From Dysgonomonas hofstadii (lineage in GTDB: Bacteria > Bacteroidota > Bacteroidia > Bacteroidales > Dysgonomonadaceae): a DNA stretch of 64,000 nucleotides. Of the stretch, positions 1 to 64,000 are shown piece after piece; within the stretch, counting starts at the first letter, position 1, and each line of letters begins with the position of its first letter. The notes beneath the pieces are model-generated. The model saw only the letters and a program-made list of their open reading frames with translations, was not told the DNA's origin and did no database searches. Location: contig NZ_JACIEP010000005.1 of NCBI RefSeq assembly GCF_014196915.1, positions 186,001 through 250,000 on the forward strand, written 5' to 3'. The position numbers and the translations under genes were made by a program.

Positions 1-1
1 A

Positions 2-649
2 TGGCACGGGCTTGAAGCGTTGGCTAATCCCCGTTGCTGGCTGCTCGGATTGACAGTGTTTTTCCTTGCCCGTGTACAGGCATGCCTTTTCTTTATCAAC
101 CGTCTGGCTGATGAGACGCTGGTAAGCCGTTCGCGGAAATTCTTATTGTACAACTCTATACCGTTCGTAGTGTGTTTTCTTGGTTTTGTTATCTGGTCGT
201 TTATTGCTGATGGATATGCAGTGAACCCTGATACAAAGGAAGTGTTTATGGCACCTCATAAGTATTTGAACAACATGATAGAAATGCCGGTTGTAGGTAT
301 TGTATTTTTAGCAGGAGTTGTCCTTGTCCTGTTCGGTATAGGTAAAACGCTGATGAGTAAAGAATTTAGTAAGGGTATATGGATCACAGGGATTGGTACA
401 GTGCTTACAGTGTGTATGCTGCTGTTGATAACCGGATTCAATAATACAGCATATTACCCGTCGGCAACCGATTTACAGAGTTCGTTGACTATACAGAATT
501 CTTCGTCCAGTGAATTTACATTGACTGTAATGAGTGTGGTTTCGCTGCTTGTGCCATTTGTATTGGCATATATCTTCTATGCATGGAACTCTCTTGAAAA
601 GAAACGTTTCAAAGCAGAGGATTTGAAAGATGACGGGCATGTTTATTAA
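2..649 (+). CDS. cydB: cytochrome bd ubiquinol oxidase subunit II, C-terminal part
   Basis: This is the 3' portion of CydB, the second membrane subunit of cytochrome bd oxidase, which oxidises quinol and reduces oxygen to water in the inner membrane. The reading frame is open to the left window edge, so the true start lies outside; a TTG at 20 is not a credible start. Several hydrophobic membrane segments are visible (around window residues 14-26, 48-66, 95-110, 128-146, 180-196), and the C-terminal block with AYYPS, then SLTI and NSSSS followed by a last helix ending in YAWNSLEKK is typical of CydB. The gene ends in a very strong palindromic terminator 8 bases downstream. CydA should lie just upstream. 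Family assignment is secure; the partial state is due to the window edge. Confidence 0.93.
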   Translation, partial: WHGLEALANPRCWLLGLTVFFLARVQACLFFINRLADETLVSRSRKFLLYNSIPFVVCFLGFVIWSFIADGYAVNPDTKEVFMAPHKYLNNMIEMPVVGIVFLAGVVLVLFGIGKTLMSKEFSKGIWITGIGTVLTVCMLLLITGFNNTAYYPSATDLQSSLTIQNSSSSEFTLTVMSVVSLLVPFVLAYIFYAWNSLEKKRFKAEDLKDDGHVY

Positions 650-656
650 TATTTAA

Positions 657-712
657 GTTTATAAATAGAAAGAGGAAGATTTTATAAAATCTTCCTCTTT
701 CTATTTATAAAC
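657..712 (+). terminator. 56-bp perfect palindrome, terminator after cydB
   Basis: Bases 657-712 form a perfect inverted repeat, 28 bases per arm with no unpaired loop on paper, starting GTTTATAAATAGAAAGAGG and ending with its exact complement. It begins 8 bases after the cydB stop. There is no long T-run, but the A/T-rich outer arms would supply U-rich RNA ends. It probably ends cydB transcription and may act on both strands. Confidence 0.7.
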
Positions 713-727
713 ATTGAATCTCTTAAC

Positions 728-757
728 AAAAAAGGGAACCGATTTATTATCAGTCCC
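728..757 (-). terminator. rho-independent terminator of the ferredoxin gene
   Basis: Read on the minus strand, GGGACTGA, a 7-base AT loop, then TCGGTTCCC followed by TTTTTT. One bulged base interrupts the stem. It lies 25 bases beyond the ferredoxin stop codon, with the T-run on the correct side for that gene. Confidence 0.7.
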
Positions 758-782
758 CTCTGTATTTTATGCCTCTGCTATC

Positions 783-950
783 TTATGCAGGGTGGATTGC
801 TTCAGTTGGACAAGCGTCAGCGCAAGTTCCACAGTCGGTGCAAGTATCAGGATCGATTTTATAGATATCGCCTTCTGAAATTGCGTTTACCGGGCACTCG
901 TCAATACAAGTTCCGCAAGCAATACAATCTTCATTAATTACGTAAGCCAT
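783..950 (-). CDS. small 2x[4Fe-4S] ferredoxin
   Basis: A 55-residue bacterial ferredoxin. Two CxxCxxCxxxCP cluster motifs are visible: CIACGTCIDECP near residues 9-20 and CTDCGTCADACP near residues 37-48. Each would bind a 4Fe-4S cluster, giving a soluble low-potential electron carrier. The length is the usual one for clostridial-type ferredoxins. The ATG at 950 is the only plausible start. The gene stands alone, with its own canonical Bacteroidetes promoter (989-1020) and terminator (728-757), so it is monocistronic. Redox partners cannot be named from the context. The family call is very secure. Confidence 0.95.
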   Translation of the reverse strand: MAYVINEDCIACGTCIDECPVNAISEGDIYKIDPDTCTDCGTCADACPTEAIHPA

Positions 951-988
951 GATTTCTGTTTTTTAATATTATTACTAACTTTGATGTA

Positions 989-1020
989 CAAATATAACTA
1001 GTTTTTTTATTTGCTACAAA
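989..1020 (-). promoter_or_regulatory. Bacteroidetes promoter for the ferredoxin gene
   Basis: On the minus strand, TTTG (1017-1020) is followed after 20 bases by TATATTTG (989-996). This is an exact match to the Bacteroidetes -33 TTTG / -7 TAnnTTTG pattern. It lies about 38 bases upstream of the ferredoxin ATG. Confidence 0.75.
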
Positions 1021-1232
1021 CCTAAACTATTAGATAATGTGAATAATCGGATTGTTTTTATCTATAAAGATTTTATTGAATAATTTAATTTATTATCTGT
1101 TAGTTTGTTAAGTGGAGTTTGCAATTTGGGGGTAAACGGTTGTGCTGATGCTTATTTTGATTCTTTCTAATTAATTATTCTTATAATAAAGACCGGAATA
1201 TCACGTTTTTAAAGAACATAAATATTAAAAAA

Positions 1233-1943
1233 TTGAAAACAATCAAATTATATATCTTATTCTTGCTGACAGTTATTTTCTCAACAAATATATATGCTCA
1301 ATACCGCAAGCCTATAAATCAGCCTTTTGCCGATCAGAAGTTGTATCATCTGGGCTTCTCATTGGGTATAAACGGTCAGGATATGATACTTTCTCATACA
1401 GGCTTTGTAGGTGATAACGGGGAGTCGTGGTTTGCTGAAATACCGTCCTATTCTGTTGGATTCAGTGTAGGTATAATAGGGGACAGGTACCTGAACGAAT
1501 ATCTGAATCTGCGATTATCTCCAAGCCTGCATTTAGGGGAAAGGCGGTTCGTATTCAGAGAGCAAACCTCGGGCGAAGAATATGAAACCTCTTTACGGGC
1601 TAACTACCTGACTATACCTCTACATCTGAAATTTAGTGTGCCCCGCATTAAGAATTACCGTCCGTATGTGTTAGCCGGGGCATATACAGCTATAGATTTA
1701 GGAACGAAGAACGATGATGCCCTCTATTTTAAGAAAATGGATTATGGCCTTGAATTTGGTGTCGGTTGTAATTTCTATTTTCCTCTGTTTAAACTTTGTC
1801 CGGAACTCCGATTTTCTTTTGGGCTGAAAGATCTGATCAATAAAGACAGATCAGAAATCGATGATAAAACCATGGTTAAATATACAGACGCTATATCTTC
1901 AGGAAGATCGAGAATGATCTCCCTTATTTTTAATTTTGAATAA
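1233..1943 (+). CDS. PorT-like outer-membrane beta-barrel protein
   Basis: This 236-residue protein has a signal peptide (about residues 1-22, ending YAQ) and then alternating amphipathic strands ending in an aromatic residue (SLIFNFE), as in small outer-membrane barrels. The length, the RPYVLAGAY block and the FPLFKLCPELRFSFGL block resemble PorT, a type IX secretion/gliding component, but the generic OMP_b-brl_2 family is the safer label. The start is a TTG at 1233; no in-frame ATG lies nearby upstream. The stop overlaps the next start (TAATG), so it is translationally coupled to a GNAT gene. I see no other T9SS genes in the window. Confidence 0.7.
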   Translation: MKTIKLYILFLLTVIFSTNIYAQYRKPINQPFADQKLYHLGFSLGINGQDMILSHTGFVGDNGESWFAEIPSYSVGFSVGIIGDRYLNEYLNLRLSPSLHLGERRFVFREQTSGEEYETSLRANYLTIPLHLKFSVPRIKNYRPYVLAGAYTAIDLGTKNDDALYFKKMDYGLEFGVGCNFYFPLFKLCPELRFSFGLKDLINKDRSEIDDKTMVKYTDAISSGRSRMISLIFNFE

Positions 1944-2377
1944 TGCCCCTTATGAATCTCAGATATCGGGAAAATTGTAATAATATTTCTTGGGAGAGGG
2001 TAGCTGCTTTGTTGCAAGAGGTTGACATGTCTTTCACCACTCCCGAAATACACCGGGTTTCGTTTGAAGTAAGCTATGCGGTTATCTTTGTTTTCGATGA
2101 AAATAAAATGATCGGTATGGGACGTATTCTGTCAGATGGAGTACGCCAGTCTGCTATGTATGATATAGCGGTCGATCCATATTATCAGGGATTTGGGATC
2201 GGACAGGAGATCGTAAAAAGATTACTGGAGAAAACGCCCGGTTGTAATTGCATATTATATGCCTCTCCCGGAAAAGAAGGTTTTTACAGGAAATTAGGAT
2301 TCAAAAAAATGAAGACTGGAATGGTATTATTCTCTAATCCTGAGAGGATGGCGGATGATGGATTTGTTGAAGAATGA
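1943..2377 (+). CDS. GNAT family N-acetyltransferase
   Basis: A 144-residue acetyl-CoA-dependent acetyltransferase. The core GNAT fold is visible: a beta strand with MYDIAVDPYYQGFGIGQEIV (about residues 70-90), in which the GFGIG loop binds the acetyl-CoA pyrophosphate, followed by ASPGKEGFYRKLGFK, the typical motif-B helix. The substrate is unknown. It overlaps the upstream barrel gene by one base and the downstream YgbA-like gene by four bases (ATGA), so the three are probably co-translated. Confidence 0.85.
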   Translation: MPLMNLRYRENCNNISWERVAALLQEVDMSFTTPEIHRVSFEVSYAVIFVFDENKMIGMGRILSDGVRQSAMYDIAVDPYYQGFGIGQEIVKRLLEKTPGCNCILYASPGKEGFYRKLGFKKMKTGMVLFSNPERMADDGFVEE

Positions 2378-2670
2378 ACGAAACAGAGAAAAAGACCGTC
2401 GCCAAAATGATCAGTATCTATTGTGCTGCTAAACACGGTATTTCTGAGGGTTTATGTGACGATTGTGCCGAACTGAACGAGTATGCCCGGAAACGTTTGG
2501 AAAAATGTACATTTGGTGATAATAAACCAACTTGTGAAAAATGCCCCGTTCATTGTTATAGACCGGATATGAGAATGAAAATAAGGAATGTTATGCAGTT
2601 TTCCGGCCCCAGGATGTTATTTCACAATCCGGTATTGGCAATAAGGCATTTGTTAAAGAACTTAAGGTAA
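2374..2670 (+). CDS. YgbA-like 'nitrous oxide-stimulated promoter' family protein
   Basis: A 98-residue protein matching the YgbA_NO family. It has a conserved cysteine pattern (CDDC near residue 27, then a CEKCPVHCY block near residue 55) and the signature MRMKIRNVMQFSGPRML followed by a proline-containing C-terminal helix. The E. coli homologue is induced by nitrosative stress; its biochemical role is not established in my knowledge. The cysteines suggest metal or Fe-S binding (inference). It is coupled to the preceding GNAT gene by an ATGA overlap. Confidence 0.8.
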   Translation: MNETEKKTVAKMISIYCAAKHGISEGLCDDCAELNEYARKRLEKCTFGDNKPTCEKCPVHCYRPDMRMKIRNVMQFSGPRMLFHNPVLAIRHLLKNLR

Positions 2671-2840
2671 AGTATCTTTCTGTTTTGTATATCAAAATGA
2701 CACCAATTGTAAAAATATCTTATTTTTATCAATTATCTGTATTTTAAATATAGATTCCCTTAACACTTTATTGTGATAATTTGCTATATTAGGGCGTTGA
2801 AAACAAAATCTATCTAAGACTAAATAACACTAATAAATTT

Positions 2841-4343
2841 ATGGAGAACAAATCTAAATTGGAACTCGATCCGCTGATTGAGTTTATCGGAAAACCATCC
2901 TCCCAGTTTACAAAAGCGGATATAATCAGGTATATCGAAGAAAATCAGGTGGAAATGCTCAATTTTATGTATCCTGCTGCCGATGGACGGCTTAAAACTT
3001 TAAATTTTGTAATCAACGACAGGGATTACCTCAATAATATTCTTTCGTATGGAGAAAGAGTGGACGGATCCAGTTTGTTTCCCTTTATAGAGGCCGGTAG
3101 CAGCGATTTGTACGTGGTGCCTCGTTTTCGTACTGCCTTTATTGATCCGTTTTCCGAGTTGCCCACTATCTGTTTTCTCTGTTCATATTTTAACAAAGAT
3201 GGTGACCGGCTCGAAAATTCACCGGAATATACATTACACAAAGCTTCCAAAGCCTTTACCGAAGTCACAGGGATGACATTTGAGGCTATGGGTGAACTGG
3301 AATATTATATCATATCGGATAGTGACGATGCTTTTATGGCTACCGATCAGAAGGGATACCATGAATCTGCTCCGTTTGCAAAATATAACGAATTCAGGAT
3401 GATGTGTATGGAATACATTGCCCGGACAGGAGGACAGGTGAAATACGGACATTCCGAGGTTGGAAATTTTACACAGGATGGGAAAATATATGAGCAGAAT
3501 GAAATTGAATTCTTACCTACCAATGTAGAGGACGCTGCAGATCAGTTGGTGCTTGCCAAGTGGATAATCCGTAATCTTGCATATGAATATGGGCTGGATA
3601 TAACCTTTGCGCCTAAGATTACCGTTGGTAAGGCCGGATCGGGTATGCATATCCATATGCAGATAATGAAGGATGGGAAAAATCAAATGCTTTACAATGG
3701 AGTTCTGTCTGATGCGGCACGTAAGGCAATCGGAGGAATGATGGTTCTGGCTCCTTCCATTACAGCTTTTGGAAATACGAATCCTACGTCTTATCTCAGG
3801 CTGGTGCCAAATCAGGAAGCTCCTACAAGTGTTTGTTGGGGCGATCGTAACAGGTCTGTTCTGGTGCGTGTCCCATTAGGCTGGACTACCAAAAAGGATA
3901 TGTCTTCGCAGGTAAATCCATTAGAAGTACCGTCTGATATAGAAAAATTGCAAAAGCAGACTGTTGAAATGCGCTCACCTGACGGATCGGCCGATGTCTA
4001 TGAACTTTTAGCAGGATTGGCTGTCGCCTGCCGTTACGGGTTTGAAATGCCTGATGCACTGGAAGTCGCAGAGGAAACGTATGTGAATGTAAATATTCAC
4101 AGAGCAGAATATAAGGATATGACGGCCAATCTGGTTCACCTTCCTGATAGTTGCGCGGCTTCTGCTAAAAAATTAAACGAGCAGCGTGCTATATTCGAAA
4201 AATATAATGTATTTAGCCCCGGTCTCATTGATGGCATTATCAAGAGCCTTGAATCATATAAAGATGCATCGTTAAGGGATGAACTGGTAGATAATCCAGA
4301 AAAGATTCAGGAACTGGTGAATACTTATTTCTATTGCGGATAA
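2841..4343 (+). CDS. glnA: glutamine synthetase
   Basis: This 500-residue enzyme joins ammonia to glutamate using ATP. It has the GS beta-grasp N-terminal domain (about 1-120) and the catalytic barrel. Recognisable motifs are GELEYYI (metal-ligand glutamates, near residue 150), GSGMHIHMQI (catalytic-loop histidines, near 270), NPTSYLRLVPNQEAP and NRSVLVRVP (ATP and glutamate site, near 315-350) and VEMRSPDGSADVY (near 375). The length fits the ~500-residue GS of Bacteroidales rather than the ~730-residue GSIII. The adenylylation tyrosine region cannot be judged by eye. It is monocistronic, with a hairpin terminator at 4363-4405. I see no consensus promoter in the 170 bases upstream. Confidence 0.88.
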   Translation: MENKSKLELDPLIEFIGKPSSQFTKADIIRYIEENQVEMLNFMYPAADGRLKTLNFVINDRDYLNNILSYGERVDGSSLFPFIEAGSSDLYVVPRFRTAFIDPFSELPTICFLCSYFNKDGDRLENSPEYTLHKASKAFTEVTGMTFEAMGELEYYIISDSDDAFMATDQKGYHESAPFAKYNEFRMMCMEYIARTGGQVKYGHSEVGNFTQDGKIYEQNEIEFLPTNVEDAADQLVLAKWIIRNLAYEYGLDITFAPKITVGKAGSGMHIHMQIMKDGKNQMLYNGVLSDAARKAIGGMMVLAPSITAFGNTNPTSYLRLVPNQEAPTSVCWGDRNRSVLVRVPLGWTTKKDMSSQVNPLEVPSDIEKLQKQTVEMRSPDGSADVYELLAGLAVACRYGFEMPDALEVAEETYVNVNIHRAEYKDMTANLVHLPDSCAASAKKLNEQRAIFEKYNVFSPGLIDGIIKSLESYKDASLRDELVDNPEKIQELVNTYFYCG

Positions 4344-4362
4344 AAATAGATTACAAGAAGAG

Positions 4363-4405
4363 TATCTGTAAATACAAAGATGAAGATATCCTATATTTAC
4401 AGATA
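4363..4405 (+). terminator. terminator after glnA
   Basis: TATCTGTAAATA (4363-4374) and TATTTACAGATA (4394-4405) are perfect 12-base complementary arms around a 19-base loop, followed by TTTTATTTAT. It starts 20 bases after the glnA stop. Confidence 0.7.
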
Positions 4406-4454
4406 TTTTATTTATGACAATCAGTAGTTGAAATTATGATTGTAAAAAATAAAT

Positions 4455-4914
4455 GTTCAATTATTTTCTACTACGCGCAATCGAAGATTGCTTGTGTTCC
4501 TTTTGGCCAAATCCCCAAAAGGAACCAAAAACGCTTTAGTGGCTCATCCTTCGTGCGACCCGTTACAGGCTCACGGGCTAAATGGAAAGATTGTCCTGCG
4601 GACGCTTTCCATTTCACGCCCCTCTCGCCTGACGGGTGCCCCGCACTACGGCTTAATGCCACCAGGCGAAGCCACCTCAAGGCAGGGTAATTCTCTATCG
4701 TGCGCCAGCTTTCCGTGCATAGGTTCCTACGACGGGCACCTGTCCGGTGAAGACGGCGTGAAACCAAATACTGTCTGAGCCGCAGGCGAGTTTATTTGGT
4801 TTAGCCGGCAAGCCGATGACAGGTCGGCGGGGAACAAAGCACTAGCCTTTTGTTTCGTTTTGGGCAATGCCAAAATGAAAAACAAACCCGAAGGGTGCGT
4901 TAGTAAAATTGAAC
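4455..4914 (+). repeat. GC-rich structured dispersed repeat, copy 1
   Basis: A ~460-bp block, clearly more GC-rich than its flanks, repeated in reverse orientation at 32221-32677. The ends are inverted repeats (GTTCAATT at 4455-4462, AATTGAAC at 4907-4914). Internal hairpins include CAATC-GAA-GATTG (4478-4490), an 11-bp stem at 4496-4506/4515-4525 with an 8-base loop, CCAAATA...TATTTGG (about 4764-4799), a long stem around 4850-4885 and ACCC-GAA-GGGT (about 4886-4896). The 11-bp stem differs in sequence from copy 2 but keeps perfect pairing. A possible outer 11-base inverted pair AATCAGTAGTT (4419-4429)/AACTACTGATT (4925-4935) exists only here. No transposase is present. Overlapping open frames look non-coding. 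It sits between the convergent genes glnA and aroC. Confidence 0.85.
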
Positions 4915-4943
4915 GATTAAATCTAACTACTGATTCGCGTTAT

Positions 4944-6020
4944 TTACAGAAAAGCTTTATTTATTTTGCTTAGCAGGTAGTAATCGAGGATGGTCATTGC
5001 CGCCATAGCTTCGACAATAGGCACAGCACGTGGTAATACACAGGCGTCGTGACGTCCCCGGGCCTTCAGGTCTGTATCTTCTCCGGCTTTATCCACTGTT
5101 TTCTGTTGCATTAGTATAGTTGCCACAGGTTTAAAAGCCACCCGGAAGTATATATCTTGTCCATTTGATATTCCGCCTTGTATTCCACCCGAATGATTGG
5201 TGCGGGTGCTGATTTGGCCCTTGTCGTTAAAAAATTCGTCGTTTACTTCCGAACCTCGATGACTTACATCAAAACCGTCTCCATATTCGAATCCTTTCAC
5301 TGCGTTGATACTTAGCATGGCGCTACCCAGTGCCGCATGAAGCTTTCCGAATACAGGTTCGCCCAATCCTGCAGGAGTCCCTTTTATAACACAGGTAATA
5401 ACTCCGCCGATGGTATCACCTTTCGATTTGACTTCCTCTATGAGGCTGATCATTTCTTCGGCTTTTTCCCGATCGGGACAACGTACAGGAGTAGACTCTA
5501 TCAGGGAAAGATCATATTCGGTATATGGCTTTTCCTGTTTGATGCAGGCTACCTGTGATGTAAATGCTGTGATTTCTATGTTGAGTTGCTTTAGAGCCAG
5601 TTTAGCGATCGCTCCTGCCACACACCGGGCTATAGTTTCCCGTGCTGAAGATCGTCCTCCGCCTCTATGGTCACGTACGCCATATTTCTGGTTATAGGTA
5701 TAATCGGCATGAGACGGGCGGTAGAGATCTTTCAGATTATCGTAATCGGAAGAATGTTGGTTTGCGTTGCGGATAATAAATCCGATCGGCGTACCTGTGG
5801 TTTTGCCATCGTATACTCCCGAAAGGAATTCCACTTCGTCGTTCTCCTTGCGAGGGGTTGTTATTTTAGATTGTCCCGGACGGCGGCGGTTCAGCTCGTT
5901 TTGGATAAACTCCATATCCATGGTTATACCCGAAGGGCATCCGTCGATAACTCCGCCAATGGCTGCGCCATGAGATTCTCCGTATGATGTGAGTCTGAAA
6001 ATATTCCCGAATGTATTCAT
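4944..6020 (-). CDS. aroC: chorismate synthase
   Basis: This 358-residue enzyme catalyses the last step of the shikimate pathway, converting EPSP to chorismate with reduced FMN as cofactor. Signature regions are visible: [18 protein letters not shown] at residues 14-31, RRPGQSK near 47, [15 protein letters not shown] followed by [13 protein letters not shown] near residues 102-130, and [10 protein letters not shown] near 278. All match normal AroC, and the length is typical. A -7-like TAAATTTG lies at 6042-6049 on the minus strand. The gene is alone; its 3' end faces the structured repeat. aroB lies far away at 61-62 kb. Confidence 0.96.
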
Positions 6021-6217
6021 CTTATTCTATAATATATTTTACAAATTTACGGCAAAATATTCAAATGATATGCAAATCGATAAAATTAGCATTTATATTA
6101 TACGAAAAGAGAATGTTATAAGCCTTATTAATATAAATTAAAGTAAAATTTAAGATTAAATTGCTAAATTTGCGGATTGTTTAAGATAGTCAAAAAATCT
6201 TGTTTAAAATAAGTGGA

Positions 6218-7720
6218 ATGAGAATATTCAAAATCTGTTTCAGTCTTATTGTATTTTTACTTGTATATGTTTGTGTCGATGCCCAGAATCAGGCCGAACG
6301 GGACAGTTTGCTTAATAAGATAACCAATATAGATGCAAAGTTGAGGACCTTCTCTGAGAGAGATACTACCCGGGGATTTTCGGCTCCCTTAAAAATAGAT
6401 ACGGTTTATGCTAACCAGTTGCAGGATATAAACATGCAACCATTCAGGGACGAAAAGGGCTTATTGCTAGTTGAATCCGACTGGACTCCTTTTCCTAATT
6501 ATATAACATTCAGAGATACTGTTATTTTTGAGCCGGCATATCTCCCCGTAATATTTGAAGGGAAAATATTGTCGGATGATATTGATTTCAGGACAAAAGA
6601 AACCTCCCCGAATGAAGAATTTCACCTTATTTCACCTGACAGTACCTTTGCACCTAAGCTAAAACGTATAGCAGAGATTGAAGATATGAGGAGGTTCTAT
6701 TATATGAATAATCCTCAGAAGATACGCCTGAACGCTTTGGCTTTTCAGGATGCTCCTGTAATAGAATCACAGGAAATAGAGCGACGTAGCCCGTTTAAGG
6801 ATTTAATTACAGCCGAAAAGCCGGTAGAATTTATCAGGCCGGATGTAGAAAAGACGGAGATCAAACTTCTGAATTGGTTAACGACCGGAGAACATCGTTT
6901 GCAACTTACATATAATACTTATTCTGATAATTGGGGTGGGGATAATAACTTCGATTTATTTAGCCATCAAAAATTTAATATTAATTATAAGAAAAATAAG
7001 ATTAAGTTTGATAACCTTATAGAATGGAGGCTTCAGCTTAAGCAATTAACATCCGTGGAGGATAAGGATAAGGAGGAAAATAAAAATAAAGGTAAGCTGA
7101 ATATTATTGATGATTATTTGAGAACATATAGTACCTTTAGTATTGAAGCTTTTTATAAAAAATGGTTTTATTCCACTAATCTGGAAATGAAAACTCCGGT
7201 ATTTCCTAAAAGAGCCACCGATGCACAACGGACTCCTCAAAGAGGATTTCTTGCACCTTTCGAACTTAACTTAGGGGTCGGTATGCGCTATGAAACAGAG
7301 ACTACTTCAAAAAAAGATAAATATCGTAAGTTCAAGGTATCTACAGACTTATCTGTCTTGTCAATGAATTATAAGTATTCGAGATATGATAAAGAAAAGA
7401 TATCTCCAACAAACTTTGGTATAGAAGAAGGTAATTCTCAAACAGATTTGGGTTCTACATTTAATGTGAATTTAGCTTACTCACATAATAGATATACAAA
7501 AATTTCGTCGCGTATGAAATATTTTACAAATTATGAAAGAGTATATGTTGAGTGGGAAAATTCATTTGATTTTGCTATCAATAATTATTTTGCTACTACA
7601 TTATATTTTTATCTCAAATATGATGATAGTCTTCCAGAAGAAAAACGAAACAATGATAAAACATGGAAATATTTCAATTTTAATCAGATGCTTCGTTTTG
7701 GTTTGACCTACACCTGGTAA
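6218..7720 (+). CDS. DUF3078 outer-membrane-type protein
   Basis: About 500 residues. I chose the ATG at 6218 (MRIFKICFSL, a clear signal peptide ending near VDAQ) over the TTG at 6200 because a purine-rich AAGTGGA precedes it. The N-terminal third is a soluble linker; from about residue 225 (YSDNWGGDNNF, FNINYKK) to the end (LRFGLTYTW) the pattern is alternating strands with a terminal aromatic residue, as in outer-membrane barrels. The NWGG block is the DUF3078 signature. The function is unknown. It is monocistronic and followed by the initiator tRNA. Confidence 0.75.
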   Translation: MRIFKICFSLIVFLLVYVCVDAQNQAERDSLLNKITNIDAKLRTFSERDTTRGFSAPLKIDTVYANQLQDINMQPFRDEKGLLLVESDWTPFPNYITFRDTVIFEPAYLPVIFEGKILSDDIDFRTKETSPNEEFHLISPDSTFAPKLKRIAEIEDMRRFYYMNNPQKIRLNALAFQDAPVIESQEIERRSPFKDLITAEKPVEFIRPDVEKTEIKLLNWLTTGEHRLQLTYNTYSDNWGGDNNFDLFSHQKFNINYKKNKIKFDNLIEWRLQLKQLTSVEDKDKEENKNKGKLNIIDDYLRTYSTFSIEAFYKKWFYSTNLEMKTPVFPKRATDAQRTPQRGFLAPFELNLGVGMRYETETTSKKDKYRKFKVSTDLSVLSMNYKYSRYDKEKISPTNFGIEEGNSQTDLGSTFNVNLAYSHNRYTKISSRMKYFTNYERVYVEWENSFDFAINNYFATTLYFYLKYDDSLPEEKRNNDKTWKYFNFNQMLRFGLTYTW

Positions 7721-7802
7721 AAAAACTTATCCGGCTAACAACTTCTATATTTACAACTTAGATGCCGGATGTAAATAAAAATGTTTATTAATGCGGTTTT
7801 TA

Positions 7803-7834
7803 TTTGGAGCATTACAATAAATTACATACTTTTG
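7803..7834 (+). promoter_or_regulatory. promoter of the initiator tRNA
   Basis: TTTG (7803-7806), a 20-base spacer, then TACTTTTG (7827-7834), 12 bases before the tRNA. It is an exact fit to the Bacteroidetes -33/-7 consensus. Confidence 0.8.
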
Positions 7835-7846
7835 CACTCACAATAT

Positions 7847-7918
7847 CGCGGAATGGAGCAGTGGTAGCTCGCCAGGCTCATAACCTGGAGGTCGTTGGTT
7901 CGAGTCCAGCTTCCGCAA
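7847..7918 (+). tRNA. tRNA-fMet (CAT), initiator
   Basis: A 72-base cloverleaf. The acceptor is CGCGGAA/TTCCGCA, with the unpaired C1-A72 that marks bacterial initiator tRNAs, and the discriminator is A73. The anticodon arm is CCAGG-CTCATAA-CCTGG with anticodon CAT. The T-arm loop is TTCGAGT. CCA is not encoded (ACT follows). The anticodon stem has only two of the three usual consecutive G-C pairs (A29-U41 replaces the first). Confidence 0.95.
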
Positions 7919-7928
7919 CTAAAGGAAA

Positions 7929-7960
7929 AGCAATCGAGAAATCGGTTGCTTTTTTATTTT
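7929..7960 (+). terminator. terminator after tRNA-fMet
   Basis: AGCAATCGA (7929-7937), loop GAAA, TCGGTTGCT (7942-7950; one G-U pair), then TTTTTATTTT. This is a strong rho-independent terminator 10 bases beyond the tRNA. Confidence 0.85.
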
Positions 7961-8029
7961 AATATCAATTGATTAATGAGTTAGGGTCAACGAAAAAAAG
8001 GATATCTTTTCAGTTTAATTAAATATATA

Positions 8030-8812
8030 CTATAATTCTTTCACCTTTGCGATCATCTCTTCTATTAAATCATTATCACATTTGGCCCATAATATCTCCG
8101 GATCGTCTCCTGCCCAAATGTTTAGTGTATTGAACATGAAAATGTGTATATTTTGCTCAATTTTATATTCCAATTTTCTTTCTGTCGTTCTTCCTATCTT
8201 TTTTTGGCAAAATAACACGACCTGTGCCTTGTTCTTCCCTTTTGAATACAATTGTCCGAGCTCTGATAAATCTTCTAACAATTTATTCATATTCGTTGAT
8301 TCATTGTACCTGTGGTGATAGAATATTATAATTTCTTTGCTCCCTTTACATCTTTTCAGACGATCTATTCTTTCTTTAAATTTTATTCTTAAATACTCAT
8401 TTCCAATGACATCATGATGGGTGAATTCAAAGCCATTGGTATGTAAGCTATAATATGAATTAGTGATTTTATCATATTTTTTCAAACGAGGTACCTGTTG
8501 TTTATCGTTTAACTCTTCGTATTTGATAAACTCAGTGTTGAGAAAATCTTTATAATTATCTTTTTCTATCTGAATAATATATTCAATATTGGATCGCCCG
8601 TGCGAATAAACCGTAGTAAAAGACTTGATATTATATCGGTCTAAAATATTGTCTGTTAAACAATTTTCTCCAAAAGAGAGATATAATTTTTTAGAGAAAA
8701 TATATCTATACTTTTTTTTTAATTGATATAATATATCGATCACTTTCTTCAGCTTTTTTTCATTTCTTAAAATAACATTCTCTGCATACAGGCAAATATC
8801 CGCTGTCTCCAA
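8030..8812 (-). CDS. DUF1796-like putative papain-fold protein
   Basis: 260 residues as drawn. From about residue 42 the pattern LYLSFGENCLTDNILDRY, then a SHGRSNIEYI region, FEFTHHDV near 130 and a KFKERIDRL helix near 145 resembles DUF1796 (putative cysteine peptidase), where an N-terminal Asn-Cys and a later His are conserved; I infer this by eye. The catalytic role is unproven. The start at 8812 is a weak TTG lying inside tdk (53-base overlap); a GTG at 8743, 17 bases after the tdk stop, is a reasonable alternative. It is A/T-rich and Lys/Ile-rich compared with neighbours. Probably co-transcribed with tdk. Confidence 0.55.
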   Translation of the reverse strand: METADICLYAENVILRNEKKLKKVIDILYQLKKKYRYIFSKKLYLSFGENCLTDNILDRYNIKSFTTVYSHGRSNIEYIIQIEKDNYKDFLNTEFIKYEELNDKQQVPRLKKYDKITNSYYSLHTNGFEFTHHDVIGNEYLRIKFKERIDRLKRCKGSKEIIIFYHHRYNESTNMNKLLEDLSELGQLYSKGKNKAQVVLFCQKKIGRTTERKLEYKIEQNIHIFMFNTLNIWAGDDPEILWAKCDNDLIEEMIAKVKEL

Positions 8813-9302
8813 TTAGTACCACATCTTTTTTCTCTCCCAGATATAGATTCATTGTCGCTTTTCTTGCACACCTTGAGCAGCAGGATTTAATCTCTTCTAT
8901 AACATCAGCTATTTCGAATAGTCTTTTAGAGCCGGCAAATAGATTTCCGTTACTATCAGTCCTCAATCCATAGCAAATTATTACTAAATCTTTTTGCATG
9001 CACAGTTTATTAAGCTGATCTATATCATTCTCTGATAAGAATTGGCATTCGTCAATCATGATTACTGATTGCTGGCCAAGATAGCTGAACAGGTCTGACA
9101 GGTCTGAGTTCTCAGGGATAGTTATACATTTCTTCGGAGGTATTCCGGCTCTGGTAGTAATATACTCTCCATCCCGGGTGTCTATACTCGATTTGGTGTA
9201 AATAACAGTTTTTCCTCTTTCCTCAAGGTTATACCCTGTCATTAATAAATGCGCAGACTTACTGGAGCCCATGGCTCCGTATCTAAAAATAATTTTGCTC
9301 AT
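8760..9302 (-). CDS. tdk: thymidine kinase (class II)
   Basis: This 180-residue enzyme phosphorylates thymidine to dTMP with ATP in the salvage pathway. The P-loop is GAMGSSKS (residues 9-16) and the Walker B-like IMIDECQFL is near residue 81. The C-terminal zinc site is formed by a CSRC pair (near 142) and CREC (near 174). YLGEKKDVVLIGDSGYLPVCRECY corresponds to the family's lasso and substrate-loop region but is somewhat divergent; the canonical GPMFSGKT P-loop is altered. A TACTTTTG -7 box lies at 9334-9341 on the minus strand. A DUF1796-like gene follows. Confidence 0.9.
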   Translation of the reverse strand: MSKIIFRYGAMGSSKSAHLLMTGYNLEERGKTVIYTKSSIDTRDGEYITTRAGIPPKKCITIPENSDLSDLFSYLGQQSVIMIDECQFLSENDIDQLNKLCMQKDLVIICYGLRTDSNGNLFAGSKRLFEIADVIEEIKSCCSRCARKATMNLYLGEKKDVVLIGDSGYLPVCRECYFKK

Positions 9303-9376
9303 ATTTAGCTATAGTTGTTATTTCTTATCCGCGCAAAAGTACAATTTTTATTTATAAGAAAAATAGAATAAAAGAA

Positions 9377-9401
9377 AAGCATCTGATTTTTTCAGATGCT
9401 T
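9377..9401 (-). terminator. terminator after the small lipoprotein gene
   Basis: AAGCATCTGA (9377-9386) and TCAGATGCTT (9392-9401) are perfect 10-base arms around a 5-base loop. On the minus strand it is followed by TTTCTTTTATTC. It lies between the lipoprotein (upstream) and tdk (downstream). Confidence 0.7.
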
Positions 9402-9432
9402 CTCAATATTTTAATTATTTATATAATACGTT

Positions 9433-9690
9433 TTATTCTTTTTCTTTATACCATTTGTATAGATGTCCGTCTACAAACTCGAAGAACCAGTGGTATTTAT
9501 ATTTGTCCACATATTCCAGTGTCTGGTTTGCATCGTCCTTATACTCTACCACATTGTATTTATCACCCATCAGTGTGACAATCTGATTAGTGGTCATACC
9601 CAGTTCTACTTGTTTCAATTGAGTATTGTAAGCTGTTCCACAAGCTGTTAATGCAACAGCCATAAATAGTGCAAGAATTAATTTTTTCAT
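9433..9690 (-). CDS. small lipoprotein, SmpA/OmlA (BamE)-like
   Basis: 85 residues from the ATG at 9690 (MKKLILALFM). I prefer this to the upstream ATG at 9747 because it begins a clean lipoprotein signal with lipobox LTAC (Cys 17 or so). The mature part QLKQVELGMTTNQIVTLMGDKY followed by short strands (LEYVDKYKYHWFFEF) resembles the SmpA/OmlA fold, where a small helix-turn-helix precedes three strands. The role is unknown; a BamE function is not implied. Confidence 0.75.
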   Translation of the reverse strand: MKKLILALFMAVALTACGTAYNTQLKQVELGMTTNQIVTLMGDKYNVVEYKDDANQTLEYVDKYKYHWFFEFVDGHLYKWYKEKE

Positions 9691-9860
9691 ACTTATAATT
9701 GTTTTATTAGTTAGTAAACAATCAGGTGATTTATAAAGTTCGTTCATATGCTTTTTTCGGGATAAGAAAACATACTTTTTCTGGTTTTGTATTGTTCATA
9801 TTTTTAATAAAACGGAATTTACAGGCAAGTATTGTTCCATTCCTAATGCTTTTTTAATAA

Positions 9861-9888
9861 AAATACTCCGGAGGATTCCGGAGTATTT
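9861..9888 (-). terminator. terminator after the amylase gene
   Basis: AAATACTCCGG (9861-9871), 6-base loop, CCGGAGTATTT (9878-9888), a perfect stem. On the minus strand TTTTATTAAAAAAG follows. It lies 70 bases past the stop of the GH13 gene; it could also act on the plus strand. Confidence 0.75.
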
Positions 9889-9958
9889 ACGTTCATTTTA
9901 CTATGAGTAAAACAGTCTAGTGTGTTATTTGAAATGTAAAAACCATGAGTATGAAATA

Positions 9959-11836
9959 TTATTCACTGAGATAAAGCCTGTATTCCCCGGGTTGCAATTC
10001 TACTTTTTGTTTTTCAGATGTTGTGGTAATCTGCGCATTGGTAAATAGTTCTGTCCACGAGCCAGCTTTTTCAAAATTTACATCTGCAGATACAGGTACA
10101 AGGTCGAAATTTGCAATTACACAAGCATAATTATTTCCCGACTTCAGTAATATCTGCTTATATTGTCCTGCCAGGTCGGCAGTATAGGTATTCGTTGAGA
10201 ACAGGCTGTTAGAATTACGGAGTTTGTTCATTTTTGCATAGACATCATACATTGCTTTGCGTTCAGTAACATTATAATAATCCCAGCGTATGGGCTTCTT
10301 ACCCAATCGATCATCATTTAGCTCAAAGTCATATCCTACTTCTCCAAATTGCCAGATCATTTTCGGGCCCGGGAGCGAGAGTAATATCACTGCCGCTGCT
10401 TCTGTGCGCTGAAGTCCTGTAGCCAGATTTTTTACATCATAATCGCCGATAGCATCTCCATACGAGTTGTTTTTGAACATGATGCGTTCTTCGTCGTGGC
10501 TTTCCATATAGGCAACCAGATTAGGCTTAGACCATCCCCGTTCGAGGTAGGAAGCCCAGTTTACATCGCCTTTCATTTTATTGTAGTCACCAATCTCGGC
10601 ACCCCAACCCATAGTAGCTTCGTTGAAATTATAGTTTATATTTCCCCACAGCTTGATACCATAGTCTGATAGAATAACTTCTTCCGAATTGTCGGTCAGA
10701 TGTTCAAATATCACAATGGCGTCAGATTTGCGTTTCCATATTTCATCCGTCATTCGTTTCAATATGGCTATGCGGCTGTCATCCTTATCCCATCCGTTAC
10801 CGGTCTTATTGGTAAATCCTTTGGTGAAGTCGAAGCGGAAACCGTCTATTTTATATTCTTTCATCCAGAATGCACATACACTATCTACAAATGCCTGGGT
10901 GTATTTGCTTTCGTGATTGAAATCCGATCCCCACGAATAGTCCGTGTTAGGAGATGTTGTATTGTACCACGGATTGTCGCTTGTCGGATTGTAATTTCCA
11001 TCGTCGTACATCCTCACCAACGGACTTTGCCCGTAACTGTGGTTCAATACCATATCCATTATCACGGCAATGCCTCTTTGGTGGCAGGCGTCTATAAATG
11101 CTTTATAATCGTTTGGTGTACCATATGCTTTGTCTGTGGCGAAATAGAATGACGGGTTATAGCCCCAGCTGTCGTTGCCTTCAAATTCGTTGAATGGCAT
11201 CAGTTCGATAGCGTTTATACCGAGATTTTGTATATAGTCGAGTTTGCTTTGAACTCCTTTAATGCTTCTCTCTTCTGTAAAATCACGGATAAGGATTTCA
11301 TAAATCACCATATTATCGGGATTAGACAAGCTGAAATTCGTTACTTTCCAGTCATAAGTGGCTGGTGCCGTATTCACTACCATAGCTATCTGATCGGTTT
11401 TACCTGTAGGGTAGGCGATTAGGTTCGGGTAAATACTGCTTGATATATCTTCGTCGTTCCACGGGTCAGATATTTTACTGGTGTATGGATCTGCAACTTT
11501 TATTTTATTGTCTATCAGGTATTGGCAGATGTATTCTTTCCCTTTTTCCAGGTTTCCGATTTTGATATAAAAACGATCGTCTTTTTTTACCATTTTGTAT
11601 TCATCTGATACCTGCCAGTTGTTGAAATCTCCAATGAGGTAAACCGATTGTTTTCCGGGTGCAAAAAGTACAAAACCCAGGGAGTCTTCACTGATAACGG
11701 TTATCCCGTCTCTCATTCCTATTTCTGAAGGTGTTTCCGGTTCAGGATCCGGCTTCGGTGTAATCGTATCATTATCATCGCTACATGCGATAAATAATAA
11801 TGATAATAAAAATATGAATATAACTCTAATTTTCAT
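9959..11836 (-). CDS. GH13 alpha-amylase family lipoprotein
   Basis: A 625-residue surface or periplasmic glycosidase. The lipobox is FIAC, with Cys 18, followed by an acidic/proline linker (about 19-40). An N-terminal beta-sandwich of the CBM48/E-set type (about 45-130, with VYLIGDFNNW) precedes the GH13 barrel. The catalytic residues can be placed: nucleophile Asp336 (DGFRFDFTKG), acid/base Glu378 (IFEHLTD) and Asp448 (ESHDEER); DMVLNHS near 258 is conserved region I. A C-terminal beta domain ends in PGEYRLYLSE. It likely hydrolyses alpha-glucans such as starch or maltodextrin. No SusC/SusD pair flanks it. A -7-like TAGTTTTG (11877-11884) and a LacI-type palindrome (11942-11951) lie upstream. 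Confidence 0.92.
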   Translation of the reverse strand: MKIRVIFIFLLSLLFIACSDDNDTITPKPDPEPETPSEIGMRDGITVISEDSLGFVLFAPGKQSVYLIGDFNNWQVSDEYKMVKKDDRFYIKIGNLEKGKEYICQYLIDNKIKVADPYTSKISDPWNDEDISSSIYPNLIAYPTGKTDQIAMVVNTAPATYDWKVTNFSLSNPDNMVIYEILIRDFTEERSIKGVQSKLDYIQNLGINAIELMPFNEFEGNDSWGYNPSFYFATDKAYGTPNDYKAFIDACHQRGIAVIMDMVLNHSYGQSPLVRMYDDGNYNPTSDNPWYNTTSPNTDYSWGSDFNHESKYTQAFVDSVCAFWMKEYKIDGFRFDFTKGFTNKTGNGWDKDDSRIAILKRMTDEIWKRKSDAIVIFEHLTDNSEEVILSDYGIKLWGNINYNFNEATMGWGAEIGDYNKMKGDVNWASYLERGWSKPNLVAYMESHDEERIMFKNNSYGDAIGDYDVKNLATGLQRTEAAAVILLSLPGPKMIWQFGEVGYDFELNDDRLGKKPIRWDYYNVTERKAMYDVYAKMNKLRNSNSLFSTNTYTADLAGQYKQILLKSGNNYACVIANFDLVPVSADVNFEKAGSWTELFTNAQITTTSEKQKVELQPGEYRLYLSE

Positions 11837-12172
11837 GGCTTAAAATATAAATGGCTGATATTGATTAATTCAAGATCAAAACTAATTCTTCCTGTGAAAA
11901 CTTTATTCCTGTTATGCTTAAAATCGACCTAAAATTGTATGCAAACGTTTGTGTATTTATCTGGAGTGATCTTGAAAATAATTTTATCAAAAATTTAATA
12001 AATAATTAAACCAATTGATTTGTCTATAGTCTAAAAGGTATAAATATGATAGAATTATCTAGGCTATAGCAAGATTTTAGAATAAGGGACCTGAAAAAAC
12101 TCTTCGTAGAAAATATATGTCTATGTGTTAAATACACATAAATTGATTCATTAACAACTAATACTTATTACC
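11837..12172. other. divergent intergenic region
   Basis: 336 bases between the amylase and the Arg-Glu-Gln lipoprotein. It is A/T-rich and holds the amylase -7-like box TAGTTTTG (minus strand, 11877-11884) and the palindrome CAAACGTTTG. I see no RNA gene or ORF in it and no clear promoter for the plus-strand gene. Confidence 0.5.
11942..11951. promoter_or_regulatory. LacI-family-type operator upstream of the amylase
   Basis: CAAACGTTTG is a perfect 10-base palindrome with the central CG typical of LacI/GalR-family operators. It lies 105 bases upstream of the amylase start and about 58 bases upstream of its -7 box. No LacI-family gene is in the window, so the regulator would be encoded elsewhere. 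This is inference from the motif alone. Confidence 0.4.
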
Positions 12173-13840
12173 ATGAAACGTTTATTGCTTTTTATCGGTG
12201 CTGCCAGTATATTCATATTTCAACCCAGTTGTTATAAAAAATCGAGTAATGATACTATAAATCATAAGGATCAGGAAACTGTTATTAATGAGAATGAGTT
12301 TATTCCCGATTCTATAATGAGTTACGATAGTATTCAGGTAAATAATTATCCTGTATCAGGTAATTATATCGATGATCCGGTAAATAATAATTTCCGATCG
12401 GATACGATTTATGATGGAGATGAAATCTACAAAAATAATTATCAGCCTGGTTTTTATGTTCTTGCACCTGCGCCCGGTCCGGTGCATGCCGAAAATATAA
12501 TACCAGATTATCAATATCAGAATAATTATTTGCCGGATGATCAGTATTATTATGAAGACAGGTACAATGATTATAATGATAGTTATTATTACGAAGAATA
12601 TTATCCGTCATGGCAAACAGACTATTATTTCAATTATTACCAGGACAATTACTATTACGATGATTATTACTATTATACTCCATCTTATCCGGTGTATGTA
12701 AAACCGGGTAAACCCCATAGGCCAAATAAGCCGCATCGTCCCGAAAAGCCAAAACCGGAAAGACCCGATCCGAAACCTCAACCGCCAATATCAATAAGGC
12801 CATCTGACCGCCCTAGGCCAGAAACTCCTGTCCGTCCTGAATTCAGTGATGAGATCAGAGGATCATCTAGGCCGACAGTCAGACCGGGAACATCAAATGA
12901 GATACGTCCGTCCGCCAGACCAGCTAATAGTGCGACAATACGGGAATCGGATGCTATAAGACAAGAGACAGAGCGCAGGCAACGTGAAGAACAACAAGCC
13001 AGAGAGCGCCAGGAAGCGGAAAGCCGTAGCCAGAGAGAGGTGCAGGAAAATAGAGAAAGGGAGCGGCGCGAAACCGAGAGTCGCCGCCAGCGTGAAGCAC
13101 AAGAGCGTCAGGAGGCAGACCACCGTAGGCAGCAAGAGGAACAACAAACTAAAGTACGTCAGGAAGCAGAGGCTCGCCGCCAGCGTGAAGACCAACAAGC
13201 GCGCGAACGTCAGGAATCGGAACGTAAACAACGCGAAACTCAGGAACAACAGGCTAGAGAACGACGTGAAAACGAAGCACGCCAACAGAAAGAAGCACAG
13301 GAAAAACAAGACAGGGAACGACAAGAAACGCAGCGGAAGCAACGGGAAGAGCAGCAGGCTCGTGAACGTCAGGAATCGGAAAGCCGTCGCCAAAAAGAGG
13401 CACAGGAGGTTAGAGACCGTCAGGAACGTGAGCGACAAGATTCGGAGCGTAAACAACGTGAAGCGCAACAAGCACGCGAAAGCCAGGAAAGAGAACAACG
13501 TGAGGCCGAGAGTCGCCGGCAGCGTGAGGCTCAGGAACGACAGGAATCAGAACGCCGCCAACGTGAAGAGCAACAGGCAAGAGAGCGCCAGGAGGCAGAA
13601 AATCGTCGTCAACGAGAAGCTCAGGAAGCAAAAGAACGCCAGGAAGCGGAATCCCGCAGGCAGAAAGAAGCACAAGAAGCCAGAGATCGTCAGGAACGTG
13701 AACGCCGGGAATCGGAGGCCCGTCGTCAACGGGAGGAACAGCAAGCCCGGGAAAGACAGGAGTCGGAACGTCGTCAGCGAGAAGCACAGGGAAAAAGCCG
13801 TAGTGAATCTACTCGCAGTAGTCAGGGAAGAAGCCGTTAA
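12173..13840 (+). CDS. lipoprotein with Tyr-rich, Pro-rich and long Arg/Glu/Gln-repeat regions
   Basis: 555 residues in four zones. The signal ends at a possible lipidation Cys 20 (QPSC). A Tyr/Asn/Asp-rich zone (about 112-176) contains runs such as YYYEEYY. A Pro/Lys/Arg zone (177-253) is next. Then about 285 residues (260-545) are almost only R, E, Q and A in degenerate units like RQREEQQARERQE, predicted to form one long charged helix. Repeat units use varied synonymous codons, so they are not recent slippage copies. Long ORFs in other frames here are by-products of the stop-poor repeat. The function is unknown; a stiff spacer or cell-surface matrix protein is conceivable. A collagen-like lipoprotein gene follows 20 bases downstream. 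Confidence 0.8.
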   Translation: MKRLLLFIGAASIFIFQPSCYKKSSNDTINHKDQETVINENEFIPDSIMSYDSIQVNNYPVSGNYIDDPVNNNFRSDTIYDGDEIYKNNYQPGFYVLAPAPGPVHAENIIPDYQYQNNYLPDDQYYYEDRYNDYNDSYYYEEYYPSWQTDYYFNYYQDNYYYDDYYYYTPSYPVYVKPGKPHRPNKPHRPEKPKPERPDPKPQPPISIRPSDRPRPETPVRPEFSDEIRGSSRPTVRPGTSNEIRPSARPANSATIRESDAIRQETERRQREEQQARERQEAESRSQREVQENRERERRETESRRQREAQERQEADHRRQQEEQQTKVRQEAEARRQREDQQARERQESERKQRETQEQQARERRENEARQQKEAQEKQDRERQETQRKQREEQQARERQESESRRQKEAQEVRDRQERERQDSERKQREAQQARESQEREQREAESRRQREAQERQESERRQREEQQARERQEAENRRQREAQEAKERQEAESRRQKEAQEARDRQERERRESEARRQREEQQARERQESERRQREAQGKSRSESTRSSQGRSR

Positions 13841-13860
13841 CAAATTAAATATATGCAGTT

Positions 13861-14331
13861 ATGAAAAAAATGATGTTAATATTATTCGTAGCCATAGCAG
13901 CTATGGCTTGTGAAGGGCCAATGGGACCCGAAGGGCCGCTAGGACCTACAGGACAAAAAGGGGAACCGGGATATGGAAACAGTTGGTATACAACTTCATT
14001 TACCATAAATTCCGATGAATGGGAACTCATCGGTACACCGGGTGGGCTGAACTCTTATTTTTTTGTGGACAAGTCCTTAACGGAGCTGACGAATACTATA
14101 TATAAAGAAGGTACAGTTGTCGCTTATATGGAAACATCGAAAGGAGTGAAAAATGGATTACCGTATGTTTTACATAAAGGCGATGAGGATGAATTGGGTG
14201 AATTCCTTTGGACGCAGACCTACGATTTCGATTTCTATCCCGGAGGTGTGGGCTTTTATGTAACTTACTCAGATTTCAGTACAAAGATCCGTCCCGATAC
14301 CGAAACATTCCATATTGTTTTGATGTGGTAA
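13861..14331 (+). CDS. collagen-like lipoprotein
   Basis: 156 residues. The signal peptide ends at Cys 17 (AMAC). Immediately after come Gly-X-Y triplets (GPMGPEGPLGPTGQKGEPG, residues 19-37), a short collagen-like stalk. The rest is a small beta-rich domain (YTTSFTINSDEWELIG..., ending FHIVLMW). Short lipoproteins of this form are common in Bacteroidetes; the stalk is usually thought to trimerise. The role is unknown. It probably shares a transcript with the upstream Arg-Glu-Gln lipoprotein and ends at the terminator at 14345-14376. Confidence 0.8.
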   Translation: MKKMMLILFVAIAAMACEGPMGPEGPLGPTGQKGEPGYGNSWYTTSFTINSDEWELIGTPGGLNSYFFVDKSLTELTNTIYKEGTVVAYMETSKGVKNGLPYVLHKGDEDELGEFLWTQTYDFDFYPGGVGFYVTYSDFSTKIRPDTETFHIVLMW

Positions 14332-14344
14332 GGTGCAGAAGAAC

Positions 14345-14376
14345 AAAAAAGTGCAGCAACAAACTGCACTTTTTTT
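14345..14376. terminator. bidirectional terminator between convergent genes
   Basis: AAAAAAGTGCAG (14345-14356) and CTGCACTTTTTT (14364-14375) pair around AACAAA(A), with an A-run before and a T-run after. It serves the collagen-like lipoprotein on the plus strand and the HTH regulator on the minus strand. Confidence 0.85.
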
Positions 14377-14390
14377 ATGTATATTTTTAT

Positions 14391-15359
14391 TTACAATAGG
14401 GTATCAATTAATTCATGCTGTACTTTGAAAAACTGGATTCGTTGTATTTCCCCACTTTCGGAAATAAGAGTAGATACTCTTTTCAGGGAATGTATCCTGT
14501 CTTTCATTCTCAATAAAGAATTTGTATCGAGCGATACTACATAATTCATGGTGAATGCACCTATCATACTCAAATGTATATTTTCTGTTTCCAGATATGA
14601 ATATGCTGTATCGGTGTTAATATTCGATATATATATTTGTACCTTATTACCATTATCGAATCTGCCTTTGGATGCAAATTCCTCCATCCTGTTCAGAAAA
14701 TTATGCAATTCTGCTTTCAGATCTTCTATATCTTTATCATTCATCAGGCGGATACTTTTGAAGTAAGAAATTTCTTTCAGGATAGATCGAATAATTGTGC
14801 TATCCCAGATATAAACTGTATTTTTTATATTCTGTGTTTCTTTTATTATCGATTGAGACAAATTATGAAGTCTTTCGGGATACTCTATTTTATTAAAAGG
14901 CTTTATATTGTTTAGGTCCTGATTAATATACATCCACTTGAAAGAGTTGTATTTGCCAAGCAGATAATAGTAGTTGGCCGGAAATGAAGGAAACAGGTTT
15001 GACGTATATACCTGTTCTGAGTCTGATTTTAGACTCGCTGCTTTTAGCAAATCCCGGAATTCTTCCATTGCCAGATAATCTTTCTCCCTTGGTTCATAGA
15101 ATCGCTGATCTATCAGTTCATATATAGGATTATTCGTACAAGTCGTTGTTATAAGCGAATCCAGCGATATACCAAGCTGTTTCACTATTAGTGCGGCTTC
15201 ATAGAGGGTGAATGGAACTTCTCCCCGCAGACGGCGATAAACTGCTTCTTTACCAATAAACAATATCTCAGTTAAAACATTTGCAATATTTTTATCCTCA
15301 GGTAATGTGTTTCTAATTGCTTTTTGCAAGTTATTATTAAGTGTTTCGGTATTGACCAT
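14391..15359 (-). CDS. putative transcriptional regulator with N-terminal HTH
   Basis: 322 residues. Residues about 20-70 (VLTEILFIGKEAVYRRLRGEVPFTLYEAALIVKQLGISLDSL) have the helix spacing of an XRE-type HTH: a recognition helix with AVYRRLRGE, then FTLYEAALIVKQLGIS. The rest has no domain I recognise; it is rich in Lys/Ile/Asn and mostly helical with a few strands. Proteins of this layout are frequent single-gene regulators in Bacteroidetes. Ligand and targets are unknown. It is transcribed convergently towards the collagen-like lipoprotein. Confidence 0.6.
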   Translation of the reverse strand: MVNTETLNNNLQKAIRNTLPEDKNIANVLTEILFIGKEAVYRRLRGEVPFTLYEAALIVKQLGISLDSLITTTCTNNPIYELIDQRFYEPREKDYLAMEEFRDLLKAASLKSDSEQVYTSNLFPSFPANYYYLLGKYNSFKWMYINQDLNNIKPFNKIEYPERLHNLSQSIIKETQNIKNTVYIWDSTIIRSILKEISYFKSIRLMNDKDIEDLKAELHNFLNRMEEFASKGRFDNGNKVQIYISNINTDTAYSYLETENIHLSMIGAFTMNYVVSLDTNSLLRMKDRIHSLKRVSTLISESGEIQRIQFFKVQHELIDTLL

Positions 15360-15667
15360 GGTTATAAAGCAAATAAAACTTCAGACAAGAATCTCCCGTC
15401 CAAAGAAAATGTTATTGTTTCGCCAAGTTATATTAACAGATTGTTCCAAGCACTAGTTACTATTGAGGCAAATGTAAAATATTTTTTTCTATAAATGTCA
15501 AATCATTCAATATATTTATCTTGATGAATAGATATTTTAATTCATTTTATTATTTGTGTCAATACCTTTATTATAAGAATATTGCAGGATTCTCTATATT
15601 GATATGCAAATAGTCTTTTTATCTCACGGAAACTTTTTGTATTTTTGATAAGATAACATCATACATT
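15360..15667. other. divergent intergenic region
   Basis: 308 A/T-rich bases between the HTH regulator and rarA. I see a -7 box for rarA at 15640-15647 and nothing else I can support: no RNA gene, no ORF of note and no strong hairpin. Confidence 0.4.
15640..15647 (+). promoter_or_regulatory. -7 box of the rarA promoter
   Basis: TATTTTTG matches TAnnTTTG and lies 20 bases before the rarA ATG. The -33 region (CTTTTT near 15615) is only a partial match. Confidence 0.45.
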
Positions 15668-16936
15668 ATGAGCCAACCATTAGCAGAACGATTGCGTCCA
15701 CGTACTCTGGACGAATATATAGGTCAAAAGCATCTTGTCGGTGAGGGTGCTATTTTACGTAAAATGATAGACTCGGGCAGAGTACCCTCCTTTCTTTTAT
15801 GGGGGCCACCCGGTGTGGGGAAGACTACATTGGCGCAGATTATAGCGAATACACTGGACACTCCGTTTTATACATTGAGTGCGATAAACTCGGGGGTGAA
15901 AGATGTGCGTGAAGTGATAGATAAAGCTAAGAACAGCCAGTTCTTCAATACAAAAAGCCCGATATTGTTTATCGATGAGATTCATAGGTTTTCAAAATCT
16001 CAGCAGGATTCATTACTCGGGGCTGTGGAAACTGGTATTATCACGCTGATAGGAGCTACCACCGAGAATCCTTCATTTGAGGTGATCCGTCCTTTATTAT
16101 CACGTTGCCAGGTATATGTGTTACAGCCTTTGGGCAAAGAAGATCTGATAGAACTGGCAAACCGTGCTATTGCACAGGATGTGATATTGAAGGAGCGTAA
16201 TATCGAACTAAAAGAAACCAATGCTCTTTTACGTTTCTCGGGTGGCGATGCACGTAAGTTGTTAAATATTCTCGATCTGGTGATCAATGCCGATATAAGT
16301 GATAAAGTCGTGATAACAGATCAGCTTGTGACTGAACGTCTGCAGGAAAACCCTGCGGCTTACGATAAAGGCGGTGAGATGCATTATGATATAATCTCAG
16401 CTTTTATCAAATCTATTCGAGGAAGTGATCCTGATGCCGCCATTTACTGGCTGGCACGCATGGTGGCCGGAGGTGAAGACCCTAAGTTTATCGCACGGCG
16501 ACTGGTTATTTCGGCAGCAGAAGATATCGGGCTCGCCAATCCCAATGCTTTACTCTTGGCCAATGCCTGTTTCGATACATTGCATAAGATAGGTTGGCCG
16601 GAAGGACGTATCGTATTGGCTGAAGCTACAGTTTATCTGGCAACATCCCCAAAGAGTAATTCTGCTTATATGGCTATTGATGAAGCTATAGCTATGGTTA
16701 ATGAAACAGGTAATCTGCCTGTACCTCTACATTTGCGTAATGCTCCTACTAAACTGATGAAGGAACTGGACTATGGGAAGGAATATAAATATGCCCATAG
16801 CTTCGAAAACAACTTTGTGGAGCAGGAGTATGTGCCCAAAGAAATAAAAGGCCGTCAGTTCTGGAAGCCTCAGCAGAACGCAGCAGAGGGTAAGATTGTG
16901 GACTGGTTGAAGAAATTGTGGAAAAACAGATATTGA
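15668..16936 (+). CDS. rarA: replication-associated recombination protein A (AAA+ ATPase)
   Basis: A 422-residue member of the RarA/MgsA/WRNIP1 family, a clamp-loader-like ATPase that acts at stalled replication forks. The N-terminus PLAERLRPRTLDEYIGQ is the family hallmark. Walker A is GPPGVGKTT (near residues 46-54), Walker B is ILFIDEIHRF (near 99) and sensor 1 is IGATTENPSF (near 128). A C-terminal oligomerisation domain holds MVAGGEDPKFIARRLVISAAEDIGLANP (near 260). Length and motifs are normal. A small alpha/beta hydrolase gene follows by 7 bases. Confidence 0.95.
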   Translation: MSQPLAERLRPRTLDEYIGQKHLVGEGAILRKMIDSGRVPSFLLWGPPGVGKTTLAQIIANTLDTPFYTLSAINSGVKDVREVIDKAKNSQFFNTKSPILFIDEIHRFSKSQQDSLLGAVETGIITLIGATTENPSFEVIRPLLSRCQVYVLQPLGKEDLIELANRAIAQDVILKERNIELKETNALLRFSGGDARKLLNILDLVINADISDKVVITDQLVTERLQENPAAYDKGGEMHYDIISAFIKSIRGSDPDAAIYWLARMVAGGEDPKFIARRLVISAAEDIGLANPNALLLANACFDTLHKIGWPEGRIVLAEATVYLATSPKSNSAYMAIDEAIAMVNETGNLPVPLHLRNAPTKLMKELDYGKEYKYAHSFENNFVEQEYVPKEIKGRQFWKPQQNAAEGKIVDWLKKLWKNRY

Positions 16937-16943
16937 TACGATT

Positions 16944-17741
16944 ATGAAAAAAATATTATTTCGTATCGCTATAATCCTGGTTTTCTTACATGTCCTTTTC
17001 TATGGATTATTCTATCTTTTTCAGGAAAAAGTCATCTTTTTACCGACCGGATTAGATAAGGATTATGCCTTTTCATTCGATCAGCCTTTTGAAGAAATAA
17101 ATGTCGGGACGGAAGATGGGAAGATACTGAACGGATTGTTATTCAAAGCTGACACTACAAAAGGTGTTATCTTTTATTTGCATGGCAATGCCGGTACTTT
17201 AGCTGACTGGGGACGGATAGCACCCGTATATACCGACCTTGGTTATGACATCTTTTTTATCGACTATCGCGGGTTCGGAAAAAGTGACGGAAAAATAGAA
17301 AGCCAGCAGCAACTATTTGATGATGTACAAATTGCCTATAACAAAATAAAAGAATTGTATGATGAGGATAAAATTACAATCATGGGATTCTCTATCGGTA
17401 CGGGGCCTGCCGCTTATCTGGCTTCGGTGAACAATCCGTCGCGGTTGATATTGCAGGCTCCATATTACGACCTGACGGATGTGATACAACGCTTTTGCCC
17501 TGTCATGCCCGGTTTTCTGGTCAGGTATAAACTGGAAACATATAGATATCTTGATGGATGCAGCGTGCCGGTTACCATTTTTCATGGAGATAAAGACAGG
17601 ACGATAAATTACGAAAACTCGGTGAAATTGAGTAAACTGTTGAAAGAAAATGATAACTTTATAACACTCTCCGGAGAGAGCCATAACGGAATAACAAATA
17701 ACGGAATTTACAAACAGAAACTAGCCGGAATACTTGAATAA
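16944..17741 (+). CDS. alpha/beta hydrolase, membrane-anchored
   Basis: 265 residues with an N-terminal membrane segment (about 5-27). The alpha/beta fold is shown by FYLHGNAGTLADW (oxyanion-hole region, near residue 78), the nucleophile elbow GFSIGTG (Ser near 150) and a C-terminal FHGDKDRTI (acid, near 214) and SGESHNGI (His near 250). It resembles the ABHD13/YfhR (BEM46-like) family of serine hydrolases. The substrate is unknown. It is probably co-transcribed with rarA and the GrpB-like gene. Confidence 0.85.
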   Translation: MKKILFRIAIILVFLHVLFYGLFYLFQEKVIFLPTGLDKDYAFSFDQPFEEINVGTEDGKILNGLLFKADTTKGVIFYLHGNAGTLADWGRIAPVYTDLGYDIFFIDYRGFGKSDGKIESQQQLFDDVQIAYNKIKELYDEDKITIMGFSIGTGPAAYLASVNNPSRLILQAPYYDLTDVIQRFCPVMPGFLVRYKLETYRYLDGCSVPVTIFHGDKDRTINYENSVKLSKLLKENDNFITLSGESHNGITNNGIYKQKLAGILE

Positions 17742-17755
17742 CATATATCGATATT

Positions 17756-18316
17756 GTGGATAAGCTATTGAAAAATATGACCAATGAAGAACTCTGGCAA
17801 TTATTCCCCATAATTATCAGTGAACATAAGGACTATTGGAAGAATTATTTTACCGGGGAACGGTCATTATTGAAGAAACTTTTAGGAAAAGATGTACTGA
17901 AAATACATCATATAGGCAGTACTTCCATTCCCGGTCTGCCTGCTAAACCGACAATAGATATACTGATGGAGGTAAGGGACGAAGCCGATACTGATGATCT
18001 GATCCGTCGCATGGAAAGTGCCGGATATATTTATAGTTACCAGCCTAAGAACCCCGCACCGTATATGATGTTTATGAAAGGATATACGCCACAGGGATTT
18101 GCCGAACGGGTGTTCCATGTACATGTCAGATACTCGGGTAACTGGGATGAGATATATTTCAGGGATTATCTTCTGTCGCATCCGAATACCGCAAAAGAAT
18201 ATGCAGAATTAAAATTCAGACTGAAAGAACAATACGAATACGATCGGGATGCGTATACTGTAGCCAAAACAGAATTTATAACACAGATAACCAATCTGGC
18301 AAAGAGGAATAGATAA
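17756..18316 (+). CDS. GrpB family protein (nucleotidyltransferase-like)
   Basis: 186 residues from a GTG start; an ATG eight codons later (17780, MTNEELWQLFP) is equally possible because family members often begin near there. The GrpB/UPF0157 core is clear: HHIGSTSIPGLPAKPTIDI (about 44-62), whose GST and Asp residues form the nucleotidyltransferase-like active site, and a later FHVHVRYSGN block. Members have been linked to CoaE-like or nucleotidyl-transfer roles, but the true substrate is not known. It lies 14 bases after the hydrolase gene. Confidence 0.85.
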   Translation: MDKLLKNMTNEELWQLFPIIISEHKDYWKNYFTGERSLLKKLLGKDVLKIHHIGSTSIPGLPAKPTIDILMEVRDEADTDDLIRRMESAGYIYSYQPKNPAPYMMFMKGYTPQGFAERVFHVHVRYSGNWDEIYFRDYLLSHPNTAKEYAELKFRLKEQYEYDRDAYTVAKTEFITQITNLAKRNR

Positions 18317-18333
18317 TTTAAACTATTGAGGTT

Positions 18334-18435
18334 ATGGATGAAGACTATGGTGAAAATAAAACAAAAGTATATCTTATTGCATTAATAGGATGTGGAATAA
18401 TTCTTTTTGCGCTGTTTTATCTTTTTATGAGATAA
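18334..18435 (+). CDS. possible 33-residue single-pass membrane protein
   Basis: An ATG at 18334, preceded by TTGAGG, opens 33 codons: a charged N-terminus (MDEDYGENKTK) then one strongly hydrophobic stretch of about 20 residues (VYLIALIGCG... to FALFYLF) ending in MR. The topology would be N-in or N-out single-pass. It begins 18 bases after the grpB-like stop, so it could belong to the same transcript. There is no homology evidence; small size is the main doubt. Confidence 0.4.
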   Translation: MDEDYGENKTKVYLIALIGCGIILFALFYLFMR

Positions 18436-18460
18436 TAGGCTTTTGGAAAGATCTTTATTT

Positions 18461-19246
18461 CTAATCATCCTTACAACAATCGCACCCTTCGTGTTTTTCC
18501 AATACACGATGGGGGAAATCGCCATGCCCTACGATTTCGATGGGGCAGGAAGAATATGATTTTTCGAGCCAGTCGGAAGTGATGTTTGTGCCCGAATGGT
18601 AATGCAGCCCTTCATTTACGCAGGCTATATTCTTTACCAGTGAGATAACCGTTCCCACATCGTGCGAGACGAGGATGATAGCTGTGTTTTTATTTATCTC
18701 TTCCAGTATTTTATAAAAATTACTTTCGAAACGCTTGTCTACATATGAGTTCGGTTCGTCCAGAACAAGCAGCGATGGTTCATCTATAATAGCTCGCCCC
18801 AGCAATGTGCGTTGCAGTTGTCCACCCGAAAGGGCACCAATAGGTCTGTCGATAAGCTTTTCCAGCCCCATCTGATGAGCTACAGTTATTACTTTCTCTT
18901 TTTGAGTTTTGCTGTATGGTGAAAAAAAACTGCGCTCGATTGTTAACCCCGACAAGATAACATCATGCACGGATATGGGAAATTTTTTGTCTATCTGGTT
19001 TATCTGCGGCAGGTAACCGATGTTTATTCTGTCGGTTTTAACGTTGTTGTAATAAAAGGAAATCGCTCCGGAAGTTGGTTTTACCAGCCCCAGAATAGTT
19101 TTCAGCAAGGTTGTTTTTCCTCCGCCATTCGGACCTATAATACCCAAAAAATCATTCTGAAAAACGCTGAGATTGACATTTTTCAGAACATAGGGGTTAT
19201 CGTCATAACCGACCGACAGATCTTTTATTTCCAGTATTTTATTCAT
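18461..19246 (-). CDS. znuC: zinc-type metal ABC transporter, ATP-binding protein
   Basis: 261 residues, the cytoplasmic ATPase of a ZnuABC/Mn-type importer. Walker A is GPNGGGKTTLL (near residues 38-48), the signature is LSGGQLQR (near 140), Walker B is LLVLDEPNS and the H-loop is LVSHD. The C-terminal tail after about residue 215 is rich in His and Cys (HGDFPHRV and HEGCDCCKDD), an unusual metal-binding-looking extension. It overlaps znuA by 8 bases. No permease gene follows: the next genes are on the other strand. The zinc specificity is inferred from the partner ZnuA. Confidence 0.87.
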   Translation of the reverse strand: MNKILEIKDLSVGYDDNPYVLKNVNLSVFQNDFLGIIGPNGGGKTTLLKTILGLVKPTSGAISFYYNNVKTDRINIGYLPQINQIDKKFPISVHDVILSGLTIERSFFSPYSKTQKEKVITVAHQMGLEKLIDRPIGALSGGQLQRTLLGRAIIDEPSLLVLDEPNSYVDKRFESNFYKILEEINKNTAIILVSHDVGTVISLVKNIACVNEGLHYHSGTNITSDWLEKSYSSCPIEIVGHGDFPHRVLEKHEGCDCCKDD

Positions 19247-20117
19247 ATTTCTGCGCCAGTGCTTTGGCTACTTTTATCATTTCTTCGTCCCAATAATACG
19301 ACAGAAGGTTTAAAGGTACGGTTTTTCCCTGAATTGCTTCGGCGATTGTTTCTGCATTTTTGATGTCGAACTCCCGTTGTATGAATACGACTTTCACATT
19401 TTCCGTTTTTGCCGTATCTATAAGGGCTTTCAATTGTGAAGGTGAAGGGTTTTTGCCTTCATGTTCGATGGAATGCTGTGTCAATCCATATTCTTTGGCG
19501 AAGTAACTTAATGCCGGATGATATATAATAAAAGCCTTGCTCGGAGCTTTATCCAGATAAGACCGGATAATACTGTCTGTTTTATTTATATCGACGACCA
19601 GTTTATTGTAATTGGCAGTGTAATCAGCTTCGTTTTCTGCATCAAGCTCTAAAATAGCCCTGTACATATTTTCAGCCATTTTTTTTGCAGAAGTAACAGA
19701 ACTCCAGATATGTGGATCACCACCTGCATGTCCATGATTGTGTCCGTCGTGAGACTCCTGATCGCATGGCTCGCCAACAAGCTCTATGCCTTCCGAACAA
19801 TTTATGACCTTAATTTTATCATTGGTTTTTGTTACTTTCTCTATCAGTGTGTTTTCAATTCCCAGATAACCTATTTTGAAATAGGCGACGCTCTTATCGA
19901 GGTTCATCAGTTGCGAAGGTGTGAAATCAGCGCTTTCGGGATTGGCTCCACCGGGCACAATGCATTCCACTTTGTAGTGATGACCGACAATTGCTTCCAG
20001 AAAATATTTTTGAGGTTCTATCGTTACGGTCAACGTCTTAGGCTTTTCTTTGGGTGGAGTGCAACCAATGGATAAGAATATAAGGGAGAGTACAACTATT
20101 ATAAATCTATAATTCAT
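19239..20117 (-). CDS. znuA: zinc ABC transporter substrate-binding lipoprotein
   Basis: 292 residues, cluster A-1 (ZnuA/TroA) family. The lipoprotein signal ends at Cys 19 (SIGC). The mature protein has the EPQKYFLEAIVG start, PESADFTPSQ, a His-rich loop (SHDGHNHGHAGGDPHIW, near residues 118-134) that marks zinc rather than manganese binders, and a late HPALSYFAKEYGL block providing another His ligand. It overlaps can upstream by four bases (ATGA) and znuC downstream by eight. It delivers periplasmic Zn2+ to a membrane permease that is not in the window. Confidence 0.9.
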   Translation of the reverse strand: MNYRFIIVVLSLIFLSIGCTPPKEKPKTLTVTIEPQKYFLEAIVGHHYKVECIVPGGANPESADFTPSQLMNLDKSVAYFKIGYLGIENTLIEKVTKTNDKIKVINCSEGIELVGEPCDQESHDGHNHGHAGGDPHIWSSVTSAKKMAENMYRAILELDAENEADYTANYNKLVVDINKTDSIIRSYLDKAPSKAFIIYHPALSYFAKEYGLTQHSIEHEGKNPSPSQLKALIDTAKTENVKVVFIQREFDIKNAETIAEAIQGKTVPLNLLSYYWDEEMIKVAKALAQKYE

Positions 20118-20758
20118 TTTCCTTTAGTTAAATCGTAAATTTTTCTGATACGGTTCAGCTCTTTTTCAAAATCAATGTTCAGGTCTCTTAAAATACCTTC
20201 CTCCAGATCATATACCCATCCGGCTACACGGGGATAGCCTTTTTCGAGATATGATTTTTGTACTTCGGCGGTTTTGATCACATTCAGGCATTGTTCATAT
20301 ACGTTTATCTCTGCCAGCCTATCATTTCTCATGTGAGGATCTTCTATCGCATCCAGTTCTTTCTCGTGCAGGCGATATACATCACGCACATTACGAAGCC
20401 ATGGATTCAGTATGCCCAGATCTTTAGGCTGCATGGCTGCTTTTATGCCTCCGCAATTGTAATGTCCGCATACGATGATGAATTTCACATTCAGGTGTAC
20501 AACAGCGTAATTAATTACCGAGAGTATATTCAGGTCATTGTTTACTACCAGATTGGCTATATTGCGGTGTACGAATACTTCGCCGGGTTGTAGTCCCATG
20601 ATCTCATTGGCATGCACACGGCTGTCGGAACAACCTATATATAAGTATTCGGGATTTTGTTCTTTAGCCAGATGTGAGAAGAAATCGGGATTTTCAGCCT
20701 TTTTTTCTTCTACCCATTTTTTATTTGCTCTGAAAATCTCTTTATATGAATTTTCCAT
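20114..20758 (-). CDS. can: beta-class carbonic anhydrase
   Basis: 214 residues. It interconverts CO2 and bicarbonate with zinc. Zinc ligands and active-site residues are visible: YIGCSDSRVHANEI (Cys, with the Asp-Arg dyad, near residue 43) and VCGHYNCGGIKAAM (His and Cys, near 98). The length and the C-terminal LEEGILRDL helix are typical of the E. coli Can type. It sits between coaE (6-base gap) and znuA (4-base overlap), so a zinc enzyme is co-transcribed with zinc uptake genes. Confidence 0.93.
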   Translation of the reverse strand: MENSYKEIFRANKKWVEEKKAENPDFFSHLAKEQNPEYLYIGCSDSRVHANEIMGLQPGEVFVHRNIANLVVNNDLNILSVINYAVVHLNVKFIIVCGHYNCGGIKAAMQPKDLGILNPWLRNVRDVYRLHEKELDAIEDPHMRNDRLAEINVYEQCLNVIKTAEVQKSYLEKGYPRVAGWVYDLEEGILRDLNIDFEKELNRIRKIYDLTKGK

Positions 20759-20764
20759 TTGTTA

Positions 20765-21346
20765 TTATTTCCTGAGTTGTTGTATAATGTTAGTGACTTG
20801 TTCAATGAGCGAATATGTACCATCATTAACAATTATAAAGTCTGAAAGTTCGGCCTTTTCTTCGTCAGGCATCTGATTTTGTATACGCTCCTGTACTTTT
20901 TCCCGGGAGGTGTTATCACGTGCCATTGTCCGTTCTATTCTTATTTCGAGAGGAGTGTATACCATCACAACTTTATTCATCAGTTTATTAAATCCCGATT
21001 CAAAAAGGATAGCAGCTTCATGAGCGACGATATCTTTTTCTTTGTGATGTTTTAACCATTCGTTAAAATCCTCTGCAACAACGGGGTGAATAATTGCATT
21101 TACGGTTTCAAGCTTTTGCTTGTCATTGAAAATATGTGAAGCGAGTAAAGCTTTATTTAATACGCCACCTTCATATAATTCTTCTCCGAAAAGTCCGGTC
21201 AGTTTTTTACGTATAACCGGTGATGTAGCAACAAGCCGCTTACTTTCGTTGTCGGCAATATAAACAGGTACACCACAAAGTTCGAACAGTTGTGAAACGG
21301 TTGATTTACCGCTTCCTATACCGCCGGTTATGCCTAATATGATCAT
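20765..21346 (-). CDS. coaE: dephospho-CoA kinase
   Basis: 193 residues. It phosphorylates the 3'-OH of dephospho-CoA, the last step of CoA synthesis. The P-loop is GITGGIGSGKST (residues 5-16), followed by the family's VYIADNESKRL and the lid/CoA region HPVVAEDFNEWL, then EAAILFESGFNKLMNKVVMV (substrate-binding). Two bases separate it from the YbbR-domain gene upstream, an arrangement common in Bacteroidales. Confidence 0.95.
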   Translation of the reverse strand: MIILGITGGIGSGKSTVSQLFELCGVPVYIADNESKRLVATSPVIRKKLTGLFGEELYEGGVLNKALLASHIFNDKQKLETVNAIIHPVVAEDFNEWLKHHKEKDIVAHEAAILFESGFNKLMNKVVMVYTPLEIRIERTMARDNTSREKVQERIQNQMPDEEKAELSDFIIVNDGTYSLIEQVTNIIQQLRK

Positions 21347-21348
21347 CG

Positions 21349-22332
21349 CTATTTTTGTTCCAATACGAATTCTACTTCCGATGGGATCGGTATCTTGGTC
21401 TGGATATAGTTAGGGCTTTCTGTTATACGAACAGGGATCGAGGCATCTTTCAAATCTTTCAGGTCATTGTAGTCGATCAGCACCTCAAAGTTTTCGGAAG
21501 TGATACTGTTGTATCTTTTCTTCCCTACGAGAATAGGAATCTTTATTGTCGAAGGAAAGAATTTTATAACCAGATTCTCCGGTAGGTTAACGCAAGTAAC
21601 AGGTACTTCTATATCCTTTTCTATAAAATCATCGACAGGTATGGATAATTCCACAGCGCTAGGGACATATTTTATGCCTTTTATGGATCTCATTGCCACC
21701 AGTATTTTCTTATCCTTGTTGATATTATGCAAGGTGTCGCCAACAGTGTGTGCATAATACATGGTGTCCAACGCGGCTTTACTGCCATATACCAATACTG
21801 TGTCGGGTTTTAATGTAAGCTCCCCATCGAGCAACAGGCCTGGAGCAAGGCTTACATATCCGTCATAGATCACAGGTAGCCTTTTCTGATGCAATATAGC
21901 GTAAGCATACGAAAGACGGGTAGGAGAGTAGCTGATAAGCTCGGACGTGACGAATAATTTGCCACGTATCAGTTGTTCGAAATTTCTTCCCTGAATCACT
22001 TTTTCCTGTGTACCTCTGACTATATCCCTGACGTCTACTATCAGGGAATCCTTTCTCTTTGTAAAATAATATCTGAATAGTGCAGCTCCATCGTCCTTGA
22101 TACGTACGTACACATCATTCGGAAGTTCGTTTTCGAAGACAATACTGTCTGGTATATTTACGTATTTTACAGGTATAGTAAGAGTTGACTCAAATTTCTG
22201 GCGATAGATCTGCATCATCCAGAATATTGAGGCCAGTAATACGAAAAATAAAAAAGTCAGAATCTTTTTCCATGATATCCTTTTGAAAAACGATCTGACT
22301 TTTTGTAATATTTTATCACTAGTATCGCTCAT
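21349..22332 (-). CDS. YbbR-domain membrane protein (CdaR-like)
   Basis: 327 residues with one membrane helix (about 21-41, FLFFVLLASIFWMMQIY) and an extracytoplasmic part composed of YbbR-like beta repeats (for example VPVKYVNIPDSIVFENELP near 55 and VPVTCVNLPENLVIKFFP near 245). In Firmicutes CdaR regulates c-di-AMP cyclase, but no cyclase is nearby here, so that role is not implied. It lies between yajC and coaE. Confidence 0.75.
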   Translation of the reverse strand: MSDTSDKILQKVRSFFKRISWKKILTFLFFVLLASIFWMMQIYRQKFESTLTIPVKYVNIPDSIVFENELPNDVYVRIKDDGAALFRYYFTKRKDSLIVDVRDIVRGTQEKVIQGRNFEQLIRGKLFVTSELISYSPTRLSYAYAILHQKRLPVIYDGYVSLAPGLLLDGELTLKPDTVLVYGSKAALDTMYYAHTVGDTLHNINKDKKILVAMRSIKGIKYVPSAVELSIPVDDFIEKDIEVPVTCVNLPENLVIKFFPSTIKIPILVGKKRYNSITSENFEVLIDYNDLKDLKDASIPVRITESPNYIQTKIPIPSEVEFVLEQK

Positions 22333-22368
22333 GTTGTCAGCTATACCTGTTTATATTCATTAGCAAAA

Positions 22369-22698
22369 TTATTTAGCCTGAGCGTCTTCAGGAGAAATGT
22401 ATACAGAACTTTTTTCGATTTTAATTCTTGTATTTTCAGCTATTTCAACAATAAAGTATGTTTCGCCAACTTCTTTTACACGTCCGTGGATTCCTCCGGC
22501 AGTAACAACCTTATCGCCTACTTTGATAGCATTACGCTGTTCCTGTAGTTGTTTTTGTTTTTTCTGTTGCGGACGGATCATAAAGAAATACATGATAGCA
22601 AATAGTGCAACCATCATAACAATCATACCGCCACTGCTTCCTAAAAAACTGCTTCCTGCCCCATCCGCTGCTTGTAATAATACGCTTAATAAAGTCAT
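22369..22698 (-). CDS. yajC: preprotein translocase accessory subunit YajC
   Basis: 109 residues: one membrane helix (about 22-42, MIVMMVALFAIMYFFMIRP) followed by the diagnostic RPQQKKQKQLQEQRNAIKVGDKVVTAGGIHG block and a small beta domain. It associates with SecDF in the inner membrane. It lies 36 bases upstream of the YbbR gene on the same strand; a -7-like TATATTTG is at 22759-22766. Confidence 0.95.
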   Translation of the reverse strand: MTLLSVLLQAADGAGSSFLGSSGGMIVMMVALFAIMYFFMIRPQQKKQKQLQEQRNAIKVGDKVVTAGGIHGRVKEVGETYFIVEIAENTRIKIEKSSVYISPEDAQAK

Positions 22699-22814
22699 AA
22701 TATTCTTTGATGTTTAATTTATATTATTCTGATTTTCCTTATTCTAAAAAATGATTTACAAATATAAGTGAATATTTTCAATTAGAATGAAGTCTGTAAA
22801 GGGATAAAGTATTA

Positions 22815-23741
22815 TTATTTCTTAATAATCTTTTTTTCTTCTTTCAGTTCTTTGACTATCGCATCCAGAATTCCATTGATAAATGAAGCGCTTTTGGCTG
22901 TACTATACGATTTGGCAATGTCAATGTATTCGTTCAGGCTGACGCTGATAGGTATCGATGGAAATGTAACTATTTCAGCTATTGCTATCTGCATAATCAC
23001 CATGTCCATTAGCGCAATACGTTCTGTCTCCCAGTTCTTTGTATATTTATCAATCTTTTCCTTATATTCTTTTCCGTTCCATAATGACTCGCGAAGCAGT
23101 TTTACAGCAAATTCCCTGTCGGTTTCATCCTTGAACATCGGTAGGAGTTCCTGTTCCGGCCCTTTCGATTCTTCGAAACGTTTAATGGTTTTCAGCACAA
23201 ATGATTCGATAATTTCTATATCATCGTTCCAGTAAAGGCTTTCATCTTCCAGAATGGTATACAGGTCTTCATTATTACAGATGATATGCTTAAATACTTT
23301 TCGCCAGAATTCCCTGTCATTGTCGTAAAGTCCTGAATCGTTGTCTGTGTATTCTTTATAAGCTTCAGATTTCAATATGTCTTCCAGTAAGTTGCGAATG
23401 AAGGCGTCGTGTTCGTACCATGAAAACGGACGTTCCCTGAGGTATTTTTCCAGTTCCCTGTTTTCACGCAATTGCTGAATAAATTTATTTTCCAGCAGTT
23501 TTGTGTTGGGACGTTTATCTTCTTCGGTTGGCAATAATTTTGATCTGCGGGCATCTACTTTCTGCTCGTAAGCATTAGTCAGCTCAATCATGAGAGACAG
23601 CAGGTAGAAATACAAATCGTATGATTTCTGCAGGCTGAAAAGAAGTTCGTTTTCGGCTTTTCGCAAGTCGGTAGTTTCATTATGACTACAAGAAAACAGT
23701 ATCTGAACGACTCTGATACGTATAAGAACGCGGTTTATCAT
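22815..23741 (-). CDS. nusB: transcription antitermination factor NusB (long Bacteroidetes form)
   Basis: 308 residues, about twice the E. coli length, as is usual for Bacteroidetes NusB. It starts MINRVLIRIRVVQILFS; the C-terminal half holds the recognisable NusB core: ERIALMDMVIMQIAIAEI (near 240) and the final PISVSLNEYIDIAKSYSTAKSASFINGILD (near 265), with RNA/S10-binding features of rRNA antitermination. A -7-like TAATTTTG lies at 23768-23775. yajC follows 117 bases downstream. Confidence 0.92.
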   Translation of the reverse strand: MINRVLIRIRVVQILFSCSHNETTDLRKAENELLFSLQKSYDLYFYLLSLMIELTNAYEQKVDARRSKLLPTEEDKRPNTKLLENKFIQQLRENRELEKYLRERPFSWYEHDAFIRNLLEDILKSEAYKEYTDNDSGLYDNDREFWRKVFKHIICNNEDLYTILEDESLYWNDDIEIIESFVLKTIKRFEESKGPEQELLPMFKDETDREFAVKLLRESLWNGKEYKEKIDKYTKNWETERIALMDMVIMQIAIAEIVTFPSIPISVSLNEYIDIAKSYSTAKSASFINGILDAIVKELKEEKKIIKK

Positions 23742-24068
23742 TTCCTTTGTAAAAATGTTTCAGGCTGCAAAATTAAACATTTTTTTGTAATATGACGGAT
23801 TTTATATTAGTATTATCAAATTGGTGAAAAATTATCTATGTGTAGAAAGTAAAAAGTAGTTAGTAGAAGTGATCTTTGGAAGTAAGAAAAATGTCAAACC
23901 TGTCAGGTTTTGGTTAAAAAGCTATATGCTTATTCTATCTCAGCTACCGAAAAATAAATATCTTTGTCATAAAAGTTTTGCAAAATAGTGATTAAATGCG
24001 GAAAAGGATGAATCTGTTGATTATGGAAACTAAATAAGCAAAAGAACAAAATTCAGAAATCATTAGCG
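23742..24068. other. intergenic region with a GTCAGGTTT repeat fragment
   Basis: 327 A/T-rich bases between the divergent genes nusB and a GNAT gene. It holds the nusB -7 box and a copy of the short intergenic motif TGTCAGGTTTTGGTTAAAAA (23901-23920), also seen near 37.2, 37.35 and 57.8 kb. I see no RNA gene or ORF. Confidence 0.5.
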
Positions 24069-24602
24069 ATGACAATAAATAAAAGCGAAATCAGAATAGA
24101 ACCTCTTCAAGACAGAGATGTATCCTTATTTCAGAAATGGCTGGACAAAGAATATATCTACAAAAGGTTGTGCCCTGACGGAGAAGAACAGCGAAAGGCT
24201 TGGTTAGATGAGGTAAATAATAAAAATGGCAAGTACGATTTTCTGACGCATTTCATTATCTGTTATAACGACCGGAAAATAGGGTATTGTCTTTATGCTG
24301 ACTGTTTTTACCTGAAAGATTTGGAAGAAGAAGGACACGATTTTGAAAATTTATACAGAGATGTTTCAGCGGAAAATCACACTTATGAGATTGGTTATCT
24401 GATTGGCGAAGAGGCGTATTTGAATAAAGGCATCAGCAAAATAGTTATTCAGCAATTAGAAGAGAAAATCATCGCTTTAGGCGGGCGGGAAATATCGGCA
24501 GATCCTTCGGAAGAAAATATTTTCTCGATCAAGGCTTTGTTAAGCAACGGTTTTAAGAAGAGAGGAGATTGTGATTACAGGAAAATACTAACCAAAATAT
24601 AA
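24069..24602 (+). CDS. GNAT family N-acetyltransferase
   Basis: 177 residues. It has the RimI/AAC(6')-like layout: EPLQDRDVSLFQKWLDKEYI at the start, then YEIGYLIGEEAYLNKGISKI (near 115-135), where NKGIS replaces the usual Q/R-x-x-G-x-G/A acetyl-CoA loop, and DPSEENIFSIKALLSNGFKK. The family includes aminoglycoside 6'-acetyltransferases, but nothing here proves that substrate. It lies 14 bases upstream of a WG-repeat gene. Confidence 0.8.
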   Translation: MTINKSEIRIEPLQDRDVSLFQKWLDKEYIYKRLCPDGEEQRKAWLDEVNNKNGKYDFLTHFIICYNDRKIGYCLYADCFYLKDLEEEGHDFENLYRDVSAENHTYEIGYLIGEEAYLNKGISKIVIQQLEEKIIALGGREISADPSEENIFSIKALLSNGFKKRGDCDYRKILTKI

Positions 24603-24616
24603 GTAAATTACAATAT

Positions 24617-25018
24617 ATGGCTAAACAGGAAACAAAATTAGTTCCACAAGAATATCAGGGTAAATGGGGATTTGTAGATAAGGCAACAGACGAAGTTGCT
24701 ATTCCTTATAAATACGATTATGCACATCTTTTTTCGGTAGGATTGGCCTTGGTTCGAATGAATGGCTGGTGGGGCTACATAGATAAAACAGGCAAGGAGG
24801 TTATCCCCTGCATATACAGCCCTGCATGGTCGTTTACAAAAACAGGTCTGGCGGCAGTCTGCATAGATGGTAAATGTGGTTTTATCGACCAAACAGGAAA
24901 AGAAGTTATCCCACTTATATACGATGATGCCCGTTATTTCAATAAAGACGGCAAAGCAAAAGTAAAACTAGGCGAAGAAGCCTTTTTTATAGATATGCAG
25001 GGAACCCGTGTAGAATAA
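24617..25018 (+). CDS. WG-repeat protein
   Basis: 133 residues made of about four WG repeats of roughly 23-25 residues: KWGFVDKATDEVAIPYKYD, WWGYIDKTGKEVIPCIYS, KCGFIDQTGKEVIPLIYDD and a last degenerate one. There is no signal peptide, so it is probably cytoplasmic. WG repeats form beta-sheet scaffolds; the function is unknown. Probably co-transcribed with the preceding GNAT gene. Confidence 0.88.
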   Translation: MAKQETKLVPQEYQGKWGFVDKATDEVAIPYKYDYAHLFSVGLALVRMNGWWGYIDKTGKEVIPCIYSPAWSFTKTGLAAVCIDGKCGFIDQTGKEVIPLIYDDARYFNKDGKAKVKLGEEAFFIDMQGTRVE

Positions 25019-25069
25019 ATAACGCGAGTACTTGGCTTGTGGAATTATGTCCTATTCTCAAAAAAACAC

Positions 25070-25077
25070 TACCTTTG
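25070..25077 (+). promoter_or_regulatory. -7 box of the DPP IV gene
   Basis: TACCTTTG fits TAnnTTTG and lies 24 bases before the ATG. No good -33 TTTG is at the ideal distance; CTTG near 25036 is too far. Confidence 0.4.
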
Positions 25078-25101
25078 AAATAAAATAAAAATAAATAGAT
25101 C

Positions 25102-27255
25102 ATGAAGAGCATTTTTGGATTGCTGATTGCGGTTTCTTTATTCACTACAGCTACTGCGCAGCGTTTAGATTTAAGAGATATCACTTCGGGTAAGTATTAT
25201 GCAAAAGGTGTATCGCCCGTTACATCTTCGGCCGATGGCGAGCATTATTATCAGGCTGATAAGGAAAACAGAATGATCATAAAATATTCATATAAGACAG
25301 GGCAGCCGGTCGATACTATATTTAATGTGGCCCGGGCCCGCGAATGTACGTTCGATTCGTTCCAGGGGTTCCTGATCAGTCCCGATGAAAAACGTCTGGT
25401 TGTTTACCGCGATGCCGAATCTATTTATCGCCATTCGTTCAAGGCAACATATTATTACTATGATGTGCGCCGGAATCTGGTACGTAAATTATCGGAAAAC
25501 ACATCGAAACAATCTATTCCTGTATTTTCCCGTGACGGACGTATGATGGCATATATGATTGACAATAATATCTGGCTGGCAAAATTCGACTATGATACCG
25601 AATCACAGGTAACAAAAGACGGGGCGTTTGGCAAAATAATCAACGGAGGTACCGACTGGGTATATGAAGAGGAATTCGGAACGACAACATTGATGGATTT
25701 CTCTGCTGACGGACGTTTACTGGCCTTTGTTCGCTTCGACGAAACCGATGTGCCGCAGTTCTCGATGCAGATGTATGAAAATAAGCTTTATCCTGAGTCT
25801 TTTACATTTAAGTATCCTAAGGCCGGCGAGCAGAACTCGAAAGTGACCTGCAATGTATTCGATATAGATGCCAAGACTATCCGCAAGATGAATATTCCCG
25901 CTGATACGGAATACATTCCTCGTATAGAATTCTTGCCGGAAGGTGATGAACTGGCAATTTTTACCCTGAACAGGGAGCAGAATAAATTTGATCTGTATTT
26001 GACTAATGCCCGTTCGGCTGTGGCGCGGACAGCACTTCATGAAGAGAATTCAAGGTACATCAGTTCCGACCTGATTGAATCGACCATGTTCTTTGGAAAC
26101 CAGTTTGTTTACCTGAGTGAGAAAAGCGGTTATTCCCATATTTATCTGTATGATAACACCGGGGTGCAGCAAAAGCAGTTGACATCAGGTGAATATGATG
26201 TAACCGGTTTACTGGCTGTTGACCCGCAGACAAAAACGGTCTTTTATCAGGCGGCAGAAGTCAGCCCGCTTCAACGGGAGATATATAAAGTGGATATGGT
26301 AAAAGGTATCAAAACAAAGCTATCAGCCAAACAAGGAACAAACAGCGCTAATTTTAGTAAAAACGGCAAATATTATATCAATAGTTTCACAAATGTGACC
26401 ACTCCAAGAATATCTACTGTGCACGATGCCACAGGTAAGGAATTGCGTGTGCTGGAAGATAACACGGCATTAAAGAATACTTTGGCGGGATTGAAATTGC
26501 CTGTAAAAGAATTTATCACTGTAAAATCGGCTGATGGCAGGGATTTGAATGCATACCTGATCAAGCCTGCCGACTTCAACGCTTCTAAAAAATATCCGGT
26601 GGTGATGGTGCAGTATAGCGGGCCTAACTCTCAGCAGGTGAAAGATAGTTACGGCATGGACTGGACTGATTACATTACCACACAAGGATTTATCGTGGCC
26701 TGTGTGGATGGCCGGGGAACGGGTGCCCGTGGCGAAGAATTCCGCAAATGCACTTATATGAATCTGGGGATATATGAGTCGGACGATCAGGTAGCAGCGG
26801 CACGCCATTTAGCTTCACTTCCATATATAGATGGCAGCAAGATCGCTATCTGGGGCTGGAGTTACGGCGGCTACAATGTGCTGATGAGTATGAGCCGGGG
26901 TGACGGCACCTTCAAAGCCGGGGTGGCTATTGCTCCTGTTACCGACTGGAAATTTTATGATACAGTATACGCCGAACGATTTATGCGTACCCCTCAGCAA
27001 AATATGGCAGGATATAATGCAGGATCTCCTATAAAACTGGCTAATAAACTGGAGGGAAATCTTTTGTTAATACATGGCTCTGCCGATGATAATGTTCATT
27101 TCCAGAATACAATGGACTATGCGGCAGCTTTGGTAAGGGCAAATAAGCAATTCGATATGTTTGTGTTTACGGATAAGGATCATTCTATCCGTGGTGCGGC
27201 AAACAGAGCTTATTTGTATGAAAAAGTGATCAAATTTTTAAAAACCAATATGTAA
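25102..27255 (+). CDS. dipeptidyl peptidase IV, S9 family
   Basis: 717 residues with a signal peptide (about 1-20, ending TATA-Q). The N-terminal DPP IV beta-propeller (about 30-460) includes WVYEEEF near residue 190, the double-Glu motif that anchors the substrate N-terminus. The peptidase domain carries Ser587 in GWSYGGY, Asp662 in HGSADDNV and His694 in DKDHSIRG. It releases X-Pro or X-Ala dipeptides from peptides in the periplasm or at the cell surface. Its own promoter is likely at 25070. A small membrane protein gene with a strong AGGAGG follows 25 bases downstream. Confidence 0.95.
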   Translation: MKSIFGLLIAVSLFTTATAQRLDLRDITSGKYYAKGVSPVTSSADGEHYYQADKENRMIIKYSYKTGQPVDTIFNVARARECTFDSFQGFLISPDEKRLVVYRDAESIYRHSFKATYYYYDVRRNLVRKLSENTSKQSIPVFSRDGRMMAYMIDNNIWLAKFDYDTESQVTKDGAFGKIINGGTDWVYEEEFGTTTLMDFSADGRLLAFVRFDETDVPQFSMQMYENKLYPESFTFKYPKAGEQNSKVTCNVFDIDAKTIRKMNIPADTEYIPRIEFLPEGDELAIFTLNREQNKFDLYLTNARSAVARTALHEENSRYISSDLIESTMFFGNQFVYLSEKSGYSHIYLYDNTGVQQKQLTSGEYDVTGLLAVDPQTKTVFYQAAEVSPLQREIYKVDMVKGIKTKLSAKQGTNSANFSKNGKYYINSFTNVTTPRISTVHDATGKELRVLEDNTALKNTLAGLKLPVKEFITVKSADGRDLNAYLIKPADFNASKKYPVVMVQYSGPNSQQVKDSYGMDWTDYITTQGFIVACVDGRGTGARGEEFRKCTYMNLGIYESDDQVAAARHLASLPYIDGSKIAIWGWSYGGYNVLMSMSRGDGTFKAGVAIAPVTDWKFYDTVYAERFMRTPQQNMAGYNAGSPIKLANKLEGNLLLIHGSADDNVHFQNTMDYAAALVRANKQFDMFVFTDKDHSIRGAANRAYLYEKVIKFLKTNM

Positions 27256-27280
27256 AACTTAATATTGAGGAGGATTGCTT

Positions 27281-27511
27281 ATGTTTAAAAAGAATATGTT
27301 GATAGGTTATATTGCTTCTATGGGTTTCCTGTTCTTACTGTTTGTTGTTTTTACAGCCCAAAATGGATTGTCATGGTGGACTAGCCCGGAGAACGAATTG
27401 CTGATATTTTTTCCGCTATGGGCAATAGGGGCATTTTTTATAGGATATTCGGTTTCGAAATATTATACCTTGAAGAAGCGTTGTCAGACTGATGAAGAAG
27501 AAGACAGTTAA
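27281..27511 (+). CDS. small two-helix membrane protein
   Basis: 76 residues from the ATG at 27281; an in-frame TTG at 27275 is less likely because GAGGAGG (27267-27273) is ideally spaced from the ATG. Such a strong Shine-Dalgarno is unusual in this window. Two hydrophobic segments (about residues 5-24 and 39-56) precede a charged C-terminal tail (KKRCQTDEEEDS). No family is recognised. Confidence 0.65.
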   Translation: MFKKNMLIGYIASMGFLFLLFVVFTAQNGLSWWTSPENELLIFFPLWAIGAFFIGYSVSKYYTLKKRCQTDEEEDS

Positions 27512-27593
27512 TCTTTTTTGTTCATCTATCAGTGATAAATATTATCATACAGGATTTTAACCATAACGGTTTTTCATAAAGGTATCTATGGGC

Positions 27594-27601
27594 TATCTTT
27601 G
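27594..27601 (+). promoter_or_regulatory. -7 box of the lipA promoter
   Basis: TATCTTTG matches TAnnTTTG, 43 bases upstream of lipA. A T-rich tract (GGTTTTTC, about 27569) sits at -33 distance without a full TTTG. Confidence 0.5.
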
Positions 27602-27644
27602 TGTATATTTTTCAAAGTTTAAATCGTAATCACATACATAAATC

Positions 27645-28484
27645 ATGGAACACGTTAGAAAACCCGAGTGGTTAAAGATCAAACTGGGAGGAGACCACTT
27701 CTCCGAAACTCTCAATATAGTAGAATCTCACGGGCTGCATACCATTTGCTCAAGCGGCCGTTGTCCTAATATGGGTGAATGCTGGGGCAGAGGTACGGCT
27801 ACATTTATGATAGGTGGAGATATTTGTACCCGTTCATGTAAATTCTGCAATACCAAAACAGGACGTCCTCTGCCATTGAACAGGAATGAATCGTCAAATG
27901 TAGCCAAGTCCATACAATTGATGGGATTGAAACACGCAGTGATTACCTCCGTCGACAGGGACGATCTTCCCGATCAGGGTGCACAGCACTGGGTAGACAC
28001 TATAAACAAGGTGAAAGAAGTAAATCCGAATACCACTATCGAAGTGCTTATTCCCGATTTTCAGGGAAAGATGCATCTGGTAGATATGGTTTGCGATGCT
28101 GCACCGAATGTTATTTCTCACAATATGGAAACAGTTCGCAGTCTTACACCTAAAGTTCGTAGTGCCGCGAAATACGATGTGAGTCTGTCGGTATTGGGAC
28201 GTATTGCGGAGAACGGATTAAGAGCTAAATCGGGTATCATGGTCGGTTTGGGAGAAACCACCGATGAGATACTGCAGCTGATGGACGACTTATTGTCTGT
28301 GAATTGCTCTGTGCTGACCATCGGGCAGTATTTGCAGCCGACACGCAAACATTTGCCCGTAGCGGCATACATTCATCCCGATGAATTCAGGCGGCTGAAA
28401 GAGATCGCTATGGGAAAAGGGTTCTCTTATGTTGAAAGTGGCCCGTTGGTACGTTCTTCTTATCATGCCGAAAATTGCCTGTAG
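27645..28484 (+). CDS. lipA: lipoyl synthase
   Basis: This 279-residue radical-SAM enzyme inserts two sulfurs into octanoyl groups on lipoyl-dependent proteins. The auxiliary cluster ligands are CSSGRCPNMGEC (near residues 36-47) and the SAM-cluster motif is CTRSCKFCNT (near 62-71). GTATFMIGGD, IGQYLQPTRKHLPV (near 225) and the C-terminal GPLVRSSYHAE (the Ser that ligates the auxiliary cluster, near 270) are all present. Length is normal. It is monocistronic with a strong terminator downstream; lipB is not in the window. Confidence 0.96.
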   Translation: MEHVRKPEWLKIKLGGDHFSETLNIVESHGLHTICSSGRCPNMGECWGRGTATFMIGGDICTRSCKFCNTKTGRPLPLNRNESSNVAKSIQLMGLKHAVITSVDRDDLPDQGAQHWVDTINKVKEVNPNTTIEVLIPDFQGKMHLVDMVCDAAPNVISHNMETVRSLTPKVRSAAKYDVSLSVLGRIAENGLRAKSGIMVGLGETTDEILQLMDDLLSVNCSVLTIGQYLQPTRKHLPVAAYIHPDEFRRLKEIAMGKGFSYVESGPLVRSSYHAENCL

Positions 28485-28515
28485 GATAAAAGAACTCCTG
28501 CAGAATTGATATAAA

Positions 28516-28556
28516 AAGACAGCATACGATAATGAATCGTACGCTGTCTTTTTTCA
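28516..28556 (+). terminator. terminator after lipA
   Basis: AGACAGC-A-TACGAT, loop AATGA, ATCGTA-CGCTGTCT, then TTTTTT. The long stem with one irregularity lies about 33 bases beyond the lipA stop. Confidence 0.85.
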
Positions 28557-28745
28557 TATTTATATTCTTATATCTTCCCTTTTATACGAATAAACCTGAC
28601 TGTATAATTTTTAGAGGTGAACTTTTCGGCAAAACAACTTGAGCTTTTTAGCAAACTGTTTTTGCCTTTTATGGCTTTTCTTTGTATTACATTAAAAGTA
28701 AAAAGCTGAACAATGACAAAAGGTAATCTTAATAGCTTTAATATT

Positions 28746-29816
28746 ATGAGAAGAACAATCATTATACTGATTGCGGCGTTAGCCGCTTTCAGTTTTAGTA
28801 TCAACTTAGAAGCACAGGAAATGAAATCACTGGATAATAAACAACAAAAGATTGTTACTATAGCCGCCAATACGGCAATCGGTAACCTCGATATTCTGAA
28901 AATAGAGTTAAATGCAGGACTGGATGCAGGACTTACCATAAATCAGATAAAAGAGATTTTGGTACAAATGTATGCGTATTGCGGTTTTCCCCGCAGCCTG
29001 CAAGGGATCAACACCTTTATGGCTGTGATGGACGAACGCACAGCAAAAGGAATTGAGGATAATACAGGTGCTGACGTTTCAGCGATAACCTCCACTGGAG
29101 ATAAATATGCACGTGGGAAAGAAAACCTGCAAAAGCTGACAGGTGTTGAAGAACTCACTCTGACTGGAGCTAATGCTTTTGCTCCGGCGATTGACACCTT
29201 TCTGAAAGAACATCTCTTTGCCGATATATTCGAACGGGATATACTTACTTTTCAGCAGCGGGAGATAGCCACTATTTCTGCACTTTCGGCGATGGAAGGA
29301 GTCGATCCGATGCGGCGTTCTCATCTTAATCTGGGCAGAAATACCGGACTAACAGATCAGCAACTTGAAGAAATTGGATCGATCGCAGGAAAGATAGGTT
29401 CCGGTTACCGGAATGCTATATTTTCTATCGGTCAACGTGCGTCTTCAGACTGGTTTACAGGGGAGGTTTATGTTCAGGGTTTAGTAAATCCGGATCAGAT
29501 GGAAAACCTTTACACAGTAGGCCAAGTTACTTTTATGCCGGGTGGACGAACGCACTGGCATACTCATCCGATAGGGCAAACTCTTCTGGTACTTGAGGGA
29601 AGCGGCTGGTATCAGGAACGGGGCAAACCAGCTCAGAAATTAACTAAAGGTAGTGTTGTTCCTATACCGAAAGATGTGGAACACTGGCATGGTGCGGCAG
29701 CCGATGCAAAACTTGTTCATGTTGCTATTTCGAATATGAAAGAGGGTAGTGGAGTAACATGGATGACACCTGTTAATAATGAAGAATATAATATTGTCAA
29801 TAATACAGGTCGATAA
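28746..29816 (+). CDS. carboxymuconolactone decarboxylase-like protein fused to a cupin
   Basis: About 356 residues from the ATG at 28746 (MRRTIIILIA), chosen because it begins a signal peptide (to about EAQ, residue 24); the ATG at 28713 would only add 11 polar residues. Two AhpD/CMD-type segments are visible (about 35-110 and 150-225; the second contains REIATISALSAMEGVDP). A C-terminal cupin (about 240-340) has GGRTHWHTHPIGQTL and VPKDVEHWHG metal-ligand histidines. No CxxC peroxidase motif is visible in the CMD part. Such CMD-cupin proteins often sit with oxidoreductases; here a flavodoxin-like reductase and an AraC regulator follow. The substrate is unknown. Confidence 0.82.
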   Translation: MRRTIIILIAALAAFSFSINLEAQEMKSLDNKQQKIVTIAANTAIGNLDILKIELNAGLDAGLTINQIKEILVQMYAYCGFPRSLQGINTFMAVMDERTAKGIEDNTGADVSAITSTGDKYARGKENLQKLTGVEELTLTGANAFAPAIDTFLKEHLFADIFERDILTFQQREIATISALSAMEGVDPMRRSHLNLGRNTGLTDQQLEEIGSIAGKIGSGYRNAIFSIGQRASSDWFTGEVYVQGLVNPDQMENLYTVGQVTFMPGGRTHWHTHPIGQTLLVLEGSGWYQERGKPAQKLTKGSVVPIPKDVEHWHGAAADAKLVHVAISNMKEGSGVTWMTPVNNEEYNIVNNTGR

Positions 29817-29856
29817 TTGAGTATATATATTATGCTCGGCTTAACTATTAAATAAT

Positions 29857-30390
29857 ATGAAAAAGAAAGTGTTGATCATATCTGCCAGTCCCCGGCGGGG
29901 AGGCAATTCCGACTATCTGTGCAATGAGTTCATGCGCGGGGCACAGGAAACAGGACATGATGTGGAAAGAATATTCTTCCACGACAAGAAGATCAATTAT
30001 TGTCTTGGCTGTGGTTCCTGTTACAAAACAAATAAATGTGTTCAGAAAGACGATATGGCAGAGGTTTTGGATAAAATGGTAGAAGCGGATGTTTTGGTAT
30101 TCGGGACGCCTGTATATTTTTATACAATAGATGCGCAGCTTAAAACCCTGATCGACCGCACTGTTCCGCGTTACACCGAGCTGAAGGGAAAAGCTTACCT
30201 TATTGCTGCCCTAGCCGATGAAGAAAGAGGTTCTATCTCGGGTACACTCGCCGCATTCAGGGGATTTATGGATTGCCTTGAGAATGTTGCTGAAGCAGGA
30301 ACCATCATTGGTTACGGAGCCTGGAATAAAGGGGATATTGTTGGAAATCCGGCAGTCGGAGAAGCTTATAAGGCAGGGAAAAAATGTTAA
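29857..30390 (+). CDS. flavodoxin-family NAD(P)H-dependent oxidoreductase
   Basis: 177 residues with the flavodoxin fold. ISASPRRGGNSDYLCNEF (residues 8-25) is the FMN phosphate loop, and INYCLGCGSCYKTNKC (near 50) is the CxxCxxC-type motif common in iron-sulfur-flavoprotein-like reductases. FGTPVYFYTIDAQLKTLIDR (near 95) contributes to the flavin site. It probably acts on quinones or other small substrates. It lies 40 bases after the CMD-cupin gene. Confidence 0.87.
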   Translation: MKKKVLIISASPRRGGNSDYLCNEFMRGAQETGHDVERIFFHDKKINYCLGCGSCYKTNKCVQKDDMAEVLDKMVEADVLVFGTPVYFYTIDAQLKTLIDRTVPRYTELKGKAYLIAALADEERGSISGTLAAFRGFMDCLENVAEAGTIIGYGAWNKGDIVGNPAVGEAYKAGKKC

Positions 30391-30417
30391 ATCCAGTATG
30401 TCTTTTTCGCAAAATGT

Positions 30418-30425
30418 TATCTTTG
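30418..30425 (+). promoter_or_regulatory. -7 box upstream of an AraC regulator
   Basis: TATCTTTG fits TAnnTTTG, 16 bases before the ATG at 30442. A T-rich CTTTTTC lies at about -33 distance. It would let the regulator be expressed apart from the upstream oxidoreductase. Confidence 0.4.
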
Positions 30426-30441
30426 TAAAAATGTCTTTATC

Positions 30442-31269
30442 ATGAATAACAAAAAAGGTTACATAGTCTCCAGATATTCCGATATCCTGTTCAGCTATTA
30501 TTTTAGTGACGATTGCATGTGTTCGAGTATGGTTCGCGACCATTTTCTGGTATATCTGTATTCCGGGGAATATATACTGGATGAGGGAAAGAGAAGGACT
30601 GTGATAAAGCCGGGTGAATGTGTTTTCTTGAAACGGGACAACCGGGTGAATATGATAAAGCAGCCTAAAAACGGAGAGCCTTTTATGGCGATATTCCTCA
30701 CCTTTAAGCGTAACTTCTTGCGTGGAGTATATCAAAAATTTGAAAGAAAGGAGCTGCCTCTGAAAGCAGAGAAACAAAAACATAGCGTAATAAAATTACC
30801 TCAGACTCCGGATATAAAAGGATTGTTCCAGTCACTGGTGCCTTATTTCGATTCCACTGTCGAGCCGTCAGATGATATAATGAAGCTGAAATTATTAGAA
30901 GGGGTGTATTCCCTTTTGCGCATCGATGATAAATTCTATGCTACGCTTTTTGACTTTACCGAGCCATGGAAGATTGATATACTTGAGTTTTTGAATGAAA
31001 ACTATATGTACGATTTTTCTCTGGAAGATATTGCTTCATTCACCGGTCGCAGCCTTTCCACATTTAAGCGGGATTTTAAGAAAATAAGTAAACTGTCGCC
31101 TGAGAAATGGTTGATACAGAGACGGCTTGAAGCTGCCCGCGAGAAGCTTCAGGAAGATGGAAGAACGGTTACAGATGTTTACGTCGAGGTTGGTTTCAAG
31201 AACCTTTCACACTTTTCGTCAGCCTTTAAAAAACAATACGGAGTGGCTCCAAGCAGTTATGCTCAATAG
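30442..31269 (+). CDS. AraC family transcriptional regulator
   Basis: 275 residues. The N-terminal part (about 1-160) is a cupin-like sensing region (FLVYLYSGEYILDEG..., VIKPGECVFLKRDN). The C-terminal part has two HTH motifs: YDFSLEDIASFTGRSLSTFKRDFKK (about 183-210) and TVTDVYVEVGFKNLSHFSSAFKKQYG (about 240-268). The distance to the CMD-cupin/flavodoxin pair and shared strand suggest it regulates them. A 13-base tandem duplication (31255-31280) covers its stop codon. Confidence 0.87.
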   Translation: MNNKKGYIVSRYSDILFSYYFSDDCMCSSMVRDHFLVYLYSGEYILDEGKRRTVIKPGECVFLKRDNRVNMIKQPKNGEPFMAIFLTFKRNFLRGVYQKFERKELPLKAEKQKHSVIKLPQTPDIKGLFQSLVPYFDSTVEPSDDIMKLKLLEGVYSLLRIDDKFYATLFDFTEPWKIDILEFLNENYMYDFSLEDIASFTGRSLSTFKRDFKKISKLSPEKWLIQRRLEAAREKLQEDGRTVTDVYVEVGFKNLSHFSSAFKKQYGVAPSSYAQ

Positions 31270-31280
31270 TTATGCTCAAT
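31255..31280 (+). repeat. 13-bp tandem duplication across a stop codon
   Basis: AGTTATGCTCAAT occurs twice back to back (31255-31267, 31268-31280). The first copy plus the following base pair gives the stop codon of the AraC gene; the second copy is downstream and non-coding. Confidence 0.8.
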
Positions 31281-31310
31281 AGTATTACATGGCAATTTCC
31301 ATTGCCTTGA

Positions 31311-32174
31311 TCAAATAGAAAAATCCGATTTGTTATTTCTATACTGGCTTGGAGTAAGATTTGTGTATTGTTTAAATAATCTGTTGAAGTAGGATATATT
31401 ATCGATAGATAATTCCATGGCAATATCGGCGACGGGCATATTCGTAGTGAGTAGCAGTAGTTGCGCCTTTTCCATTTTTTTCAGATTTATATATTTTATA
31501 GGAGTACAGTTCATCTCCTTTCTGAATATGCGTATAAGATGATCCTCTGTGATACATGCAACATTTGCCAACTGGGAAAGCATTATATCCCTATCCATGT
31601 TCTTGTGGATATATTGGAGGCATTTATTTATCCTTTTATCTTCATATCTCGGCTTGAGCTTGGCACATTCTAAAAATTTAGACATAAGCTGGTATAAAAT
31701 ACCCTGGGTCTCTAAAACAGAATGGGCCGGCATACGGCTGTTCTCAGCTATATATTGAGAAAATGTGGGGGTGTTGTCATATACTTTAGGGTCTATATGT
31801 TGCAAATGTCTGTTTGGGTTTATATGCAATAACCTTTCAATCAATAGCGAACTTAATGTATTCCCCTTTATCTCAACAGGAAAATCCAGTTTGTCGAATA
31901 TCGATTCTTTATTATATGTCTTTTCATAGAAATGGATATAATAAAGAGAAAAGAAACTATCCGATTCATCGTCATGCAGGGCAAAAGGCGGGGTAAGGTA
32001 GAGATTCTCGGGGGTAAGAATATATTCATTCCCATTGATGTATGTTCTGGCTTCACCTCCGGTGACGTAATATATGCGGGCAAAAGGACTGTTTATGTTT
32101 TTCCAGTTCCAATTGGCATTCAGTTCAGAATAGCCCACATTTAGCAATACCAGGTTTAGATTATCTATTATCAT
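31311..32174 (-). CDS. AraC family transcriptional regulator
   Basis: 287 residues. The N-terminal cupin-like ligand domain (about 1-140; ARIYYVTGGEARTYINGNEY, YLTPPFALH) is followed by two HTH units: RDIMLSQLANVACITEDHLIRIFRKEMN (about 194-222) and MPVADIAMELSIDNISYFNRLFKQYTN (about 245-272), ending in PSQYR. It is divergent from the fucose locus across repeat copy 2, so it is a candidate fucose regulator, but the ~660-base spacing makes that uncertain. Bacteroides uses a GntR-type FucR instead, and none is seen here. Confidence 0.87.
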   Translation of the reverse strand: MIIDNLNLVLLNVGYSELNANWNWKNINSPFARIYYVTGGEARTYINGNEYILTPENLYLTPPFALHDDESDSFFSLYYIHFYEKTYNKESIFDKLDFPVEIKGNTLSSLLIERLLHINPNRHLQHIDPKVYDNTPTFSQYIAENSRMPAHSVLETQGILYQLMSKFLECAKLKPRYEDKRINKCLQYIHKNMDRDIMLSQLANVACITEDHLIRIFRKEMNCTPIKYINLKKMEKAQLLLLTTNMPVADIAMELSIDNISYFNRLFKQYTNLTPSQYRNNKSDFSI

Positions 32175-32220
32175 CGATCTCTTTTATATTTTAATGCAAA
32201 TCAGCAGTTAGATTTAATCG

Positions 32221-32677
32221 TTCTATTATTACTAACGCACCCTCCGGGTTTGTTTTTCATTTTGGCATTGCCCAAAACGAAACAAAAGGCTAGTGCTTTG
32301 TTCCCCGCCGACCTGTCAACGGTTTGCCGGCTAAACCAAATAAACTCGCCTGCGGCTCAGACAGTATTTGGTTTCACGCCGTCTTCACCGGACAGGTGCC
32401 CGTCGTAGGAACCTATGCACGGGAAGCTGACGCACGATAAAGAATTACCCTGCCTTGTCGTGGCTTTGCCCGGTGGCATTAAGCCGTAGTGCGGGGCACC
32501 CGTCAGGCGAGAGGGGCGTGAAATGGGAAGCGTCCGCAGGACAATCTTTCCATTTAGCCCGTGAGCCTGTAACGGGTCGCATGGAGGGTGAGCCACCAAA
32601 GCATTTTTGCATCCTTTTTTTGCTTAGGAAAAAAGGATGGCAAGCAATCTTCGATTGTGCGCAGTAGAAAATAGAAC
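32221..32677 (-). repeat. GC-rich structured dispersed repeat, copy 2
   Basis: This is the reverse complement of the element at 4455-4914, about 93% identical by eye outside one hairpin. Terminal inverted repeats are GTTCTATT (32221-32228) and AATAGAAC (32670-32677); compared with copy 1 one base pair has changed on both sides. The variable hairpin is CATCCTTTTTT (32610-32620)/AAAAAAGGATG (32629-32639) with an 8-base loop: same stem and loop length as copy 1, with four compensated pair changes. The ACCC-GRA-GGGT hairpin and others are kept. AATCAGCAGTT (32200-32210) beside it matches the outer motif of copy 1. It lies between the AraC gene and fucI. Confidence 0.85.
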
Positions 32678-32776
32678 GATTATTTATTACATATATAATA
32701 TTGTAAATATACGATAATATCGATTTTGTACAAATTATTCATCGAAATAATGAAAGTTGTTTTCATCTTAAAATTT

Positions 32777-32784
32777 TACTTTTG
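32777..32784 (+). promoter_or_regulatory. -7 box of the fucI operon promoter
   Basis: TACTTTTG fits TAnnTTTG, 49 bases before the fucI ATG. GTTG (32756-32759) is a weak -33 with a 17-base spacer. The palindrome TTTGTACAAA lies about 50 bases upstream of the -7 box (near 32725-32733) and could be an operator, with no regulator assigned. Confidence 0.55.
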
Positions 32785-32833
32785 ATGGAGCCTGAGTTAA
32801 ATCAATACTTAACCTTCAAATATATAAATTATC

Positions 32834-34624
32834 ATGAAAACAAACAGATTTAAAGGTCAATGGCCTAAAATTGGTATCCGTCCGACTATAGATGGCCGAA
32901 TGGGTGGTGTTCGCGAATCACTCGAAGTACAGACAATGAATATGGCAAAGGGTGTTGTCGATTTATTGACATCCACACTTAAATATCCCGATGGTACGCC
33001 GGTAGAGTGTATTATCGCCGATTCCACTATCGGACGTGTAGCTGAAAGCGCAGCTTGCGCCGAAAAGTTCCGTAGAGAAGGAGTAGGGGTTACTATCACA
33101 GTTACTCCGTGCTGGTGTTATGGCAGCGAAACCATGGATATGGAACAACATACAGTGAAGGCCGTATGGGGATTTAATGGAACAGAACGTCCCGGAGCAG
33201 TATATCTTGCTGCTGTACTGGCTGCACATGCGCAAAAAGGATTACCTGCATTCGGTATCTATGGACACGATGTACAGGATATTGGCACAACTGAAATCCC
33301 TTGCGACGTTAAGGAAAAACTCTTGCGATTCGCTAAAGCCGGTTTGGCTGTTGCCACAATGAGAGGTAAATCATACCTGTCTATAGGTGCGGTATGTATG
33401 GGTATCGCGGGTTCTATTGTAAATACCGATTTTTTTGAAGATTATCTGGGTATGCGTTGCGAAGGTGTCGATGAAGTTGAGATCATCCGCCGCATGACTG
33501 AAGGCATATATGATAAAGAAGAATTTGAAAAGGCTCTGGCTTGGGCAAAAGCAAATTGTAAACAAGGTGTAGATACCATCAACCGTTCCGATTTGGTGAA
33601 AGACCAGGCAGGATGTGATAAAGACTGGGAATTTATCGTGAAAATGACTCTGATTGTCCGCGATCTTATGATCGGTAATCCGAAGCTGAAAGAAATGGGT
33701 TTCGGAGAAGAATCTCTTGGACATAACGCTATTGCGGCAGGATTTCAGGGACAGCGCCAATGGACTGATTTCTATCCGAATGGAGACTTTACTGAGGCTA
33801 TCTTAAATTCCTCTTTCGACTGGACGGGTATACGCGCTCCGTACGTATTAGCTACAGAAAATGATGCGTTAAATGGCTCGGCTATGTTGTTTGGATACTT
33901 GTTGACAAACACAGCCCAGATATTTGCCGATGTGCGTACCTATTGGAGTGCCGATGCAGTAGAACGTGTTACAGGCAAGAAGCTGGAAGGATTAGCTTCA
34001 GGTGGTATGATCCATTTAATAAACTCTGGTGCCGCCACATTAGATGGTAGCGGATATCAGAACGATAAAGACGGTAAGCCTGTGATGAAACCTTTCTGGG
34101 ATATTGCCGAAGCAGAGGCTAAAGCATGCCTGGATGCTACTACATGGATGCCTGCCAACCGTGAGTATTTCCGCGGGGGAGGTTTTTCGTCCAAATTCCT
34201 GACAAGGGGAGGTATGCCATGTACGATGGTGCGTCTGAATCTGGTGAAAGGATTAGGTCCCGTATTACAGATAGCAGAAGGCTGGACTGTAGACCTCGAT
34301 CCTGATATGCACCGGATTCTGGATGAAAGAACAGACAAAGGATGGCCTACTACATGGTTTGTGCCTCGCCTGACAGACGATCCTAACTTTAAAGATGTTT
34401 ATTCGGTAATGAACAACTGGGGCGCTAATCATGGTTCAATCAGTTGCGGGCATATCGGAGCCGACCTGATCACGCTGGCATCAATGCTTCGTATTCCGGT
34501 TTGTATGCATAATGTAAGTGTAGACGACATCTATCGTCCATCGGCTTGGAATGCATTTGGCATGGATAAAGAAGGTGCCGATTACAGAGCATGCCAGACC
34601 TATGGGCCGCTATATAAAAAATAG
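32834..34624 (+). CDS. fucI: L-fucose isomerase
   Basis: This 596-residue enzyme isomerises L-fucose to L-fuculose with Mn2+. The start [20 protein letters not shown] is diagnostic. The metal ligands of the E. coli enzyme (Glu337, Asp361) correspond to Glu342 ([10 protein letters not shown]) and Asp366 (FADVRTYW), with the same spacing of 24; a late [11 protein letters not shown] block supplies the His region. It is first in the run fucI-rhaM-like-fucO-fucA, with gaps of 23, 23 and -4 bases. Promoter probably at 32777. Confidence 0.96.
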
Positions 34625-34647
34625 TATCTTTAATCCAAAAAACAGAT

Positions 34648-35043
34648 ATGAATAGAAATCTGAAAGAAGGATATATTACACCGGCAGGAGCGACAAAACG
34701 CTTCTGCCAGGTTATTACGCTCAACACTGAAACATTAGAAGATTATAAGTTTTGGCACGGGAGTAAGAATATATGGAAAGAAATACCTCAGGGAATCCGT
34801 AAAGCAGGTATTCTCGATATGGAAATCTATATGATAAGCAACCAGGCCTTTATGATTATAGAAACTCCGCTCGATTTTGACTGGGACGAGGCCTTCGGCA
34901 GATTGGCTACTTACGAGCGTCAGGCTGAATGGGAAGAATTTGTATCTAAATTTCAGGTGGCGGGAAGTGGAAAACGGTCGGAAGAAAAATGGCAACTCAT
35001 TGAGCGTATATTCTCTCTTTCAGAAGCTTTAGAAGAGAAGTAA
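34648..35043 (+). CDS. L-rhamnose mutarotase family protein (probable L-fucose mutarotase)
   Basis: 131 residues of the RhaM/DUF718 ferredoxin-like family, which interconverts sugar anomers. Features are RFCQVITLNTETLEDYKFWH (near 20-39; His and Lys region), IYMISNQAFMIIETPLDFDWDEAF (near 63-86) and a Trp/Gln-rich C-terminal QAEWEEFVSKFQ. The location between fucI and fucO argues for L-fucose as its substrate although the family name is for rhamnose; no FucU-type mutarotase is present. Confidence 0.85.
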   Translation: MNRNLKEGYITPAGATKRFCQVITLNTETLEDYKFWHGSKNIWKEIPQGIRKAGILDMEIYMISNQAFMIIETPLDFDWDEAFGRLATYERQAEWEEFVSKFQVAGSGKRSEEKWQLIERIFSLSEALEEK

Positions 35044-35066
35044 AAAAACAGAAATTAACCAATACC

Positions 35067-36221
35067 ATGATAAACAGATTTATACTGAACGAGGTCTCTT
35101 ATTTCGGACCCGGTTCGAGAAGTGTACTTCCTGATGAAATAAAAAGGATGGGACTGAAAAGAGCCTTTGTGGTGACAGATAAAGACCTTGTAAAATTCGG
35201 GGTAGTAGAGAAAGTACTCACTATATTAAAAGAGGCCAATATCCCGTTTGAGGTGTTTAGTGAAATAAAACAAAATCCCACTGTAACAAATGTAAAAGAA
35301 GGTGTGGCAGCATATGCCATCTCTGGGGCTGATTTTATATTGGCGATAGGAGGGGGCTCCTCTATCGATACGGCAAAAGCGATAGGTATTATCACCAATA
35401 ACCCTGACTTTGGCGATGTGGTTTCTCTTGAAGGTGTTGCGCCAACGAAAAGGAAATCCGTGCCTGTCATCGCATTGCCTACGACAGCGGGTACTGCTGC
35501 CGAAGTAACAATAAACTATGTGATTACCGACGAGGTGAACCAGAAGAAAATGGTTTGTGTCGATCCGAATGATATTCCGGCTGTCGCCATTGTAGACGCT
35601 GAACTGATGTACACGCTGTCCAAAAGCCTTACTGCGGCAACAGGCCTGGATGCTCTGACTCATGCTATTGAAGGACTTATCACAAAAGGCGCATGGGAAA
35701 TGAGTGACATGTTTGAGATCAAGGCGATAGAAATGATCAACCGCTATCTGGAAACTGCTGTTTTCGAACCGAATAACGCAGAAGCCCGCAACGGTATGGC
35801 TGTAGCGCAATATATCGCAGGTATGGCTTTTTCTAATGTAGGCTTGGGACTGGTTCACGGGATGGCACATCCGCTTGGGGCTATTTTCGACATTCCTCAC
35901 GGAGTGGCAAATGCTATGCTTTTACCAACGGTGATGGAATTTAACGCATCAGCTGCTATCGAAAAATACGAAATAATTGCCAAAGCGATGGATGTTTATT
36001 GCGCCGGTAAATCAAAAGAAGAAAATGCACAGGCAGCTATAACAGCAGTGAAAGAACTGGCTGTAAGAGTAGGAATACCTGAACATCTGAGCGAATTCGG
36101 TATTCAGGAAAAAGACCTTGATAAATTAGCCGGATCTGCCGTTAATGACGTTTGTACACCGGGTAATCCGAAAGAAGTTTCCAAAGAAATTATTATAGAA
36201 CTATATAAGAAAATATTATGA
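35067..36221 (+). CDS. fucO: lactaldehyde reductase (iron-containing alcohol dehydrogenase)
   Basis: 384 residues. It reduces L-lactaldehyde, made by FucA, to 1,2-propanediol with NADH, or runs in reverse. The group III ADH features are AIGGGSSIDTAKAIG (NAD site, near 94-108), PTTAGTAAEVT (near 139-149), DALTHAIEG (near 196) and the iron-binding His residues in LGLVHGMAHPLGAIFDIPHG (near 263-282). The length equals E. coli FucO. It ends in a 4-base overlap with fucA. Confidence 0.93.
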   Translation: MINRFILNEVSYFGPGSRSVLPDEIKRMGLKRAFVVTDKDLVKFGVVEKVLTILKEANIPFEVFSEIKQNPTVTNVKEGVAAYAISGADFILAIGGGSSIDTAKAIGIITNNPDFGDVVSLEGVAPTKRKSVPVIALPTTAGTAAEVTINYVITDEVNQKKMVCVDPNDIPAVAIVDAELMYTLSKSLTAATGLDALTHAIEGLITKGAWEMSDMFEIKAIEMINRYLETAVFEPNNAEARNGMAVAQYIAGMAFSNVGLGLVHGMAHPLGAIFDIPHGVANAMLLPTVMEFNASAAIEKYEIIAKAMDVYCAGKSKEENAQAAITAVKELAVRVGIPEHLSEFGIQEKDLDKLAGSAVNDVCTPGNPKEVSKEIIIELYKKIL

Positions 36222-36862
36222 TAACTAAAGATCATATTGCTCAGTTTATAGAACAGGCACATCGTGTGGGTAAAGAACGCCTGCAGCTTTGCAGTAGCGG
36301 CAACCTCTCGTGGAGGGTGGAAGAAAATCTGGCTCTGGTATCAGGAACCGGATCGTGGCTACCCCGTCTTGCCGAGCAGAATGTTGCTGTTTGTGATATC
36401 TCTACAGGTATGCGTGTAGACGGGCCTAAGCCGTCTATGGAAAGTACGTTTCACCTGGGAGTACTGCGCGAGCGAAAAGATATGAATGTGGTTTTACACT
36501 TCCAGTCGCAATATGCAACTGCTATTTCCTGCATGAAAAATAAACCAAAAGATTTCAATGTAGTGGCAGAGGTTCCGTGCTATTGTGGACGTGAAATACC
36601 CGTTATCCCGTATTACAGGCCCGGTTCTCCGGAACTGGCAAACGCTGTTACAGAAGCATTACGTGAGCACGATTGCGTGCTTATGAGCAAGCACGGGCAA
36701 GCTGTTTGTGGAAAAGACTTTGACGATGCTTTTCAGAAAGCGGTGTTCTTTGAGTTGGCATGCAGTATTATTGTAAATGCAGGAGAAGGAAATTATCTTA
36801 CTCTTACAGAAGAAGAGATATATGATCTTGACGTGTATATTTTGGGTAAAGCCGCAAAATAA
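36218..36862 (+). CDS. fucA: L-fuculose-1-phosphate aldolase (class II aldolase)
   Basis: 214 residues. It splits L-fuculose-1-phosphate into dihydroxyacetone phosphate and L-lactaldehyde with zinc. SSGNLSWR (near 28) is the phosphate-binding loop. The usual first HxH zinc motif appears as VVLHFQSQYATA (one His kept, near 94), and the C-terminal MSKHGQAVCGKDF block holds another His (near 152). It overlaps fucO by ATGA. The weakened HxH motif makes the exact substrate slightly less certain; the context supports fuculose-phosphate. Confidence 0.88.
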   Translation: MITKDHIAQFIEQAHRVGKERLQLCSSGNLSWRVEENLALVSGTGSWLPRLAEQNVAVCDISTGMRVDGPKPSMESTFHLGVLRERKDMNVVLHFQSQYATAISCMKNKPKDFNVVAEVPCYCGREIPVIPYYRPGSPELANAVTEALREHDCVLMSKHGQAVCGKDFDDAFQKAVFFELACSIIVNAGEGNYLTLTEEEIYDLDVYILGKAAK

Positions 36863-36979
36863 AGGTTATTTCCGGTTATTTTTATATAAAAGGTTTATCT
36901 ATATATTCTAATGAGCAAATATAGCTGATATGCCGATGTGCCAATGAGAATACGATCTTTGATATAAATAGAAAAACTT

Positions 36980-37023
36980 GTCAGGTTTGACTCGCCTTCG
37001 CTTCGTAGATTTTCAATTGTCAG
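36980..37023 (+). repeat. 44-bp dispersed intergenic repeat, copy A
   Basis: It starts GTCAGGTTTGACTCGCCTTC and ends TTTTCAATTGTCAG. The reverse complement recurs at 62265-62308 with about 41 of 44 matches. A partial copy lies near 37272-37300. Confidence 0.75.
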
Positions 37024-37030
37024 TTTTTAG

Positions 37031-37160
37031 TTAATTGCCTCCTGCTTTAACTGAAGGATAAAGGAATAAAAAGAAAAAGACTTTAGTCAAAAGCTATGTT
37101 TGGCTGAAGCCTCTGACAGATATAGACAGTATTCCTCAGCTTGAAAGTGGAGGCAATTAA
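37031..37160. repeat. 130-bp long inverted repeat
   Basis: The outer arms TTAATTGCCTCC (37031-37042) and GGAGGCAATTAA (37149-37160) are perfect complements. The adjoining bases CTTTAACTGAAGGATA and TATTCCTCAGCTTGAAAG continue the pairing imperfectly. The whole could fold as one long stem-loop, like a MITE-type repeat or a structured RNA. Confidence 0.6.
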
Positions 37161-37388
37161 TTTGAAAAACCAGTCAGTTTTGTCAGGTTTTTGTTAAAAA
37201 GTCATTGCTTTCGTCTTTCGGGATTTGTAATTCGAAAGGACGAAAAGGACGAAAAAATACTGACAAAAGTGTAACATTTGCCTCGCCTTCGCTTCGGCGA
37301 TCGTTGATTGTAACTTTTTTGTTTACTGATCACTGAAAAAAGTCGTCAGGTTTTTGTAAAAAAATAGATTCTAACAAGTTTATATACT

Positions 37389-38858
37389 ATGTCATATTTA
37401 GCCTTAGATCTTGGAGCTGGAAGCGGACGTGCTATTGTAGGTTCGATCCGGGATGGTAAGATATATTTGGATGAAGTCCACCGGTTCTCTAATTCTCCAG
37501 TAAAGTTGGGAGATACTTTATACTGGGATTTTCTTGCGTTGTTTGAAAATATAAAGCAAGGGATAAGACTGGCTGTAAAAAAGGGCTATATCCTGAACGG
37601 AATAGCTGTAGATACATGGGGTGTTGATTTCGGATTGATCGATAAGAACGGGAATCTCTTATCCAATCCTGTGTGTTACCGGGATAAGAGAACCTCCGGC
37701 TTGTCAGATAAATCTTCGGAATATATATCAAAAGAGCAACTATATTCAATAACGGGCATTCAACAAATGGATATAAACACGGTATTCCAGTTGCTGAGTA
37801 TGGTTGAGGCGGATAGTCCGTTTTTGTCTGTTGCGGATAAACTTTTGTTCACTCCCGATCTTGTCAATTATTTCCTCACCGGAAAGGTCGCAAATGAATA
37901 TACTATCGCATCCACATCACAGATGCTTGATGCTGAAACAAAAGAGTGGGACAGGTCACTTTTCCACAAATTGTCTCTGCCTGTCGATATTATGCCTGAG
38001 ATCATTTTTCCGTGTACACAGCTCGGGAAACTGACAAAAGATATTTCGGAAGAAACGGGTGCTATAGATGCAAATGTTATTGCTGTTGGCTCGCATGATA
38101 CAGCCAGTGCAATTGCCGCCATCCCCGAAGCCGGTGCCGACTGGGCTTTTCTCAGTTCCGGTACATGGTCTTTACTGGGAGTGCTGAATGACGAACCAGT
38201 GTTGACACGGGATGCTATGCTGAATGATTTTACGAATGAAGGGGGCGTTGATAATAAAATCCTGTTTATGCGGAATATTACAGGCTTGTGGCTTTTGCAG
38301 CGTCTGATAGCAGAATGGGAAAAGGAAGAACTAAATACATCGTATGAATACATCCTGTCTGAGGCAACTAAAGTAGTGCCTTTTCGCAGTATTGTCAACA
38401 GTGATGATCCGGTATTCTCTCATCCTGTCTCTATGAGTGAGGCCATACGTGGCTATTGCTCACGGACAGGACAGTACATCCCAGAAACGCAGGGCGAATT
38501 GGTAAGGTGTGTACTGGAATCGCTAGCCATAAAGTACAGCCATGTATTGGAAAAATTGAGAACCTGTTCACAGAAAGATATTTCCAGGCTTCATGTTGTA
38601 GGAGGTGGCAGTCAGAATGAATTATTAAACCAGTTTATAGCCGATGCTTTGGATATATCTGTCACCATAGGGTTAACAGAAGCTACAGCTGTAGGTAATA
38701 TTATACAACAGGCTATTGTCAATAAACAAATTTCGGGATGGGATGAGGCTCATCAGATAATAAAGTGTAGTTTTACATTCAAAACATATTACCCCCAGGA
38801 TACTGAAAAATGGAGATTAACAATTATAAATACCAAACATCTTTTTGACCATACATAA
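37389..38858 (+). CDS. rhamnulokinase-family carbohydrate kinase, probable L-fuculokinase
   Basis: 489 residues, FGGY kinase fold. The N-terminal ATP domain begins LALDLGAGSGRAIVGSI, with the RhaB-like VDTWGVDFGLIDKNG (near 78-92). The second domain has VGSHDTASAIAAIP (near 235), FLSSGTWSLLG (near 256) and LHVVGGGSQNELLNQFIADAL (near 395-415). By sequence type it is closer to rhamnulokinase (RhaB) than to E. coli FucK, but the locus (fucI, fucA, fucP around it) implies that it phosphorylates L-fuculose. It precedes fucP by 32 bases. Confidence 0.85.
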   Translation: MSYLALDLGAGSGRAIVGSIRDGKIYLDEVHRFSNSPVKLGDTLYWDFLALFENIKQGIRLAVKKGYILNGIAVDTWGVDFGLIDKNGNLLSNPVCYRDKRTSGLSDKSSEYISKEQLYSITGIQQMDINTVFQLLSMVEADSPFLSVADKLLFTPDLVNYFLTGKVANEYTIASTSQMLDAETKEWDRSLFHKLSLPVDIMPEIIFPCTQLGKLTKDISEETGAIDANVIAVGSHDTASAIAAIPEAGADWAFLSSGTWSLLGVLNDEPVLTRDAMLNDFTNEGGVDNKILFMRNITGLWLLQRLIAEWEKEELNTSYEYILSEATKVVPFRSIVNSDDPVFSHPVSMSEAIRGYCSRTGQYIPETQGELVRCVLESLAIKYSHVLEKLRTCSQKDISRLHVVGGGSQNELLNQFIADALDISVTIGLTEATAVGNIIQQAIVNKQISGWDEAHQIIKCSFTFKTYYPQDTEKWRLTIINTKHLFDHT

Positions 38859-38890
38859 AAACCATATTGAAAAACAGATAATATAATATT

Positions 38891-40132
38891 ATGGAAAACA
38901 AAATGAAACCATCCTCTATGTTCAGCGGGAAACAAGGACAGAATTACCTGTTCCCGTTTATTCTGGTTACAAGCCTTTTCTTTCTTTGGGGATTTGCCCA
39001 TGCCTTACTGGATGTGCTCAATGCACATTTTCAGGAAATATTACAAATATCGAAAGCCCGTTCGGCTTTAGTGCAGTTCGCCCTGTATGGCGGTTATTTT
39101 GTGATGGGTATACCGGCCGGACTGATAATTAAGAAATATGGATATAAGAAAGGAATTGTATTCGGCCTGCTTGTATTTGCTGTTGGGGCATTCCTTTTTT
39201 ACCCTGCGACTTTGATAAAAACATTTTATCCTTTTCTGGTTGCGTTATTTGTAATAGCCTGTGGATTAACCTGCCTGGAGACTGCGGCCAATCCTTATAC
39301 AACAGTATTAGGACCTACCGAATCCGGAGCCAGGCGGATAAATCTGGCTCAGTCATTTAATGGACTTGGTTGGATTTTGGGGCCGTTGGTTGGCGGGTTA
39401 CTTATATTTTCAGGAGAAGGAGATCCTTTTGCTGCTTTGGCAAAACCTTATGTCGGTATTGGCATTGTTGTATTGTTAATCGCTGTGTTATTTGTCCGTA
39501 CTCCTTTACCTCAGATTTCTGCCGGAGACACGGAATCTTCAGACCATGCGGTTACATCGGATAAAAAAGGCAGCTATAAAGATTTATTGAAGCATCCTCT
39601 ATTTATATTTGCCGTTGTCGCACAATTTTTCTACGTAGCCGGGCAAACCGGTATCGGAAGCTTTTTTATAAACTATGTAATTGAAGTGCGGCCGGATATC
39701 AGCCATCTGGAAGCGTCGCAAATACTTGCATTTGGAGGGATGGGTATGTTTATGGTCGGCCGGATATCAGGGAGTTATATAATGAAATTCTTTAATCCTA
39801 AGAAGTTGCTGGCGATATATGCCTTTATGAATATTATATTAATGATTGTAGTTGTGGCAGGTTTAGGAATGACGTCTGTTGTTTGCCTTTTCGCATCCTA
39901 TTTCTTTATGTCCATCATGTACCCTACTATTTTTGCAGTTGGCATCAGTGGGTTGAAAGAAAATACGGAAAAAGGCTCTTCACTTATTGTGATGGCCGTG
40001 GCAGGGGGAGCGGTTATCCCGATGTTGATGGGAAGAATCGCCGATGTATGGTCCATGGCAATAGGTTTTGTCATTCCGTTGGTTTGTTTTATTGTTATTC
40101 TGATATTCGGATTAAGTAAATTGAAGAATTAA
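38891..40132 (+). CDS. fucP: L-fucose:H+ symporter
   Basis: 413 residues, major facilitator superfamily with about 12 membrane helices. FucP features are LFFLWGFAHALLDVLNAHFQ (residues 21-40, containing the conserved WGFxxxLxDxLN), RSALVQFALYGGYFVMGIPAG (near 57-77), CLETAANPYTTVLGP (near 127-141) and a hydrophilic middle loop near 215-225. It imports L-fucose with a proton through the inner membrane. It lies directly after the kinase and ends at the bidirectional terminator at 40155-40192. Confidence 0.93.
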   Translation: MENKMKPSSMFSGKQGQNYLFPFILVTSLFFLWGFAHALLDVLNAHFQEILQISKARSALVQFALYGGYFVMGIPAGLIIKKYGYKKGIVFGLLVFAVGAFLFYPATLIKTFYPFLVALFVIACGLTCLETAANPYTTVLGPTESGARRINLAQSFNGLGWILGPLVGGLLIFSGEGDPFAALAKPYVGIGIVVLLIAVLFVRTPLPQISAGDTESSDHAVTSDKKGSYKDLLKHPLFIFAVVAQFFYVAGQTGIGSFFINYVIEVRPDISHLEASQILAFGGMGMFMVGRISGSYIMKFFNPKKLLAIYAFMNIILMIVVVAGLGMTSVVCLFASYFFMSIMYPTIFAVGISGLKENTEKGSSLIVMAVAGGAVIPMLMGRIADVWSMAIGFVIPLVCFIVILIFGLSKLKN

Positions 40133-40154
40133 ATATATAGGGGAATCTAAAATG

Positions 40155-40192
40155 AAATAGGGTTGAAAATCAATAGATTAACAACCCTATTT
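40155..40192. terminator. bidirectional terminator between fucP and tRNA-Leu
   Basis: AAATAGGGTTG (40155-40165) and CAACCCTATTT (40182-40192) are perfect 11-base arms around a 16-base loop. It lies between fucP (plus) and the tRNA pair (minus), ending both transcripts. Confidence 0.75.
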
Positions 40193-40193
40193 G

Positions 40194-40275
40194 TGCGCAT
40201 GAAGGGACTCGAACCCCCACGGTCGTAGACCACTGCCACCTGAAGACAGCGCGGCTACCATTACGCCACATGCGC
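40194..40275 (-). tRNA. tRNA-Leu (CAG)
   Basis: 82 bases, class II. Acceptor GCGCATG/CATGCGC with discriminator A. Anticodon arm CTGTC-TTCAGGT-GGCAG gives anticodon CAG. The variable arm TGGTCTACGACCGT is long, as in leucine tRNAs, and the T-loop is TTCGAGT. CCA is not encoded. It lies eight bases after tRNA-Gly and is probably co-transcribed. Confidence 0.93.
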
Positions 40276-40283
40276 ATCTTTCG

Positions 40284-40356
40284 AGCGAAAAACGGGGCTC
40301 GAACCCGCGACCCCGACCTTGGGAAGGTCGTGCTCTACCAACTGAGCTACTTTCGC
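40284..40356 (-). tRNA. tRNA-Gly (CCC)
   Basis: 73 bases. Acceptor GCGAAAG with a GTTTTTCGC 3' side and discriminator U, usual for tRNA-Gly. Anticodon arm CGACC-TTCCCAA-GGTCG gives CCC. The T-loop is TTCGAGC. A -7-like TAATTTTG (40368-40375, minus strand) lies upstream. Confidence 0.94.
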
Positions 40357-40524
40357 AATTGGTGATACAAAATTAATATATTTTTTCGCAAGAATAAGTT
40401 TTTGGTATTAAAAAATAAGAGAAATATATCTTTTTCTATATATAAATTTTATTTATGGGTTATAAGACAACAAGAAGTGCATTGTGTATGTTCTTAGTGT
40501 GTAACGTCTTAAATATATAACATC

Positions 40525-40686
40525 ATGAAAAATAAAAAGATTTTAACCCCGGTAGGAGAATTCAGAGGGTACGAGGATGCACGCAAAGGCCAGAAAGAAA
40601 AGTCTCTTATTCCTATTAGTGAGAAAGAAGTAAAGGCTGCCCTGAACAGGATAAATCCTGATGAGCATACGATGGATAGAGGATAG
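40525..40686 (+). CDS. 53-residue charged hypothetical protein
   Basis: A small ORF starting MKNKKILTPVGEFRGYEDARK and ending NPDEHTMDRG. It is hydrophilic with many Lys/Glu residues and no membrane segment. It lies alone in the ~450-base region between tRNA-Gly and the next gene. Regular codon composition and an ATG after an AT-rich leader make it plausible; there is no recognised family. Confidence 0.5.
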   Translation: MKNKKILTPVGEFRGYEDARKGQKEKSLIPISEKEVKAALNRINPDEHTMDRG

Positions 40687-40826
40687 GCGATGGAGGTGTT
40701 GACCTAATATCTATCGCTTTTCAGCCATCTGTTTTGATGAAAAAAGACATTTGTTTTCATATCATATCAAAAAGTTTTATATATCTTTACAAAAGTAGTG
40801 TTGTCTAACTTTTTGTGTTTTTTATT

Positions 40827-41477
40827 ATGAAAAAGCTTTTTTTTGCGTTAATTGCAGCGACCCTGTTGTCTATGTCAATGAAGGGACAAGAGGATTTATC
40901 CACTGGATTTGTGTTTGATGAATATCGGAAAGGAACGGTTTTTTATAAAACAGGTGAAAAATCGACAGGTAACCTGAATTATAATACCAATCGGGAAAAA
41001 TTTTATTTTATATCTCCTGATTCAGTAGTGTTAGAATTAGCCAATCCATCGGAAATTGTTGTAGTGACTATTGGAGACAGGGCTTTTGTACATGTGAAAA
41101 GCGGGATATTTTATGAAAGAATTAATACAGGGTCTGATTTTCTGTACGTTCGTTGGAAATCAGCGGCTATAACTGAAGGAAAATCAGGCGCATATGGAAT
41201 GAAATCGCCAACATCAGCAATTGACGCAGTAGACCGGTTATCTTCGGTATCAGGAATACACGATTTAAAAATAGATGAAAATCGTAAGTATATACCAATG
41301 AATATCTATTTTGTTAAAATAGGTGGAAAATATAAGCAGTTTAATTCATTTGAAAACTTAGCTAAGTTATTTAAGGGAAATGATGCTAAGATCAGGGAAT
41401 ATGTAAAAACCGAAAACCTTAATTTTAAGAAGTTGGAAGATGTTAAGAAAGCCGTGGCTTATTGCTTTCCTGTATAA
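40827..41477 (+). CDS. secreted hypothetical protein
   Basis: About 216 residues from the ATG at 40827 (MKKLFFALIA); the ATG at 40815 would add MFFI without a benefit. A signal peptide ends near SMKGQ (residue 21). The mature part has FDEYRKGTVFYKTGEKSTGNLNYN, then repeated strands (IVVVTIGDRAFVHVKSGIFYERI) and a helical C-terminus rich in Lys (FKGNDAKIREYVKTENLNFKKLEDVKKAV). I do not recognise a named family; similar proteins appear as single secreted proteins in Bacteroidales. Confidence 0.7.
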   Translation: MKKLFFALIAATLLSMSMKGQEDLSTGFVFDEYRKGTVFYKTGEKSTGNLNYNTNREKFYFISPDSVVLELANPSEIVVVTIGDRAFVHVKSGIFYERINTGSDFLYVRWKSAAITEGKSGAYGMKSPTSAIDAVDRLSSVSGIHDLKIDENRKYIPMNIYFVKIGGKYKQFNSFENLAKLFKGNDAKIREYVKTENLNFKKLEDVKKAVAYCFPV

Positions 41478-41498
41478 TTTTCTTTCTAAGTAATTCAG

Positions 41499-41993
41499 GT
41501 GTTTATAGATATAATATTAGTCCTGTTGGGCGCCATCTTTATAATCATTGGAATAGTCGGATGTATAGTTCCTGTACTTCCGGGTATTCCTTTGAGTTAT
41601 ATAGGTATACTTCTTTTGCATTTTACATCGAAAGTGCAATTCTCTACAGAGTTCCTTGTTGTCTGGTGCATTGTGGTAGTTGTAGTGCAAATCCTCGATT
41701 ATTATATTCCGGTATGGGGTACACAAAAATTCGGAGGAGGAACTAAAGGTGCATGGGGAAGTGCTATAGGGATTGTCGCTGGTTTGTTTATTTTTCCTCC
41801 CTGGGGTATTATCCTTTTCCCTTTTGTGGGAGCCGTGATAGGTGAACTGATCGATGAAAAGGAACCTAAAGTTGCGATAAAAGCGGGATTCGGAGCTTTT
41901 CTTGGATTTGTGGCTGGTATAATAATGAAATTAGCCGTTGCTGTAATGCTGGCATTTTATTTCTTCAAAGAAGTAATCGGGATTTTCTTATAG
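41499..41993 (+). CDS. DUF456 family membrane protein
   Basis: 164 residues from a GTG start. Hydrophobic helices dominate, with the DUF456 pattern GCIVPVLPGIPLSYIGILLL (near 20-40), YYIPVWGTQKFGGGTKGAWGS (near 68-88) and GIILFPFVGAVIGELI with a conserved Gly/Glu (near 105). The PVLPG and KFGGGTKGAW loops are diagnostic. The function is unknown. Confidence 0.85.
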   Translation: MFIDIILVLLGAIFIIIGIVGCIVPVLPGIPLSYIGILLLHFTSKVQFSTEFLVVWCIVVVVVQILDYYIPVWGTQKFGGGTKGAWGSAIGIVAGLFIFPPWGIILFPFVGAVIGELIDEKEPKVAIKAGFGAFLGFVAGIIMKLAVAVMLAFYFFKEVIGIFL

Positions 41994-42054
41994 TCTAAGA
42001 GGCTATTCTATTTATTCAATACCTCTATTTTCATTTGATGAAAGCCTTAGATAT

Positions 42055-42085
42055 TTTGATTTCAGATCAAAAAAAACTATCTTTG
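42055..42085 (+). promoter_or_regulatory. promoter of the parC gene
   Basis: TTTG (42055-42058), a 19-base spacer and TATCTTTG (42078-42085): an exact -33/-7 Bacteroidetes match, 38 bases before the parC ATG. Confidence 0.75.
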
Positions 42086-42123
42086 GTCGAGTTTTTTATA
42101 GCTATTAAAATCAGATTTTACAT

Positions 42124-44850
42124 ATGTTCCCCGAAGATATTATCGATGAACCAGAGAATTTAGAGAATGACGAGCCAGTAATAGACGAAGAGTCTGAAGA
42201 TAGTGGTTTCCGTTCCGATTATAAAGTCCCGGTAAAAGACGCAGCTGATAACCAACTACATTTGTCCGGTATGTTTCAGAATTGGTTTCTGGACTATGCC
42301 TCTTATGTTATTCTCGAACGTGCTGTTCCGCATATTGGTGATGGTTTAAAGCCTGTACAACGGCGTATTATGCATTCGATGAAGCGGATGGATGACGGAC
42401 GTTACAATAAGGTTGCTAATATCATTGGACATACCATGCAGTTCCATCCACACGGTGATGCTTCAATTGGCGATGCTTTGGTGCAATTGGGACAAAAAGA
42501 TTTACTTGTTGATACGCAGGGTAACTGGGGGAATGTTTTCACGGGAGACGGTGCGGCCGCTCCCCGTTATATAGAAGCCCGTTTATCTAAGTTTGCTTTA
42601 GAAGTACTTTTCAATCCCAAAACTACCGAATGGAAACCATCGTATGACGGACGAAACAAGGAGCCTGTCACATTACCTGTTAAATTCCCTTTGCTGCTTG
42701 CGCAGGGAGCAGAAGGTATTGCCGTTGGTTTGTCTTCCAAAATATTGCCGCATAACTTTAATGACCTTTGTGATGCCGCTGTTGCTCATTTGCAAGGAGA
42801 AGACTTCACTTTCTATCCCGATTTTCAGACCGGAGGATATATCGATGTAAGTAAATATAACGATGGAGAGCGTGGAGGTTCGGTAAAGGTAAGGGCTAAA
42901 ATTTCGAAGCTTGATAATAAGACACTTGTAATAAGTGACATCCCTTATGGACGTACGTCTTCTTCTGTTGTAGAATCTATACTGAAAGCTAATGATAAAG
43001 GTAAGATCAAAATACGCAAGGTAGATGATATTACAGCCCTGAATGTAGAAATACATGTGCATCTGGCAGCGGGAGTATCTTCCGATAAGACAATCGATGC
43101 ACTTTATGCTTTCACCGATTGTGAGATAAGTATTTCGCCTAACTGCTGTATTATCGAGGATAATAAACCTCACTTCCTCACTGTAAGTGATATACTTCGT
43201 TTTACAACGGATAATACATTGAATCTTCTTCGCCGGGAACTGGAAATACAGAGGAGCGAACTGGAAGAATCTCTTCATTTTTCCTCGCTGGAAAAAATAT
43301 TTATCGAAGAACGTATCTATAAAGATAAGGAGTTTGAGAATGCTGTTGATATGGATGCCGCTGTGGAGCATATCGACAAGCGTCTGGCTAAGTTTGCAAA
43401 ACTGTTTATCCGTGAAGTTACCCGTGATGATATCCTTAAGTTGATGGAAATCAAAATGGGGCGCATCCTTAAATTTAATTCCGATAAGGCCGACGAGTTA
43501 ATAGCAAGATATAAAGAGCAGATAGAGGAAATTAACCATAATATAGAAAACATTGTAGACTACACTATTTCGTGGTATGTGATGCTGAAAGATAAATATG
43601 GTAAAAATTATCCCCGCAAAACAGAGATACGCAGCTTCGATACTATTGAAGCGACTAAAGTAGTAGAAGCCAACGAAAAACTATATATCAACCGTGAAGA
43701 AGGATTTATCGGTACGGCGTTGAAAAAAGACGAATTCGTTTGCAATTGTTCAGATATTGATGATATTATAATCTTCTTCAAAGATGGTAAATATAAGATT
43801 GTAAAGGTGAGTGACAAGATGTTTGTCGGTAAGAATATCCTTTACCTCTATGTTTTCCGACGTAATGATAAACGTACAATATATAACGTTATATATAGAG
43901 ATGGAAAAGGAGGATCGGCCTATATCAAGCGCTTTGCCGTGACTGGCATTACCCGAGATAAGGAATATGATGTTACGCAAGGGAAAGACGGGTCCCGTAT
44001 CCTTTATTTTAGCGCCAATCCGAACGGAGAGGCAGAGACAATCCGTGTGATACTGAAACCCAAACCCCGCCAGAAGATACTTGTCTTTGAAAAGGATTTC
44101 AGCGATATCGTCATCAAAGGCCGTCAATCGATGGGTAATATCCTTACAAAAGCTGAAGTTCATAAGATATCTCTTAAACATAAAGGAGGATCTACGCTAG
44201 GTGGGCGTAAGGTTTGGTTCGATGAAGACGTGCTTCGCCTCAATTATGACGGACGAGGTAAATATCTTGGTGAATTTCAGAGTGATGATCAGATATTAGT
44301 AGTTTTCGGTACAGGAGAATTTTATACATCATCTTTTGAAGTGACCAATCACTATGATGCCGGTATAATCCGTATTGAGAAATTTAATACTCACAAGAAC
44401 TGGACGGCTGTCTTGTACGATGCCGACCAGCAATATATGTATCTGAAACGCTTCAATTTTGAAGCCTCGGCTAAAAAGCAAAACTTCTTGGGAGAGAATC
44501 CCGAATCGAAACTAAAGATACTTACCGATACGGTTTATCCCCGTATTCAGGTGACTTTTGGCGGACGGGATAGTTTCCGTGAGGCTTTGGAGATTGATGC
44601 CGAAGAATTTATAGCAGTAAAAGGATTTAAAGCTAAGGGTAAGCGTTTATCTACGTTTGAAATAGCTGATATTACCGAACTCGAACCGCTTCGTTTCCCT
44701 GAACCGGAAGAAGAGGAAAAGCAATTCGAAGTGCAGATAGATGATGAAGACGATGATGTGGATAATCGTCCCATCTCAGATATTATTGATGAAATAACAG
44801 GACAACAATCACTGTTTAAAGATGGAGATAAGGAGGATAGCGAAGAGTAG
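42124..44850 (+). CDS. parC: DNA topoisomerase IV subunit A
   Basis: 908 residues, type IIA topoisomerase breakage-reunion subunit. The catalytic Tyr149 is in APRYIEARLSKFA; AVPHIGDGLKPVQRRIMHSM (near 62-81) is the typical start of the DNA-gate domain, HPHGDASIGDALVQLGQ (near 103-119) is the quinolone-region helix. After a coiled-coil (about 380-470) comes a C-terminal beta-pinwheel from about 500 with irregular blades rather than the GyrA-box QRRGGKG, which supports ParC over GyrA. It ends in an acidic tail (about 860-908). The downstream DUF3316 gene overlaps its end by 29 bases. parE is not in the window. Confidence 0.9.
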   Translation: MFPEDIIDEPENLENDEPVIDEESEDSGFRSDYKVPVKDAADNQLHLSGMFQNWFLDYASYVILERAVPHIGDGLKPVQRRIMHSMKRMDDGRYNKVANIIGHTMQFHPHGDASIGDALVQLGQKDLLVDTQGNWGNVFTGDGAAAPRYIEARLSKFALEVLFNPKTTEWKPSYDGRNKEPVTLPVKFPLLLAQGAEGIAVGLSSKILPHNFNDLCDAAVAHLQGEDFTFYPDFQTGGYIDVSKYNDGERGGSVKVRAKISKLDNKTLVISDIPYGRTSSSVVESILKANDKGKIKIRKVDDITALNVEIHVHLAAGVSSDKTIDALYAFTDCEISISPNCCIIEDNKPHFLTVSDILRFTTDNTLNLLRRELEIQRSELEESLHFSSLEKIFIEERIYKDKEFENAVDMDAAVEHIDKRLAKFAKLFIREVTRDDILKLMEIKMGRILKFNSDKADELIARYKEQIEEINHNIENIVDYTISWYVMLKDKYGKNYPRKTEIRSFDTIEATKVVEANEKLYINREEGFIGTALKKDEFVCNCSDIDDIIIFFKDGKYKIVKVSDKMFVGKNILYLYVFRRNDKRTIYNVIYRDGKGGSAYIKRFAVTGITRDKEYDVTQGKDGSRILYFSANPNGEAETIRVILKPKPRQKILVFEKDFSDIVIKGRQSMGNILTKAEVHKISLKHKGGSTLGGRKVWFDEDVLRLNYDGRGKYLGEFQSDDQILVVFGTGEFYTSSFEVTNHYDAGIIRIEKFNTHKNWTAVLYDADQQYMYLKRFNFEASAKKQNFLGENPESKLKILTDTVYPRIQVTFGGRDSFREALEIDAEEFIAVKGFKAKGKRLSTFEIADITELEPLRFPEPEEEEKQFEVQIDDEDDDVDNRPISDIIDEITGQQSLFKDGDKEDSEE

Positions 44851-45769
44851 TAAATATCTATTCTTGTTTATAGGATTATTCGTATTGAACGGTATTCTTG
44901 CTCAGAATATTTCTGAAAAAGAATATTCTCTCGATTCAGTGTTGATTCAAGGGGATGTTGTACTTCAAAAAAGGACGATTATTATCGATGACTCTTCATT
45001 AGCAATTCCTATTCCTGAGCCACCTTTAACAACCAACAATACTTTTTCTGCGGCTGCCGGTTTTGCCAATATGTACGATACATATTTATCGCCTTTAGAA
45101 TATAAAGGTGTTAATATAAGGCTGATGTACGAGCAATTGCGCCGCACTACATGGTTCAACTATCGATTTTACAAGCAACAGGTTTTCGAAATAGATTTTG
45201 CAAAAGGAGATAATCCGGCCAAGAATGCTTCTGAATATTGGGGTCTGGTCTCATATCGTTTGGGAGGACATTATCGTTTATATAATACCGATGTGTTCCG
45301 GCTTGGTGTCGGTGGATTCTGGGATATAAATGCCGGAGTACTATATAATGAACGTAACGGAAATAATCCGGCTACAGCACGTGGTTATACTAATCTCAAC
45401 CTGTCGGTACAAGCCTCTTATAAACTGAAATGGTTTGCCGTTCGCTGGCAACTCGATACTCCGTTTATGGGAATGTTATTCTCCCCGAAGTACGGGCAAT
45501 CGTATTATGAAATATCATTAGGTAATACGGTCGATATTGTGAACTTCGCTTCATTTCACAATCAACGGGCTTTACGGAGTTACCTGACAGTGGATATCCC
45601 CGTCAATAAATACACGATAAGAGTAGGTTATCTGGGCTCGTGGTATCAGACTAAGGTGCATAATATCCAGACTCATCATTATACCAATGGTTTTGTAATA
45701 GGATTCCCTATGGAGGGAGTAAAGAAACCTAGAGAGAAAGCCAACAATAATTACTGGGATGGATATTAA
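44822..45769 (+). CDS. DUF3316 protein
   Basis: 315 residues with a signal peptide (about 11-27, ending LAQ). It is a beta-rich protein; WGLVSYRLGGHYRLYNTDVFRLGVGGFWDINAG and the later NGNNPATARG and SPKYGQSYYEISLGN blocks identify DUF3316. The terminal residues are YWDGY. It overlaps parC by 29 bases, so its start is inside the parC tail. The location (outer-membrane-like barrel or periplasm) is inferred. Its last 18 bases recur 448 bases downstream. Confidence 0.8.
   Translation: MEIRRIAKSSKYLFLFIGLFVLNGILAQNISEKEYSLDSVLIQGDVVLQKRTIIIDDSSLAIPIPEPPLTTNNTFSAAAGFANMYDTYLSPLEYKGVNIRLMYEQLRRTTWFNYRFYKQQVFEIDFAKGDNPAKNASEYWGLVSYRLGGHYRLYNTDVFRLGVGGFWDINAGVLYNERNGNNPATARGYTNLNLSVQASYKLKWFAVRWQLDTPFMGMLFSPKYGQSYYEISLGNTVDIVNFASFHNQRALRSYLTVDIPVNKYTIRVGYLGSWYQTKVHNIQTHHYTNGFVIGFPMEGVKKPREKANNNYWDGY
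45751..45768 (+). repeat. 18-bp direct repeat, left copy (DUF3316 tail)
   Basis: TTACTGGGATGGATATTA encodes the last residues of DUF3316 (YWDGY) and includes the ATG (45759) of the next ORF. It matches 46199-46216 in 17 of 18 bases. Confidence 0.85.
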
Positions 45770-46127
45770 TAGAATAAACAAAGAAGAAGTTCTTAATATT
45801 CTAAATATCCATAAAGTGCCGGATGTTGATGCGGATTCAATATATAATGTGAAACGATATTTTACAAAACTGCATAAGCAGGAATTAATCAATCAAATAC
45901 ATTCTGTTTGTGAGAAAAGGTTATATTTCTTATTAGAACTTTTTGGATCAGACGATATTGAATACATTGATGAAGATAATGATCAATTGTTGAGAGCCAA
46001 TTTATTAACGCTATATTCTTTTGAGGTAAATAGTTCTAAATATTATCTTATGTATTCGGTTATTTGGGATACTGAAGATCATGGATTGAAAAAAGAAAGT
46101 ATTGAATTGCTACATAAAGTAAGATAA
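45759..46127 (+). CDS. hypothetical protein, possible inserted gene
   Basis: 122 residues, no signal peptide, mixed charged and helical (HKQELINQIHSVCEKRLYFLLELFG, then an acidic DDIEYIDEDNDQ). No family is recognised. It starts within the last codons of the DUF3316 gene, and the segment it occupies (about 45769-46198) is bounded by near-identical 18-base copies, as if it had been inserted between DUF3316 and the CPBP gene. The base composition is A/T-richer than its neighbours. Confidence 0.6.
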   Translation: MDINRINKEEVLNILNIHKVPDVDADSIYNVKRYFTKLHKQELINQIHSVCEKRLYFLLELFGSDDIEYIDEDNDQLLRANLLTLYSFEVNSSKYYLMYSVIWDTEDHGLKKESIELLHKVR

Positions 46128-46198
46128 AAGGATAATTTGTGTTTAGAAAAATTTACAGTTAGAATAAGGTATTGGAAAATTATAATCGTATCAGAAAA

Positions 46199-46216
46199 TT
46201 ATTGGGATGGATATTA
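46199..46216 (+). repeat. 18-bp direct repeat, right copy (DUF3316 tail remnant)
   Basis: TTATTGGGATGGATATTA. Read in the DUF3316 frame from about 46190 it encodes ENYWDGY and a stop; it also contains the ATG (46207) of the CPBP gene. Confidence 0.85.
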
Positions 46217-46962
46217 AAAAAGAAGCATTAAGGCCGGTTTTCAGATTCCTGACTTATAACTGGAAGTTAGGTTTATTTCTTATTCTTCTGGTCGGTATTC
46301 CTCGTTTTATATTGGTTCTTGATGCCAATGCGTCGTCAGGCGGATATGGTACAGTTTCCATCATATTTCTCATCATGTGGGTGGTTCCTTTTATATTTTT
46401 ATCAAAAGAAGGGAGAAGATATATAGGGATAAAGAAGCCGACTAATTACCTATGGCTTATGGCTTCTTTCTTTATCGGCTTTGTGTTTTGTGTATTGATG
46501 TTTGTCTGTGCTAAGTTTTTATATGCAGATACGATTAATAATAGTTTTGTATATATATCGAGATCATACACTATACCCGGCGATGCACTGGTTGTGAATA
46601 AATTCATGTTCTTTGCCATGTTTTCCCTTGTTGGTATGACTTATAGCCCTATCGGAGAAGAACTTTTTTACCGGGGTGTAGTACATGGAAGTTTTGTAGA
46701 CCAGTTCGGGGAGACAAAAGCATCTATATTTGATAGTCTGGCATTTGCCCTCACGCATTTAGCTCATTTCGGAATAGTTTATAATATGGGAGGTTGGGAG
46801 TTTTTGCCAGTTCCTGCTATTATGTGGGTTGTTGGGATGTTCATCCTCAGCCAGTTGCTTTTCTTATGTAAACAGAAAACAGACTCCATACTTGGCGCTA
46901 TAATTGGGCATGCGGGATATAATGTAGGGATGATGTATGTTATATTTTATCATATATTTTAA
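46207..46962 (+). CDS. CPBP-family intramembrane metalloprotease
   Basis: 251 residues with about seven hydrophobic helices. The CPBP/Abi active-site motif is GEELFYRGVVHG (Glu-Glu and Arg, near residue 154), then the second and third motifs ALTHLAHFG (His, near 183) and a late GHAGYNVG (His and Asn, near 240). It is an inner-membrane protease of the CAAX-prenyl-protease-like family; the substrate is unknown. A PNPOx-like gene follows by 5 bases. Confidence 0.87.
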   Translation: MDIKKEALRPVFRFLTYNWKLGLFLILLVGIPRFILVLDANASSGGYGTVSIIFLIMWVVPFIFLSKEGRRYIGIKKPTNYLWLMASFFIGFVFCVLMFVCAKFLYADTINNSFVYISRSYTIPGDALVVNKFMFFAMFSLVGMTYSPIGEELFYRGVVHGSFVDQFGETKASIFDSLAFALTHLAHFGIVYNMGGWEFLPVPAIMWVVGMFILSQLLFLCKQKTDSILGAIIGHAGYNVGMMYVIFYHIF

Positions 46963-46967
46963 TAGAT

Positions 46968-47447
46968 ATGTTTAGAGAAGTTCGTCGCCAAAACAGAATA
47001 TTGGAAGATCAGAACCGTATAGCGGAACTGCTGAAAGATTCAGAGTATGGTTTCCTTTCAGTTGGTATAGAAGAAAATGGTTATGCGTATGGCCTGCCTT
47101 TAAGCTATGCCTATGATGAGGAAAATAATAGCCTTTATTTCCATTGTGCCCCGGAAGGACAGAAGCTGGATTTGATGAAAGAGAATAATAAAGTATCTTT
47201 TTGCGTGGTAGGCGTAACGAAACCTATCGCCAATCAATTCACAACGCTATATGAGAGCGTAATTGTATATGGTAAGGCTGACTTGAATATATCGGATGAA
47301 GAAAAGCGGAAAGCACTAAGGTTGTTAGTAAAGAAATATTCGGCTGGATATGAAGATCTGGGAGAAACTTATATGGCGAAATCGTGGGCTCGTACTTATA
47401 CTTTTAAGATTGAAATTGAGCATATTACAGCAAAAGCAAAATATTGA
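46968..47447 (+). CDS. pyridoxamine 5'-phosphate oxidase-like flavin-binding protein (NimA-like)
   Basis: 159 residues with the split-barrel fold. YGFLSVGIEENGYAYGLPLSYAYDEENNSLYFHCAPEGQKLDLM is the FMN-binding strand pattern (near 25-68); FTTLYESVIVYGKADL (near 100) and a C-terminal helix follow. Nitroimidazole-resistance proteins of Bacteroides belong here, but a drug-resistance role is not shown. It is probably co-transcribed with the CPBP gene. Confidence 0.8.
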   Translation: MFREVRRQNRILEDQNRIAELLKDSEYGFLSVGIEENGYAYGLPLSYAYDEENNSLYFHCAPEGQKLDLMKENNKVSFCVVGVTKPIANQFTTLYESVIVYGKADLNISDEEKRKALRLLVKKYSAGYEDLGETYMAKSWARTYTFKIEIEHITAKAKY

Positions 47448-47547
47448 TAAAATATCACTTTGTACATACGATTTTCGTATAAAGTGACTAGCTTTGCACA
47501 ACTTTTGATAGGAAACTATATTTAATTACACTAATAATTATATTAAA

Positions 47548-48939
47548 TTGTTGATTGTGAGTACATCGGATAAGTCGTACTTTGGTAAAGCAATTCTGTT
47601 TGTTGTTTTATCCATCGCTGTTTTTTTAGTTTTCAAACTTTTGCTGCCAGCCCGTTTATTTCCGGAGCAGGTTGCTGTCAACGATAATATTGTAATGGAT
47701 AGCATGGCGCTTATTGCCCAAAGCGATACAGCGGCATCGATAATTGTACCGGCTAAGGCTGATAGCTTGCAGACCAAAGAAGCAGATGCAGAAGAAATTG
47801 ATGAAAGTTTTGATCCGTCCGTTAGTGTAGAGGGATATCAGAATTTGAAGCAGTTTTATTCGAAACTGTTTGAATTGGAACAATCGAAATCAGGTAATGT
47901 GAGGGTTGCATATTTTGGAGATTCTATGAATGATGGAGACCTGATTGTACAGGATGTCCGGAGCGAGTTCCAGGAGAATTATGGAGGGGAAGGTGTTGGC
48001 TTTGTTGCCGTTTCATCGCTCTCGGCAGGAGCAAGAGGTTCTGTCTCACATCAGTATTCTAAGAACTGGTTTACACAGACTTTTGTGAAAGTAAAGAAAC
48101 CTCAAAAGCCTTTTGGTATAGATGGGCAGGTCTTTTTCGCCAAAGATCCGTCACAGTCGTACTGGGTAAGGTATAAAGCGCAGACACAACCGCATTCGAC
48201 TATGCTGAACAGGCCGACATTATTCTATGGAAGTGCACGCAATCATAATGGATATATAACTATAAAGGCAGATAAGGATTCTGTTTACTCTAAAAGCCTC
48301 GAACCATCCAGCCTTTTGAATACACTAAAGCTGACCGAAGGCGATGTAAAGTCTCTTCAGGTGAATTTTCATAAAGCAGACTCTATACCTATCTATGGTT
48401 TTAACTTTGGTAGTGAAAACGGAGTACATGTCGATAATTTCTCTATCCGTGGTAATTCGGGACTTCCTTTGTCAGTTCTGAATCCATCGTTAATGAATGC
48501 TTTTGACAGGATACTGGGATATGATCTTATTATATTGCATTACGGAGCAAATGTACTTGGTTACGGCTCGCTAAATTATGGCTGGTATGAGCGCAATATG
48601 ACCACAGTGGTAAACAATCTGCGGGAATGCTTCCCTAATGCCGATATATTAATTATCTCAACAGCTGACAAATCAACAAAAATTGAAGGAGTGATGCAGA
48701 CCGATCCGGCTGTCATCCCTTTGGCCAACGCTCAGAAGAACTATGCCCGTAAGACCGGTTCTGGTTTTATAAACCTTTATCAGGTAATGGGGGGCAAAGG
48801 CTCTATGATAACATGGGTAGATAACAGGCTTGCCGGAAAAGATTATACCCATTTCAATGCTTCTGGTTCTAAAAAGATAGCGAAGCTTATTTATAAAGAG
48901 ATAGATAAAGGATACACTAAATATAAAGAAACCAAATAA
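47548..48939 (+). CDS. SGNH hydrolase-type periplasmic protein (O-acetylation partner 1)
   Basis: 463 residues with an N-terminal signal/anchor helix. The start is uncertain: TTG at 47548, TTG at 47551 or GTG at 47557. SGNH blocks are visible: YFGDSMNDGD (catalytic Ser near residue 126), LILHYGANVLGYG (block III near 330) and DYTHFNASG (Asp-His near 432-435). The block between has long beta-like segments. It is the first of three genes (SGNH, LysM-SGNH, MBOAT) that likely move acetyl groups to a cell-envelope polymer; the transferred group and acceptor are inference. Confidence 0.75.
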   Translation: MLIVSTSDKSYFGKAILFVVLSIAVFLVFKLLLPARLFPEQVAVNDNIVMDSMALIAQSDTAASIIVPAKADSLQTKEADAEEIDESFDPSVSVEGYQNLKQFYSKLFELEQSKSGNVRVAYFGDSMNDGDLIVQDVRSEFQENYGGEGVGFVAVSSLSAGARGSVSHQYSKNWFTQTFVKVKKPQKPFGIDGQVFFAKDPSQSYWVRYKAQTQPHSTMLNRPTLFYGSARNHNGYITIKADKDSVYSKSLEPSSLLNTLKLTEGDVKSLQVNFHKADSIPIYGFNFGSENGVHVDNFSIRGNSGLPLSVLNPSLMNAFDRILGYDLIILHYGANVLGYGSLNYGWYERNMTTVVNNLRECFPNADILIISTADKSTKIEGVMQTDPAVIPLANAQKNYARKTGSGFINLYQVMGGKGSMITWVDNRLAGKDYTHFNASGSKKIAKLIYKEIDKGYTKYKETK

Positions 48940-48958
48940 AAAGGAAGGCTGACAGCTA

Positions 48959-50392
48959 ATGACGTTTCAAAAGAAGATTTTACCATTATACTTGTTTTTA
49001 ATTGTACTCTTATTCCCGTTTCCCGGTTTACTGGCTAAAAATATAAAAGACAGCAGAGAGGATGGGAACAATATTTTTGCAAATCAGATATTATTATCAT
49101 CTGTTTTTCAGAAACTATATAATTTGGAAACCAGTAAAAAAGGCAAGATCAATATTGTGCATATCGGAGACTCGCACATACAGGCTGACTTTTTTACCAA
49201 TGCCATCCGGCAAGCCTTGCAGGCGAAGTTTGGTAATGGTGGCTGGGGATTTACTTTTCCATATAGTCTTGTGAAGACGAACGGACCACGTTATGTGAAA
49301 TATGCATGTAATGCCACATGGCAGAGCCAGTTGAATGTTTCGCCAATAGCCGATGTAGGAGTTGGGCTGAGTGGTATAGCCCTATACACCTCGGCAGAAG
49401 ATTTTGTATTGCAATTATATACCGATGACGGAAGTGGCTTCAGTACCGTGAAAATAATCTATCCAACCGAAGAACCTCAATATCAGATGTCGGTGACAGC
49501 CGAACCATTGACAGTAACAGCTACCGGAAGTGTAAGTTCTTCTACGGGATTCAGATATCATCGTATAAGAAGTGGCGAAAGTCTTTCATCTATCGGACGG
49601 AAATACGGTGTTACCGTGGCGCAGATAAAGAGGGCAAACGGTTTGAGGTCGGATATGATCCACCCGAATAAAAATCTGAAAATACCAGTAAAGGGTGGGA
49701 GAACAAAGGTTCAGCCTAAAGTTGTAAAGGCTAATATAGTAAAAGATAGCATAGATTATGTCAATCTGATTTCGAGGCCTTATTTTTCTTCATATACCAG
49801 CGATACGTTGCTGAGTAGGATAACCATACTTCCTGCGCAGAAACAGGCAATGTATAATTTGAATGGTTTTGTTATAGAAAACGATAAACCCGGAGTTATC
49901 TATCACTCCATCGGGGTGAACGGGGCAAAGATAACGGACTATAATAAATACCCGCTGTTTTATAAGCAGTTGCCAATTCTTAATCCCGATCTTATCATAC
50001 TATCTTTTGGGACAAATGAGTCTTTCGGAAAGATCTCGGACTCGGATTATGTGATGCAGTTAAATGAATTTGTCCGTAACATAAAGATTCTCAACCCGAA
50101 TACAGTGGTACTGGTGATGACGCCCCCGCCGTCGATGTTTCGTCGTCGCAGGGTGAATACTTATATATCCGATTATAGCATTGCCCTAATGGGATTGAAA
50201 GATATGCCGGTCTGGGACTTGTATACACGAATGGGCGGTGCCACTGGAATAGGGCCTAAAGGAGCGTATGCAACTAAGATAGCCCGCGATAAAGTGCATT
50301 ATACCAGTAGCGGATATCAGGCACAGGGTGAATTGTTCGCCTCCGATTTTATTGACGCATATAATAACTTTAAGAAACACATAATAAATTGA
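48959..50392 (+). CDS. SGNH hydrolase-type protein with an internal LysM domain
   Basis: 477 residues with a signal peptide. The SGNH motifs are VHIGDSHIQAD (Ser72), LSFGTNESFG (near 350) and DKVHYTSSGY (Asp/His near 443-446). Between the first and second block a complete LysM module is inserted (about 197-242: YHRIRSGESLSSIGRKYGV... IHPNKNLKIPVKG). LysM binds N-acetylglucosamine-containing glycans, so it probably brings the enzyme to peptidoglycan. Its stop overlaps the MBOAT start (TTGA), suggesting coupling. Confidence 0.82.
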   Translation: MTFQKKILPLYLFLIVLLFPFPGLLAKNIKDSREDGNNIFANQILLSSVFQKLYNLETSKKGKINIVHIGDSHIQADFFTNAIRQALQAKFGNGGWGFTFPYSLVKTNGPRYVKYACNATWQSQLNVSPIADVGVGLSGIALYTSAEDFVLQLYTDDGSGFSTVKIIYPTEEPQYQMSVTAEPLTVTATGSVSSSTGFRYHRIRSGESLSSIGRKYGVTVAQIKRANGLRSDMIHPNKNLKIPVKGGRTKVQPKVVKANIVKDSIDYVNLISRPYFSSYTSDTLLSRITILPAQKQAMYNLNGFVIENDKPGVIYHSIGVNGAKITDYNKYPLFYKQLPILNPDLIILSFGTNESFGKISDSDYVMQLNEFVRNIKILNPNTVVLVMTPPPSMFRRRRVNTYISDYSIALMGLKDMPVWDLYTRMGGATGIGPKGAYATKIARDKVHYTSSGYQAQGELFASDFIDAYNNFKKHIIN

Positions 50393-51951
50393 AAACACTG
50401 TTTGATGATCTCGGCAGTTTTTATCTGCCAGACTATATAGGTAAACTGATCGACGATATTGCACCGTATTTTGTGTTCAATCCCGACCATCGTTTGTTAT
50501 TTAACAGCGCCTTTTTCTTAGGCTTTTTCCTTGTGGTATATGCTATTTATGTATTGAGCCGCAATCATGATCATTTTCGTAAGGTATATCTTATTGCATT
50601 TTCCCTTTATTTTTATTATTTGGCCGGAGGAGATACGATGGATATCAACGTATTCGGGCTATTCAGTTTCACGCTCAATTACTTTGTACTGCTTGTCGTT
50701 TGCGCTGTCGTCACGCATTGGCTGGCAGTAAAAATGTATAACTCTGAAAAACGTTCTACACAAAAGACCTTACTGACAATTATTATAGTGGGTAACTTGT
50801 TGATGCTTGCCTACTTTAAGTATACCAATTTCTTTATACAGAACCTGAATGCTCTGATGCAAGGCGATTTTTCCCTGCATAATATTATTCTGCCGATCGG
50901 TATCTCTTTCTTCGTATTCGAGGCTATCAGTTACGGAGTAGATCTCTATCGCAAGGAGATGAAGCCTGCCGATTCGTTGCTCGATTTTTGTTTCTACATT
51001 ACATTCTTCCCCAAGTTGGTGGCTGGGCCTATTATCAGGGCAAAAGATTTCCTGCCGCAGATGAAGAATAAACTGCACCTGACAAAAGAAGAAGCGAGCA
51101 CTGCCATATTCCTTATACTGATCGGATTGATAAAGAAAGCTGTTATATCAGATTATATCTCTACCAACTTTGTCGATCGTGTATTCGATGCGCCGATGCT
51201 TTACACTTCATTCGAAAACCTGATGGCTGTGTATGGATATACTTTACAGATTTACTGTGACTTTTCGGGATATTCCGATATGGCTATCGGTCTTTCTTTG
51301 CTGATGGGCTTTAAGATTCCGCCTAACTTTCTCACTCCGTACAAATCACAGTCTGTAACTGAATTCTGGCGTCGTTGGCATATATCTTTGTCTTCATGGT
51401 TGCGCGATTACCTGTATATCTCTATGGGTGGTAATCGTAAGGGAAAGATCAGGACTTATTTCAATCTATTTATGACTATGCTCATCGGAGGACTATGGCA
51501 CGGGGCTTCATGGAAGTTTGTTGTGTGGGGTGGACTTCATGGTCTGATGCTGACTATCGAGCGATTCTTCAAGCAATATATAAAAGTCCCCGATAACCGC
51601 CTTACCCGTATAATCTGTATATTACTCACATTTCACTTTGTGGCATTCTGTTGGATATTTTTCCGTGCCGATAGTTTCGAGACTGCCGGGAATGTGATAT
51701 CCAATATCGGGCAGTTGACATTCGCACCTCACGACTGGCTTGTCGTATTGGAAGGATATAAGAATGTATTTATACTTGTGGCTATAGGATATATAATGCA
51801 CTTCCTGCCGGAAAATCTGGTGAATAATATTAAAGCCGGGTTTAATGCGATACCGTTGTTCGGGAAAGCTACTTTGGCGGGATTGATATTCTGGTTGATA
51901 TTCGCAACGGCATCAAGCGGGCCTCAGCCGTTTATTTATTTCCAATTTTGA
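50389..51951 (+). CDS. MBOAT-family O-acyltransferase
   Basis: 520 residues, multiple membrane helices, starting at a TTG that overlaps the stop of the upstream gene by four bases. The MBOAT hallmarks are visible: PIGISFFVFEAISYGVDLYR (near 165-185), CDFSGYSDMAIGLSLLMGF (near 290), TEFWRRWHISLSSWLRDYLYI (near 323-343) and the catalytic-His block GGLWHGASWKFVVWGGLHG (His near 370). It resembles AlgI/PatA/DltB, which move acyl groups across the inner membrane to periplasmic SGNH partners. The acceptor is unknown. Confidence 0.9.
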   Translation: MKTLFDDLGSFYLPDYIGKLIDDIAPYFVFNPDHRLLFNSAFFLGFFLVVYAIYVLSRNHDHFRKVYLIAFSLYFYYLAGGDTMDINVFGLFSFTLNYFVLLVVCAVVTHWLAVKMYNSEKRSTQKTLLTIIIVGNLLMLAYFKYTNFFIQNLNALMQGDFSLHNIILPIGISFFVFEAISYGVDLYRKEMKPADSLLDFCFYITFFPKLVAGPIIRAKDFLPQMKNKLHLTKEEASTAIFLILIGLIKKAVISDYISTNFVDRVFDAPMLYTSFENLMAVYGYTLQIYCDFSGYSDMAIGLSLLMGFKIPPNFLTPYKSQSVTEFWRRWHISLSSWLRDYLYISMGGNRKGKIRTYFNLFMTMLIGGLWHGASWKFVVWGGLHGLMLTIERFFKQYIKVPDNRLTRIICILLTFHFVAFCWIFFRADSFETAGNVISNIGQLTFAPHDWLVVLEGYKNVFILVAIGYIMHFLPENLVNNIKAGFNAIPLFGKATLAGLIFWLIFATASSGPQPFIYFQF

Positions 51952-52038
51952 TATTTATGTAGATCAGTAGTGTGTAGGATGCAAAACTACTGGTTGGAAA
52001 AATAACAGGAAACGGTTTTTCTATAAAGCAAAAAGCCT

Positions 52039-52905
52039 ATGCGTCATATAAAGAAGTATACTTTTCATAAATCCAAATACGGAGAAGAACTATTAATTGA
52101 TGTTGTAGAACTACAATCTATAAAGAAATATTTGATAGAGGAGTCGATTCATTCTTTAAGCTATTATGATATAACATTAATAACGGAGGGTGAGGGGAAA
52201 TTTGTGATAAATGATAAGACGTATTTTGTAAAGCCGGGCAGTGTCATATTTTCGAGTCCCAACCAGATAAGACAATGGGATGTGAAAAGCACCATAAATG
52301 GCTATGCCTTGATTTTTGAGAAAGATTTCTTACTGTCCTTTTTTAACGATCCTGAATTTCTTAATCATATCTCTTATTACCGGGATTCTCATAACAATGT
52401 GCTGACTTTGACAAAAGAGATAGCTTATGTCAGAGGGGTGATGGAAGAGATACAGGATGAGATCAGCTTGTATAAGGACAAGGACAAACATATTTTAAGA
52501 GCATTATTATATCAGGTATTGAAATATCTGGATAGGGCATACATCCAACACTATGCAGGTGCGGCAGAAATAAAAAGTCCGAAAAACAGGTATGTTCTTT
52601 CTTTTATGGTGTTAGCCAATACTCACTTCCGGCAACATCATTCTATAGTGTTCTATTCCGATAGGTTATGTATAACGCCTAATTACCTGAATCAACTGAT
52701 CAAAGCAGAAACAGGCATGAATCCAAAACAGATGATTCAGGATAAAATTATACAGGAAGCAAAAAAAATGCTCATGTATACAGATCTGTCTATTTCAGAA
52801 ATAGCTTCCAACCTCAGTTTCGAAAGTACTTCATATTTTATTCGTCTTTTTCGTAAAAAGGTAGGTGATACGCCTTTGCATTATCGGACAAGCAATAAAC
52901 CGTAA
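52039..52905 (+). CDS. AraC family transcriptional regulator
   Basis: 288 residues. N-terminal cupin-like sensor (about 1-140; TEGEGKFVINDKTYFVKPGSVIFSSP). The C-terminal HTH pair is HHSIVFYSDRLCITPNYLNQLIKAETG (about 208-235) and MYTDLSISEIASNLSFESTSYFIRLFRKK (about 250-278). It lies alone between the O-acetylation genes and an NTF2-like gene; the target is unknown, the NTF2-like gene being the nearest candidate. Confidence 0.87.
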   Translation: MRHIKKYTFHKSKYGEELLIDVVELQSIKKYLIEESIHSLSYYDITLITEGEGKFVINDKTYFVKPGSVIFSSPNQIRQWDVKSTINGYALIFEKDFLLSFFNDPEFLNHISYYRDSHNNVLTLTKEIAYVRGVMEEIQDEISLYKDKDKHILRALLYQVLKYLDRAYIQHYAGAAEIKSPKNRYVLSFMVLANTHFRQHHSIVFYSDRLCITPNYLNQLIKAETGMNPKQMIQDKIIQEAKKMLMYTDLSISEIASNLSFESTSYFIRLFRKKVGDTPLHYRTSNKP

Positions 52906-52993
52906 AAAGTGCTATTTTCTCCTCCATTTATATCCTATAATATGACTCTCTGATTTTTATATTTGTAATGATTCTAATATAAAAATACAACAA

Positions 52994-53383
52994 ATGGGAA
53001 ATAAAACTATTACAGACATGATTATTGCGCTCGAAACGGCTGCATTAGAAAGATGGAATAATGGAGATCCTTCAGGGTACCTGGCTATTTATGACGAAGA
53101 ATTCACTTATTTCGATCCTTTTCAGGAAAAAAGATTGGATGGCTTCGGGCAGATAAAGGAACTTTATGAAAGACTGAGAGGAGGGGCAAAAGTAGACCGG
53201 TATGAAATGATAAATCCTGTAGTTCAGCACGCTGGAGAAATGGCTGTTCTGACTTATAATTTGTTATCGTATAGTGGTGATGATGTATATAAATGGAATT
53301 GTACAGAAGTTTACAAATGGATAGCAGAAGAGCAATGGAAAATAATCCATAATCACTGGTCGCTGATCAAACCATTAGGATAA
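52994..53383 (+). CDS. NTF2-like (SnoaL/DUF4440-type) protein
   Basis: 129 residues with the cone-like NTF2 pattern: AALERWNNGDPSGYLAIYDEEFTYFDPF (helices then strand), GFGQIKELYERL, and C-terminal strands WNCTEVYKWIAEEQWKIIHNHWS. No catalytic residues can be fixed. It follows the AraC gene at 88 bases on the same strand. The convergent MerR gene starts 42 bases further on. Confidence 0.8.
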   Translation: MGNKTITDMIIALETAALERWNNGDPSGYLAIYDEEFTYFDPFQEKRLDGFGQIKELYERLRGGAKVDRYEMINPVVQHAGEMAVLTYNLLSYSGDDVYKWNCTEVYKWIAEEQWKIIHNHWSLIKPLG

Positions 53384-53424
53384 TAATAGAAAAGGGGCTG
53401 GAGAAGATGGTAGATAGGATTTGA

Positions 53425-53775
53425 TCAGGTCTCAGGAAGATCGAATTCTTTCTCCATATCTTCCAGCTCTTTCTTAATCTGTTCCAGCTTATTTATCACC
53501 TGAACAGTGCGTTCGGTCTCATCCTTCTTCTGTTTCAGGGTTTGGCGTGCGCCTTCGAGAGTCATGCCTTTTTCCTTTACCAGATGGAAGACAACCGCAA
53601 TATTCATTATATCTTCTTTAGTATATTGACGTATTCCGGTATCGGTTTTACGGGGACTTATAATGCTAAATTCTGTTTCCCAGTAACGGAGTAATGATTT
53701 ATTCACATCAAAATGGTCTGCTACCTCATCTAATGAGTAGTACAGGCGATTGTTATTTTCAAAGTCAATACTCAT
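53425..53775 (-). CDS. MerR family transcriptional regulator
   Basis: 116 residues. The winged HTH is YYSLDEVADHFDVNKSLLRYWE (about 12-33) with the wing KTDTGIRQYTKED (about 42-54), followed by a coiled-coil dimerisation region (about 75-112). It lacks a ligand-binding extension. It lies 4 bases downstream of the M23 gene, a conserved Bacteroidales arrangement with alaS divergent. Confidence 0.9.
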   Translation of the reverse strand: MSIDFENNNRLYYSLDEVADHFDVNKSLLRYWETEFSIISPRKTDTGIRQYTKEDIMNIAVVFHLVKEKGMTLEGARQTLKQKKDETERTVQVINKLEQIKKELEDMEKEFDLPET

Positions 53776-53779
53776 ACGC

Positions 53780-54751
53780 TTAATCCATTACTTGTCCGTG
53801 GTTAGCAGCTATTTGCAGCATCTTATCATACTCAGCAGGGGACAGATCCATAAAATAGTATTTGGCTGGATTATCCGGCCGTCCCTTTACATGCACTTCA
53901 TAATGCAAATGAGGTCCGGTAGATTTACCGGTATTTCCCACTTCCGCTATTTTTTCACCACGGGTAACCTGCTGCCCTACACGTACATTGTATTCGTTCA
54001 GATGTGCATATAGGGTTTCATAACCAAAGCCGTGATCGATCATAACGCACTTTCCATAACCCTGTTTCCAGTCGGCCAGAGTAACTACACCGTTTCCGGT
54101 TGCGTATACAGGTGTACCAATATTTGCCGAAAAGTCCATGCCCGCATGAAAACGAGCTGTGCCATAGATCGGGTCTACCCTGACTCCATAACCCGATGCC
54201 ATTTGTTTAAGGAATTTGTCGGAAACCGGTTGTATGGCCGGGATATGTTTTAACCTGTCTTTTTGTGTTTTAGCCAATTCCAGCACTTCATCGAAGGAGT
54301 TGGACTGGATATAAATCTGCTTGGCTATATAATCCATCTTTTTAGTCGTCTGTATGATAAGATCCGGATTCGATAAATTTGCGAGATGCTCGTATCTGCC
54401 GGGTGCGCCCACTCCCGAATTTCGTATTGCCGGAGATATCGGGTCGGAATGGAATATAGCTCTGTAGAGATTATCATCGCGTTGCTGTATATTTCTCAAT
54501 ACATCCGTAACCTCATCCATCCTGTTTGACAAGACTTCGTATTGAGCCCGTAGCAGTTTATTCTCCTTTTTCTGAGCTTCACCCCAAGGTGTGCCAATAA
54601 AGTATGAAAATGCAATAATAGCAGCTATTCCAACAACAATACCTGAGATCAAATGACGGAAAACAGTGAATATTTTATCCTTTGTGCTGGGATAAATCCT
54701 GTCGTATGTTAGTGTTTGTGGATTGTAACGATAATATATTTTTCGTTTCAT
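53780..54751 (-). CDS. M23 family peptidoglycan endopeptidase
   Basis: 323 residues: cytoplasmic tail, one membrane helix (about 33-51), a coiled-coil stem (about 55-100), then the LytM domain. The zinc ligands are visible in FHAGMDFSANIG (His and Asp, near 198), LYAHL (His, near 243) and GPHLHYEVHVKG (His, near 274). It would cut peptide crosslinks in the periplasm. Its promoter is canonical (54789-54820); the MerR gene follows. Confidence 0.92.
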   Translation of the reverse strand: MKRKIYYRYNPQTLTYDRIYPSTKDKIFTVFRHLISGIVVGIAAIIAFSYFIGTPWGEAQKKENKLLRAQYEVLSNRMDEVTDVLRNIQQRDDNLYRAIFHSDPISPAIRNSGVGAPGRYEHLANLSNPDLIIQTTKKMDYIAKQIYIQSNSFDEVLELAKTQKDRLKHIPAIQPVSDKFLKQMASGYGVRVDPIYGTARFHAGMDFSANIGTPVYATGNGVVTLADWKQGYGKCVMIDHGFGYETLYAHLNEYNVRVGQQVTRGEKIAEVGNTGKSTGPHLHYEVHVKGRPDNPAKYYFMDLSPAEYDKMLQIAANHGQVMD

Positions 54752-54788
54752 TTCTTACTTCCCGTCATTTTTATATTCACGAGTTCGA

Positions 54789-54820
54789 CAAAAGTAAAGT
54801 TTTTGAGCTATTTTTGCAAA
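54789..54820 (-). promoter_or_regulatory. promoter of the M23-MerR operon
   Basis: On the minus strand TTTG (54817-54820), a 20-base spacer, TACTTTTG (54789-54796). An exact consensus match about 37 bases upstream of the M23 ATG. Confidence 0.78.
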
Positions 54821-54926
54821 TTGAAATTATTAATATAAATATGCTAATGTGAAAATGTGCCAATATGCCAAGTATAATTATTAAAGAATTGGCGCATCGG
54901 CATATTAATAAATTGACTCATTAACT

Positions 54927-57542
54927 ATGATGACTTCTAAAGAAATCCGTGATTCATTTAAATCTTTCTTTGCTTCCAAGGGACATGAAATAGTACCGTC
55001 GGCTCCGATGGTAATAAAGGACGATCCTACGCTAATGTTTACCAATGCGGGTATGAACCAGTTTAAAGACATTATTCTGGGAAATGCGCCGATTAAATAT
55101 CCGCGGGTGGCCGATTCTCAGAAATGTCTTCGTGTAAGCGGAAAACACAACGATCTCGAGGAAGTGGGGCATGATACGTACCATCATACCATGTTTGAAA
55201 TGCTAGGTAACTGGTCGTTTGGTGATTATTTCAAGAAAGAAGCGATAGAGTGGGCTTGGGAGTACCTGACCGAAGTTATCAAACTGGATAAAGAACGACT
55301 TTATGTAACTGTATTCGAAGGTAGCCCCGAAGAAGGTTTGCAACGGGATGATGAAGCTGCCGGATATTGGGAGAAATATCTTCCAAAAGACAGGATTATC
55401 AATGGTAACAAGAAAGATAACTTTTGGGAAATGGGAGATACAGGCCCATGCGGCCCATGTTCTGAAATACATATAGATATCCGTTCCGATGAAGAACGGG
55501 CTAAAGTTAATGGAGCATCATTAGTAAATATAGATCCTGATGTAATTGAGATCTGGAACCTGGTATTTATGCAGTACAACCGTAAAGCGGACAAATCGCT
55601 GGAACCATTACCTGCAAAAGTAATCGATACAGGTATGGGATTCGAACGCCTCTGTATGGCTGTACAGGATAAGAAGTCGAATTACGATACAGATGTTTTC
55701 CAGACAATCATAAAAGCTATCGGTGAGATTACAGGCAGTGTTTACGGGCAGGATACAAAGAAAGATATCGCTATGCGTGTGATAGCCGACCATATCCGTA
55801 CTATTGCATTCTCTATCACTGACGGGCAACTACCGTCGAATGCCAAAGCCGGATATGTGATCCGCCGTATTCTTCGCCGTGCCGTGCGTTACGGATATAC
55901 TTTCCTCAACCAACATCAGTCGTTTATGTATAAGCTTATCCCGGCATTGATAGAAACAATGGGTGAGGCTTATCCTGAATTGTTACAACAAAAAACACTG
56001 ATAGAGAAAGTAGTGAAAGAGGAAGAAGAATCCTTCCTGCGTACACTCGAAACAGGTATTAAATTGCTGGATAAGCAAATAGAAGAAACAAAGGCTAAAA
56101 ACTCAACTGTATTGAATGGTACCGATGCTTTTACCTTATATGATACTTACGGTTTCCCGCTCGACCTTACAGAACTTATTCTCCGTGAGAATAATATGTC
56201 TGTGGATGAAGATGGTTTTAAGGCTGAAATGCAGGTGCAGAAAGACCGTGCCCGTAATGCTGCTTCTATGGAAACAGGTGACTGGGTAGTGCTTAAAGAA
56301 GGTGATGTAGAATTTTTTGGTTACGATGTGACTGAATGTGAGACGGAAATACTTCGTTATCGTAAGGTGAAGCAAAAGAATAAAGAATTCTATCAGATTG
56401 TGCTTAACCGTACCCCTTTCTATGCCGAAATGGGAGGTCAGGTAGGAGATAGCGGCTGGTTGATAACTGATGATGAACAGATTGATATAATAGATACCAA
56501 GCGTGAAAATAACCTCTCTGTGCATCTGGCAAATAAGATGCCGAAAGATCCGTCTGCTATTTTTATAGCCCGCATCGATGAAAAGAACCGTACAGCGACA
56601 GAGTGTAATCATACGGCTACTCACTTGTTGCATGAAGGTTTACGTCATATTCTAGGGAATCATGTGGAGCAAAAAGGCTCATATGTATCACCTACGGTGT
56701 TACGTTTTGACTTCTCTCATTTCCAGAAGCTGACTGATGAAGAGATACGTAAAGTAGAACGTTATGTAACGGCTAAAATACGGGATAATATCACCCGTGT
56801 GGAAATGCGTCATGTTCCTATATCCGAAGCTAAGGAAATGGGAGCAATGGCTCTTTTCGGAGAGAAGTATGGAGATGATGTGCGTGTTATCCGTTTTGGC
56901 GATTCTGTTGAACTTTGCGGAGGAACACATATATCCTCTACTGGCCGCATAGGTTCGTTCCGTATCATCAGTGAAAGTTCTATTGCTGCCGGGATTCGCC
57001 GTATCGAAGCGATTACGGCTGAAACGTGCGAGGACTATTTCTATACTCAACAAGATATCTTGCTGGAGATCAAATCTATGTTTAATAATGCACCTAATCT
57101 GGCTCAGACGCTACATAAATTCTTTGAAGAGAATGCTGAATTGAAGAAGCAAATGGAAGAGTTTATGAAAGAAAAGACTGTGCAACTCAAAGATGCATTG
57201 ATTAAGAAAAAACAGGTAATAAACGGTATTGATGTGTTCGTTATGAACGGCTCAATTCCTGCCGATATAGCAAAAGATATTGCTTTTCAGCTGAAAGGTC
57301 AATTCCCTCAAAACTCTGCTTTTGTTGGCGTTACTGATTCGGGAAATAAACCGATGCTTACTGTAATGTTAAGTGATGATCTGGTAAAAGACCACGGGTT
57401 GAATGCTTCGCAGATTGTGCGTGATGCCGCTAAGCACATTCAAGGTGGAGGTGGGGGACAACCTCATTTTGCTACTGCCGGTGGTAAGAATGTCGAAGGC
57501 CTTTCTTCGGCCCTTCAGGAGATATTGGAAAAAATCAGATAA
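54927..57542 (+). CDS. alaS: alanyl-tRNA synthetase
   Basis: 871 residues, class II aaRS. Motif 1/2 region: [37 protein letters not shown] (near residues 75-97) and GPCGPCSEI (near 174). Editing domain: [14 protein letters not shown] (HxxxH, near 555-570) and [10 protein letters not shown] (Cys/His zinc, near 666). A coiled-coil and C-terminal DHHA1-type domain ending [14 protein letters not shown] (near 843) complete the protein. Two codons open at the start (ATG ATG). A terminator follows at 57564. Confidence 0.96.
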
Positions 57543-57563
57543 GGAAGAATACAGAAACAAGAG

Positions 57564-57597
57564 TGGCCGGTAAAAAACTTACCGGCTGCTTTGTTTT
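57564..57597 (+). terminator. terminator after alaS
   Basis: GCCGGTAA (57566-57573), loop AAAAC, TTACCGGC (57579-57586), then TGCTTTGTTTTG. It lies 24 bases past the alaS stop. Confidence 0.75.
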
Positions 57598-57888
57598 GTA
57601 AGGTCAATTATCTATATTCGCATAAATAATGCAAACCAGTAATTGAAACTGCATTTTTTTAGTTGAACTTTATCTATATAGAAAAACTAAAGATTTAATA
57701 AATTATACTTTGCCACTTAGCTTTTTTATGCGAAAATCTGTCAGGAGTGTCAGGTTTTAACAAAATAAGTTTTACGCAAAGACGCAAAGAATAAAATTGT
57801 TAACTGATAACTGAACGGAGTGTCAGGTTTGTCAACTTTTGACAATATCAACCATTAATTCGCATTAATATTATAACTCAACCTTACA
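57598..57888. other. intergenic region with short dispersed motifs
   Basis: 291 bases between the alaS terminator and the M48 gene. It holds two GTGTCAGGTTT motifs (near 57750 and 57820), a direct repeat ACGCAAAGACGCAAAG (near 57774) and A/T-rich sequence. I see no RNA gene or ORF. Confidence 0.5.
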
Positions 57889-59934
57889 ATGGAAATACTA
57901 CTATCCCCAAATTTCAAGAAGATGACATTTAATGCAATCTTCGCCATAATTACTTTTATTCTGGTTTATTTATTACTACTGCTACTCGGAATTGCCTTAA
58001 CAGTTGCATGTATTTATGGAGGCATCATGCTGATTATTACTATACCTAAGTTTATAACAATAATTCTGGGTATAGGACTGGCCAGTCTGGGGATAATGGT
58101 ATTTATCTTTCTTGTCAAGTTTCTTTTCAAAACACATTCTGTGGATCGTAGCCATCTGGTGGAAATATCGGAGAAAGATTATCCCCAACTCTTCAGTATG
58201 ATAGAAGATATTGCTTGTGAGGCCGAAACTAAATTTCCGAAGAAAGTATATTTGTCAGGTGAAGTGAATGCTGCTGTATTTTACGATTCCAATTTCTGGA
58301 GTATGTTTTTCCCTATTCGCAAGAATCTTCTGATAGGAATGGGGCTTGTGAATACTGTGACCGAACAGGAGTTGAAAGCTGTATTAGCTCACGAGTTTGG
58401 GCACTTCTCGCAGCGTAGTATGAGTGTCGGTAGTTATGTTTATAATGTAAATCAAGTGATTTTTAACATGCTCTACGACAATGAGTCATTCGACAAAATG
58501 ATACAGGCATGGGCTGGTTTGACTGGCTATTTTTCCATATTTGTACTTATAGCAGTGAAGATTATAAACGGTATCCAATGGATTCTGCAAAAGATGTACG
58601 GATTTGTAAACGTCAGGCATATGGCGCTTTCCCGTGAAATGGAATTTCATGCCGACCAGGTGGCTGCAAACATTGCGGGTAGCAAACCTTTGGAAGATTC
58701 TTTGTTGAGACTGGATCTTTCGCAGCAAGCTTACAACTGGGTACTCAATTTTTATAACAAGAAGGTTCAGGATAATATAATCAGTAAGAATATATATAAG
58801 GAACAACTGTTTAGCTTAGAATTGCTGGCAAAGGAAAACGAATACCCATTGAAGAACAATCTGCCGGTAATTTCGATCTCTGACATGAACCGTTATAACA
58901 AGTCTAAGATAAATATCGAAGATCAGTGGGCATCGCATCCTACAACCGGAGAACGGGTGGCTGCATTGCAAAAGTTGAATATCGTGAAGCAAAGTAATAG
59001 AGACAATCCGGCAATCGATCTGTTTCCTAATGCAGATAAGATTGAAGAAGAGTTGACTAAACAGGTCTTCTATTATATGGCTTTCAAATCTGAGACTATT
59101 GTTATGGACTTTGCCGGATTTCAAAAGGAATTCTCAGGCAATATAGAGAAGAATAGATTCCCGGATGAATATAACGATTATTATGACAATAAGAATCCTG
59201 TACTGTTCGATGTGGAGAATATAACCACAGCTGATCAGACAGGAAATATAGAATCCCTGTTTGACCGTGATAAAGTGGATCTCGTATATAAATCTCTTGC
59301 ATTGGAAAATGATAAGAATATATTGAATGCCATAGCCAATAAGTCAATTGCTGTAAAAACCTTTGATTATGACGGGCAAAAATACAAGAGAAAAGATGCT
59401 GTAAACCTGATATTTGAAATAGATAAGGAGTTAAGGAAAACAGCGAAGGAGATCGAAGATAATGACATTGATATCTATAGGTATTTCTATTCACTGGCGA
59501 TGAAAAGGGGAGTGGAAAATGAATTGAAAAGCTTATATATTACTCTATTTGATGAGGATAAGAATTATGAATATCGGATAGGTATTTATAATAAGTTCGC
59601 AGAGCTTGCCAATGCACTCCAAATGGCAAGAGATGATAGTCAGGTTGAAGGCATATTCCGGGAAATATCGCATCTTGAAGTGGATTTAAGGAAAGAGCTA
59701 AGGCTATTTATTGAGAATCCCGTATTCGCAGAAGAAATAACAAAGGCAATGAAAGATAATTTCGACAAATACCTGTCCCGTGACTGGTCTTATTCGAAGA
59801 ACAATATATCTGATCAGGAATATCTGGAAACCCTGTTTACCTCTATTAATGATTATTATACTCTTGCATTGAGAAGCTTTTTTATTGCCAAGTTGAATCT
59901 GTTGAATTATCAGGCCGGTCTATTGAACTCATAA
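57889..59934 (+). CDS. M48 family metalloprotease (HtpX/Ste24-like)
   Basis: 681 residues. Two N-terminal membrane helices (about 15-45 and 50-80) precede the protease domain with VLAHEFGHFSQRSM (HExxH, near residue 166) and ALSREMEFHADQVAA (the third ligand Glu, near 246). A hydrophobic segment lies near 203-230. The C-terminal ~350 residues are a soluble helical region I do not recognise and make the protein longer than most M48 peptidases. It probably degrades membrane or periplasm-facing proteins. The partner MBL gene follows by 35 bases. Confidence 0.88.
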   Translation: MEILLSPNFKKMTFNAIFAIITFILVYLLLLLLGIALTVACIYGGIMLIITIPKFITIILGIGLASLGIMVFIFLVKFLFKTHSVDRSHLVEISEKDYPQLFSMIEDIACEAETKFPKKVYLSGEVNAAVFYDSNFWSMFFPIRKNLLIGMGLVNTVTEQELKAVLAHEFGHFSQRSMSVGSYVYNVNQVIFNMLYDNESFDKMIQAWAGLTGYFSIFVLIAVKIINGIQWILQKMYGFVNVRHMALSREMEFHADQVAANIAGSKPLEDSLLRLDLSQQAYNWVLNFYNKKVQDNIISKNIYKEQLFSLELLAKENEYPLKNNLPVISISDMNRYNKSKINIEDQWASHPTTGERVAALQKLNIVKQSNRDNPAIDLFPNADKIEEELTKQVFYYMAFKSETIVMDFAGFQKEFSGNIEKNRFPDEYNDYYDNKNPVLFDVENITTADQTGNIESLFDRDKVDLVYKSLALENDKNILNAIANKSIAVKTFDYDGQKYKRKDAVNLIFEIDKELRKTAKEIEDNDIDIYRYFYSLAMKRGVENELKSLYITLFDEDKNYEYRIGIYNKFAELANALQMARDDSQVEGIFREISHLEVDLRKELRLFIENPVFAEEITKAMKDNFDKYLSRDWSYSKNNISDQEYLETLFTSINDYYTLALRSFFIAKLNLLNYQAGLLNS

Positions 59935-59969
59935 GGCCTTTTGCTTGTTACTATAGATAAAACATAAAT

Positions 59970-60695
59970 ATGAAGCTTACATACATTTTCCATAGCGGGT
60001 TTGCTATTGAAGGAGATGGATTTACCATCATTATCGATTATTTCAAAGATACTATAGATAATCCGGAAGAAGGCCTCGTACATAAAGAATTACTGAAAAG
60101 GGCAGGTAAACTATACGTACTAAGCACCCACTCCCATTACGATCACTTTAATAAGGAGATACTGAAATGGCAGAAACTACGACCCGATATTATCTATATC
60201 TTCTCCAAAGAGATATATGACAACCAAAGGGCTAGTGATGACGCCGCAATATACCTGAATAAGCTGGAGACATACCGCGATGGAACCCTTTCTGTTCAGG
60301 CATTCGGTTCTACTGACTTAGGTGGTTCTTTTCTGATAAGGACAGAAAACAAGACTATATTCCATGCCGGAGATCTGAATAACTGGCACTGGAATGAAGA
60401 GTCTACACCGAAAGAAATAAGGGAAGCAGAAGCTTTCTATATAAGCGAGCTGAACCTGCTTGCCGGAAATGTGAAGCATCTCGACCTGGCGATGTTCCCT
60501 ATCGATATCCGTCTGGGAAAAGACTATATGAAAGGGGCAGAGCAGTTTATTAAGACGATAAAAACCGGTATCTTTGCACCTATGCATTTCAGTGAGAACG
60601 GGTATGAAACCGCTGCCGCTTTCGCTCCCGTAGCCGAAGCAAACGGTACAAAGTGTATCTGCTGGAGTCATAGAGGCGAAAGTATTGAATTCTAA
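59970..60695 (+). CDS. MBL-fold metallohydrolase (UlaG-like)
   Basis: 241 residues. The metal motif is STHSHYDHFNKE (HxHxDH, near residue 54); a later FHAGDLNNWHW (near 130) and MHFSENGYE near 210 supply further ligands. It resembles L-ascorbate-6-phosphate lactonase-like proteins, but substrate is unknown. It shares its strand with a VOC gene 23 bases downstream. Confidence 0.85.
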   Translation: MKLTYIFHSGFAIEGDGFTIIIDYFKDTIDNPEEGLVHKELLKRAGKLYVLSTHSHYDHFNKEILKWQKLRPDIIYIFSKEIYDNQRASDDAAIYLNKLETYRDGTLSVQAFGSTDLGGSFLIRTENKTIFHAGDLNNWHWNEESTPKEIREAEAFYISELNLLAGNVKHLDLAMFPIDIRLGKDYMKGAEQFIKTIKTGIFAPMHFSENGYETAAAFAPVAEANGTKCICWSHRGESIEF

Positions 60696-60718
60696 TAATA
60701 TAACTAAATCAAAGAACG

Positions 60719-61096
60719 ATGGAAGTAAAAGGAAGATTCGATCATTTTAATATTAATGTCACCAATCTGGAAAAGAGTATTGAATTCTATAACAAGGCTT
60801 TAGGGCTAAAAGTGGTGAGGCGTAAAGAATCCTCAAACGGTTCATTTATCCTTGTATACCTTGGTGATGGGGTTACTCCTTTCTCTCTGGAATTAACATG
60901 GCTCAAAGATCATCCGCAAGCATACGAACTGGGTGAGAACGAAAGCCACTTGTGTATCCGTGTAGAGGGAGACTATGACCAGATTAGGGAATACCACCGT
61001 GAGATGGGTTGTATTGCCTATGAGAACCACGATATGGGACTATATTTTATCAACGATCCCGACGATTACTGGATCGAGATACTGAAGGTAAAATAA
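60719..61096 (+). CDS. VOC family (glyoxalase I-like) protein
   Basis: 125 residues. Two beta-alpha-beta-beta-beta units are clear: FDHFNINVTNLEKSIEFYNKALGLKVVRRKE (residues 7-37) and HLCIRVEGDYDQIREYHREMG (near 79-99), ending IYFINDPDDYWIEILKVK-like (GLYFINDPDDYWIEI), where the last Glu is the typical metal ligand. Lactoylglutathione lyase is the closest known activity, but substrate is not proven. It converges on aroB with a 16-base gap. Confidence 0.88.
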   Translation: MEVKGRFDHFNINVTNLEKSIEFYNKALGLKVVRRKESSNGSFILVYLGDGVTPFSLELTWLKDHPQAYELGENESHLCIRVEGDYDQIREYHREMGCIAYENHDMGLYFINDPDDYWIEILKVK

Positions 61097-61112
61097 TGTG
61101 CCGATTTGATAA

Positions 61113-62168
61113 TTAGAGTCCCACACTCTCCCTCAGGAAATCAATCGAATCGAAGATTTCTTCTTTATCTGTGGTACGGTTGATTTCTATTTTTCCCACA
61201 TCTGATAAAAGAGTGAAGTTTATAACGTTAGATTCATTCTTTTTATCATGCTTCATATACTCATACAGGTCTTCATAATGATCGCATCCGAATGGAAAGC
61301 CTTCATAATTATCCTTGATAAAATATACGGTCTTATATAGTTTCTCTTTTGGAAAATGACATTGCTTATATGAGAGATATAGTTCACAAACGATACCCCA
61401 TGCCACAGCATACCCGTGTTGTACCGGCTTTCCTATTTCATACGAAAGGCTTTCGAAAGCATGGCCTATGGTGTGCCCCAGATTAAGAGCTTTGCGTGTT
61501 CCCTTTTCAAAAGGATCGATCTCCACAATACGCTCTTTCACGGCGACTGAGTCTACTACCAGTTGTTTCAACTTTTCGTAATCTATCTCTTCCGTATCGA
61601 ACGATAAGGTAGCCAGCCATTCCTTATCACTGTCTATGAGTCCATGCTTCACCATCTCGGCATAACCCGACAGAAAGTTCTGATGATCGAGGCTGCGAAA
61701 GAATACAGAATCGATCACCACTGTTTCGGCAGGGGCGAACGCACCTATTTCGTTTTTCAAACCATTGAAATTGATTCCTGTTTTTCCTCCTACGGCGGCA
61801 TCCACAGCTCCTAGCAAAGTGGTAGGTATATTAATGCATTTTATGCCACGCTTAAAGCTTGCTGCAGCAAATCCGCCGATATCGGTAAGCATGCCTCCGC
61901 CTAGATTAATAAGCAGTGAATGACGGGTAGCTCCGTTTTCCGACAGGTATTTCCAGATAACAGACAATTGCTCTATATTCTTGTTGTTATCTCCCGCCTT
62001 AATGATTATTTTTCCCGCCTTGGATATCTGTTCATTGCCTTGGATCAACGGGTAGCATAGCTTCTCGGTATTTTCATCCGTGAGGATAAACAGCCTGTCG
62101 TAGTCTATTCTGCTTAGTATATCAGATAAATCTTTATTCAGATCGGTTGATTTTATTACTTTTTGCAC
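61113..62168 (-). CDS. aroB: 3-dehydroquinate synthase
   Basis: 351 residues from a GTG start. It converts DAHP to 3-dehydroquinate (shikimate pathway, NAD and zinc). NLGGGMLTDIGGFAAASFKRG (near 88-108) is the NAD loop, PTTLLGAVDAAVGGKTGINF (near 115-134) the catalytic segment, YAEMVKHGLI (near 168) and LNLGHTIGHAFES (near 227) the zinc region. Length is normal. Upstream lies a dispersed-repeat stretch (62265-62308); aroC is 55 kb away. Confidence 0.95.
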   Translation of the reverse strand: MQKVIKSTDLNKDLSDILSRIDYDRLFILTDENTEKLCYPLIQGNEQISKAGKIIIKAGDNNKNIEQLSVIWKYLSENGATRHSLLINLGGGMLTDIGGFAAASFKRGIKCINIPTTLLGAVDAAVGGKTGINFNGLKNEIGAFAPAETVVIDSVFFRSLDHQNFLSGYAEMVKHGLIDSDKEWLATLSFDTEEIDYEKLKQLVVDSVAVKERIVEIDPFEKGTRKALNLGHTIGHAFESLSYEIGKPVQHGYAVAWGIVCELYLSYKQCHFPKEKLYKTVYFIKDNYEGFPFGCDHYEDLYEYMKHDKKNESNVINFTLLSDVGKIEINRTTDKEEIFDSIDFLRESVGL

Positions 62169-62264
62169 GTCGGTAATTATATATTTATTGTTCTTCTTCT
62201 AACTAAAAAGTTACAAAAGTTACACTTTTGCAGTATTTTTTCATTTTATTATCTTTAATAAAAC

Positions 62265-62308
62265 CTGACAATTGAAAATCGACGAAGCGAAGGCGAGTCA
62301 AACCTTAC
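62265..62308 (-). repeat. 44-bp dispersed intergenic repeat, copy B
   Basis: CTGACAATTGAAAATCGACG and the following 24 bases are the reverse complement of 36980-37023 with about three mismatches. It lies in the 212-base gap between aroB and fmt. Confidence 0.75.
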
Positions 62309-62380
62309 ACTTTTTTCAACTTTTTCTATTTCAGTATTTTTTGTTCTCATTCCTCTTTTTTAATGTATAGATAAAGAACT

Positions 62381-63352
62381 TTAATTAAAATACATATTTT
62401 CTTCAAATTTATATCCCCTCAATACTTCATCAATTTTCATTGGGCGTTTACCAGCGAACTGTATATCTGTTATACTGATACATCCATCTGAACAAACTAC
62501 ATGCAGATAAGTTTTATTATCAGTAAGAATTGTTCCGGCTGCATTTGATTGTAGGCTGTTTATAATTTGCGAAGCATATATTTTTACGTTCTGGGGCTCT
62601 TTTCCTTCCGTATATAGTTCAGTCCATGCGGCAGGGTAGGGCGACATTCCCCGTATCAGGTTATGTATATCTTTTGCAGGTTTGTTCCAGTCGATGCGAC
62701 AGGTTTCCTTAAATATCTTGGGTGCGGCTTTCAAATCATTTTCATCAGTAAAGAATTGTGACTGGTCTACAGCATCTACTTTGTTTTCGAGCAGCATATC
62801 TACTGTCTTGCACACAAGCTTCGATCCTACGAGCATTAATTTGTCGTGAATGACTCCTGCGTTATCTTCGTCTTCTATTTTTACTTTTTCCTGCATGATT
62901 ATTTTTCCCGTGTCTATCTCGTGTGTGAGGAAGAAAGTAGTAACGCCGGTTTCTTTTTCCCCGTTTATCACAGCCCAGTTGATAGGTGCTGCGCCACGAT
63001 ACAGAGGGAGCAATGACGCATGCAGGTTGAACGTACCCAGTCGTGGCATATCCCATACTATTTCGGGCAGCATACGGAAAGCGACAACGATCTGCAGATC
63101 GGCATTCCATGCTTTCAGCTCCGACAAGAATGATTCGTCTTTCAGTTTCTCAGGTTGCAGTAATGGGATATTCTGTTCCAACGCATATTTTTTTACAGCC
63201 GAGTATTGTATTTTATGTCCTCTTCCGCTTGGTTTGTCGGGCATCGTGATTGCACCGACTACGTTATATCCGTTTTCTACAAGCGCTTTCAGGCTTTCAA
63301 CCGCAAATTCAGGTGTTCCCATGAAAACGATACGCAGATCTTTTTTGTTCAT
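62381..63352 (-). CDS. fmt: methionyl-tRNA formyltransferase
   Basis: 323 residues. It formylates Met on initiator tRNA with 10-formyl-tetrahydrofolate. IVFMGTPEFAVESLKALVENG (residues 8-28), PDKPSGRGHK (near 38), FNLHASLLPLYRGAAPINWA (near 107-126; contains the conserved Asn-His and Ser-Leu-Leu-Pro) and the C-terminal tRNA-binding OB fold (from about 210) are present. A TACTTTTG -7 box lies at 63378-63385. Confidence 0.95.
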   Translation of the reverse strand: MNKKDLRIVFMGTPEFAVESLKALVENGYNVVGAITMPDKPSGRGHKIQYSAVKKYALEQNIPLLQPEKLKDESFLSELKAWNADLQIVVAFRMLPEIVWDMPRLGTFNLHASLLPLYRGAAPINWAVINGEKETGVTTFFLTHEIDTGKIIMQEKVKIEDEDNAGVIHDKLMLVGSKLVCKTVDMLLENKVDAVDQSQFFTDENDLKAAPKIFKETCRIDWNKPAKDIHNLIRGMSPYPAAWTELYTEGKEPQNVKIYASQIINSLQSNAAGTILTDNKTYLHVVCSDGCISITDIQFAGKRPMKIDEVLRGYKFEENMYFN

Positions 63353-63411
63353 CAGTTTTTCAAGATTATTTGATCTACAAAAGTAGCTAAAATAAGCGTT
63401 GTATAAAAGGT

Positions 63412-63448
63412 AATGAGGATGTAAAAGTATACTCTTACACCCTCATTT
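63412..63448 (-). terminator. terminator of the small membrane protein gene
   Basis: AATGAGG-A-TGTAA / TTACA-C-CCTCATT with a roughly 10-base loop and one mismatch. On the minus strand the stem ends in CCTTTTAT. It lies between the 76-residue gene and fmt. Confidence 0.6.
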
Positions 63449-63469
63449 TATGTTGTTGTCTATCCTGGT

Positions 63470-63700
63470 TTAATTCCGTTCGTTTTCTTTCTTCTTTTTT
63501 GCCTCATAAGCATCCCTTTTGAAGAAGAATACATATATCAACCAAAGAAATATAAAAGTAAGGCTGGCAATAACGATAGATATGCCTGTTTTCCATATAT
63601 GCTGCCATTCTATGGGGGTTACTCCCCATAAAGCCAGAATGGTGAGGGCTGCTCCTGCAAAAATAACAAGTCCTAATAATAAACCGATAAAGTATTTCAT
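63470..63700 (-). CDS. small two-helix membrane protein
   Basis: 76 residues: two hydrophobic helices (about 4-25 and 40-60) and a Lys/Glu-rich tail (RDAYEAKKKKENERN). No family is recognised. It lies between the ClC channel gene and fmt on the same strand, ending at a hairpin (63412-63448). Confidence 0.65.
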   Translation of the reverse strand: MKYFIGLLLGLVIFAGAALTILALWGVTPIEWQHIWKTGISIVIASLTFIFLWLIYVFFFKRDAYEAKKKKENERN

Positions 63701-63806
63701 AAGGTTCTGGTTTTTATAATATTGTACTCTACAAATATATAAAAAAGATCAGACTGGCTATACTTTGTATAAGTTAAAGTGTTTTAAGTAAAACGCATAT
63801 GATGCT

Positions 63807-64000
63807 TTATTCTTCAATGAAGTTCTCTGCCAGTACGCCCCGGTATACATCCAGAATGTTCGATTTAGAGATAAATCCCAGATATACGTCATTCTCATCA
63901 ATAACCGGAAGATTCCAGGCCTTGGTTTCATCGAAACTTTTCATAACAGCTTCCATTGGCATACCTACGACTATCACGGCAGGAGGCGAGGTCATGAAGC
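63807..64000 (-). CDS. chloride channel (ClC) protein, C-terminal CBS domain, partial
   Basis: The frame is open to the right window edge; the 64 codons seen encode the last CBS repeat: MTSPPAVIVVGMPMEAVMKSF, then AWNLPVIDENDVYLGFISKSNILDVYRGVL. The NLPVIDENDVYLGFISKSNILD pattern is a classical CBS nucleotide-binding motif. In Bacteroidales ClC-type channels with CBS ends sit near fmt, so I call this a ClC channel, but an isolated CBS protein cannot be excluded because the membrane part is outside the window. Confidence 0.6.
   Translation of the reverse strand, partial: FMTSPPAVIVVGMPMEAVMKSFDETKAWNLPVIDENDVYLGFISKSNILDVYRGVLAENFIEE

Follow-up and report, generated by a model that had tools for sequence, protein, structure and literature searches.

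Dispersed repeats of Dysgonomonas as probable mobile elements carrying a structured DNA hairpin

Two copies and their hairpin units

The window, a 64,000-nucleotide stretch of Dysgonomonas hofstadii DNA, holds two copies of a repeated element, copy 1 at an aroC site and copy 2 at an AraC-like/fucI gene pair. The original prediction had noted their close match, which is borne out by a core identity of 93% (row L009), and had described an element of about 460 bp. Such an element exists; its extent was set too short, as copy 1 with its shell and target duplication spans 4407-4947, and rather than being a single element it consists of two related units in inverted order. These units, A and B, are homologous, ~200 nt long and placed tail to tail. 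They share a common plan of hairpins H1 and H2 followed by a long hairpin, H3, in which the internal-loop motifs are the same and the stems are different. The features lie at the following window positions.

4407-4415, plus strand: left 9-bp target duplication of copy 1, TTTATTTAT, matched at 7 of 9 bases by its right partner
4416-4429, plus strand: left terminal repeat of the copy 1 shell, GACAATCAGTAGTT
4430-4454, plus strand: 'long' shell arm of copy 1, assigned by reading
4455-4463 and 4904-4914, both plus strand: inner repeats of copy 1, GTTCAATTA facing TAAAATTGAAC
4468-4680, plus strand: hairpin unit A of copy 1, single-strand fold z -6.25
4478-4490, plus strand: H1 of unit A, copy 1, CAATC-GAA-GATTG
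4496-4525, plus strand: H2 of unit A, copy 1, the variable stem noticed first, loop at 4507-4514
4552-4654, plus strand: H3 of unit A, copy 1, a long interrupted hairpin (R1 89.5 bits)
4680-4908, minus strand: hairpin unit B of copy 1, single-strand fold z -2.69
4721-4830, minus strand: H3 of unit B, copy 1 (R1 111 bits)
4853-4880, plus strand: H2 of unit B, copy 1, TTTCGTTTTGG..CCAAAATGAAA, with one G.T on the plus strand
4886-4896, plus strand: H1 of unit B, copy 1, ACCC-GAA-GGGT
4925-4938, minus strand: right terminal repeat of the copy 1 shell, GCGAATCAGTAGTT
4939-4947, plus strand: right target duplication of copy 1, GTTATTTAC
32196-32209, plus strand: the single visible shell terminal repeat of copy 2, GCAAATCAGCAGTT
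32220-32223, plus strand: inner repeat GTTC of copy 2, with its partner GAAC at 32674-32677
32305-32414, plus strand: H3 of unit B, copy 2 (109.3 bits)
32481-32583, minus strand: H3 of unit A, copy 2 (84.5 bits)
32610-32639, minus strand: H2 of unit A, copy 2, with four compensated pairs, loop at 32621-32628

The variable stem proved to be as first described: a perfect 11-bp helix closing an 8-base loop in copy 1 (4496-4506/4515-4525, GTTCCTTTTGG/CCAAAAGGAAC) and equally in copy 2 (minus strand, 32639-32629/32620-32610, CATCCTTTTTT/AAAAAAGGATG). The two stems differ at pairs 1, 2, 10 and 11, and all four differences are compensated. Both small hairpins reported alongside, CAATC-GAA-GATTG and ACCC-GRA-GGGT, are present. 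The loops, which had been called different, may each pair with the linker that follows, through AAGCA/TGCTT in copy 2 and over only 3 bp in copy 1. Across 91 distinct loop-linker pairs, the H2 loop pairs with the next linker over 4.71 bp, compared with 3.49 +- 0.13 bp for swapped loops. The pairing is found in A- and C-type loops and absent in B-type loops, and its compensated variants (CTTGAT/ATCAAG and CTTGAC/GTCAAG) outline a possible H-type pseudoknot at H2. Loop and linker can pair in this way in a free single strand, whether of DNA or RNA, and not in a cruciform.

Three hybrid hairpins combine A outer stems with a B tip (L032, L035 and L041) and a fourth has a half-swapped tip (L033), indicating that modules have been exchanged. 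Judged by eye, the inner repeat varies among copies and its partner usually changes with it, the exceptions being L005, L008 and L010. Two H3 matches in inverted order occur at 19 of 20 loci in genome G034 of genus g3. The 44 copies inspected in genera g8 and g9 each look like a single giant hairpin whose arms are different; L217, of this giant single-hairpin type, has a DNA fold z of -6.45. A second small hairpin, of the ATATTTGCGAT..GCAAATATCT type, occupies a constant place in the 3′ arm of four single-unit elements (L325, L327, L336 and L361). Another palindrome, of the GTCATCCTGA..ATGACA type, lies within or beside elements at L040 (~880-1000), L053 (~1350-1440), L157 and L163, and presumably resembles a repeat known from many phyla.

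Copy number, shell and insertion sites

The first reading had overlooked that the element is repeated across the genome and has a transposon-like shell flanked by target duplications. The genome of origin contains 84 matching pieces in at least 40 places, and DNA matches occur in 17 of 25 genus genomes, this one included; the relatives listed show 65-95% identity over pieces of differing length. A pattern scan of named genomes returned 13 stretches, 11 of them in Dysgonomonas sp. 521. Matches to a covariance model of H3 were found in at least 70 of 101 genomes of the family, Dysgonomonadaceae, representing 11 of 15 genera, and in at least 5 genomes of a phylum sample of 395 that includes the genome of origin, or at least 4 of the 394 others. 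These family and phylum counts are lower bounds, because the scan used strict filters and scored at most 37 (family) and 9 (phylum) candidates per genome. The four genomes outside the family share a single other family within its class. Two of their loci (L220 and L221, E ~1e-10) seem to follow the H3 plan described here and two (L222 and L223, E ~5e-4) are weak; matches in other phyla (L084 and L091) were treated as chance.

Copies are mostly intergenic. Judged against ORFs called by a simple script, 1 of 30 copies in the genome of origin and 2 of 44 single-unit copies in g8 and g9 lie inside a long ORF. The RNase P RNA gene has one copy (L042, G000:C24:25956-26743) immediately downstream of it. 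The plasmids searched contained no such element, phages searched with an H3 query gave no match, and nor did viral contigs scanned with just two exact patterns. The window core gave one 46-base match in a Microvirus record (MT135430), which carries a 44-bp stretch (L079, 4001-4044) 93.5% identical to part of the H2 of unit B and shows no H3 within the 4072 bases examined.

The outer shell is MITE-like. Its terminal inverted repeats, GCSAATCAGTAGTT, were first read from the ends and then tested: the motif occurs at 67+72 sites with up to 2 mismatches, compared with 13+18 for a reversed control. A 9-bp target duplication stands out among the tested lengths (z 6.6 over 38 rows, reached in 0 of 2000 shuffles; z at most 2.0 for the other lengths from 4 to 13), in a test that retained some weak pairs, L007, L162 and L178 among them, and counted L178 twice. 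Flank identity over the 9 bp is 0.681, against 0.562 +- 0.018 in re-paired flanks, and 1 to 9 of the 9 bases match in single copies. The target is palindromic and AT-rich, ATWAWTWAT. Given these ends, the duplication and the target, the shell was probably inserted by a transposase of the DDE type working in trans.

Terminal repeats also pair round non-core sequence, in one case (L160, 61 bp) round almost nothing, but the flank matches of such core-less shells are weak, at 4 (L160), 5 (L163), 3 (L157), 3 (L167), 2 (L180) and 7 (L178) of 9 positions. Conversely, four core copies (L016, L021, L022 and L025) have no shell; by eye, their GGTC..GACC-like ends change in step, less cleanly in L025. 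Both shell ends are seen in copy 1 and one in copy 2. The 74 shell arms beside core ends divide into short/A 20, long/A 16, short/B 15, long/B 8 and unclassified 15, and as both arm kinds adjoin either core end, core orientation relative to the shell is not fixed.

Copy 2 has an empty orthologous site of the kind expected of MITEs: the AraC-like/fucI pair occurs without the element at three loci in two genomes (G017 and G019), the best case being in G017 (AraC-like protein 78% identical), which also holds the second empty pair. At the aroC site of copy 1 the element was found in 0 of 22 relatives, but gene order there is not kept. Of 56 ORFs near stray terminal repeats, 54 entered family matching, and the 25 of 111 matched families that were listed for them include no transposase. 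Upstream of a fucI homologue, L145 shows an inner repeat, GTTCTATT..AATAGAAC, round a different palindrome, TCGTCATTGCGAG.., and no core. By eye, direct repeats of 14 bp, CAATAATTTAATTT, flank a single-unit element of another genus (L360), whose shell may therefore depend on a different transposase.

Covariation, wobble pairs and coding potential

Covariation was examined in H3; the stem noticed first belongs to H2, in which loop pairing alone was tested. Our genus alignment (A1) comprises 27 of 30 non-redundant H3 hairpins, with L015, L027 and L028 excluded as truncated or deleted. All its rows were found by a pattern requiring GGC[TA][AG]AA and TT[TC][CTA]ACGCC, which imposes the invariance of GGCTRAA, TTYHACGCC and three GGC/GCC pairs; that invariance therefore proves nothing. 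Across the 27 diverse hairpins there are 101 two-sided cells, compared with 30.7 +- 4.0 after shuffling, and the covariation score is 0.525 against 0.181 for shuffled alignments and at most 0.144 for slid structures. Paired cells make up 91.4%, compared with 72.1% in shuffles, a percentage raised by the three of 19 pairs that the search pattern fixes, which leave the covariation measures unaffected. Further pair types show no excess (28 versus 29.1 shuffled). Under a tree-based null with 40 replicates, 6 column pairs reach E<0.05, and every one of them belongs to the structure, which has 21 pairs. Covariation on H3 is strong and exceeds chance. The 70 loci from other genera supplied 93 unique copies, aligned by fitting to the model; 1596 of their 1742 cells are Watson-Crick and 471 of these are two-sided variants.

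Wobble pairs are rare in the same alignments. On the strand as read, G-U fills 3 of 509 genus cells, compared with 77 of 655 in RNase P RNA (p 1e-16; 8 genus sequences, roughly aligned); A.C, equivalent to G.U on the other strand, fills 20 of 509, with 22 of 655 in the control. A larger RNase P control of 27 sequences, left after 3 of 30 loci were set aside because of their odd length, gave G-U in 147 of 567 cells but was poorly aligned, and the 8-sequence version was used. The other-genus copies contain 18 G.T and 37 A.C among 1742 cells, and a count that includes helix-end pairs gives 64 G.T against 100 A.C, with 3 of 99 copies lacking an anchor. A.C exceeds G.T in every count, so any RNA involved would be the complementary strand. 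As wobble is depleted on either strand, we take these counts to favour DNA. Across the 44 single-unit copies of genera g8 and g9, that complementary strand agrees with the strand of the upstream gene 23 times and opposes it 21 times, with no strand preference. Rfam searches returned three tRNAs alone above the curated cut-off in the window, leaving the element unmatched, and no match at 16 relatives' loci; a known RNA was rejected on these grounds.

A conserved small protein gene has next to no chance of accounting for the element. ORFs of 52-98 aa do overlap copy 1, and certain shorter open stretches survive in 13 or 14 of 15 near-full copies. Against this, 14 of the 19 gaps in those copies are not multiples of three, the longest open stretch (107 aa) is interrupted in 6 of the 15 and the next (106 aa) in 8, and stem changes are two-sided. 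The protein gene was rejected on the out-of-frame gaps and broken stretches. The proposal that a nucleic-acid structure, not a protein, is maintained here is upheld by the H3 covariation together with the out-of-frame gaps.

Folded DNA, its alternatives and known systems

We favour, with a probability of roughly 0.6, a reading in which the elements are nested non-coding mobile repeats, with a structured DNA hairpin inside a transposon shell. The outer layer is the MITE-like shell with its GCSAATCAGTAGTT ends, probably inserted by a DDE-type transposase supplied in trans; the inner layer is the A/B unit pair, spread by the shell and carrying no gene. H3 is likely to be older than the shell, because in g8 and g9 it forms a single giant hairpin with different arms. 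The object maintained would be folded DNA, either a hairpin on exposed single strands or a cruciform, read by a putative protein, and its stems may drift by two-sided changes with help from hairpin-templated correction during replication. A more tentative possibility, which we consider doubtful, is that this is a new class of structure-recognized DNA: a family-wide single-stranded fold of ~200 nt, with a pseudoknot and interrupted stems, captured by transposon shells and served by an enzyme that reads shape over sequence. In integron attC sites the stem sequence varies and the structure is kept, and the elements described here are similar in this respect; the putative shape-reading enzyme would work in the manner of attC or IS200/IS605 ends.

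The original prediction had left open whether a structured RNA or a folded DNA form was selected. Strong covariation in the genus and other-genus sets, the possible pseudoknot and a mismatch bias that fits complementary-strand RNA are all compatible with a structured non-coding RNA that is moved by the transposon shell and whose units run from the centre to the ends in the order H3, possible pseudoknot, H2, H1. This is nevertheless unlikely: wobble on the favoured strand still reaches just 2.1% (37/1742) to 3.9% (20/509), compared with 11.8% in RNase P, the unit faces genes in either orientation, no Rfam family matches and B-type loops do not pair with the linker. On the rare G-U pairs, the balanced orientation and the Rfam result, folded DNA fits better and a new structured RNA less well: the pattern seems closer to what upkeep of a DNA fold would leave than to a novel RNA gene. 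Complementary stems might also arise by mutation alone. Template switching between arms, proposed in one report as a cause of double changes in rRNA stems (PMC8794818), could preserve stem complementarity even if the structure itself were not selected; two-sided changes outnumber intermediates, and the module-swapped and half-swapped hairpins are in keeping with such exchange. Arm correction alone should, however, remove unpaired positions, and interrupted stems are nonetheless seen again in other genera; this argument is weaker than it looks, because copies retaining the unpaired positions are favoured by both the search pattern and the model. We regard the purely mutational account as improbable. 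Template switching probably contributes to the two-sided changes, and arm correction can mimic selection, a point missed in the first reading.

Mobilization by a TnpA-REP (RAYT, Y1) transposase, as for BIME/REP elements, is a still more remote explanation. Inverted hairpin pairs, high copy number and mostly intergenic positions recall such elements, and Bacteroidetes subclass 2.6 genes are described as having atypical flanking structures that occur elsewhere in the genome too and as lacking the GTAG-type foot (PMC6006769). Yet H3 lies within 1.5 kb of 1 of 41 Y1 loci, blastn of the cores touched 2 of 20 genus Y1 loci (one weakly), and a Y1 match is absent from 47 of 70 H3-bearing genomes, a negative association (p 0.004). 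The Y1 (RAYT-like) gene at L109 (G000:C5:287475-290720) is flanked by inverted CGCGCAGACTTCCAGTCTGTGTGTTGCG repeats unlike the H3 elements. RAYT mobilization was rejected on the Y1-locus count and the negative genome association.

Comparison with described systems places the folded-DNA reading among several partial likenesses. The elements resemble REP/BIME in being palindromic, mostly intergenic, present as inverted pairs and expanded in particular genomes; they differ in that their units measure ~200 nt rather than the 20-40 bp given for REP hairpins (PMC3733652) and are unassociated with Y1 genes. They share with MITEs the terminal inverted repeats, 9-bp duplication, AT-rich target, mostly intergenic location and lack of a conserved gene. 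Unlike MITEs, their shell carries a structured core more widely spread than itself, and the matches listed for 54 neighbouring ORFs include no autonomous parent with the same ends. STAXI repeats, presented as candidate structured RNAs (PMC2864571), are likewise pseudoknot-bearing and possibly RNA or single-stranded DNA; in our elements the pseudoknot is a possible one. In contrast to STAXI, the elements here are dispersed in a transposon-like shell, have few wobble pairs and match no Rfam family. Among the open-licence literature matches listed, judged by titles and abstract openings, no paper describes such a repeat, and the titles listed for searches by sequence string are unrelated.

These elements constitute a large natural set of hairpins with two-sided changes and few wobble states, and could serve as the yardstick for DNA-level versus RNA-level covariation that genome screens for structured RNAs need. 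They also show a structured core enclosed in a transposon-like shell that is less widespread than the core, and bring to notice a family-wide repeat whose enzyme could be found. Pieces of the CGCGCAGACTTCCAGTCTGTGTGTTGCG repeat that flanks the Y1 gene also lie inside two core copies (L159 and L163).
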